34,932 bases of DNA from Pseudobutyrivibrio sp. (lineage in GTDB: Bacteria > Bacillota > Clostridia > Lachnospirales > Lachnospiraceae): the NCBI GenBank assembly GCA_024697025.1, contig JAILGH010000039.1:1-34932 (forward strand), in the 5' to 3' direction. Position numbers and translations under genes: made by a program. Below, piece by piece: positions 1 through 34,932 of this stretch; position 1 is the stretch's first letter, and every line of letters begins with the position of its first letter. The notes beneath the pieces were generated by a model. The model worked only from the letters and a program-made list of their open reading frames with translations, ran no database searches and was not told where the DNA came from.

Positions 1-564
1 CTCTGGCACACGCTGCACACGATGTACACCTGACTCGTACTTAAGGATTGAATAAGCACCTGTTCCCTTAACCATGAACTCGATGTTCTTCATTCCACCG
101 ATGCCAGTTTCGTCTGCCTCAAGAAGCTCAACCTTCCATCCACGAGACTCAACATAGTGTACGTACATACGATATATCTCTGCAGCAAAAAGTGCAGCCT
201 CTTCACCACCAGCACCTGCACGGATTTCCACGATAACGTTCTTATCATCGTTAGGATCCTTAGGAAGAAGTAAAATCTTAAGCTCCTGCTCAAGACGCTC
301 AACCTCAGCCTGAGACTCTTTCATCTCCTCCTTGGCAAGTTCCTTCATCTCTTCATCTGATTCAAGCTCTAAGAGCTCTAAAGAATCCTGAATGTTCTGC
401 TTGTGAGCTGAATATTGCTTATAGGCCTCTACTATTGGAGCAAGATCTGACTGCTCTTTCATTAATGCTCTAAAACGGGCATTATCATTGGCCACATCTG
501 GCTCAGAAAGAAGGTTCATAACCTCCTCATATCTCAATACTAAATCTTCTAATTTATCAAACAT
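1..564 (-). CDS. prfA: Peptide chain release factor 1 (RF1), C-terminal part outside window
   Basis: RF1 recognises UAA and UAG stop codons on the ribosome and triggers release of the finished peptide. The frame is open from an ATG at 564 to the left edge, giving 188 codons. It starts [15 protein letters not shown] and the last residues in the window are [10 protein letters not shown], a signature stretch of the class I release factor core; the GGQ catalytic loop would lie beyond position 1. A strong ribosome binding site (GGAGGT on the minus strand, about 571-576) sits before the start. It lies downstream of prmC, whose product methylates the GGQ glutamine of release factors, a classical pairing. 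It is cut only by the window edge, with no internal damage. Product assignment is secure. RF1 is preferred over RF2 because of the N-terminal sequence and the prmC linkage. Confidence 0.96.
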
Positions 565-695
565 AAAACAACCTCCGTCATGAATTATTCCTTTAATTAA
601 AAATGCTAGAAAGAGTCTTGGCTCGCAAAACCCTCACAGTGCAAGGCAACAATTATTTTAAGTAATTAAATTTCCCGATTTCTGTCACCGAAACG

Positions 696-1526
696 CTATA
701 AGTGCCCCTTCACAACTCGATCGTTTTTAGCCAAATCCTTTATCACTTGGACCTCCTTAAAACCCGCCTCTTCAAATAAGGCCTTAACATCCGTCCCCTG
801 GTCATAGCCAATTTCTACTAACAGCCAACCGCCATCTACAAGATATTCCTTGGCTCTTTGAGTAATCTCTCGGTAGAAATATAAACCATCCTCTGTTCCA
901 TCTAAGGCAATTCGAGGCTCATGCTCCTTGACTTCAGAAGACAAATCTTCAATATCTTTTGTTCTGATATATGGTGGATTGGAAACTATCCCATTGAACT
1001 TACCTGTAGCTTTCTCCCAAAGATTTCCTTGGACAAAATCCACCTTGGTACCTGCTAATCTGCTACCGTTTTCCCTGGCAACGGCAAGAGCTTCCTCTGA
1101 AATATCCACGCCGACACCAGATATCCCTTTACCTAAAACGGCAAGAGAAATAATAACACATCCGCTGCCTGTACACAAATCCAAAACGCGACTATTTTCA
1201 GGAATTTCTTTTAATGCTTCCTCCACAAGAGTCTCTGTGTCTTGTCTCGGAATAAGCACATGCTCATTTACCTTGAATGTAAGTCCCATAAAATCCTGCT
1301 CTCCAGTAATGTGCTGAAGAGGGATGTGGCTAGCACGTTGCTTTAATGCATAATTGTACTCTCTTAAGGTCGCCTCATCTATATCATCATTTTGCTTGAG
1401 AAAATATTGCGCTTTAGTAAGCTTGCACACATAAGAAAGTAGATACCATGCATCCAATTTAGCATCTGGTATCTCCTCTTTCTCTAATAAAAGTATGCCT
1501 CTATCTAACGCTTCCTTAAGTGTCAT
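696..1526 (-). CDS. prmC: Release factor glutamine methyltransferase PrmC (HemK)
   Basis: This S-adenosylmethionine-dependent enzyme N5-methylates the glutamine of the GGQ motif in RF1 and RF2. The 276-residue length is normal. An N-terminal helical domain (about 1-85) precedes a Rossmann methyltransferase domain with the SAM-binding DLCTGSG (116-122) and the diagnostic NPPY motif at 183-186. The start codon shares ATGA with the stop of the DUF1385 gene upstream, so the two are probably translationally coupled. prfA follows after about 130 nt. The pairing of enzyme and substrate genes supports the call. No missing residues were noticed. Confidence 0.96.
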   Translation of the reverse strand: MTLKEALDRGILLLEKEEIPDAKLDAWYLLSYVCKLTKAQYFLKQNDDIDEATLREYNYALKQRASHIPLQHITGEQDFMGLTFKVNEHVLIPRQDTETLVEEALKEIPENSRVLDLCTGSGCVIISLAVLGKGISGVGVDISEEALAVARENGSRLAGTKVDFVQGNLWEKATGKFNGIVSNPPYIRTKDIEDLSSEVKEHEPRIALDGTEDGLYFYREITQRAKEYLVDGGWLLVEIGYDQGTDVKALFEEAGFKEVQVIKDLAKNDRVVKGHL

Positions 1527-2452
1527 TTAAAACATTCCTCATTTTCTTGTTGGAATTTCTTCCAGTCAAAAACCGCCTCCACTGAAGCAATTCCAACCTC
1601 TATCATATCATCGTCTGGCTCCATAACAGTAAGTCTCTGCAACCATAAGCCAGGCTTTGAAAATATATCAACAAATTTGTTCTCGTATCGACCTGCTAAT
1701 CTGATGAACTCGTAAGATATACCTGCAATTAAAGGAATAAGCAACAGTCTTGCCAATAACTTTAGCCATACATTGTCAAAAGAAATAAACATGAATACGA
1801 AAACTGAAATAATAAAAACTATAAATATAAAGCTTGTGCCACAACGCTTGTGAAATCTAGTGGAATTGCGAACATTTTCCACTGTAAGCTCTTTGCCAGC
1901 CTCCACACAGTTGATGCACTTGTGCTCAGCACCGTGATACATAAAGGTACGCTTAATATCCTCCATGTGAGAAATGGCTGCCACATAACCTATAAAAATA
2001 GCTATTCTGATAACACCCTCAACAAAAGCTATCAAAGCCTGGGAATCGACCAACTTGTTTAAACCAAGCGAAATAAAATATGGCAATGCAAAGAACACGC
2101 CAAGTGCAAGAGCAAAGGAAACAACTAATGTGCCTCCCATTTCAGCCTTTTCCTTGCGCTCGAGCTTCTTAAGCTCTTCCTCTGAAAGCTTAGACTTGTC
2201 AACAGGCTCTTCATCCTCAAAAAAGCTTGCCGAATACATCAACGAGCTAAGTCCAATCACAAGTGAATCCACGAATGAAACTACGCCTCTGACTATAGGA
2301 ATCTTGTGCCAAATATTGTTGATGTCCTTTGTATTTTTAACGTCTACTGTAATCTCTTTATCTGGCTTTCTGACTGCCACAGCGTATTTGCCGCCGTTGC
2401 GCATCATAACGCCTTCCATTACAGCCTGACCACCTATACCTGAATATTTCAT
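1523..2452 (-). CDS. DUF1385 family multi-pass membrane protein (YqhQ-like)
   Basis: This is a conserved integral membrane protein of unknown biochemical function. An in-frame start exists at 2515, but I place the start at 2452 (MKYSGIGGQAVMEGVMMR, the conserved family N-terminus). There GAGGG precedes the ATG by about 9 nt, and the longer version would have to be translated out of a structured repeat. The 309-residue product has hydrophobic segments near residues 108-130, 140-160, 205-225 and 235-255 (approximate), and a conserved HGAEHKCINCVE stretch. In Clostridia this family usually sits between rpmE and prmC/prfA, as here. Its stop overlaps the prmC start (ATGA). A role linked to translation or the membrane can only be guessed from neighbourhood. 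Confidence 0.9.
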   Translation of the reverse strand: MKYSGIGGQAVMEGVMMRNGGKYAVAVRKPDKEITVDVKNTKDINNIWHKIPIVRGVVSFVDSLVIGLSSLMYSASFFEDEEPVDKSKLSEEELKKLERKEKAEMGGTLVVSFALALGVFFALPYFISLGLNKLVDSQALIAFVEGVIRIAIFIGYVAAISHMEDIKRTFMYHGAEHKCINCVEAGKELTVENVRNSTRFHKRCGTSFIFIVFIISVFVFMFISFDNVWLKLLARLLLIPLIAGISYEFIRLAGRYENKFVDIFSKPGLWLQRLTVMEPDDDMIEVGIASVEAVFDWKKFQQENEECFK

Positions 2453-2478
2453 TAAAAATCCCTCAATTATCGTAATCC

Positions 2479-2563
2479 AGCTTGTTACGCTGACAATCCT
2501 AATAGTCTCTTCCACTGACTGATGTCAGTTTCCAGAGACATTAGAGATTGTCAACTACAAGCT
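2479..2563 (-). repeat. Structured intergenic element, copy A
   Basis: This imperfect palindrome of 85 nt ends in AGCTTGT / ACAAGCT. Inside, read on the minus strand, are TGACAATC / GATTGTCA, CTAAT / ATTAG, GTCTCT / AGAGAC and an apical ACTGAC-ATCA-GTCAGT hairpin. It lies 26 nt before the DUF1385 start, leaving room only for the ribosome binding site. Copies B to E show the same architecture with different stem sequences. Confidence 0.85.
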
Positions 2564-2573
2564 TCATTTCAAT

Positions 2574-2588
2574 GTCTGTTACGCTCTC
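2574..2588 (-). repeat. Remnant arm of the structured element
   Basis: These 15 bases (GTCTGTTACGCTCTC on the plus strand) match the left arm of copy E exactly but are not followed by the rest of the element. The remnant lies 10 nt beyond copy A, which suggests a decayed second copy. Confidence 0.5.
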
Positions 2589-2663
2589 TTTATCTCTTGG
2601 TTATTTGGTTTTCTTAAATAACTCAAATAATTCATATCCATGCACAGCATACACCGTTACACG

Positions 2664-2693
2664 GAAAAAGGGCTGAGACGAATCTCAACCCTT
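2664..2693 (-). terminator. Rho-independent terminator of rpmE
   Basis: On the minus strand GGGTTGAGA and TCTCAGCCC pair around a TTCG loop and are followed by five T. It begins about 20 nt past the rpmE stop codon. It separates rpmE from the DUF1385/prmC/prfA group, so either those genes have their own promoter or readthrough occurs. Confidence 0.88.
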
Positions 2694-2711
2694 AAAAGTC
2701 CATAAAACAAA

Positions 2712-2918
2712 CTACTTTGCGTCAATACCATACTTCTTATTGAACTTGTCAATACGTCCACGAGCCTGTGTAGCTTTCTGCTGGCCTGTGTAGAATGGAT
2801 GACACTTAGAACAAATTTCTACGTGGATGCTTTCCTTTGTAGAACCTGTTGTAAATGTGTTACCGCAGTTGCAAGTAACTGTAGCCTGATAATAATCTGG
2901 ATGGATACCCTGTCTCAT
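2712..2918 (-). CDS. rpmE: 50S ribosomal protein L31, zinc-binding (C+) type
   Basis: L31 bridges the two ribosomal subunits. The start is taken at the ATG at 2918 ([11 protein letters not shown], 68 residues) because GAGAGG lies 8 nt upstream. The alternative GTG at 2927 overlaps that binding site and would add three residues not typical of the family. Cysteines at positions 16, 18, 36 and 39 (CNC and CSKC) form the zinc site of the C+ form, which is usually exchanged for a zinc-free paralogue under zinc limitation. A strong terminator follows, and a structured leader lies upstream. Confidence 0.96.
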
Positions 2919-2993
2919 TGATTTCACCTCTCATTTAATAAATGTTTACAATTTCCAACTGTAAAAGAAGACAACTCAAACATATTGAATTGC

Positions 2994-3057
2994 CGGGGTA
3001 CGTGCCCTAAGACACGAATCATACTGTCTAAATGCGAGGTCCTCGCATTTCATCCCG
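2994..3057 (-). promoter_or_regulatory. Possible structured leader of rpmE
   Basis: This 64-nt stretch, 76 nt before the rpmE start, can fold on the minus strand with CGGG/CCCG at its ends. It encloses a 9-bp hairpin AAATGCGAG/CTCGCATTT (3030-3050) and a second stem AGACA/TGTCT (3010-3029). A further hairpin, TTTACAGTT/AAATTGTAAA with one G-T pair, lies nearer the gene. Autoregulatory L31 leaders are known in bacteria, but I cannot test for a match to one. The 353-nt gap from 2919 to 3271 contains this structure and copy B, with no gene that I can support. Confidence 0.35.
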
Positions 3058-3119
3058 ATTTAACAGCTCTATAACTATAACATGCCAAATACAAAATTGC
3101 AAGTAAAATAATTTATCCC

Positions 3120-3203
3120 GCAAGTTACGGATACAATCATAATAATTTCCTGGGTCACTAACACGTGACCTACGGAAACAATTATAGATTGTCTCCTACT
3201 TGC
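3120..3203 (-). repeat. Structured intergenic element, copy B
   Basis: This palindrome of 84 nt has terminal stems GCAAGT / ACTTGC. On the minus strand ACAATC pairs with GATTGT, TTTCC with GGAAA, and the apical GGTCAC-GTGTTA-GTGACC forms a hairpin. It lies in the gap between DUF4364 and rpmE, about 200 nt before the rpmE start, so it is the copy farthest from a start codon. Confidence 0.85.
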
Positions 3204-3271
3204 TCATAAGAATTTATTTAATTTCTTTAATACTTCAGTTTTCAAACTTGGCATAACATAATTAAATAGCG

Positions 3272-3787
3272 TTAGGACATCAGTATATCCATTAGCGCCA
3301 TGTACACATCATCGCCACGGACCTTCCAATTGTTACATAAGGTTTCCGCTTGCTGCTTGGTTGCAACGTGAAAGCTAACATCTAGCGCAGGAACATCGTC
3401 CTCCGTAATACGAAGCTGTACCACGTATCCGCCCCTGTCAGCCTTGAAGTAGGTAGCTCGGTATGAGTTTTCCTCCTTCATAGTAATTGAATTGGCCTTG
3501 AGGTACTTATTTATATCCTTGGAAAGAGGCTTGGTAATCTTTTCCTTGAAAAGCTCTAGTGTCTTCTTTCCTTCCTCTGTAATCGAATAAGTCGTGTTGT
3601 TGTGAGTTGTTGATGAAACAATCAGCCCCGCCTCTTCATCGTCGCTAATTGCCTGCTGGGCGGTAAAATAGTCCGTCAAATCTCCCTCTAGGAAAAAATC
3701 TGTAATCTGACTATTGCTAAGAGAAAATCCACTCCGCTGTAATAATTCTAGTATCGTAATCTTGTATATCAAATTAGGCTCTGCCAT
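3272..3787 (-). CDS. DUF4364 family protein (predicted winged-helix regulator)
   Basis: The 171-residue protein has the features of the clostridial DUF4364 family. Its N-terminal half (IYKITILELLQRSG through EEGKKTLELF) reads like a PadR-type winged helix, followed by an alpha/beta domain ending KVRGDDVYMALMDILMS. No ligand or DNA target is known to me. AAGGAAG precedes the ATG. It sits 43 nt downstream of the malic enzyme gene and may be co-transcribed with it. A transcription-factor role is inferred from the fold resemblance only. Confidence 0.8.
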   Translation of the reverse strand: MAEPNLIYKITILELLQRSGFSLSNSQITDFFLEGDLTDYFTAQQAISDDEEAGLIVSSTTHNNTTYSITEEGKKTLELFKEKITKPLSKDINKYLKANSITMKEENSYRATYFKADRGGYVVQLRITEDDVPALDVSFHVATKQQAETLCNNWKVRGDDVYMALMDILMS

Positions 3788-3830
3788 GGCTTTTCTTCCT
3801 TTCTCTCAACATAAAGATAATCAGATTAGA

Positions 3831-4982
3831 CTACCCCAATGCTTTGATTGCATTTGCAACAGCTACAGGCACCCTAGGATCAAAAGCTTCAGGCAAAATA
3901 AACTCATCGCAAAGCTGCTCCTCGGAAACGAGATTTGCAATTGTCTCTGCTGCTGCAAGCTTCATCTCTTCTGTGATAGCTGTGGCGCGGCACTCTAATG
4001 CGCCTCTGAAAATACCAGGGAAAGCAACTACGTTGTTTACCTGATTTGGGAAGTCGGAACGACCTGTACCCACTACTCTAGCACCAGCGGCCTTAGCCTC
4101 GTCTGGCATAATCTCTGGTGTTGGATTGGCCATTGCAAATAAAATTGAATCCTTGGCCATTGAAGCTACCATTTCTTTAGAAACAATGCCTGGCGCTGAA
4201 ACACCTACAAAAATATCTGCTCCAACTAATGCGTCTGCAAGAGTACCTGTCTTGTGAGAAAGATTAGTAACCTCTGTCATTTCCTTCTGCATCCAGTTGA
4301 GGTTTGGATAATCAGGACCAATGATACCCTCACGGTCACACATTGTAACATCCTTAAAACCATATCTAAGAAGAAGCTTAGTAATTGCAACACCAGCTGA
4401 ACCAGCACCGTTAACAACAACCTTACAGGCTTCCTTGTCCTTTCCAACAACCTTGAGACCATTGATAATACCTGCAAGTACAACGATGGCTGTACCATGC
4501 TGATCATCATGGAATACTGGTATGTCTAATTCTTTTTTAAGTCTTTCCTCGATTTCAAAACAGCGAGGTGCTGAAATATCCTCTAGATTGATTCCTCCAA
4601 AAGTAGGTGCAATAGCCTTAACTGCTGCAACTATTTCATCTGGATCCTGTGTATCTAAAACGATAGGGAATGCATTGACACCACCAAACTCTTTAAACAA
4701 TACACACTTGCCTTCCATAACTGGCATAGCTGCAAGTGGTCCTATGTTTCCAAGCCCAAGAACTGCCGACCCATCTGATACAACAGCCACTGTGTTGGCC
4801 TTTAAAGTGTAGTTGTAAGCCTGCTCACTGTCCTCTGCGATAACTCGACATGGAGCTGCAACACCTGGTGTGTAAGCTATAGATAAATCTTCTCGATTCT
4901 TAACTGGAGCCTTAGAAACGGTCTCAATTTTGCCGTTCCACTGCTTGTGTAAAAATATTGCGGTTTCGTCTACTGATGCCAT
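3831..4982 (-). CDS. Malic enzyme (oxaloacetate-decorboxylating malate dehydrogenase)
   Basis: The enzyme oxidatively decarboxylates malate to pyruvate and CO2 with NAD(P)+ in the cytosol. The 383-residue length fits the short bacterial class. It shows the catalytic tyrosine region SIAYTPGVAAPC, the lysine region TLKANTVAVVSDGSAVLG, the metal site motifs NLEDISAP and FHDDQHGTA, and a Rossmann loop VVNGAGSAGVA. Cofactor preference cannot be read reliably from sequence. GAAGGGAAG precedes the ATG. Together with DUF4364 it separates rho from rpmE, genes that are adjacent in many Clostridia. The name should read oxaloacetate-decarboxylating. Cofactor choice is the main uncertainty. Confidence 0.94.
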   Translation of the reverse strand: MASVDETAIFLHKQWNGKIETVSKAPVKNREDLSIAYTPGVAAPCRVIAEDSEQAYNYTLKANTVAVVSDGSAVLGLGNIGPLAAMPVMEGKCVLFKEFGGVNAFPIVLDTQDPDEIVAAVKAIAPTFGGINLEDISAPRCFEIEERLKKELDIPVFHDDQHGTAIVVLAGIINGLKVVGKDKEACKVVVNGAGSAGVAITKLLLRYGFKDVTMCDREGIIGPDYPNLNWMQKEMTEVTNLSHKTGTLADALVGADIFVGVSAPGIVSKEMVASMAKDSILFAMANPTPEIMPDEAKAAGARVVGTGRSDFPNQVNNVVAFPGIFRGALECRATAITEEMKLAAAETIANLVSEEQLCDEFILPEAFDPRVPVAVANAIKALG

Positions 4983-5043
4983 AATTTAACTTCCCTTCTA
5001 TGAATAATTAAAAATTTAAACTGTAGATAGTAACTATAAATAA

Positions 5044-6444
5044 TTAGATAACACGCTTTCTGATAATCATATCTATGTACTCATCATTATTTCTAGTATG
5101 AGCAAACATATTTAAGATAGTTTCAACAGCGTCCTCTCTGCGGGCACCATTGATAGCTTTTCTCATGATTTCCATTGCATCCAATTCTTTCTGTGAAAGA
5201 AGTAAATCCTCTCGACGTGTACCAGAACCAGTAATATCAATAGCTGGGAATATTCTCTTTTCTGAAAGCTTTCTATCAAGGATAAGTTCCATGTTACCTG
5301 TACCCTTGAATTCCTCGAATACTACGTCATCCATCTTTGAACCAGTCTCTACAAGGGCTGTTGCAAGAATTGTAAGGCTTCCGCCCTCTCTCATATTTCT
5401 TGCAGCACCAAAGAACTTCTTTGGCATGTGAAGAGCTGCTGGGTCAAGACCACCTGAAAGTGTACGACCTGATGGCTGAACTGTAAGGTTGTAAGCTCTT
5501 GCAAGTCTTGTGATAGAGTCAAGAAGGATCATAACATCCTGACCGTGCTCTACAAGTCTTTTTGCACGCTCGATAACCATTTCAGAAACACGCTTATGGT
5601 GCTCTGGACTCTCATCGAATGTAGAATAAATAACCTCAACATTCTTGCTGTTACGCATAGTGTCCTTCATGTCTGTAACTTCCTCAGGACGCTCGTCAAT
5701 AAGCAAGATGATAAGATGCATATCTGGATGTGAATAATTAACTGATGTGGCAACCTCTTTAAGAAGTGTTGTCTTACCAGCCTTAGGCTGAGAAACAATC
5801 ATACCACGCTGTCCCTTACCGATAGGGCTAACCAAGTCCACGATGCGCATTGCAACCGAACTGCGCTGACGCTCAAGGCGAATTCTCTCGTTAGGGAATA
5901 CTGGTGTAAGGTCTTCGAATGAAGGTCTCTTTGTAGCAGCCTCTGGAGAATAATTATTGATGCTGTCAATAATCATTAAAGCTGCGAACTTATCTGTAGG
6001 ATTGTTAAAGCGCTTCTTTCCTACAATAATATCTCCTGTTTTGAGATTGAACTTTTTAATCTGTGACTGTGACACGTAAACGTCATCTGTGCCTGGCATG
6101 TAATTATCACAGCGGATAAATCCAAATCCGTCTCCCATTACCTCAAGAATACCTCTTGCAGGAATAAGACCATCTGTTGGAATATCAGCTGGTATATCAG
6201 CCTTCTCAGTCTTGTCTTGGCCATCTGCTGGCTTTGATGCTCTGTAAATGTTCTTTGGCTTTTCTGCTCTCTCTGGCTCTGCAGCTGGTGCTTCTTTAGC
6301 TGCAGCCTTTGCATCGATTTCGTCCTGTGCAAGCATAGCCTCAACTAAGTCAGCTTTTTTCATTCCAGTAATACCTTTAATACCCCTGGCCTTTGCCAAG
6401 TCGCGTAAAACAGAAGCCGCTAAACTCTCATACTTTTCTCTCAT
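5044..6444 (-). CDS. rho: Transcription termination factor Rho
   Basis: Rho is a hexameric RNA-dependent ATPase that ends transcription of untranslated RNA. The 466-residue protein begins with a SAP-like Rho N-domain (1-45) and a charged Ala/Glu/Lys-rich linker (about 45-90). A cold-shock type RNA-binding domain carries GDGFGFIR (104-111). The ATPase core has Walker A QPKAGKTT (219-226), Walker [11 protein letters not shown] and the R-loop region [17 protein letters not shown] stands 6 nt before the ATG. No lesions were seen. It is followed by malic enzyme rather than directly by rpmE. Confidence 0.98.
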
Positions 6445-6569
6445 CTAAATCTCCTTAAAATATTAGTCTATAACGTGGAATTAAAAAGTCGAATCGACTA
6501 TTGAATTAAACTTTGATGATAAAAGCATTATATACTCAAAAGTCGTTTCTGTCCATCATTAAAATTTCT

Positions 6570-8507
6570 TTATGCAAGTCGATTTATTTTTTCGCCAAAA
6601 AATTCTTCCACTTGATTGATTGGTACAGGTGCTGCATAGTTAAATCCTTGAATATATTCAAAACCAAGTTTAATAGATAATTCTGCCTGAGGACTGTTCT
6701 CGACACCCTCCACCAAAACTACAAGACCATGGCTCTTAAATACATCAACCATATTTTGAATCAATTGTAACAAGATTGGGTCATCCATCGAGCGGTATAA
6801 CAAAGTCTTGTCAAACTTGATTGTTTTAAATGGTAGGCTAACGATCTTTTCAAGATTAGAATAGCCAGTACCAAAATCATCCAAATAAAAATGAACACCG
6901 GCGGCATTGAACTCTTCCATGTTGTGAGTGATTGCGTCGATTTCATCACTTGTCATAGTCTCTGTCATCTCAAGACGAATCTTGTTACAAGCCACACCGT
7001 TTTTCTTGATGATAGCAATAAGCTCGTCATGGAGACAGTAATCCATAAACTCAGATAGAGATACATTTACCGAAACCGCATCAAACACGTAGTAATCCTG
7101 TATCTCATAAATTTTTTTGCAAACCTTATTAAGAATAATCCTTGTGAGAGCATGTACACATCCTACCCTCTCAGCCAAAGGAATAAATATATCCGGTGAA
7201 ATAATTTGTCCATTTACATCAAGACGCATTAAGGCTTCAGCATTGTGATAGTTATTACGCTTTACGTCGTAGATTGGCTGCACATAAACTATCACTCTTG
7301 GGTCGTCCAAATCATCTTTGTTTCTAATATCAACAATAACCTTTTCTATTGTACGCTGTTCCATGCAAAGGCTGTAGTCAACCTTGGATGCCTCGTAATA
7401 ATTTGCCTTCTTTTTAGAAGCGCGCTGGAAAAGAAAATTCACAAAGGTATTTAAAGTAATCAAATCATCAAAGGCAAAATCTTCGTTCAAGACAATCATC
7501 TGATACTCTGGATTGTTGGAATACTCCCACTTTTCCATGGTCTTGTTTAGTTCCTTGCGAATAAACCCTATGGTCTCAGTGGTGGCAAGCTCGGAAGCAT
7601 TTTCAAATAATATCCCAAAAGCATAGTTGTTTATTTGATAAACGTAAGTGTTCTCGTTGTATCTTTCTAAAACACGAATCTCACCTGCAATCTTCTTTTT
7701 TACAATCTCCATAAGCTCCATGTTGTCAACCATCTCAAGGCGTGGAAATCGAAGATAGATTGTGGTAAAGCTCTTTTTCTTGAGAACTAAAGAAGTGTAA
7801 TGGGATTCAAATGCCAACTTGTTTTGACATCCAGTAACCTCATCAAAGCTAATGCTATGAAAAATTATGTAGCACAATATAAATGGTAGAACATAAGTTA
7901 CACTGAGAAAAACATAGCTTGGACGAAGAAGCTGGAAAACCAAAAGGGCTATCTCAAAAGGCATGAAAATGTAAAGGAATTTCACTAATACCTTTGGGAT
8001 ACCAGCACTATTTGCAATAACTGAGCAAACTATAAGTGCCATTATAGCTAAACCAAATACTATATTGATTCCAAAGAGACCTGTAAAATGATAAACTGAA
8101 CCCTTTAAATCGATATAACTTTCAGATAGAAATACGCTGCCTACTACTGTAAGGTAGCTGACACCAAACAACACCGACACTACATTTAAAGTATCTAAGT
8201 TCTCTCTCTGATTAAGGCTAAGTAAATGAATATAACAAAATAGCATCAAAAGAATTCCTAAGTAGGATAAGTAATAAATCAAAACACTCATCCTAAATAA
8301 GAATCCCTGAAAAGCAGTATTAAAATCTATAAGCCATATGCTGGCCAGATGAAAAATGATATTGACTATTGAAAGAATTTGCCCGTAGAAAACCACAGAA
8401 AGCACGGCAGTTCTCTTTGGTCGAGTAACCACCGTCAAATATAGCATTGCTATCGCGATTAGCAAGTCTATCCTTTCAGCCGCAACATTGAATCCATTAA
8501 TACTCAT
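6570..8507 (-). CDS. Seven-TM membrane protein with degenerate GGDEF and intact EAL domains (probable c-di-GMP phosphodiesterase)
   Basis: The 645-residue protein starts with about seven membrane segments (roughly 14-27, 35-60, 69-98, 107-128, 141-167, 173-196, 198-218). A GGDEF-like domain (about 220-385) retains DEVTG at its start but has NNYAF where GGDEF should be, so it should not make c-di-GMP. The EAL domain (about 400-640) keeps EAL at 424-426, the N of NVS (481), the ETE-type glutamates in LEMTET, DDFGTGYS (543-550), the K of IKFDK (565), VEGVE (599-603) and YIQGF. An active phosphodiesterase is therefore likely. It lies 22 nt after the pyrophosphatase gene. The N-terminal sensor input is unknown. 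Confidence 0.93.
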   Translation of the reverse strand: MSINGFNVAAERIDLLIAIAMLYLTVVTRPKRTAVLSVVFYGQILSIVNIIFHLASIWLIDFNTAFQGFLFRMSVLIYYLSYLGILLMLFCYIHLLSLNQRENLDTLNVVSVLFGVSYLTVVGSVFLSESYIDLKGSVYHFTGLFGINIVFGLAIMALIVCSVIANSAGIPKVLVKFLYIFMPFEIALLVFQLLRPSYVFLSVTYVLPFILCYIIFHSISFDEVTGCQNKLAFESHYTSLVLKKKSFTTIYLRFPRLEMVDNMELMEIVKKKIAGEIRVLERYNENTYVYQINNYAFGILFENASELATTETIGFIRKELNKTMEKWEYSNNPEYQMIVLNEDFAFDDLITLNTFVNFLFQRASKKKANYYEASKVDYSLCMEQRTIEKVIVDIRNKDDLDDPRVIVYVQPIYDVKRNNYHNAEALMRLDVNGQIISPDIFIPLAERVGCVHALTRIILNKVCKKIYEIQDYYVFDAVSVNVSLSEFMDYCLHDELIAIIKKNGVACNKIRLEMTETMTSDEIDAITHNMEEFNAAGVHFYLDDFGTGYSNLEKIVSLPFKTIKFDKTLLYRSMDDPILLQLIQNMVDVFKSHGLVVLVEGVENSPQAELSIKLGFEYIQGFNYAAPVPINQVEEFFGEKINRLA

Positions 8508-8529
8508 TATTTATTGCCCCACATCTTGC

Positions 8530-10173
8530 TTATTCCTGTAGAGACTCCATGATAGGCGGAATAAGCTGTTTCTTTCTAGAAACAACCCCATCCAAAATGT
8601 AGCTGTCTACAGCAACAGGCATTCTAAATGCATCGGCAATTATTTTGTCCGCCTCCCCGCCAACGAATAGAAGCTCTGTTGATTCATTGAGAATATCTGT
8701 GAGCATAACAAACACCGCATTTAAATCCGATGAGTTAAGCACAGTATTCATATAAATCTTTAAATCAGCCTTTATTGAATTAAGCTGCCCCTTAGATATA
8801 GAACTAACTTGGGCAACACCAAATTTAACATCCCCGCTTGCAAACACTTTATAATCCTGATGGAATATCTGATCTGCAGTGCGATCCTTGAAATCGCTAC
8901 CTGCCTCAAACATTGAAGTGGCAAGTTCCGTAACATCAACACCTGCAATTTCAGCCAACTCCTTAGCACGCTGCTCGTCAGTAGGAGTACATGTAGGTGA
9001 TCTAAACATAAGTGTATCAGAAAGAATAGCAGAACACAAAAGTCCAGCGATATGTTTTGGAATTTCTACTGCTCTTTCCTTGTACATCAAAGACACGATT
9101 GTTGCCGTTGAACCAAGTGGCTGGTTTCTAAAGTAAATTGGAGAAACTGTCTCCAAAGAGCCCAATCTATGGTGATCAATAATCTCTAAAACTTCAGCCT
9201 GCTCAATTCCATCAACAGCCTGTGACTTTTCGTTGTGGTCAACAAGAATCACCTTCTTCTTTTGCATGTTTAAAAGAAGACGTCTTGAAACCATACCAAC
9301 ATAATGTCTGTTTTCATCAAGAATTGGGAAATCTCGATGACGTACAGTCTTCATAATATCTCTAACATCATCTACATAATCATCTAGCTCGAAGCTTACT
9401 ATATCATCTCGCTTCATAAACTGTCTGATTGGCATAGACTGATGAATCAATCTTGCAACTGTAAATGTGTCATACTCTGTAGTGATAAGCACCACCTGGT
9501 GCTCTGTAGCAAGCTTCTCCACCTCTGGGTCAACTGTGCTAGCACCGCATACAATAAGACAACTACATCCAGCCTCGATGCATATAAGCTGTCTTGCTGT
9601 GATATTACCAACAATGACAAGGTCATCCCTGTTAATATCTTCCTTTAAATCCTCACGGTTGCTTGAAGCAATTACAACTGAACCATTTACAAAATATGCA
9701 TGTGGATTGCCGTATACAAGCTTGCCATTTAATGTGCTGATGATATTGCTGTACTGAGTACGAGCTCTTGAAAGGATGCTATTGTCGTAGATATCCATAT
9801 ATGAATATGCAATATCACCGTTTACAATAACGCCCTCTAGCTTGCCGGTCTTTCCAACAACTGGAAGGGTGACAACATCTCGATCAATCATCAATTCCCA
9901 TGCTTTTTTAAGTGAAATATGACCGTCAACGCCCTCTAAGCGTCTGTATTCAATATCCATCAACTGCGCTCCAACGTCTTCAATAGTCTCTGGCTCTGGA
10001 ACGTTGAATCGCTCTAAAACATAACGGGTCTCTGAATTCAAAGGCCCCGCCTTCTTTGCTATATATGTTTCTTCCTCTGCTAAAGCATTCTTTAAGTAAG
10101 CGTAGCCTATAGCCGCGCAAATACTATCTGTATCAGGGTTCTTGTGTCCGATAACATAAATCGAATTAGACAT
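8530..10173 (-). CDS. ppaC: Manganese-dependent inorganic pyrophosphatase with CBS and DRTGG domains
   Basis: This family II pyrophosphatase splits PPi to phosphate. The 547-residue length is well above the 310 of the simple form because two CBS motifs (about 75-125 and 250-305) and a DRTGG-type domain (about 130-245) are inserted into the DHH core. Metal-binding signatures are GHKNPDTDS (9-17), VDHNE and IIDHHRLG (331-338), and the DHHA2 domain carries SRKKQ near the C-terminus. In known CBS-PPases, adenine nucleotides bind the CBS pair and tune activity; that is family knowledge, not seen here. The start follows GGAGGG. Neighbours are the coiled-coil protein upstream and the EAL protein downstream. 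Confidence 0.95.
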   Translation of the reverse strand: MSNSIYVIGHKNPDTDSICAAIGYAYLKNALAEEETYIAKKAGPLNSETRYVLERFNVPEPETIEDVGAQLMDIEYRRLEGVDGHISLKKAWELMIDRDVVTLPVVGKTGKLEGVIVNGDIAYSYMDIYDNSILSRARTQYSNIISTLNGKLVYGNPHAYFVNGSVVIASSNREDLKEDINRDDLVIVGNITARQLICIEAGCSCLIVCGASTVDPEVEKLATEHQVVLITTEYDTFTVARLIHQSMPIRQFMKRDDIVSFELDDYVDDVRDIMKTVRHRDFPILDENRHYVGMVSRRLLLNMQKKKVILVDHNEKSQAVDGIEQAEVLEIIDHHRLGSLETVSPIYFRNQPLGSTATIVSLMYKERAVEIPKHIAGLLCSAILSDTLMFRSPTCTPTDEQRAKELAEIAGVDVTELATSMFEAGSDFKDRTADQIFHQDYKVFASGDVKFGVAQVSSISKGQLNSIKADLKIYMNTVLNSSDLNAVFVMLTDILNESTELLFVGGEADKIIADAFRMPVAVDSYILDGVVSRKKQLIPPIMESLQE

Positions 10174-10213
10174 AATCCCTCCGTTTTCTATACTCTCTTA
10201 AAACTATTAACTG

Positions 10214-10828
10214 TTAAAAGATACCTAGAGAAAGAATGAGTGATGCTACTGAAACACCTGTTGTTATAACGAGAAGAACTATCACTGCTGTCATAAGCTT
10301 TTTAAGTGATGAATAGTGGTCCAAGGCTCTCATAGCCTGCTCCTCGCTATTGTCATGCTCTTTTAATAAATCCTGAATCAAACGATAAAGATGAACTGAC
10401 TCAGAATGTGTCTTTTCAGAAAGCTCGTTTTGAATGTTATCCAAACCATCAGATACGCTTCTAAGTGTATCCTGAAGGTTTCTGTTGTGCGCTTCATAGG
10501 ATTCCTGGTTGTTATTTACCTGGCCCTTGATATCAATCTCAAGCTGATCCATGTTGTCTTTAACAACCTGCATCATTCTATCTACTTGGGTCTCAACGTC
10601 AGCAACAAGACTATCGGCCTCCTGCTGCTTTTTATTAAGTTCCTCCTGAAGCTTAACATTGATTGCTTCCTTTTCACGAACAAGTGCTTCTAATTCTGCG
10701 GCCTTAAGCTCCTTTGATGCAATAAGCTGCTGAAGCTGTGTAGCCTTCTCACGGAAAGCATCGATTTGCGCAATGAGCAAATCTTCTCCCTCATCGATAC
10801 CAAATCCCTCAACATTAACTTTGTCCAT
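10214..10828 (-). CDS. Tail-anchored coiled-coil protein of unknown function
   Basis: I do not recognise this 204-residue protein. It consists of a long, highly charged coiled coil (about 20-165, rich in Gln, Glu and Lys with heptad-like spacing) and a single C-terminal membrane segment (about 179-203). There is no signal peptide, so it should sit in the cytoplasm fixed to the membrane by its tail. AAGGAG precedes the ATG. It lies between glyQS (68 nt upstream) and the pyrophosphatase gene (40 nt downstream), probably in one transcript. The shape resembles membrane tethers or division- and chemotaxis-associated scaffolds, but no function can be assigned. Confidence 0.8.
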   Translation of the reverse strand: MDKVNVEGFGIDEGEDLLIAQIDAFREKATQLQQLIASKELKAAELEALVREKEAINVKLQEELNKKQQEADSLVADVETQVDRMMQVVKDNMDQLEIDIKGQVNNNQESYEAHNRNLQDTLRSVSDGLDNIQNELSEKTHSESVHLYRLIQDLLKEHDNSEEQAMRALDHYSSLKKLMTAVIVLLVITTGVSVASLILSLGIF

Positions 10829-10896
10829 AGCATTCTCCTTTTCGTGATTATTTAGTATTGCCCCAGCCGGAACAATATTACTAGTCTTGATTAATA

Positions 10897-12294
10897 CTAA
10901 AATGTAAACTTGTCTGCAAAGTATGCATCAAGATCAGCGATAGCAATTCTCTCCTGCTCCATTGAGTCACGGTGACGAATTGTAACCATTTTGTCCTCTT
11001 CTGAATCAAAATCGTAAGTGATGCAGAATGGTGTACCAATCTCGTCCTGACGACGATATCTCTTACCGATAGTACCTCTGTCATCAAACTCGCAGTTGTA
11101 TTTCTTTGAAAGCTCGTCAAATACCTTCTCTGCGCCCTCATTAAGCTTCTTAGAAAGTGGAAGCACACCAATCTTAACTGGTGCAAGAGCTGGATGGAAA
11201 CGAAGAACTGTACGAACATCGCTCTTTCCATCTTTACCAACTTCTTCCTCGTCATAAGCTGCGCAAAGGAATGCAAGAACTACACGGTCTGCACCAAGCG
11301 ATGGCTCAATAACGTATGGAAGATATTTTTCATTTGTCTCATCGTCGAAGTATGTAAGATCCTGACCTGAAACATTCTGATGCTGTGTAAGGTCATAATC
11401 TGTACGGCTAGCGATACCCCAAAGCTCGCCCCAGCCAAATGGGAATAGGAACTCGATATCTGTTGTACCTGTTGAGTAGAATGAAAGCTCCTCAGGGTCA
11501 TGGTCACGAAGACGCATCTCATCCTCTTTCATGCCAAGGGCAAGAAGCCAATCACGGCAGAAGCCTCTCCAATACTGGAACCACTCATCCTGTGTACCTG
11601 GCTTGCAGAAGAACTCAAGCTCCATCTGCTCGAACTCACGAGTACGGAATGTAAAGTTACCAGGTGTAATCTCGTTACGGAAAGACTTACCAATCTGGCC
11701 AATACCAAATGGAACCTTCTTACGAGATGTACGCTGTACATTTTTGAAGTTTACGAAAATCCCCTGAGCTGTCTCTGGGCGAAGATAAACTGTGTTCTTA
11801 GCATCCTCAGTAACACCCTGGAATGTCTTGAACATAAGGTTAAACTCACGGATGTCTGTAAAGTTGTGCTTGCCACATGTAGGACAAGGAATGTTGTTGC
11901 TTTCGATGAACTCCTTCATCTCATCCTTGCTCCAACCATCAACAGATGACTTAAGCTCGATATTATTTTCTGCAGCAAAATCTTCGATAATCTTGTCTGC
12001 TCTGAATCTCTCATGACATTCCTTACAATCCATAAGTGGATCTGAGAATGAACCAAGGTGACCGCTGGCAATCCATGTCTGTGGGTTCATAAGGATGGCG
12101 CAGTCAACACCAACATTGTACTTGTTCTCCTGAACAAATTTCTGCCACCAAGCCTTTTTAACGTTGTTCTTAAGCTCAACACCTAAGTTACCGTAGTCCC
12201 ATGTATTTGCAAGACCACCGTAGATTTCAGAGCCCGCATATACGAAACCTCTTGCCTTAGCAAGTGCGATTATTTTGTCCATTGATTTTTCCAT
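10897..12294 (-). CDS. glyQS: Glycyl-tRNA synthetase, dimeric (eukaryote-like) form
   Basis: The enzyme charges tRNA-Gly with glycine. The 465-residue single-chain form is distinct from the alpha2beta2 GlyQ/GlyS type. Class II motifs are visible: [10 protein letters not shown] (171-180), FRNEI (205-209) and [12 protein letters not shown] (326-337). Paired cysteines CKEC (90-93) and CPTC (137-140) suggest a zinc site in the insertion domain. The C-terminal anticodon-binding domain begins near [18 protein letters not shown] precedes the ATG. No T-box leader is visible, and the gene follows a one-TM protein with a 20-nt gap. Confidence 0.97.
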
Positions 12295-12314
12295 GATATA
12301 TTTCCTCTCGTAAA

Positions 12315-13103
12315 TTATTTTTTAGTATTTGTATTGTAAATGATGTACACCGTTTCGGTGGCATCCTCATTTCCATCTTTTGGAGCAATCTTTACTGTGC
12401 TTGCATCTACAATCTCGGTAGATGAATCAGATACGTACTCAATTGTACCTGGAACAACCACTGTGCAGTTCTCATTGACGATAGCAACCCTTTTGCCTAC
12501 AAATAATGACGCAGCATCAAGAATCTGTCCTTGGCTTTTCTTGCCATCTTTTACTTGTGAAAAGATGTTCGCAAACTTGTAGCCAGCTTCAACAGCATTT
12601 TCGTAGGTATCATCAAATGTCTCATATGTAGTAAATGATGTGTAAACCTCTGGGCTATCGTAGGTTGACTTGACATACACCTTGTCCTTTTTCATCTTGA
12701 CCCTGTCAAGGCTAACCACATCCTTGCCCTGCTTCTTATTGAAAGCCTCTATCAAATCCTTTGACTCAGATTTTAAATCTGACTTTGAATAGGTATCAGT
12801 ATCAAAATCCACAACCTCTTCAAACACAACCTTGCCATCACTGTTAAATGTAATAGTGGTTGTCTCAGCTGTCTTACCTAAATCTAAGATAAATCCAAAT
12901 AGCTTTATTAATAGAAATATTACCAAAGCCGCTACTGCTATACATCCAGCACCAAATATTGCTCGGTTGCGCATAACTATTCGCTGTCTTTGCTTTCTCT
13001 TGGCCTCTTTAATGGATTGCTTTGCCGCAGCCTCCTTTGGCCTTCTTCCAATATGTCTGCTTCTCATCCCAGAAGCTGTGCCTCTGGGTCTTCTCTCTGT
13101 CAT
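12315..13103 (-). CDS. Single-pass membrane protein, Lachnospiraceae-type hypothetical
   Basis: I do not recognise this 262-residue protein. A strongly basic N-terminal tail (1-45, many Arg and Lys) is followed by one membrane segment (about 49-73). The outer region of about 190 residues is rich in Ser, Thr, Asp and Lys, with no cysteine pair or enzyme motif that I can see. The positive-inside rule puts the tail in the cytoplasm and the rest outside. Its ATG overlaps the recO stop (ATGA), so translation is probably coupled to recO, and glyQS follows. AGCGAGGA inside the recO end serves as ribosome binding site. Confidence 0.82.
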
Positions 13104-13825
13104 AAAAATTCCTCGCTCTTGTACTTATGCGACCTATAGTTTAATCTATACGCCGCCAAAATTCTAGTCAATTCTTCTTCAGTTTCATTATTCAACACAA
13201 AAGTATACAACTTTTCTAGCTTAGATGAAACTATATATTGCATAGCAAATAGCGTAGAATTGCTGATTTCAGTGCCTGGCTCTTCTTTAGCACAATCTTT
13301 GCATAGCACTCCATGCCTCTTTACTGAGAAAAATTGTAGATTATCCTTTTTGCCACAGGCCATACAGGAAAATACATTTGGATATTCTCCATCGATAACC
13401 CATGTCTTTAAATCGTAGATATTTCTCAAAAGCTGATGGCTAAATTTACCAGACTCCACTGCCTTAAGGCTTTGATATAATAGCCCAAGTCTAGGCCTTT
13501 CATCAACCCCCTCTACAGAAAGATGGTCTGCCACCTCCAAAAAATATGAACCAAGACAAACCTTTTCATAGTCAGTAACTAAATCTCGAAAATAATTACT
13601 GATGGAAGCCCTACTTATATGATATGAATTACGCCCCTGATAAGCCTCAAATGTGCCAAAGCAAAATGGGCTACAGGCTGCTATCAAAGGATTGTTAGGA
13701 CGTCTAGCCCCCTTGGCAAAGGCGGTAACCCTGCCGTCTTCCTTAGTTAGCAAAACAAGGCGTTTATCAAATTCTCCCACATCAGAGCTGGATAATACAA
13801 TTCCTGTAAGACTAACAAGTCCCAT
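13100..13825 (-). CDS. recO: DNA repair protein RecO
   Basis: RecO works with RecF and RecR to load RecA on single-stranded DNA. The 241-residue protein has an N-terminal OB fold (about 1-80, starting MGLVSLTGIVLSS), a helical domain and a zinc site with CMAC and CKDC pairs. It starts 3 nt after the era stop codon, the usual era-recO order of Firmicutes. Its own ribosome binding site is weak (GGACAT), which suggests coupling to era. Its stop overlaps the start of the next gene. Confidence 0.96.
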   Translation of the reverse strand: MGLVSLTGIVLSSSDVGEFDKRLVLLTKEDGRVTAFAKGARRPNNPLIAACSPFCFGTFEAYQGRNSYHISRASISNYFRDLVTDYEKVCLGSYFLEVADHLSVEGVDERPRLGLLYQSLKAVESGKFSHQLLRNIYDLKTWVIDGEYPNVFSCMACGKKDNLQFFSVKRHGVLCKDCAKEEPGTEISNSTLFAMQYIVSSKLEKLYTFVLNNETEEELTRILAAYRLNYRSHKYKSEEFL

Positions 13826-13828
13826 TTA

Positions 13829-14740
13829 TTATATGTCCTCTTTTTTGTATCCAAAATTCTTTAGCTCATAATCGCTGTCTCGCCAATCCTTCTTAACCTT
13901 AACAAAAAGCTTAAGATTAACTTTGGCATCTAAGAGCTTTTCGATTTCGTAACGGGCGTTGGTTCCAATCTTTTTAATCATGGCGCCGCCCTTTCCTATA
14001 ATGATGCCTTTGTGAGAATTCTTTTCGCAAATAATTGTTGCCTCAATATCCCACATTGGCTTTTTGCCACTGCGTTCCTTCATATTGTCTATAGCGATTG
14101 CAATACCATGTGGCACCTCATCGTTTAAGGCGTGAAGTGATTTCTCACGTATGATTTCCGCTGCAATTTCACGAAGTGTTTGGTTAGTAACTGTCTCCTC
14201 ATCGTAAAAAGCCGGGCCTTCTGGAAGATGCTTGAAAATAGTAGCAAGCAAATCATCGCATCCCTCACCACGAAGAGCCGATACTGGAACCACCTCGATA
14301 AATTCGCACAAATCCTTAAAAGCCTGAATTGTCTCGCCCACCTTGGCACCATCTGCCATATCAATCTTGTTTATTACAAGAATAACTGGAGCCTCAGCAG
14401 TTGCAAGTAGCTCTGCAATCTTTTTATCTCCTGCGCCCACCTTGGTGTCAGGCTCTATCAGCCAAAGAATCAAATCCACATCATTGATTGTGCTCTTGGC
14501 TGCAGACATCATATACTCACCAAGCTTGTTTTTTGCCTGGTGCATACCTGGAGTATCAAGGAACACTATCTGTCCTACATTCTCGTCGGTATAGACTGTC
14601 TGGATTCTGTTTCTAGTTGTCTGTGGCTTGTTACTAGTGATGGCTATCTTTTGTCCAATGATGTGATTCATCAAAGTACTCTTGCCCACGTTTGGGCGAC
14701 CAACTATAGTTACGAAGCCAGATTTAAAATTCTCACTCAT
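13829..14740 (-). CDS. era: GTPase Era
   Basis: Era is an essential GTPase that binds 16S rRNA near its 3' end during small-subunit assembly. The 303-residue length is normal. G motifs are GRPNVGKS (14-21), DTPG (62-65), NKID (124-127) and SALRG, and a C-terminal KH domain carries GIIIGKGGAMIKKIG. AGAGGAT precedes the ATG at good spacing. Copy C of the structured element ends 27 nt before the start. recO follows after 3 nt. Confidence 0.98.
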   Translation of the reverse strand: MSENFKSGFVTIVGRPNVGKSTLMNHIIGQKIAITSNKPQTTRNRIQTVYTDENVGQIVFLDTPGMHQAKNKLGEYMMSAAKSTINDVDLILWLIEPDTKVGAGDKKIAELLATAEAPVILVINKIDMADGAKVGETIQAFKDLCEFIEVVPVSALRGEGCDDLLATIFKHLPEGPAFYDEETVTNQTLREIAAEIIREKSLHALNDEVPHGIAIAIDNMKERSGKKPMWDIEATIICEKNSHKGIIIGKGGAMIKKIGTNARYEIEKLLDAKVNLKLFVKVKKDWRDSDYELKNFGYKKEDI

Positions 14741-14767
14741 TTATAATCCTCTAAAGTAATTTAGTCC

Positions 14768-14854
14768 GCTGGTTACACTCTCAAGCCTGAGATATTATCT
14801 CCGGTGACTACAAATGTCACCTTCGATAACACTCAGAGCTTGATAGCTACCAGC
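14768..14854 (-). repeat. Structured intergenic element, copy C
   Basis: This palindrome of 87 nt has terminal stems GCTGGT / ACCAGC. On the minus strand TCAAGC pairs with GCTTGA, CTGAG with CTCAG, TTATC with GATAA, and GGTGAC with GTCACC at the apex. It sits between the M16 peptidase and era, 27 nt before the era start. The rest of the 14741-14986 gap is AT-rich and holds the 17-base repeat at 14938. Confidence 0.87.
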
Positions 14855-14937
14855 TCACCTAACTTTTTTATTACTCTTTTCTACTAACTTGTTATCAAAA
14901 TATTTTTCTCATATTCAATCTCATAACAATTCTTACA

Positions 14938-14954
14938 ACTAACAACCTATAGGT
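14938..14954 (+). repeat. 17-nt repeat ACTAACAACCTATAGGT, copy 1
   Basis: It is identical, in inverse orientation, to 27635-27651. The core AACCTATAGGTT here is a perfect 12-bp palindrome. It lies just downstream of the M16 peptidase gene. Confidence 0.5.
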
Positions 14955-14986
14955 TTTGTCTGACATCAATAATATGATTAAAAATT

Positions 14987-17899
14987 TTAGTACAGGCTCT
15001 CCACCACCGTAAACAAGTCACGGTTGGCCTCTATTGCATCTTCATTGCCTACCACACACAAATAGCCTTGAGATATTGCTGCATCTATAGGCTCAGCCAA
15101 TGCGTGAATATCCTCAACTGTAACATCTAAAACCTGGTCTCTAGTCATTTGGACATCCTCGTATGTTATTCCTGACAAATAAGCATTGAGACCTCTAAGC
15201 CCGCGCTGGGATGGAGTTAGTGGTGTATCCATGCTGCTGATTGTACCTATGACAAATTTAGTCATGTCTCTTTCATCAGCCTCAAAGTTCCTGAGATATT
15301 CACCAGTCTGTTTAAATACATCCATTGTTTCCACAAGGTTAGGATCGCGATAAGAAACAAATACTAGGTCACCCTGACGTCCAAGATTTACGCTACATCC
15401 ATAAGCGCCACCCTGAACTCTAACCTTAATCCAGAAATAATCATATCCAAGAATTGTATTAAGCAATCTAAAGCTGCCGTTGAACTTGTAGCCTGCAGTA
15501 ATGTAGTCACCAGCCATGGCAACATACTGTATCTGTGAAGCATCCTTTAAGCCTTCCTTAACAGGATGAACCTCGTATGCTGGCATATCCTTATCAAAGG
15601 AAATCTTTTCCTTGAATAGAAGCGGTCTAATCTCCTTAACAAGCTGTCTTGACTGCTCTAATGTTTCCGACTTGCCAGTAGAAGAAATTATAAGTCTATC
15701 AGCAGTAAATACCGCTTTGCACATTTTATTTAATTTAGATATAATTTCTTGCTTCCTGCCATCAAAATTTGCTTCCAAGTCCACAAGGAATCTATAGAAG
15801 CTTAAGCCGCTAGCAAGATCTGAAATCTTAGACTTTTTGCTAAAACCAGCTCTAGCTCTTGTGGCTGCCACAACATTTCCTCGGCTACTGATAGTCGACT
15901 CGATGTGAGACTTCTCTGCAATGATAAGTTCCTTTAATCTCTTCTCGTCTGAAAAATCAGTGTTTAAAAGCATTTCTAGAACAAGATCCTTGCCCGACTC
16001 AGCTTCCTCTAAAATAAACTTAGAGCGAACTTCAAACGAAATCTTGTACTGGTCATGAGTGCCATACACTTCGTTAATTGTTGTAGCTGTTGTGATTCCA
16101 CCCGTATGCAAATACATTTCGTTGGTGAAATCATTGTATGAGTAATTCTTGGTATCCATAAGACCAATGAATCGCTCTATCATTGAAATATAAGGCACAT
16201 CCTTTAGCGGAATATCGCTAATGTTAAACACCATATTAAAATAGTGAATACCGTTGGTGCTCACATTGTGATGAAGAATTGTGGTGCCTTCCTCCTGGTA
16301 AACCTCCAAATCAAAAGGCTTTGCCTTTCTTCGAAGGTCTGAACGCTTAAGCATAGGAATCTTTTCCAAATCCTCCTTTGGACTAGGAGTCTGCTGGTAT
16401 TCCTTTAGATATGCTGTGTGTTCAACAATCTCATCAATCTCCTGCTTAGAAAGCTTACCCTTGTATTCAGCAAGCTTCACCTTTAACGCCTCATCCTCTT
16501 CTGAGGTAAGCCCCTTCTTTGGCTTGAGGGTAACGATTGATTTATGCTTGTTGGATAAGATGAATAAATCTGCGATTTCATCAAAATACCCAATATTAAC
16601 TCTTGATTTAATTTTATCGAGAACCTCTACAGCATGAAGATGTAAAAATGGCCTATTCTTATCATAAAGCCAGCTATCTAAAAGCTGAAGTCCAATGATA
16701 AGTCCCTTTGGGGCGCTGCCAAAATCCAACTCCCTTGCTCTAAATTGCTCTGCGTTAATTGAAGCATAAAGGGTCTTGTGGTCAATCCCATTTTGAATCT
16801 GCGTTCTTAGTGTATCCTCAATAATGCTTACAAACTTGTCCCTATCCTCTTCATTGGCACCCTTTGCCACAATTGAAAAGAACATCTGGCGCTGTGAGCC
16901 TTCGAAGGAACACTCAACATCCTCTGCAATATCAGCATCAATAAGAGCTTGATAAAGCGGAGCTCCTGGCGCTGAAACCAACGCATAACTAAGTACATCA
17001 AAAGCTCTGTACATATTTGGGTCCAACACATCCCCTATACATACGTTGTAAGAAAGGTAAGTGTTGTTCTTGTCATCCTGGTCAGCTGATATTGGATATT
17101 CCAATGTTTTGACCACTGGCTCATTAAAAGGCTCTTGCATCTGAATCTCAGAATCTACCTCCAGATAGTCGTAGTCGCGGAGATATTCTTCATCGAAGTA
17201 TTTAAGCAATTTATCGATATCCACATCGCCATATACGTAAATATATGAGTTGCTTGGATGATAATACTTTCTGTGAAAAGCAATAAAATCCTCATATGTA
17301 AGAGTTGGAATCTCCTTTGGATCGCCGCCTGATTCAATTGAATATGTGGTATCTGGAAATAGTGAATTGAGAATCTGACGAGAAAGCACATCCTCTGGTG
17401 AAGAAAATGCTCCCTTCATTTCATTGTAAACTACACCATTTATTGTCAAATCGCTGTCAGGGCTTTCCATCTCATAGTGCCAGCCCTCCTGCTCGAAAAT
17501 CTCTCGATACTTGTAGATGTTTGGATGAAATACTGCATCCATGTAAACATCAATAAGATTCATATAATCGGCATCGTTGGTACTTGCGATAGGATAAACT
17601 GTCTTATCGGGGTAAGTCATAGCATTTAAAAATGTGTTAAGACTTCCCTTTACAAGCTCAACAAATGGGTCTTTTACTGGATACTTGTCAGAACCGCAAA
17701 GAACAGTGTGCTCAACTATGTGGGCTACACCTGTAGAATCCTTAGGTGGTGTTCTGAATCCGATATAGAAAACTTTGTTGTCATCATCATTTGAAATAAA
17801 ACATATTCTAGCTTTTGTTTTTTTGTGCTCAAATATGAACCCTAGGGAATCAAGTCCCTCTAACTTTTCCTCTTTTAGTAACTCGTATGCCTTGTTCAA
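14987..17899 (-). CDS. M16C family metallopeptidase (presequence-protease/PreP-like)
   Basis: This single-chain clamshell zinc peptidase probably degrades peptides. The 970-residue length fits the M16C group. The inverted zinc motif HIVEH is at 60-64, and the third ligand is in NEMKG near 159-163. The C-terminal half carries the inactive M16 repeats with GGAYGCSV. There is no signal peptide, so it should be cytosolic. The start is a TTG at 17899: no in-frame ATG occurs before residue 143, and the family N-terminus begins here. An out-of-frame ATG-TAT-TGA directly overlaps this TTG. The mscS-type gene lies 27 nt upstream. The substrate is unknown. Confidence 0.94.
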   Translation of the reverse strand: MNKAYELLKEEKLEGLDSLGFIFEHKKTKARICFISNDDDNKVFYIGFRTPPKDSTGVAHIVEHTVLCGSDKYPVKDPFVELVKGSLNTFLNAMTYPDKTVYPIASTNDADYMNLIDVYMDAVFHPNIYKYREIFEQEGWHYEMESPDSDLTINGVVYNEMKGAFSSPEDVLSRQILNSLFPDTTYSIESGGDPKEIPTLTYEDFIAFHRKYYHPSNSYIYVYGDVDIDKLLKYFDEEYLRDYDYLEVDSEIQMQEPFNEPVVKTLEYPISADQDDKNNTYLSYNVCIGDVLDPNMYRAFDVLSYALVSAPGAPLYQALIDADIAEDVECSFEGSQRQMFFSIVAKGANEEDRDKFVSIIEDTLRTQIQNGIDHKTLYASINAEQFRARELDFGSAPKGLIIGLQLLDSWLYDKNRPFLHLHAVEVLDKIKSRVNIGYFDEIADLFILSNKHKSIVTLKPKKGLTSEEDEALKVKLAEYKGKLSKQEIDEIVEHTAYLKEYQQTPSPKEDLEKIPMLKRSDLRRKAKPFDLEVYQEEGTTILHHNVSTNGIHYFNMVFNISDIPLKDVPYISMIERFIGLMDTKNYSYNDFTNEMYLHTGGITTATTINEVYGTHDQYKISFEVRSKFILEEAESGKDLVLEMLLNTDFSDEKRLKELIIAEKSHIESTISSRGNVVAATRARAGFSKKSKISDLASGLSFYRFLVDLEANFDGRKQEIISKLNKMCKAVFTADRLIISSTGKSETLEQSRQLVKEIRPLLFKEKISFDKDMPAYEVHPVKEGLKDASQIQYVAMAGDYITAGYKFNGSFRLLNTILGYDYFWIKVRVQGGAYGCSVNLGRQGDLVFVSYRDPNLVETMDVFKQTGEYLRNFEADERDMTKFVIGTISSMDTPLTPSQRGLRGLNAYLSGITYEDVQMTRDQVLDVTVEDIHALAEPIDAAISQGYLCVVGNEDAIEANRDLFTVVESLY

Positions 17900-17926
17900 T
17901 ACATTTCCGTCCTATAAATAATATTT

Positions 17927-18847
17927 TTATTCTGTAGCTTCTGTCTGTGCTTTCTCTTTTTCTTTTGAAGCATCAGACTTATCTACTATATGTACATCTA
18001 GCTGGTTAAAGCAAATCTCTATGCCTTGTTTATCGAATCGTTCTTTAATTTCTTCCAAGACAGCCCATTTTGTTGGCCAATAGTATTCTGTCTCAACCCA
18101 AAAACGCAAACCAATTTGAACAGCACTATCACCTAACTCAGCCACAAACACTTTGATAGGCTCAGATGTAATCAGATGATCCTGTTGCTCAGCAATTTGC
18201 TGCATAATAGATTTTGCTTTTTTGATGTCGGAATCGTAACTAATACCAACTGTCTCGTTGAACATTCTTCTTGTAATAGAAGTATTGTTAGTTAAAGAAG
18301 TGGCAGATAACTTGCCGTTTGGTATCTGAACCAGACGACCATCAGTCATCTTTAATGTGGTGTAAATAATATTAATTCGTACAACAGTGCCCTCTTGGTT
18401 AGTGCCATGCTCTATTATATAATCTCCCACTTTAAATGGTCTCATCAATAAAATGAGCACTCCACCAGCAAAATTTGAAAGGGCTCCTTGAAGAGCAAGA
18501 CCGATGGTAACACCAAGACCTGCAACTGCCGCAGATATAGATGTGGTTGTGACACCAAACAATCCTAGAATAATAGTCAAAAGGATAATGGATAAAATCC
18601 ATTTAAGAACAGATTCAAGGAATGTTTCCACACCAGGATCGATATTTTTAAGGGACATGGCTTTGTGGAACACCTTGATGATTCCCTTTATAATACGTGT
18701 TCCAATAAACAGTACAATAAGGGCTAAAAATGCGCACCACAAAAAGCTCCAAAACTTAGGAATTAGTTTGTCAATTTGCTGCTGCAGAATCCCTTTTTGA
18801 ATGTCCTCAACTAATGCATCCGGTGTAACTGTTTCAACTGAATCCAT
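17927..18847 (-). CDS. MscS-family small-conductance mechanosensitive channel
   Basis: The heptameric channel opens under membrane tension and releases solutes after hypo-osmotic shock. The 306-residue protein has three membrane segments (about 32-52, 79-98, 104-135). The third is the pore-lining Gly/Ala-rich helix (AAVAGLGVTIGLALQGALSN), followed by the beta-domain signature RPFKVGDYI and an alpha/beta vestibule. The C-terminal tail is charged and low in complexity. GGGAGG precedes the ATG. Copy D of the structured element stands 53 nt before the start, and the M16 peptidase follows. Confidence 0.93.
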   Translation of the reverse strand: MDSVETVTPDALVEDIQKGILQQQIDKLIPKFWSFLWCAFLALIVLFIGTRIIKGIIKVFHKAMSLKNIDPGVETFLESVLKWILSIILLTIILGLFGVTTTSISAAVAGLGVTIGLALQGALSNFAGGVLILLMRPFKVGDYIIEHGTNQEGTVVRINIIYTTLKMTDGRLVQIPNGKLSATSLTNNTSITRRMFNETVGISYDSDIKKAKSIMQQIAEQQDHLITSEPIKVFVAELGDSAVQIGLRFWVETEYYWPTKWAVLEEIKERFDKQGIEICFNQLDVHIVDKSDASKEKEKAQTEATE

Positions 18848-18900
18848 ATCGTCCTCCCGCTCTTTATAATCCGTTTAATTATAGCATAACAGACATTAAA

Positions 18901-18994
18901 AAACACCTAGTTACGCTAACAAGCCTAAGCATACCACGGAGCACTAACACGTGCACCTTAGGTACGCTAAGAGCTTGATAGCTACTAGGTGTTT
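18901..18994 (-). repeat. Structured intergenic element, copy D (may also act as terminator)
   Basis: The terminal stem is the longest of the family: AAACACCTAGT / ACTAGGTGTTT. Internally, on the minus strand, CAAGC pairs with GCTTG, AGCGTACC with GGTATGCT (one G-T), and GCAC-GTGTTA-GTGC forms the apex. On the minus strand the hairpin is followed by a run of six T, so this copy could end transcription after DUF1015 and lies 53 nt before the mscS-type gene. Confidence 0.87.
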
Positions 18995-19012
18995 AATAAA
19001 TCTTTTATGTTA

Positions 19013-20248
19013 TTAAATACGGTGTATAAATAATCCACTTCTGAGCTTTGGCTCAAACCATGTAGACTTTGGAGGCATAAGTAAGCCTGCGTCTGCCACG
19101 GCAAAAAGCTCATCTATGCTTGTAGGGTACATTGCAAATGCAACCTTGCAATCACTGTTGCAGCGACGCTCCAACTCCTCGAGGCCACGAATACCACCGA
19201 CAAAATCTATTCTAGAATCTGTCTTTGGATCTGCGATACCAAGAAGTGGCTCTAAAACCAAATTCTGAAGCAAGGAAACATCAAGTCCCTCAACTGGGTC
19301 ATCTGACTTGAGCTCTGGCTTAACCTGATAGAGATACCATGTGCCCTCAAGATACATTGACCACTGGCCCTTTTCCTTTGGACGAATTGGAGAATCAGAA
19401 GTCTCAACTATTGTTGCAACATTCTCCAGCTCCTCAAGCAACTCCTCTGGAGCGTGACCATTTAAATCCTTTACAACACGGTTGTAATCATAAATCTTAA
19501 GCTCCTCGTCTGGGAATAAAACCGAAAGGAAGAAGTTGAAATCCTCCTTGCCAGTGTATCCTGGATTTTCCTCGCGACGCTTGAAGCCCACCTTTACTGC
19601 ACTTGCAGCACGATGGTGACCATCTGCAATATAGATAGAATCCATCTCTGCAAAAGTAGAACTAATGAGAGCACTAGCCATCATATCCTGAATTATCCAG
19701 CAACGATGTCTGATGCCATCCTCAGCTGTAAAATCATACATTGGCTTGCGACTCTTAGCCTTGGCAACCACGCCAGAAATATGTGTGTTTGCTCTGTATG
19801 CTAAGAAAATTGGGCCAGTCTGAGCACTGCAGGTGTCAACGTGTCTGATTCTATCCTGCTCCTTGTCAGCTCTGGTATTTTCATGCTTTTTGATGACACC
19901 TGAAGCGTAATCATCGATTGAAGCACAAGCCACAATTCCTGTTTGAGTACGGCCATCCATAGTAAGCTCATACACATAATAGCAAGGCTTCTCATCCTGG
20001 ATGAATCTGCCCTCAGCAATCCATGAATCTAAAATCTCAGAAGCCTTTGCATAAACCTTGTCAGAATACATGTCTACATCTGGCTCAAAAGCGGTCTCAG
20101 GTCTATCTATTGCAAGAAAAGACTTTGGCTGCTCCTTAACCTTGGCATAGGCCTCCTGTCTGTTGTATACATCATAAGGAAGGGCTGCGATAACCGCAGC
20201 CTCTTCTTTTGTTGGTCGTATTGCTTTAAAAGGTAATACTTTAGCCAT
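19013..20248 (-). CDS. DUF1015 family protein linked to serine biosynthesis
   Basis: The biochemical role of this 411-residue protein is not established to my knowledge. Family hallmarks are FKAIRPTKE...ALPYDVYN at the start (8-29), KKHENTRADKEQDRIRH (120-136) and the ADGHHRAASA block (208-217). It forms an overlapping TAATG with serA, which itself overlaps serC in the same way, so three proteins are made from one transcript. No phosphoserine phosphatase gene is in the block. The DGHHR motif recalls the phosphate-handling motif of ParB/sulfiredoxin-fold proteins such as the serine kinase SerK, which makes a role with phosphoserine conceivable; that is inference. GGGTGG within the serA end serves as ribosome binding site. 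Confidence 0.9.
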   Translation of the reverse strand: MAKVLPFKAIRPTKEEAAVIAALPYDVYNRQEAYAKVKEQPKSFLAIDRPETAFEPDVDMYSDKVYAKASEILDSWIAEGRFIQDEKPCYYVYELTMDGRTQTGIVACASIDDYASGVIKKHENTRADKEQDRIRHVDTCSAQTGPIFLAYRANTHISGVVAKAKSRKPMYDFTAEDGIRHRCWIIQDMMASALISSTFAEMDSIYIADGHHRAASAVKVGFKRREENPGYTGKEDFNFFLSVLFPDEELKIYDYNRVVKDLNGHAPEELLEELENVATIVETSDSPIRPKEKGQWSMYLEGTWYLYQVKPELKSDDPVEGLDVSLLQNLVLEPLLGIADPKTDSRIDFVGGIRGLEELERRCNSDCKVAFAMYPTSIDELFAVADAGLLMPPKSTWFEPKLRSGLFIHRI

Positions 20249-21411
20249 TATTTTACCACCCTAACTTTTATAACTCCGTCAACCTTTGAAATCTCCTCAA
20301 TAACACTCTCAGAAGCTTTGTTAGCAAGATCAAGAAGAGTATAAGCATAATCTCCACGGCTCTTGTTAGTCATATCTTCTACGTTGATGTTAGCATTACC
20401 AAGAATTGTAGTGAATGATGCGATAAGACCAGCCTTATTCTTGTGAAGAATGGCTACACGAGCCTCTGTCTGGCAAACGCCCATATCACAATCTGGATAA
20501 TTTACTGAATGGCAAATATTACCATTTTCCATGTAATCCATTACTTCCTTAACAGCCATAACTGCACAGTTATCCTCAGCCTCCTCTGTAGAAGCACCAA
20601 GGTGTGGTGTACAGATAACACCTGGCTTGCCAGCTGTAGTAGGATTTGCAAAGTCAGTTACATAGTGACGAACCTTGCCTGCCTCGATAGCATCAACAAC
20701 AGCCTGCTCATCTACAAGAAGGTCACGAGCGAAGTTAAGGATTACAACACCCTTCTTCATCATCTGAACAGCTTCCTTGCTGATTAAGCCCTTTGTTGCA
20801 TCAAGAAGAGGAACGTGAACTGTAATGAAATCACACTCTCTGAAAATATCTTCGATATTAGTTACATGCTTTACGTTGCGAGATAAGTTCCAAGCAGCAT
20901 TTACTGAGATGTATGGATCGTAACCAAGTACTTCCATACCAAGGTGTGTTGCATCGTTAGCAACCTTTACACCGATAGCACCAAGTCCGATAACACCAAG
21001 CTTCTTGCCAGCAATTTCTGTACCAGCAAATGCCTTCTTAGCCTTTTCTGCTGTCTTACCGATGTTCTCGTCTTCTTTATTTTCAAGAACCCAGTCGATA
21101 CCGCCAACGATATCACGAGATGCAAGGAGCATACCTGCAAATACAAGTTCCTTAACACCGTTTGCATTAGCACCTGGTGTATTGAATACTACGATACCTG
21201 CCTCTGCACACTTATCAAGTGGAATATTGTTAACGCCGGCACCTGCACGAGCAACGCACTTTAAGTTGTCGCCAAGCTCAAGATCGTGCATAGCAGCTGA
21301 ACGAACTAAAGCTGCGTCTGCCTCGCCGATTGTCTCAACCTTTTTATAGTCTGTAGAGAAGTTTACAAGACCTTTATCTGAAATTGGATTTAAGCAATTA
21401 TAAGTAAACAT
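20248..21411 (-). CDS. serA: D-3-phosphoglycerate dehydrogenase with ACT domain
   Basis: The enzyme catalyses the first step of serine synthesis, oxidising 3-phosphoglycerate with NAD+. The 387-residue protein has substrate and nucleotide domains with the Rossmann loop GLGAIG (142-147), the catalytic-region arginine in NFARD (229) and histidine in TPHLGAST (270). A C-terminal ACT domain (about 318-387) usually senses serine. The start overlaps the serC stop (TAATG), with GAGGAGG just before it inside serC. DUF1015 overlaps the other end. Feedback control through the ACT domain is family knowledge. Confidence 0.96.
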   Translation of the reverse strand: MFTYNCLNPISDKGLVNFSTDYKKVETIGEADAALVRSAAMHDLELGDNLKCVARAGAGVNNIPLDKCAEAGIVVFNTPGANANGVKELVFAGMLLASRDIVGGIDWVLENKEDENIGKTAEKAKKAFAGTEIAGKKLGVIGLGAIGVKVANDATHLGMEVLGYDPYISVNAAWNLSRNVKHVTNIEDIFRECDFITVHVPLLDATKGLISKEAVQMMKKGVVILNFARDLLVDEQAVVDAIEAGKVRHYVTDFANPTTAGKPGVICTPHLGASTEEAEDNCAVMAVKEVMDYMENGNICHSVNYPDCDMGVCQTEARVAILHKNKAGLIASFTTILGNANINVEDMTNKSRGDYAYTLLDLANKASESVIEEISKVDGVIKVRVVK

Positions 21412-22493
21412 TATGCATTCTCCTCCTCAAACTTCTTCATGAACTCAACTAACTTCTCAACACCTTCGATTGGCATAGCGTTATAGATAGAAGCACGCAT
21501 ACCACCAACTGTTCTGTGACCCTTAAGGTTAACAAAACCAGCTGCAGTAGCTTCCTTTACGAACTTAGCATCAAGCTCTTCGTTACCTGTAACAAATGGT
21601 ACATTCATAAGTGAACGGTCTTCTTTTCTAACTGTACCCTTGAAAAGCTTTGAAGAATCAAGATAATCATATAAAATCTTAGCCTTCTTCTCATTGAGGT
21701 CCTTCATAGCCTCAAGACCACCGTTCTTAAGGAGCCACTTGAATACCTTGCCACAGATGTAGATTGTGTAGCATGGAGGTGTGTTGTAAAGACTGTCATT
21801 GTCTGCCTGAGTCTTGTACTTAAGCATTGTAGGAGTTCCCTCGAGAACATCATCTCTGATAAGGTCCTCACGGATAATTACGATAACCATACCTGCTGGT
21901 CCAACGTTCTTCTGAACACCGCCATAGATTACAGCATACTTGCTTACATCAACTGGCTCTGAAAGGAAGCATGAGCTAACGTCTGCTACCAGATCCTTGC
22001 CCTTTGTGTTTGGAAGTGTCTTGAACTTTGTACCGTAAATTGTGTTGTTCTCACAGATATATACATAATCCATATCATCAGTGATAGGTAAATCTGAGCA
22101 ATCTGGAATGTATGAGAATGTCTCATCTGCTGAAGAAGCAAGCTCTACAGCCTCACCATACATCTTTGCTTCCTGGAATGCCTTCTTTGCCCACTGACCA
22201 GTAACAATGTAACCAGCCTTCTTATTCTTCATAAGGTTCATTGGAATTGCTGCAAACTGCTGGCTTGCTCCACCCTGAAGGAAAAGAACCTTGTAGTTAT
22301 CAGGAATATTCATAAGCTTTCTGATGTCTGCCTCTGCGTCCTTGATGATTTCATCAAAAACCTTTGAACGGTGGCTCATCTCCATAACTGACATGCCAGA
22401 GCCCTTGTAATCAAGCATCTCATCTGCTGCTTCCTTAAGAACCTCCTCTGGTAATACTGCTGGTCCTGCACTAAAATTGTAAACTCTACTCAT
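21411..22493 (-). CDS. serC: Phosphoserine aminotransferase
   Basis: This PLP enzyme converts 3-phosphohydroxypyruvate and glutamate to phosphoserine. The 360-residue protein begins RVYNFSAGPAVLPEEVL, the family signature, and has the PLP lysine in GGVQKNVGPAG (K195). Conserved QGGASQQF (73-80) and the C-terminal GHRTVGGMRASIYN are present. AAAGGAG precedes the ATG. It follows ilvB by about 40 nt and leads the tightly overlapped serC-serA-DUF1015 set. Confidence 0.97.
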   Translation of the reverse strand: MSRVYNFSAGPAVLPEEVLKEAADEMLDYKGSGMSVMEMSHRSKVFDEIIKDAEADIRKLMNIPDNYKVLFLQGGASQQFAAIPMNLMKNKKAGYIVTGQWAKKAFQEAKMYGEAVELASSADETFSYIPDCSDLPITDDMDYVYICENNTIYGTKFKTLPNTKGKDLVADVSSCFLSEPVDVSKYAVIYGGVQKNVGPAGMVIVIIREDLIRDDVLEGTPTMLKYKTQADNDSLYNTPPCYTIYICGKVFKWLLKNGGLEAMKDLNEKKAKILYDYLDSSKLFKGTVRKEDRSLMNVPFVTGNEELDAKFVKEATAAGFVNLKGHRTVGGMRASIYNAMPIEGVEKLVEFMKKFEEENA

Positions 22494-22533
22494 TACTCTT
22501 AATCTCCTTTTTAAGCTACATGTAATCTAGGAA

Positions 22534-24204
22534 TTAATCTTCCACGAAAAACTCATTAATAGGTGCTCCTGGTGCTACCATTGGCCATACCTTGTCATCA
22601 CTACCTATGATACAGTCAATAAGCACAGGCTTCTCGGATCGAAGTGCCTCCGATAACACTTTGGCAAACTCCTCTTTGGTTGTTACTCTGTAGCCTGTAA
22701 CACCCATTGCCTCAGCCAACTTGACAAAGTCTACTCCATCGTCAAGTACAGTTGCGGAATAGCGCTTCTCGTAAAATAATGTCTGCCACTGTCTAACCAT
22801 TCCGAGCACGTGGTTGTTAATAACTATTTCAATGATTGGCAATTTCTCGCGGCTTGCGGTTGCCAACTCATTCATGTTCATTCTAAAGCAGCCATCACCT
22901 GCAAAGTTGATAACTGTCTTGTCTGGATTACCTGTCTTGGCACCGATTGCTGCTCCAAGACCGTATCCCATTGTTCCAAGACCGCCTGAAGTAAGTAACT
23001 GATGAGGCTTCTTGTACTTGTAGAACTGAGCAGCCCACATCTGATGCTGTCCTACCTCAGTAGTGATAATTGCATCACCCTTAGTCTGACGGTATGTCTC
23101 CTGAACGATATACTGTCCAGAAAGACCATTCTCAGGAACCTTAAGTGGGTTGGCATTAGAAATCTCCAAAACATGCTCCAACCATGAAGCGTGCTCCTTT
23201 TGCTCTAACATCTTGTTGATTCTAGAAAGGATTTCCTTGACGTCTCCAATAATTGCATGGTCAGTCATGATATTTTTGTTAATCTCAGCTGGGTCTACAT
23301 CAAACTGAAGAACCTTTGCCTTGCTAGCAAACTTAGCTGGATTACCAAGAACTCTATCAGAAAATCTTGTTCCCACTGCAATAAGCAAATCACACTCAGA
23401 AACTGCCAAGTTGGATGCCTTGGTACCATGCATACCAAGCATTCCGATATATTTGTCATCCTTGCCGCTGTATGCGCCCTTGCCCATGAGAGTATCACAA
23501 ACAGGTGCATCTACAAGGTCTACAAACTTCTTAAGCTCTTTGGATGCCCCAGAAAGAACTGCACCACCACCTACAAAAATCACTGGCTTCTTAGCTTTAT
23601 CGATGAGCTTGATTGCCTTTTTAATTCCGTCCTCAGTAATGTCCTTTTTAACTCTACCTGTTGGAATTGGCTTGATTGGCATGTACTCATACTTATTGTT
23701 AGGTGCTGTAACATCCTTTGGCACATCGATAAGTACTGGGCCTGGTCTGCCTGTCTGAGCAATCATAAAGGCACGACGGATTGTATCAGCCAAATCCTTG
23801 ATATCCTTTACGATGAAATTGTGCTTTGTGATAGGCATTGTGATACCAGTGATATCAATCTCCTGGAAAGAATCCTTACCTAAAAGAGGAACTGTTACAT
23901 TACATGTAATTGCAATCATTGGAACTGAATCCATATGTGCTGTTGCAATACCTGTCACAAGATTAGTTGCACCAGGGCCCGATGTGGCAAAACATACGCC
24001 CACCTTGCCAGTTGATCTTGCATAACCATCCGCAGCGTGGCTTGCGCCCTGCTCATGGCTAGTAAGAACATGGTGAATCTCATCCTTGTGCTTGTAAAGT
24101 TCGTCGTAAAGATTGAGGATGGCACCGCCTGGATAACCAAACACTGTGTCAACGCCTTGCTCTTTCAAGCACTCAATAATAATCTCTGAACCGCTTAATA
24201 ACAT
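22534..24204 (-). CDS. ilvB: Acetolactate synthase large (catalytic) subunit
   Basis: The ThDP enzyme condenses two pyruvates to acetolactate, or pyruvate with 2-oxobutyrate, at the entry to valine, leucine and isoleucine synthesis. The 556-residue protein carries the catalytic glutamate in SHEQGASH (E51), a central FAD-type domain and the ThDP motif GDGCFRMN...NN. No gene for the small regulatory subunit (IlvN) lies next to it. The ribosome binding site is weak (AAAGGC), and a compact hairpin ends 24 nt before the start. ilvD is upstream and serC downstream. Confidence 0.95.
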   Translation of the reverse strand: MLLSGSEIIIECLKEQGVDTVFGYPGGAILNLYDELYKHKDEIHHVLTSHEQGASHAADGYARSTGKVGVCFATSGPGATNLVTGIATAHMDSVPMIAITCNVTVPLLGKDSFQEIDITGITMPITKHNFIVKDIKDLADTIRRAFMIAQTGRPGPVLIDVPKDVTAPNNKYEYMPIKPIPTGRVKKDITEDGIKKAIKLIDKAKKPVIFVGGGAVLSGASKELKKFVDLVDAPVCDTLMGKGAYSGKDDKYIGMLGMHGTKASNLAVSECDLLIAVGTRFSDRVLGNPAKFASKAKVLQFDVDPAEINKNIMTDHAIIGDVKEILSRINKMLEQKEHASWLEHVLEISNANPLKVPENGLSGQYIVQETYRQTKGDAIITTEVGQHQMWAAQFYKYKKPHQLLTSGGLGTMGYGLGAAIGAKTGNPDKTVINFAGDGCFRMNMNELATASREKLPIIEIVINNHVLGMVRQWQTLFYEKRYSATVLDDGVDFVKLAEAMGVTGYRVTTKEEFAKVLSEALRSEKPVLIDCIIGSDDKVWPMVAPGAPINEFFVED

Positions 24205-24228
24205 AAACTCTTTGCCTTTCTATTTTTT

Positions 24229-24274
24229 CCGCCCGTTACGTTCTCATCTATGAGCTTGTAGCCGTAACCAGCGG
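24229..24274 (-). repeat. Compact hairpin before ilvB, possible short relative (copy H) of the structured element
   Basis: On the minus strand CCGC/GCGG, GTTACG/CGTAAC and CTCAT/ATGAG stack into a 46-nt hairpin with the internal segment GCTACAAGCTC. It shares GTTACG and GAGCTTG-TAGC with the larger copies, but the middle is missing. It ends 24 nt before ilvB and begins 2 nt after the ilvD stop codon. Confidence 0.6.
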
Positions 24275-24275
24275 A

Positions 24276-25946
24276 TTAAAGTTCTGGAGTGCGTAAAATC
24301 GCACCACGGTTACCAGATGTAACCTGGGCTGCATATCTGCGAAGGTAACCTGTTGTAACCTTTGGCTCACGTGGCTGCCATTTAGCCTTACGAGCTGCAA
24401 GCTCCTCATCAGATACCTTTAAAGTCATTGTATAGTTTGGAATATCAATTGCGATAATGTCGCCTTCTTCAACAAGAGCAATTGGACCGCCTACTGCTGC
24501 CTCTGGAGAAACATGTCCTATTGAAGCGCCACGGCTTGCTCCTGAGAAACGACCATCTGTAATAAGTGCAACTGACGAACCAAGTCCCATACCAGCAATT
24601 GCTGATGTAGGATTGAGCATCTCTCTCATACCTGGACCACCCTTAGGGCCTTCATAGCGAATGACAACAACATCGCCTGGAACAATCTTGCCGCCCTTGA
24701 TAGCTGCAATAGCATCCTCTTCGCTATCAAATACTCTTGCTGGACCTTCGTGAACAAGCATCTCTGGAACAACAGCACTTCTCTTAACAACAGAGCCGTC
24801 TGGTGCAAGGTTTCCCTTAAGGACTGCAAGTCCACCTGTCTTTGTATATGGATTATCCACTGGTCTGATAACCTCTGGATTTCTGTTAACTGCATTTGCA
24901 ATATTCTCACCAACAGTCTTGCCTGTAACTGTCATGCAATCTGTGTTGAGAAGTCCGATGTCTGCAAGTTCTTTCATAACTGCCCAAACACCGCCAGCCT
25001 CGTTAAGGTCTTCCATGTACGTAGGACCTGCTGGAGCAAGGTGACAAAGATTTGGAGTCTTTTCAGAAATAGGATTTGCAAACTCGATATCAAAATCAAA
25101 GCCAATCTCGTGGGCAATAGCTGGTAGATGAAGCATTGAGTTAGTTGAACAGCCAAGCGCCATATCAACTGTAAGAGCATTTAAAACAGCCTCTTTTGTC
25201 ATAATCTGACGAGCTGTGATGCCCTTGTTATACATATCCATAACAGCCATACCAGCATGCTTTGCAAGACGAATACGCTCTGAGTATACAGCTGGGATTG
25301 TACCGTTGCCTCTAAGTCCCATACCAAGTGCCTCTGTAAGACAGTTCATGGAATTGGCTGTGTACATACCTGAACAGCTACCGCACGTAGGGCAAACATT
25401 TTCAACAAAGTTCTCTACCTCATCCTCTGTCATGTTGCCTGCTGCGTGAGCACCAACTGCCTCAAACATAGATGAAAGTGAACGCTTCTGACCGCCAACG
25501 TGACCTGCAAGCATAGGACCGCCTGATACAAATACTGTAGGTAAATCAAGGCGAGCTGCTGCCATCAAAAGACCTGGTACATTCTTATCACAGTTTGGCA
25601 CCATAACAAGAGCATCAAACTGATGTGCAAGTGCCATACACTCTGTAGAATCAGCAATCAAATCTCTTGTGACAAGAGAATATTTCATACCAATATGTCC
25701 CATTGCAATACCGTCACAAACAGCAATTGCTGGGAACACTACTGGAACACCGCCTGCCTCGGCAACTCCAAGCTTAACCGCATCAACAATCTTGTCGATA
25801 TTCATATGACCTGGCACGATTTCGTTGTACGAAGATACGATGCCGACCATTGGCTTTTTCATTTCCTCAGGAGTGAATCCCAAGGCATTAAACAAAGAAC
25901 GTGCTGGGGCTTGCTGCATACCAGCTCTTGCATTATCACTTCTCAT
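24276..25946 (-). CDS. ilvD: Dihydroxy-acid dehydratase
   Basis: This iron-sulfur enzyme dehydrates dihydroxyisovalerate and dihydroxymethylvalerate in branched-chain amino acid synthesis. The 556-residue length is normal. Cysteines expected to hold the cluster are seen in NCDKNVPG (C119) and CPTCGSCSG (185-193), and the conserved DGRFSGAS and GHVSPEA motifs lie near the C-terminus. AAGGAG precedes the ATG, and copy E of the structured element ends 27 nt before the start. leuB is upstream across a 394-nt gap and ilvB downstream. Confidence 0.97.
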
Positions 25947-25973
25947 TTCCTTACTCCTTTTTAAATATAGTCC

Positions 25974-26059
25974 GTCTGTTACGCTCTCAAGCCTAAGATA
26001 TTGTTCCGCTCGACTAACACGTCTCGCTTCACAACACTTAGAGCTTGATAGCTACAGAC
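25974..26059 (-). repeat. Structured intergenic element, copy E
   Basis: Terminal stems are GTCTGT / ACAGAC. On the minus strand TCAAGC pairs with GCTTGA, CTAAG with CTTAG, TGTTGT with ACAATA, and GAC-GTGTTA-GTC forms the apex. It ends 27 nt before ilvD. It is the first of three successive copies or part-copies in the ilvD-leuB gap. Confidence 0.87.
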
Positions 26060-26148
26060 TCATCAAAATTAATAAAATTCAATATAAATCTGCCAATTAA
26101 CAACTCTAACCCTTATAGCTGGTTATGCGGCCAGCCTGGGGTGGTGGC
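26054..26148. repeat. 95-nt direct repeat, copy 1
   Basis: This stretch matches 26230-26324 at about 90 percent, with two compensating single-base indels. It begins inside the right arm of copy E and ends in the left arm of copy F. The repeat period is 176 nt. Confidence 0.85.
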
Positions 26149-26206
26149 GCTACAGAAACTAACACGTCTACTTAGACAACACATAGAGATTGTCATGCTA
26201 CTGGCT
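26117..26206 (-). repeat. Structured intergenic element, divergent copy F
   Basis: Its right half (ACTAACACGT through TAGAGATTGTC and GCTAC) matches copies A and B. Its left half, GCTGGTTATGCGGCCAGCC with a GGGGTGGTGG stretch, matches only copy G. The ends AGCTGGT and ACTGGCT pair with two G-T pairs, but the inner stems do not match. It looks like a chimera of two elements. Confidence 0.6.
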
Positions 26207-26229
26207 AATATAATTAATTTCCAGCGTTA

Positions 26230-26324
26230 ACAGACTCATCTAATTAATAAAATTCAATATAAAACTACCAATTGACAACTATAACACCTTATAGCTGGTT
26301 ATGCAGCCAGTCTGGGGTGGTGGC
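26230..26324. repeat. 95-nt direct repeat, copy 2
   Basis: Second copy of the 26054-26148 segment, ending 16 nt before the end of leuB. About eight substitutions separate the two copies, so the duplication is not recent or the copies diverge freely. Confidence 0.85.
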
Positions 26325-26331
26325 ATTATGT
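26293..26331 (-). repeat. Half element (copy G), left arm only
   Basis: AGCTGGTTATGC, CCAGTCT and GGGGTGGTGGC repeat the left arm of copy F, but no right arm follows. leuB ends 10 nt further on. The arm can form its own short hairpin (CTGG / CCAG). Confidence 0.55.
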
Positions 26332-26340
26332 GGCAGGCTA

Positions 26341-27441
26341 TTACAATCTCTCTACGATTAGGTCGCCCATGGCTGCTGTGCCCACCTGAGTTACGCTGGC
26401 GCGCTTGTCTGCCTCCTGTGGCATGATGTCGATTGTGCGGTAACCATCAGCAAGTACCTTTTTCACTGCTGCTTCAATTGAAGAAGCCTCAGCATCCAAG
26501 TCGAAGCTGTAGCGAAGCATCATTGCTGCAGAAAGAATTGTAGCGATTGGGTTGGCAATACCCTGGCCTGCAATATCTGGTGCGCTACCGCCTGATGGCT
26601 CGTAAAGACCAAACTTAGTATCATTTAATGATGCTGATGAAAGCATTCCGATTGAACCGGTAACCATTGATGCCTCATCTGATAAAATATCGCCAAACAT
26701 GTTCTCTGTAAGGATTACATCGAACTGTCTTGGATTCTTAACTAACTGCATTGCACAGTTGTCCACAAGCATGTGCTCGTACTCAACCTCTGGATAATCC
26801 TTTGCGACTTCCTCCACAATCTTTCTCCAAAGTCGAGAGCTATCAAGGACGTTAGCCTTGTCTACGCTTGTAACCTTCTTGCGACGCTTCATTGCAATAT
26901 CAAAGCCTCGCTTTGCAATTCTGCGAATCTCTGTCTCTGAATATGTGAGGGAATCTCTAGCAACAAGCTGTCCATCCTCCTCTTTAGTTGAGCGCTCGCC
27001 AAAGTATAAACCACCTGTAAGCTCACGCATAATCATCATATCAAAACCGTCGCCGATAATATCGTCTCTAAGAGGGCATGCCTCCTTGAGCTCGTTGTAT
27101 AAATATGCTGGACGCAAGTTTGCGAATAGATTAAGGCTCTTGCGAAGCTTAAGCAGGCCTGCCTCTGGACGCTTATCTGCTGGAAGCTTGTACCAAGGAC
27201 TTGTAGAAGTGTTGCCACCTATTGAACCCATAAGTACAGCATCTGATGAAAGTGCCGCCTGAATTGCCTCATCTGTAAGAGGCTCACCAGTCGCATCAAT
27301 TGAACATCCGCCCATAAGAATCTGAGTATAATTAAAACTGTGTCCGAACTTTGCTCCTATCGCATCCAGAACCTTCATAGCCTCTGTTACGATTTCAGGG
27401 CCGATTCCATCACCCTTTATTACGCCAACATTAAAATTCAT
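26341..27441 (-). CDS. leuB: 3-isopropylmalate dehydrogenase
   Basis: The enzyme oxidatively decarboxylates 3-isopropylmalate in leucine synthesis, using NAD+ and a divalent metal. The 366-residue protein shows GDGIGPEIV near the start (10-18), the YFGER block with its conserved arginine, and the metal/substrate signature LTENMFGDILSDEASMVTGSIGM. AGGAAGG precedes the ATG. No leuA, leuC or leuD is present in the window. It is the first gene of the amino-acid block and has its own predicted promoter at 27550-27578. Confidence 0.97.
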   Translation of the reverse strand: MNFNVGVIKGDGIGPEIVTEAMKVLDAIGAKFGHSFNYTQILMGGCSIDATGEPLTDEAIQAALSSDAVLMGSIGGNTSTSPWYKLPADKRPEAGLLKLRKSLNLFANLRPAYLYNELKEACPLRDDIIGDGFDMMIMRELTGGLYFGERSTKEEDGQLVARDSLTYSETEIRRIAKRGFDIAMKRRKKVTSVDKANVLDSSRLWRKIVEEVAKDYPEVEYEHMLVDNCAMQLVKNPRQFDVILTENMFGDILSDEASMVTGSIGMLSSASLNDTKFGLYEPSGGSAPDIAGQGIANPIATILSAAMMLRYSFDLDAEASSIEAAVKKVLADGYRTIDIMPQEADKRASVTQVGTAAMGDLIVERL

Positions 27442-27481
27442 TTACTTGACCTTCCTATACATGGTACTATTCGTAGGTAAC

Positions 27482-27529
27482 AGGCTAGTACACAGGCTTT
27501 TGCAAAAATGCACAGACCTATACTAGGCT
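27482..27529 (-). promoter_or_regulatory. Hairpin in the leuB leader
   Basis: AGGCTAGTA and TACTAGGCT pair (8 of 9) around a 30-nt interior, 41 nt before the leuB start. No T-box signature, leader peptide or following T-run was found, so an attenuator role is only possible. Confidence 0.4.
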
Positions 27530-27549
27530 ATTACATATAAACAGTTTAC

Positions 27550-27578
27550 ATTTTAGTACACTAAAGTGTGAAATTCAA
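27550..27578 (-). promoter_or_regulatory. Predicted leuB promoter
   Basis: On the minus strand TTGAAT and TAAAAT are separated by 17 nt, about 110 nt before leuB. The left member of a TAAAGTGTGAAA-type inverted repeat overlaps the spacer, so a repressor site is plausible. The 364-nt gap from 27442 to 27805 contains this promoter, the birA promoter and the leuB leader hairpin. Confidence 0.5.
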
Positions 27579-27604
27579 TTAAATTAAAAAGCATTTTTAT
27601 ATCT

Positions 27605-27634
27605 TTGACAAAATAACCTAAATACTTCTAAAAT
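27605..27634 (+). promoter_or_regulatory. Predicted birA promoter
   Basis: TTGACA and TAAAAT with an 18-nt spacer, giving an untranslated leader of about 165 nt before birA. The palindromic ACCTATAGGT lies immediately after the -10 box. Confidence 0.55.
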
Positions 27635-27651
27635 ACCTATAGGTTGTTAGT
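27635..27651 (-). repeat. 17-nt repeat ACTAACAACCTATAGGT, copy 2
   Basis: Inverse copy of 14938-14954, placed between the birA -10 box and its expected transcription start. It could be an operator. Confidence 0.5.
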
Positions 27652-27805
27652 GAACTTTCACACTTTAAAGTATTGGGCCTAATTATCGATAGCTACAGCC
27701 GCATTTTCTCACGTCTGCCTATCAAAAGTTTTTGTTTTTTAAATAAATTTAATATTGCAGTATGTATATTTCATAATATTTATATGAAGGGATAGTTTAA
27801 GCCAA

Positions 27806-28654
27806 ATGTCTTCTAAAGATAAGATACTTGAATATTTAGAATTAAATAAAGGAACCTATATTTCAGGGGAGTCTATGGCTACTGACCTTGCCCTTTCAAG
27901 GACTGCCATCTGGAAGGCAATCAATGAGCTTAGAAAAAGCGGATATAAGATTGATGCTGTCAGCAACAAGGGCTACATGCTTAAGGATGGTAATGACATT
28001 ATTTCTGCTCCTGGCATTATCTCCTATCTAAATGAAGCGTGTTTGAAAAAATACCAGGACGGAGATTTGATTCGTATATACGATACAGTTAATTCTACCA
28101 ACAGAATCGCTAAGGAGCTTGCTATTGCAGGAGGCCAGCACGGCACTATTATCATAGCAAATGAGCAGACCGAAGGACGCGGCAGAAAGGATCACAGCTT
28201 CTACTCTCCAAGGGGTGGGGTTTATATGAGTATCTTGCTTAAGCCTGAGGAGTTGTTAGCACACACATCTTCCTCTTCCACTAATTCAGTAAGCAACAAG
28301 TCAACTCTGTTAAATAGCCTCGCTCCGGATACTATCACTACCTTTACAGGCAATGCAGTCTGCACCGCAATTGAGAACCTTACTGGCATCCGCCCTCGCT
28401 TAAAGCCTATCAACGATCTCTTTATTGATGATAAAAAAATCTGTGGCATCCTCACAGAGGCAGGCACTGAATTTGAAACCGGAGATGTGCAGTGGATAGT
28501 TGTAGGAATAGGCATTAATTTTGATTCTGATATTAAAGCTTTTCCTTCAGATATCACAAAAACAGCCACTAGCCTGTTTAAGCCTGGCGAAGCGACCTTC
28601 ACCAAAAACAAGCTAGTAGCTGAAATTATTGAAAAGTTTTTGTTATTTAGTTAA
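27806..28654 (+). CDS. birA: Biotin-protein ligase / biotin repressor BirA, shortened at the C-terminus
   Basis: BirA attaches biotin to carboxylase carriers and, as biotinyl-AMP complex, represses biotin genes. The 282-residue protein has a winged helix (1-60, recognition helix in SRTAIWKAINELRKSG). The ligase domain has GRGR (124-127) and the lysine in LKPINDLF (K200), followed by GILTEAG. Two oddities stand out. A Ser/Thr/Asn-rich insertion lies at about 150-178, in a loop. The protein stops at EIIEKFLLFS, lacking the C-terminal domain of about 45 residues found in the family. A convergent unrecognised gene ends 17 nt after its stop. The binding site AAGGG is rather far from the ATG. A BirA-type operator at 30687 suggests that the repressor function is kept. 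Confidence 0.9.
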   Translation: MSSKDKILEYLELNKGTYISGESMATDLALSRTAIWKAINELRKSGYKIDAVSNKGYMLKDGNDIISAPGIISYLNEACLKKYQDGDLIRIYDTVNSTNRIAKELAIAGGQHGTIIIANEQTEGRGRKDHSFYSPRGGVYMSILLKPEELLAHTSSSSTNSVSNKSTLLNSLAPDTITTFTGNAVCTAIENLTGIRPRLKPINDLFIDDKKICGILTEAGTEFETGDVQWIVVGIGINFDSDIKAFPSDITKTATSLFKPGEATFTKNKLVAEIIEKFLLFS

Positions 28655-28671
28655 TAGAACAACTATTGTCC

Positions 28672-29193
28672 TTAAATAGTTTTATTACGTTTCGGAAAAC
28701 ATTCCTCTGGCAATTTATTTGAAGGGCGAGTCTTATCTTTCCCTGTATCTATATGCGAATCCTTCTGCTCGTAGATTACATTGGATTCCCCTTTTACATT
28801 AGTTAATACAATTCGTGGTAGACTAGACGTTTCAGTTTTCATGCTAGATATCTCATTCTGTATTTCCCATTCTGTAACATCTTTTTTCTTATTTATTGAT
28901 TCGATATAATGATCAACATCTATTAACCTATTTTCTATTTCCTTATTACCTGGATAATACTCACTCTTATATTGGTTTTTCAATAAATTTAATTTATTAA
29001 GTATTCCTTTATATTTCCTTAATTCTTCTTTTTTCCTGGCAATAACATTATTATACAAGTATGTGTCCTGCAGCCTCTGAAAATCGCCCATTTTTATAAA
29101 CTTACCATTATTTTCTTTTATTTTAACTGCACCAGATCTACTTATACCTACTTTCGTGCCAGATTTTTCATCCACATTATTATTTGTACTCAT
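28672..29193 (-). CDS. Unrecognised Lys/Asn-rich coiled-coil protein
   Basis: I do not recognise this protein. A start at 29193 (MSTNNNVDEKSG, 173 residues) is chosen because AGAGAGGA lies 8 nt upstream; an in-frame start at 29232 has no such site. The product is hydrophilic, with no signal peptide or membrane segment. The middle (about 45-125) is a predicted coiled coil, and the tail is basic. The gene is more AT-rich than its neighbours and uses more AAA, AAT and ATA, which may indicate foreign origin. It ends 17 nt from the shortened end of birA and lies downstream of bioB. Confidence 0.65.
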   Translation of the reverse strand: MSTNNNVDEKSGTKVGISRSGAVKIKENNGKFIKMGDFQRLQDTYLYNNVIARKKEELRKYKGILNKLNLLKNQYKSEYYPGNKEIENRLIDVDHYIESINKKKDVTEWEIQNEISSMKTETSSLPRIVLTNVKGESNVIYEQKDSHIDTGKDKTRPSNKLPEECFPKRNKTI

Positions 29194-29221
29194 TTTCAAT
29201 TCCTCTCTATTCTTTTTGTTG

Positions 29222-29260
29222 ATGTTTAACAAAGAACCTTGAATTTCAAGCTTTGTTTAA
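29222..29260 (-). other. Long hairpin between bioB and the 173-aa gene
   Basis: GTTTAACAAAG pairs with CTTTGTTTAAC (10 of 11), enclosing CTTGAA/TTCAAG. It lacks a T-run on either strand and lies about 30 nt before the start of the 173-aa gene. Nearby at 29315-29345 are long A and T tracts that could form a weak AT-only terminator for bioB. Confidence 0.45.
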
Positions 29261-29352
29261 CGGTTTACAGTTACATATTATCTAATGTGCCACAACTTGT
29301 TACATTTATATATCAAAAAAAATATGCTTTTTTTTCCAAAAAACGAAAAAAA

Positions 29353-30318
29353 CTACCTCAAAGAATATCCAAGCATTTCAATATTTCTTACATCTTCCTC
29401 CACTGATATTCCCTTCACAGTCAGCATATCACCTGTGATTGTAGCATTGCAGCCTCCTTTAAAGCAGGCTATTCCTGTATCATCTAACACATCTCGACCT
29501 GCTGCAAATCTAATTGCTGATTTAGGAAGAATATATTTAAAAATCGCAACTATTCTTCTGATTTCATCTTTTGTAAGCATCTTGCGATTTTCCATAGGTG
29601 TTCCCTTCACTGGCTTTAACATGTTAATAGGCACGGAATCCGGTTGAACCTCAGCCAGTTCAAAAGCCATGCTTATCCTGTCTTCCCAAGTTTCTCCCAA
29701 TCCAAAGATACCACCTGAGCAAAGTTCTAACCCAACCTCACGTACTAACTTCATCACCGCAATCTTGTCCTCGGTAGTATGGGTGGTACATAATGACTTG
29801 AAAAATTCTGAGCTTGATTCAATATTGTTGTGCACGCGCTTCACCCCCGCTTCTTTTAGTGCCAACAAATCTTCTTTATCTAAAAGTCCCAAGGAAACAC
29901 ATGGGGCAAAGCCAGTTTCTGCCACAAGTCCCCTCACATTCTCACAGATTTGTGCCACCTGGTTCTTAGAAAGCTTTCTACCCGAAGCCACCTGACAATA
30001 GTGTGCTATACCAATTCCATCTTTGGATTTTGCGTCGCTTACAACATACTCTCTATCCCTAATTTCAAATGTAGTAATATCTGCTTTGGAGCAACTTGAC
30101 TGAGCACAATATTTACAGTCCTCGCTACATCTACCGCCTTTTACACTTAAGATTGCACACATGTCAAATTTGTTTCCGTTAAAATTTTTTCTCAACTCAT
30201 CTGCGCCAGCACACAGCTCCTCAAGTGGAGCCCAAACCAAATCTATTGCTTCCTCTCTTGTAATACTCCCACCGTTAATTATTCTTTGGGTAATCTCCTT
30301 TAGTGTCTCTTTATCCAT
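29353..30318 (-). CDS. bioB: Biotin synthase
   Basis: This radical-SAM enzyme inserts sulfur into dethiobiotin, the last step of biotin synthesis. The 321-residue length is normal. The SAM-cluster cysteines are C64, C68 and C71 (CSEDCKYC). Candidate ligands of the second, [2Fe-2S] cluster are in YCQVASG (C108), APCVSLG (C140) and LCSGGI (C200), with an arginine in AIRFAAGRD. AAAAGGAG precedes the ATG. bioA, bioD and bioF are not in the window. It is divergent from bioY, with the BirA-type operator about 370 nt upstream, and its long leader holds three related palindromes. Confidence 0.96.
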   Translation of the reverse strand: MDKETLKEITQRIINGGSITREEAIDLVWAPLEELCAGADELRKNFNGNKFDMCAILSVKGGRCSEDCKYCAQSSCSKADITTFEIRDREYVVSDAKSKDGIGIAHYCQVASGRKLSKNQVAQICENVRGLVAETGFAPCVSLGLLDKEDLLALKEAGVKRVHNNIESSSEFFKSLCTTHTTEDKIAVMKLVREVGLELCSGGIFGLGETWEDRISMAFELAEVQPDSVPINMLKPVKGTPMENRKMLTKDEIRRIVAIFKYILPKSAIRFAAGRDVLDDTGIACFKGGCNATITGDMLTVKGISVEEDVRNIEMLGYSLR

Positions 30319-30456
30319 GATATAGCTTCTCCTTTTTTATGCTTTTATAATTTTTTATCTCTTATATTGTCAGACAAACATATTTCCGTTAGGATTACTT
30401 ATTTTTATATGACGCTTTTTTTGTATAACTCTATTTTTCTAGTCGCCTATATTTGG

Positions 30457-30655
30457 AGTATGACTTTTGGGAATATATCAAAGTCATACTTTTTTCTTAT
30501 GATTTGCTCGAAATATAAGTATGACATCTACAGTAGTAGATATTCCTCATACTCCAACTTGGGTAACCACCTTACTTTTCCGCAAAAATAAGTATCACTT
30601 TTTCATTTAGTCCATATGTCATACTCACATAAAAAGTCCCACACTAATATGACTT
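30457..30655 (-). repeat. Array of AGTATGAC / GTCATACT palindromes in the bioB leader
   Basis: Three successive hairpins share the same stem: 30457-30490 (AGTATGACTTT / AAAGTCATACT, perfect 11 bp), 30518-30553 (AGTATGA / TCATACT, with ATCTAC/GTAGAT inside) and 30591-30625 (AGTATCAC / GTCATACT, one mismatch). A further half-site ATATGACTT lies at 30647-30655. Loops differ in length and sequence. The first is followed by six T on the plus strand only. The bioB-bioY gap (30319-30844) holds nothing else beyond the operator and promoters; a 74-codon plus-strand frame there has no support. Confidence 0.75.
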
Positions 30656-30666
30656 CCACTTTTCTA

Positions 30667-30694
30667 ATGTTAACTATAAAAAAATAATTGTCAA
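30667..30694 (-). promoter_or_regulatory. Predicted bioB promoter
   Basis: On the minus strand TTGACA, inside the left half of the BirA operator, is followed after 16 nt by TAACAT. It would give bioB a leader of about 340 nt containing the AGTATGAC palindromes. Confidence 0.45.
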
Positions 30695-30720
30695 CCATAT
30701 TTTATTTAACAGTTGACAAT
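30687..30720. promoter_or_regulatory. BirA operator
   Basis: ATTGTCAAC and GTTGACAAT form a perfect inverted repeat with a 16-nt spacer, matching the general form of Gram-positive BirA sites (TTGTNAAC, about 14-16 nt, GTTNACAA). It lies between the divergent bioB and bioY, and each half contains a TTGACA reading outward. Confidence 0.8.
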
Positions 30721-30741
30721 CGTCAACACTATGGTTATTCT
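30713..30741 (+). promoter_or_regulatory. Predicted bioY promoter
   Basis: TTGACA inside the right half of the operator and TATTCT after 17 nt, about 100 nt before the bioY start. Bound BirA would block it directly. Confidence 0.6.
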
Positions 30742-30844
30742 TTATAAAGTAATTATTTTCCTTTAGAAGGAAAGTTATATTTCACACTATCTTTTGATTC
30801 GCTATTATTGCGATAGAATTCTTACTAGAAAAAGGAGACTTGCT

Positions 30845-31393
30845 ATGAATGACTCAACTACTAAACAAATTATTTCAACTAAGCGATTAGTTTTATGCAG
30901 CCTTTTTGCTGCCTTGCTTTGCATTAGCGCATATCTCAGTGTGCCAACACCACTTCCAATGGCACCCAAAATTACAATGATGAACTTTGTGTTATTTATC
31001 ATCGCATTACTTTTCCCAGTTCAGGAGTCTTTCCTCATTGGATTAGTTTGGTTCCTTCTTGGCATAGTGGGACTACCAGTATTTATCGGCGGCCAGTCCG
31101 GTGTAGGCTATTTAGCTGCGCCTTATGGTGCTTACACTTGGGCATTTCCAATTGTATTAATTATCCTGCCACTTATCCGAGGCAAGAAATACAACCGCTT
31201 TTGGTATACTATTTGTGCCATTATTGGTGTTGTAATTATCGATTTGATTGGTATGATTTGGCTGATGCATTCAGCAAATTATGATTTAAAGACTGGATTA
31301 CTTACTGGATTTATTCCATTTCTTCCACTAGATTTGGTTAAAGCTGTTGTCGCAGCACAACTAATTCCTGCATTTAAGAGAGTTATAGATTAA
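30845..31393 (+). CDS. bioY: BioY biotin transporter, ECF substrate-binding subunit
   Basis: BioY takes up biotin, usually as the S-component of an ECF transporter with shared energising subunits encoded elsewhere. The start is set at 30845 (MNDSTTKQIIST, 182 residues) because AAAGGAG lies 6 nt upstream; the longer frame from 30794 adds a basic tail without a good site. Several hydrophobic segments and the family signatures VPTPLPMAPKITMMNF, GIVGLPVF and GYLAAPYGAY are present. Divergent bioB and the BirA operator upstream support the substrate. A bidirectional terminator follows. Confidence 0.95.
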   Translation: MNDSTTKQIISTKRLVLCSLFAALLCISAYLSVPTPLPMAPKITMMNFVLFIIALLFPVQESFLIGLVWFLLGIVGLPVFIGGQSGVGYLAAPYGAYTWAFPIVLIILPLIRGKKYNRFWYTICAIIGVVIIDLIGMIWLMHSANYDLKTGLLTGFIPFLPLDLVKAVVAAQLIPAFKRVID

Positions 31394-31441
31394 AAATATT
31401 TTTCTAGCCCAAATACGATAATCTATAAATTTTAATAATTT

Positions 31442-31508
31442 AAAAACGCACACTTTAGCAGCATCCCCACTATCTAACGGACAACTGCAAAAGTGTGCAT
31501 TATTTTCT
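31442..31508. terminator. Bidirectional terminator between bioY and the kinase-like gene
   Basis: GCACACTTT-A-GCAG (31448-31461) pairs with CTGC-A-AAAGTGTGC (31485-31498), a stem of 13 pairs with one internal mismatch. It is followed by GTTTTTA on the minus strand and ATTATTTTCTT on the plus strand. It serves the two convergent genes. Confidence 0.8.
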
Positions 31509-31544
31509 TGAAAAAAGCCTTTCCAAATTATATTATCGTTTTCC

Positions 31545-32117
31545 TTACTCTGCCTTCGCTAATGCCTCAAGCATTGCAACGCAGGCATTCTCACCTAAAT
31601 CAGCCGAATTTATTATCAAGTCAAAATACTCTGGCGAGCACCAATTCTGACCAGCATGAGTGGTGAAGAATTTCTCACGCTTCTTGTCAAACTTGTGCAT
31701 TACCTCTTCCGCCTTGTCAGGCTCAATTTTTTCCACATTGATGGCTCTATCTTTGCGATAAGCTTCATCGGCTGTGATGAAAATCTTGAGGCACTTTTTA
31801 TCCTTCAAAACTTCGCTGGCACAACGTCCAACAAAAATGCATCCTGGATTTTCCGCTGCCTCTTTGATAACATTTACCTCTGTGTCATAAATTTTCTCTT
31901 CCATGGTGATGTTCTCACCTGGAGCATTGAAGAAAGTTTTGACAGGAGTTTGCTCATCCATTGTTGAAACCACATCATAAGACAACCCCATTCTCTTACA
32001 TGTTTCTACAACCACGCCTCTATCGTATAAACGATAATTCAGTCGCTTTGCAAGCTGCTCCGCAATCTTGTGTCCCCCGCTGCCATAATTACGTTCAATG
32101 GTAATATAATCATACAT
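31545..32117 (-). CDS. Cytidylate kinase-like family protein
   Basis: The 190-residue protein resembles the cytidylate kinase-like family of Firmicutes. It starts MYDYITIERNYGSGGHKIAEQLAKRL, with an atypical P-loop (RNYGSGGHKI instead of GxxGxGK). GCIFVGRCASEVL and a LID-like arginine/lysine stretch FITADEAYRKDRAINVEK follow. Substrate is unknown, and true CMP kinase activity is not assured because the P-loop differs. AGGAGG precedes the ATG. trmO lies 17 nt upstream and is probably co-transcribed. Confidence 0.85.
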   Translation of the reverse strand: MYDYITIERNYGSGGHKIAEQLAKRLNYRLYDRGVVVETCKRMGLSYDVVSTMDEQTPVKTFFNAPGENITMEEKIYDTEVNVIKEAAENPGCIFVGRCASEVLKDKKCLKIFITADEAYRKDRAINVEKIEPDKAEEVMHKFDKKREKFFTTHAGQNWCSPEYFDLIINSADLGENACVAMLEALAKAE

Positions 32118-32134
32118 ATATGAGCTCCTCCTTG

Positions 32135-32809
32135 TTAGATAGTTTTAATATCTGTAACAACCAACTTCCCTTCTGTCCCTGTAAAAATTATATCATATCC
32201 ATGGAAGGCAAGTCGAAATTCCCTTTCCTTATTTCTGTCATAGGCAGCCCTAGGATCTTGCAACAGCAGCTCCTTTGCCGCCGCTTGATACTCTTTTGGC
32301 AATCTATTCAACAGTTCCTCTGGAAAATCCACCTGCACCTGCTCATCCTTTGAAAGCCCATCTGTAAATCCCCCTCTAGCTTCCGGATGAGAATCTGCAT
32401 AAGGAATGTATGGCTTAATGTCATAAATTGGCGTACCATCTAGCATGTCCACTCCGCTAACTAAAAGCACCGGACCAAGTTTTGAATCCTGTTCAACGCC
32501 AACCAGCTTTACCGAAGAAAGTCCAATATTGTTTGGTCGAAATGGTGCCCTAGTTGCAAATACCCCTAAATGCTTTTCACCACCTAATCTTGGTGGTCGT
32601 ACCGTTGCACCTTCCAAAGGTTTATTCTTAGAAAATCCCCAAAGAAGCCACAGATAATCATAATCTGTGATTCCCTGAATATAGTTGGGGTCTCGAAACT
32701 CATTTGTAAAAACAATGCGGCCTATTTCACTAACTAATCCGCTTTGTCTAGGTATACCAAATTTTTGTGTAAATCCTGTGTGTATCTGTGCTATCTTTTT
32801 TAATTCCAT
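32135..32809 (-). CDS. trmO: tRNA (t6A37)-N6-methyltransferase TrmO
   Basis: TrmO methylates the threonylcarbamoyl-adenosine at position 37 of certain tRNAs using SAM. The 224-residue protein has the family motifs GGEKHLGVFATRAPFRPN and IGLSSVKLVG, then VDMLDGTPIYDIKPYIPYAD. A C-terminal domain ends in a basic REFRLAFHGYDIIF stretch. I prefer the ATG at 32809 (MELKKIAQIHT); a TTG at 32821 would add four residues. Neither has a strong binding site. A hairpin ends 15 nt before the ATG. The kinase-like gene follows and apt lies upstream. Confidence 0.93.
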   Translation of the reverse strand: MELKKIAQIHTGFTQKFGIPRQSGLVSEIGRIVFTNEFRDPNYIQGITDYDYLWLLWGFSKNKPLEGATVRPPRLGGEKHLGVFATRAPFRPNNIGLSSVKLVGVEQDSKLGPVLLVSGVDMLDGTPIYDIKPYIPYADSHPEARGGFTDGLSKDEQVQVDFPEELLNRLPKEYQAAAKELLLQDPRAAYDRNKEREFRLAFHGYDIIFTGTEGKLVVTDIKTI

Positions 32810-32824
32810 AAATTTCTTCAAAGC

Positions 32825-32845
32825 GTCCGCTTCTTATAAGCGGAC
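32825..32845 (-). promoter_or_regulatory. Hairpin just before trmO
   Basis: GTCCGCTT and AAGCGGAC form an 8-bp stem with a 5-nt loop, 15 nt before the trmO ATG and without a T-run. It might limit ribosome access or stabilise the 5' end. Confidence 0.5.
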
Positions 32846-32904
32846 TTCTGATCTAAATTATTGTTCTTATTCGAATAAGGCTCATTTTTCCTTTATTAAT
32901 TTAA

Positions 32905-32942
32905 GAAAAAAGGTAGCACAAACCACCTAGATTGTACTACCT
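32905..32942 (-). terminator. Rho-independent terminator of apt
   Basis: On the minus strand AGGTAGTACAA pairs with TTGTGCTACCT (one mismatch) and is followed by six T. It begins about 25 nt after the apt stop. Confidence 0.85.
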
Positions 32943-32966
32943 AAATATTAATCATATTAACTGCGA

Positions 32967-33491
32967 TTACTTGCCTTCGTAAGTAACAACTGCCTCAACA
33001 TCGTACTTTGCAAGCTTTTCTCTACCATTGAGACCTGCAAGTTCCATAAGGAATACGATTTTAACAACCTCACCACCAAGCTGCTCAATAAGCTTACAAG
33101 CTGCCTCGATTGTACCACCTGTTGCGATAAGATCGTCAACAACTACTACCTTCTGACCTGGCTTGATTGCATCCTTGTGCATCTCGATTGTTGCCTGACC
33201 ATACTCCAAATCGTATGACTGCTCAATTGTCTCACAAGGAAGCTTGCCTTTTTTGCGAACAAGTACAAATGGCTTACCAAGTGCATAAGCAAGTGGTGCT
33301 CCGAAAATAAATCCACGACTCTCAGCTCCAGCGATAACGTCACACTCCACACCCTCAAGGATTCTCTTCATCTCGTCGATAGCGAGCTTGAAGCCCTCTG
33401 CATCCTGAAGAATGCTTGTAACATCTCTAAACATGATACCTGGTTCTGGGAAATCAGGAATAGTTCTTATGTAATCTTCTACTTTTTTCAT
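32967..33491 (-). CDS. apt: Adenine phosphoribosyltransferase
   Basis: The enzyme salvages adenine with PRPP to give AMP. The 174-residue length is normal. It shows FPEPGIMFRDVT near the start, AGAESRGFIFGAPLA and the PRPP-binding loop VVVVDDLIATGGTI. AAGGAG precedes the ATG. The gene stands alone: a strong promoter lies at 33577-33605, a hairpin 20 nt before the start and a terminator behind. In many Firmicutes apt neighbours rel and recJ; that context is absent here. Confidence 0.97.
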   Translation of the reverse strand: MKKVEDYIRTIPDFPEPGIMFRDVTSILQDAEGFKLAIDEMKRILEGVECDVIAGAESRGFIFGAPLAYALGKPFVLVRKKGKLPCETIEQSYDLEYGQATIEMHKDAIKPGQKVVVVDDLIATGGTIEAACKLIEQLGGEVVKIVFLMELAGLNGREKLAKYDVEAVVTYEGK

Positions 33492-33511
33492 TTATAACTC
33501 CTTCTATATGC

Positions 33512-33541
33512 GGCACCTATATTTCCGCTACGGATGGTGCC
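33512..33541 (-). promoter_or_regulatory. Hairpin in the apt leader
   Basis: GGCACC/GGTGCC encloses TCCG-CTA-CGGA, ending 20 nt before the apt start. It lies in a transcribed leader of about 80 nt. It does not show the conserved loops of a purine riboswitch. Confidence 0.5.
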
Positions 33542-33576
33542 ATCATCAGTCGGATAAAAAGATATTATCCTTATCA

Positions 33577-33605
33577 ATTATACGGGTTTGGGGAATTTAT
33601 TTCAA
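33577..33605 (-). promoter_or_regulatory. Predicted apt promoter
   Basis: On the minus strand TTGAAA and a consensus TATAAT are 17 nt apart. The start of transcription would be about 80 nt before apt. Confidence 0.75.
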
Positions 33606-33636
33606 CCGCCTCGTATAAACAATAATTTTGCACATT

Positions 33637-33661
33637 AAAAGTGGGACCCCGAAGGGTCCCA
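33637..33661 (-). terminator. Terminator downstream of flagellin
   Basis: TGGGACCC and GGGTCCCA pair with a C(TTCG)G tetraloop, followed on the minus strand by CTTTTAA. On the plus strand the hairpin is followed by ATTTTTT, so it may also stop antisense transcription. Confidence 0.82.
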
Positions 33662-33707
33662 TTTTTTGGATAGTACTGTAAAGTACTAATGCGTTTGGCC
33701 ACGCTAA

Positions 33708-34932
33708 TTACTGAAGTATTGAAAGAACACCCTGTGTAGCCTGGTTTGCCTGAGCGAGCATTGATTGGCCTGCCTGCATAAGAATATTATTCTTACTGTA
33801 TGTAACCATCTCGTCAGCCATATCTGTATCACGGATACGTGATTCAGCAGCGTCTGTGTTCTCTACTACGTTATCAAGATTTGCAATTGAATGCTCTAAT
33901 CTGTTTTGGATAGCACCAAGGCCTGATCTTTGAGCTGATACTTTAGCTAAAGCATCTGCTATAGAATCAATAGCGTAAGTAGCTGCTTTACCTGTTGCAT
34001 CACTTACATTAAGACCTTTAATTCCAAGAGCTGCGGCTGTCATTGATTCAATAGATACGCCAATCTTGTTTGTCATATCTGCATCTGAACCAACATGTAA
34101 ATTGAATGTAAGTTCATTCTGTACTGTAACCGTATGCTTTGTAAATGTGAATTTAGCCTTATCTGTAGATGAAGTCAAGTCATTATCTAATGTGCCGTCT
34201 TTGGTGATATCACCTGATGCAATTGGCTGGTCTGCACCGATTGATGATGCAGCTGCAAGCTCTGTTGCAATCATATTATAGGCCTGTGTAGCATTGATAA
34301 GTGTTGCCCTCTTTTCGTCTACATAAGCTCCTGTTGCAGGAGGAGTAGATGAGAAGATTGTAACTGACTTACCATTATAACTTACTGTTGACCCAGCACT
34401 TGCAAATTTTGCAAGTCCCTCAAATGTAATCTTAGCCTGCTGAACATCTTCTGTTTGTGATAGAGTATAAGATTTACCATCAACTGTGATAACTGCTCCA
34501 TCACCCGGATCGTCTGTAATACCAAGAACTGTCTTAGCATCAGTAAGATCCTTTGCACCTATTGTATAAGTTGTACCACCAATAGTGTAAGTGTCACCAA
34601 CAACAAGTGTTTTCATAGTGAATGTTGCCTTCTGAGTATTCTGAGTCAATGTGCCATAAAGGCCTGCATCATGCGCAGATACTACGCTTTCCTTGGTGCC
34701 GTAAGCCCCCTTGAGAAGATATGTCTCATTGAATTTTGTTGTCTCAGCGACACGATCAATCTCAGTTGTAAGCTGATTAATCTCATCCTGGATAGATGAG
34801 CGGTCACTTTCTGAGTTTGTACCGTTTGCTGCCTGAACTGAAAGTTCGTTCATTCTCTGAAGCATTGAGTGCACTTCTGTAAGAGCGCCCTCGGCTGTCT
34901 GTACTGCTGAGATACCATCTGAAGCATTTGTT
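33708..34932 (-). CDS. fliC: Flagellin, N-terminus outside window
   Basis: Flagellin is the filament protein, exported by the flagellar type III system. The frame is open through the right edge; the first residues in the window are TNASDGISAVQTAEGALTEV, so about 55 N-terminal residues are missing. The D1-N helix VHSMLQRMNELSVQAANGT is followed by a variable central region (roughly 75-300 of the visible part) rich in Thr, Ser, Gly and Asp. The D1-C/D0-C segments contain SGLGAIQNRLEHSIANL and end NQATQGVLSILQ, the conserved export and polymerisation end. A UUCG terminator follows. Promoter and start are beyond the window. Confidence 0.97.
   Translation of the reverse strand, partial: TNASDGISAVQTAEGALTEVHSMLQRMNELSVQAANGTNSESDRSSIQDEINQLTTEIDRVAETTKFNETYLLKGAYGTKESVVSAHDAGLYGTLTQNTQKATFTMKTLVVGDTYTIGGTTYTIGAKDLTDAKTVLGITDDPGDGAVITVDGKSYTLSQTEDVQQAKITFEGLAKFASAGSTVSYNGKSVTIFSSTPPATGAYVDEKRATLINATQAYNMIATELAAASSIGADQPIASGDITKDGTLDNDLTSSTDKAKFTFTKHTVTVQNELTFNLHVGSDADMTNKIGVSIESMTAAALGIKGLNVSDATGKAATYAIDSIADALAKVSAQRSGLGAIQNRLEHSIANLDNVVENTDAAESRIRDTDMADEMVTYSKNNILMQAGQSMLAQANQATQGVLSILQ

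What the first reader, a model, noticed from the sequence alone, without database searches (positions are those of the whole stretch)
2479..26206. Family of covarying palindromic intergenic elements
Five full copies (2479-2563, 3120-3203, 14768-14854, 18901-18994, 25974-26059) share one architecture. Seen directly: terminal stems AGCTTGT/ACAAGCT, GCAAGT/ACTTGC, GCTGGT/ACCAGC, AAACACCTAGT/ACTAGGTGTTT and GTCTGT/ACAGAC differ in sequence but always pair. The inner stem switches between CAAGC/GCTTG (three copies) and ACAATC/GATTGT (two copies), again keeping pairing. The apical stem also varies around a loop GTGTTA in three copies. Unpaired parts are conserved: GTAGCTA on one side, AGCGTAAC on the other, TGA before and GGA(C/T)TA after the hairpin. 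Changes that keep pairing imply selection on structure. I know of no named family that fits; this may be a new structured RNA or REP/MITE-like element.
Basis: partly seen in the sequence, partly recalled or inferred. Interest (0 to 1): 0.85.

Follow-up and report, generated by a model that had tools for sequence, protein, structure and literature searches.

The report
Mobile hairpin repeats with swapped stems
Rumen bacteria of the genus Pseudobutyrivibrio carry many copies of a roughly 100-letter hairpin, mostly just in front of genes, which comes and goes between species and whose inner part is found nearly unchanged inside quite different, yet almost always perfectly matching, stems.

Summary
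The five copies fold strongly and belong to a family found only in Pseudobutyrivibrio: 42 copies in this genome, matches in 28 of 29 genus genomes, two weak matches among 382 other genomes sampled, none in Rfam. It does not behave like a conserved regulatory leader: orthologous sites are filled in some species and empty in others, copies nest, and remnants occur. Copies lie sense to transcription (43 of 48 in co-directional gaps), usually before a Shine-Dalgarno, or as T-tailed terminators. The surprise: the ~76-nt module GTAG...GTAAC is shared without its stem. In 34 non-orthologous pairs with modules at most 8% different, the next stem bases are as unlike as between unrelated copies (same 4-mer in 2 of 34; close orthologues 5 of 7), yet the stems pair, with almost no G-U. 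An unrelated GC-rich module sits between the same ends twice. Best reading: a REP/MITE-like modular mobile hairpin whose mobiliser is unknown; Y1 transposases are missing from 19 and reverse transcriptases from 14 of 29 genomes.

The parts
2471..2567 (-). full copy 1 (terminal stem AGCTTGT/ACAAGCT), just upstream of the ORF 1523-2452
   Evidence: 75.6 bits
3111..3207 (-). full copy 2 (GCAAGT/ACTTGC), downstream of ORF 3272-3787 and about 190 nt upstream of rpmE (gene name recognised from the sequence, no database call)
   Evidence: 99.8 bits
14759..14858 (-). full copy 3 (GCTGGT/ACCAGC, ends TGAG..CGGACTA), between an M16C peptidase gene and an era-type GTPase gene, shortly before its start
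   Evidence: 93.8 bits; Pfam names GTPase and KH domains, the name era is recalled
18897..18993 (-). full copy 4, terminator form (AAACACCTAGT/ACTAGGTGTTT followed by T), after the DUF1015 gene and before an MscS-type channel gene
   Evidence: 90.0 bits; 4 of the 12 rows listed for this gap carry this form (own, L078, L088, L097), others have unrelated terminators or repeats
25965..26063 (-). full copy 5 (GTCTGT/ACAGAC, ends TGAG..CGGACTA), shortly before the ilvD-type dehydratase gene
   Evidence: 95.9 bits
26109..26209 (-). degenerate copy between the leuB-type gene and the ilvD-type gene
   Evidence: (17.2 bits, E 0.012)
24205..24275 (.). remnants of two head-to-head copies, both internally deleted, between the ilvD-type gene and the TPP enzyme gene; L069 holds both in full at the same site

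Best explanation
A modular, non-autonomous, REP/MITE-like hairpin element of Pseudobutyrivibrio. It has three layers: short outer ends (type A TTAR-RTGA...GGAYTA, type B (A/G)TA...GAGA, type C TAA...GTAG), a stem P1 of largely free sequence but nearly always perfect pairing, and a ~76-nt module GTAG...(C/T)GTAAC that folds into the inner hairpin. Shown: copies differ in presence between species, nest and shrink; what is shared almost unchanged between unrelated sites is the module, with a sharp boundary directly outside its first GT and its last AC. Inferred: modules are copied into sites and P1 is made or rewritten there, most simply because the replicating strand folds back at the foot of the hairpin and copies one arm from the other (template switching), which gives perfect stems without G-U steps. 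Once in place the element is carried by the transcript in sense, as a stable leader hairpin before the Shine-Dalgarno or, where P1 is long and followed by T, as an intrinsic terminator; selection keeps the sense-strand fold of the inner stems. The enzyme that moves it is unknown.
For: Range: 42 copies in G000 at E<=1e-4, 28 of 29 genus genomes, and in the order 10 genus genomes plus 2 weak others of 392. Presence/absence: gap before the era-type gene short, filled, shrunken or differently filled among 23 named loci; leuB-ilvD gap empty in L078, L081, L088 and filled in L097, L082, L086; 104 of 137 copies had syntenic flanks in G012, many of those shown lacking the element there (output partly cut, state judged by length). 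Nesting: L057 and L028, G012:1667260, L075:4590, L356 and L364. Module without stem: (per-site difference at -1/+1 0.71/0.74, background 0.66/0.67; module ends 0.00-0.18); all four inner P1 pairs Watson-Crick in 185 of 192 parsed copies, mean 14.2 when right arms are shuffled. Placement: 43 sense to 5 antisense (p 1e-8); SD plus start within 60 nt in 77 of 92 type A copies (permissive pattern, no control); 20 of 35 long-P1 copies T-rich at the stem end, 1 of 92 type A. Same ends around another module: G012 156401 (type A) and 629701 (type B). Template switching as a maker of perfect stems: PMC8794818 (abstract and discussion read).
Against: No de novo insertion was seen, and no target duplication could be fixed: TAG, TA and a TTATAGA-like repeat each fit some sites only. 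A pattern search for copies with a gene inside found none in 2.4 Mb of G012 or the other loci held. Y1 and RT genes do not track the element. P1 is not random: G was not seen at arm position -2 in 192 copies. Among 108 ortholog-like pairs whose modules differ by more than 8%, only 15 share the P1 4-mer, so P1 is not simply a lasting property of the site. Two of seven close orthologue pairs also differ in P1. Outer end types are not wholly independent of the module: in close pairs positions -6, +5 and +10 differ less than in unrelated pairs (0.35, 0.18, 0.35 against 0.60, 0.41, 0.55). The 34 pairs share copies; 17 disjoint pairs give 2 with the same P1. Gene conversion between resident copies would give much of the same pattern.
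Confidence: 0.66

Rival explanations
1. Concerted evolution: the elements mostly sit still, and homologous recombination (gene conversion, or DNA from relatives) homogenises the similar modules while the unlike stems are left out. Partly compatible with the best explanation.
For: The boundary lies where similarity between copies ends. G003:L303 before ilvD has the left arm of L086 and the right arm of L082 around an almost identical module, i.e. it looks recombinant, with a broken P1.
Against: Does not explain empty orthologous sites, nested complete copies or placement. The module is only ~76 nt, short for efficient recombination (recalled). Mosaic modules were not looked for.
Confidence: 0.25
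2. Modules jump into the loops of hairpins that were already there (terminators, older copies), so P1 is simply the host hairpin. A special case of the best explanation.
For: Terminator forms look like ordinary A-stem-stem-T terminators split by the module; modules sit at the tip of another copy's inner stem (G012:1667260, L075:4590).
Against: No loop bases are left between stem and module in the copies read. At the one terminator site compared, no species had the same stem without the module. No class of hairpins with a GTAAC loop in G012. Orthologous sites with diverged modules rarely keep P1 (15 of 108); I lowered this one from 0.25 to 0.2 for that.
Confidence: 0.2
3. REP element proper: mobilised by a TnpA(REP)/RAYT Y1 transposase that recognises GTAG plus the palindrome.
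For: The module begins with GTAG (GTAA in some) before an imperfect palindrome, as described for REPs (PMC8266576, passages read). Close inverted pairs occur: 12 of 12 inverted pairs within 150 nt are head to head.
Against: PF01797 is found in 10 of 29 genus genomes, and not in G000, G012 or G013, which have 42, 70 and 100 copies. No element lies in the 28 fetched loci around Y1 or RT genes. GTAG lies partly inside an outer stem here.
Confidence: 0.12
4. A regulatory RNA class (riboswitch-like or protein-bound leader) under selection, whose stems evolve by ordinary compensatory change.
For: Position before the Shine-Dalgarno and sense orientation; conserved unpaired bases; G-U over A-C 35:4 in inner stems.
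Against: Unrelated neighbours in the window; presence/absence at orthologous sites; nested and deleted copies; terminator forms; 5 G-U to 730 Watson-Crick cells in P1.
Confidence: 0.1

Closest known systems
REP / BIME / REPIN with TnpA(REP) (RAYT)
   Same: High-copy intergenic palindromes, GTAG before an imperfect palindrome (PMC8266576, passages read), inverted pairs.
   Different: A ~76-nt module within an outer variable stem; no Y1 gene found in 19 of 29 genomes; sense-orientated placement; close inverted pairs only head to head.
Pneumococcal BOX, RUP and SPRITE
   Same: Small repeats nearly confined to one group, predicted to fold in transcripts; BOX is built of modules with an inner boxB that can be missing or repeated; SPRITE resembles terminators; judged likely parasitic (PMC3049150, abstract and sections 5 and 6 read).
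   Different: Sequence relation not tested. Here the stem itself is largely free in sequence and differs between near-identical modules, and the same ends hold an unrelated module.
MITEs in general
   Same: Short, non-autonomous, filled/empty sites, nested insertions (definition recalled and from PMC3049150).
   Different: No terminal inverted repeat of fixed sequence, no established target duplication, no partner transposase found.

Membership tests
REP / TnpA(REP) | Palindrome preceded by GTAG | tested here: met
   Module starts GTAG, GTAA in a minority; feature from PMC8266576
REP / TnpA(REP) | Cognate Y1 transposase in the genome or beside the repeats | tested here: not met
   PF01797 in 10 of 29 genus genomes, none in G000 or G012; no element in the loci around the Y1 genes
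MITE | Presence/absence at orthologous sites | tested here: met
MITE | Conserved terminal inverted repeats | tested here: not met
   P1 arms are inverted repeats but differ from copy to copy (49 left 4-mers); the short outer ends are not inverted repeats of each other
MITE | Target-site duplication | tested here: inconclusive
   TAG or TA at several sites, TTATAGA-like repeat at the ilvD gap
Known Rfam family | Covariance-model match at the gathering score | tested here: not met
   0 matches in the window and in five loci with elements; at relaxed E in seven loci only two hits, neither on an element
Intrinsic terminator (long-P1 copies) | Stable stem followed by T-tract | tested here: met
   20 of 35 long-P1 copies have at least 6 T in 13 nt at the stem end, against 1 of 92 type A copies; 15 of 35 do not; termination itself not tested
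Integron attC site | Conserved R boxes and an integron integrase | not tested
   Considered from memory only because both are structured elements with variable stems

The most novel reading that the evidence does not exclude
A two-part mobile system: short outer ends plus a stem that is rewritten as a perfect inverted copy at every new site, able to house unrelated structured modules (the ~76-nt module, a GC-rich one, perhaps a third). The unit of inheritance is then a fold and two end motifs rather than a sequence, and its mobiliser would be a new kind of hairpin-reading or replication-coupled mechanism.
Probability: 0.3. Interest if true: 0.85.

Novelty: new variant of a known kind. Interest (0 to 1): 0.62.

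Why it matters
Compensatory change is the usual proof of a functional RNA stem. Here is a large natural family, at least 30 copies in 25 of 29 genus genomes, in which a stem keeps perfect pairing while its sequence differs wholesale between copies with nearly identical interiors, apparently without single compensatory steps. It makes the template-switch explanation of perfect stems testable, warns against reading covariation in dispersed repeats as function, and points to an unknown way of moving hairpins in these bacteria that places them at translation starts and transcript ends.

Tried and rejected
Riboswitch or regulon: unrelated genes, sites not conserved. RAYT/IS200 mobilisation. Reverse-transcriptase mobilisation: PF00078 in 15 of 29 genomes, not in G012. 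Autonomous copy with a gene inside: none by pattern search in the sequence held (its hits are neighbouring, nested or unrelated pairs). Insertion into GTAAC-loop hairpins: no such class in G012. Hits outside the genus (L067, L068; 28.1 and 24.7 bits) look by eye like chance matches without the motif; a badly framed and then a too loose end search, no use made of them except that first showed the GC-rich repeat. The first tRNA control was misaligned (80 of 294 cells neither paired nor G-U nor A-C) and was replaced by the one, which picks the best offset per tRNA. The '10 of 10' and '5/7 against 0/14' tests used hand counts; the proper counts are 12 of 12 (two of the six genomes have no close pair) and 5/7 against 2/34. 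In one search type A ends with a stem of 6 or more occur 40 times against 14 expected by shuffling, 19 of them known copies; types B and C are at expectation (96 against 94, 79 against 71), so only type A carries weight. A third module (G012 about 1382010, 8-bp stem, TTAAGTGA..GGATTA) rests on one case. Papers: searches returned none; 32, 55, 56, 70, 71, 91, 92 were seen as listings, three papers opened.

Rows dropped: 63 of 71 matches used (4 repeats of a locus, 4 weak), 27 of 28, 60 of 62 (2 under 30 bits). P1 could be parsed by rule in 136 of these 150 and 56 of 60 further ones, 192 in all, 186 distinct. The unparsed include broken stems such as G003:L303, so the pairing count is biased upwards.
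Full report
What the window holds. The window is one contig of a Pseudobutyrivibrio genome (inferred: 22 of the 23 nearest named records bear that genus, the other is Butyrivibrio fibrisolvens 16/4; the genome has 2.71 Mb in 110 contigs). The five copies are at 2471-2567, 3111-3207, 14759-14858, 18897-18993 and 25965-26063, all on the - strand, in the direction of the genes around them. Each folds into one long imperfect hairpin, z -5.58 to -8.43 against 200 dinucleotide shuffles. Copies 1, 3 and 5 lie shortly before an ORF, an era-type gene and an ilvD-type gene; copy 4 is a terminator form after a DUF1015 gene and before an MscS-type gene; copy 2 lies between an ORF and rpmE (gene names beyond the Pfam/NCBIfam domains are recalled).

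Family and range. A covariance model of the five finds 42 copies at E<=1e-4 in the genome and matches in 28 of 29 genomes of the genus: none in G036, 1 in G007, 7 in G004, 19 in G018, 30 to 140 in the other 25 (G003 gives 143 when searched alone; counts are limited by the number of candidates scored). In a sample of 392 genomes of the order, searched with stricter filters and ten candidates scored each, 12 match: ten of this genus and two others with 24.7 and 28.1 bits that by eye do not show the motif. Rfam has no match. Full-text searches for Pseudobutyrivibrio with intergenic and palindromic, and with interspersed repeat, returned no paper; the library holds open-licence papers only.

Anatomy. 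From 186 distinct copies: outer ends of type A (92 copies, TTAR-RTGA ... GGAYTA), type B (20, (A/G)TA ... GAGA), type C (7, TAA ... GTAG), 35 with a longer paired stem, 32 others. Inside follows P1, mostly G-C-Y-N, then GT and AC, and the module GTAG ... (C/T)GTAAC with its own stems and an apical stem that often holds tandem G.A mismatches. P1 has 49 different left 4-mers; all four pairs are Watson-Crick in 185 of 192 parsed copies (6 of them repeats of a locus), against 14.2 on average, 27 at most, when right arms are shuffled.

Covariation. On 67 distinct rows 24 of 28 pairs change on both sides, 93.4% of cells pair, and the score is 0.524 against 0.154 for shuffles and at most 0.075 for slid partners; G012 alone gives 0.557. 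In stems P2-P4 G-U outnumbers A-C 35 to 4, so the fold of the sense strand seems to be under selection there. In P1 there are 5 G-U to 730 Watson-Crick cells, against 27 to 266 in tRNA acceptor stems of G012 (Fisher 4e-11; P2-P4 with 35 to 1603 is also lower, 5e-8).

Placement. In 2.4 Mb of G012, 60 copies were placed against a simple ORF map: 43 sense and 5 antisense in co-directional gaps, 9 between convergent genes, 1 between divergent genes, 2 inside called ORFs; random intergenic places give 1851 sense to 1812 antisense. SD plus start codon within 60 nt follows 77 of 92 type A, 14 of 20 type B, 2 of 7 type C, 16 of 35 long-P1 and 21 of 32 other copies (permissive pattern, no control); 20 of 35 long-P1 copies are T-rich at the stem end against 1 of 92 type A copies. 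Inverted neighbours within 150 nt are head to head in 12 of 12 cases in six genomes, p 5e-4.

Mobility. Between the M16C peptidase gene and the era-type gene, among 23 named loci, the gap is short in some (for instance L070, L080, L081, L088, L097), filled in others (L069, L071, L078, L079, L082, L086, L087), shrunken (L072, and a remnant in L086), carries another interior (L077) or a different repeat (L075, L076, L089). Between the leuB- and ilvD-type genes L078, L081 and L088 are empty and L097, L082 and L086 filled. The nearest pair, G012 and L070 at 93.7% identity, differ by a filled era-type gap. Complete copies lie inside others (L057, L028, L356, L364) and modules at the tip of other modules (G012:1667260, L075:4590). 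The window's own ilvD-TPP gap holds two internally deleted copies that are complete in L069. Target duplications could not be settled.

The module leaves its stem behind. For 34 pairs of non-orthologous copies whose modules differ by at most 8%, the P1 4-mer is the same in 2, and the per-site difference of the arm is 0.48 against 0.064 in the module; of 7 orthologous pairs, 5 share it (Fisher 5e-4; pairs share members, and 17 disjoint pairs give 2). The difference profile jumps from 0.00 at the module's outermost bases to 0.71 and 0.74 at the neighbouring bases, the level of unrelated copies (0.66, 0.67). The outer end motifs follow the module to some degree (positions -6, +5, +10 differ less in close pairs). 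Examples within one genome: G003 L294, L314, L297 (1 to 3 differences in 75, stems GTCA, GTTG, GCTG). Before ilvD, L082 and L086 have modules one base apart and different stems, and G003:L303 joins the left arm of the one with the right arm of the other. Against a stem that simply stays with the site: of 108 ortholog-like pairs with modules more than 8% different, 15 share the 4-mer. A GC-rich module of another sequence was found four times in G012, once between type A and once between type B ends with perfect stems of 9 and 10 pairs, and twice in other stems with some G-U.

Mechanism. Shown: presence/absence, nesting, module and stem decoupled, sense placement. Inferred: copies are carried by mRNA as leader hairpins or terminators, and P1 is made or remade at the site, by fold-back copying (template switching, as proposed for RNA genes in PMC8794818), by insertion into an existing hairpin, or only apparently so because modules are exchanged by recombination. 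Neither PF01797 (10 of 29 genomes) nor PF00078 (15 of 29) looks like the general mobiliser, and no element lies in the 28 fetched loci around such genes; other transposase families were not searched.

Comparison. It works like REP, BOX or SPRITE repeats: small, structured, dispersed, probably parasitic and in places useful. It is not filed as a REP, because no Y1 transposase is found in most genomes that carry it, nor as a classical MITE, because there is no fixed terminal inverted repeat. It is a new family and, through the free but perfect stem and the exchangeable module, a new variant of this kind.

Noticed in passing
L074, L075, L079, L086 (gaps around leuB, ilvD and TPP enzyme genes and DUF1015-mscS); G012 about 155433, 156401, 629701, 1612065: A second dispersed structured repeat, GC-rich (GCGCGAGCA(A/G)G ... 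TGCGGGAGC(A/T)T), also held in stems that differ from copy to copy and twice between the same outer ends as the first family; no Rfam match.
   Followed up: partly
G012 about 1382010 (- strand): A possible third module between type A ends (TTAAGTGA, 8-bp stem, GGATTA), seen once.
   Followed up: no
L075, L076, L089 (era-type gap) and L075, L076, L077, L089, L090 (leuB-ilvD gap): Another palindromic repeat (CCCTCATC.. with GC-rich arms) occupies the same gaps in some species.
   Followed up: no
L156 (G010), L157 (G002), L161 (G037): RAYT-like Y1 proteins (those of L156 and L157 start MARKKREWYPGA; L161 judged by score and length only) without any of these elements within the fetched stretch.
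   Followed up: partly
window 26045-26340: The leuB-ilvD gap holds a repeated block (CCACCACCCCAG..CTGG..GCATAACCAGCTATAAGG) around the degenerate copy, as if the region had been duplicated (read by eye).
   Followed up: no
L044 2773-2917: Sub-threshold match to the Clostridiales-1 RNA family (30.1 bits, gathering 48).
   Followed up: no
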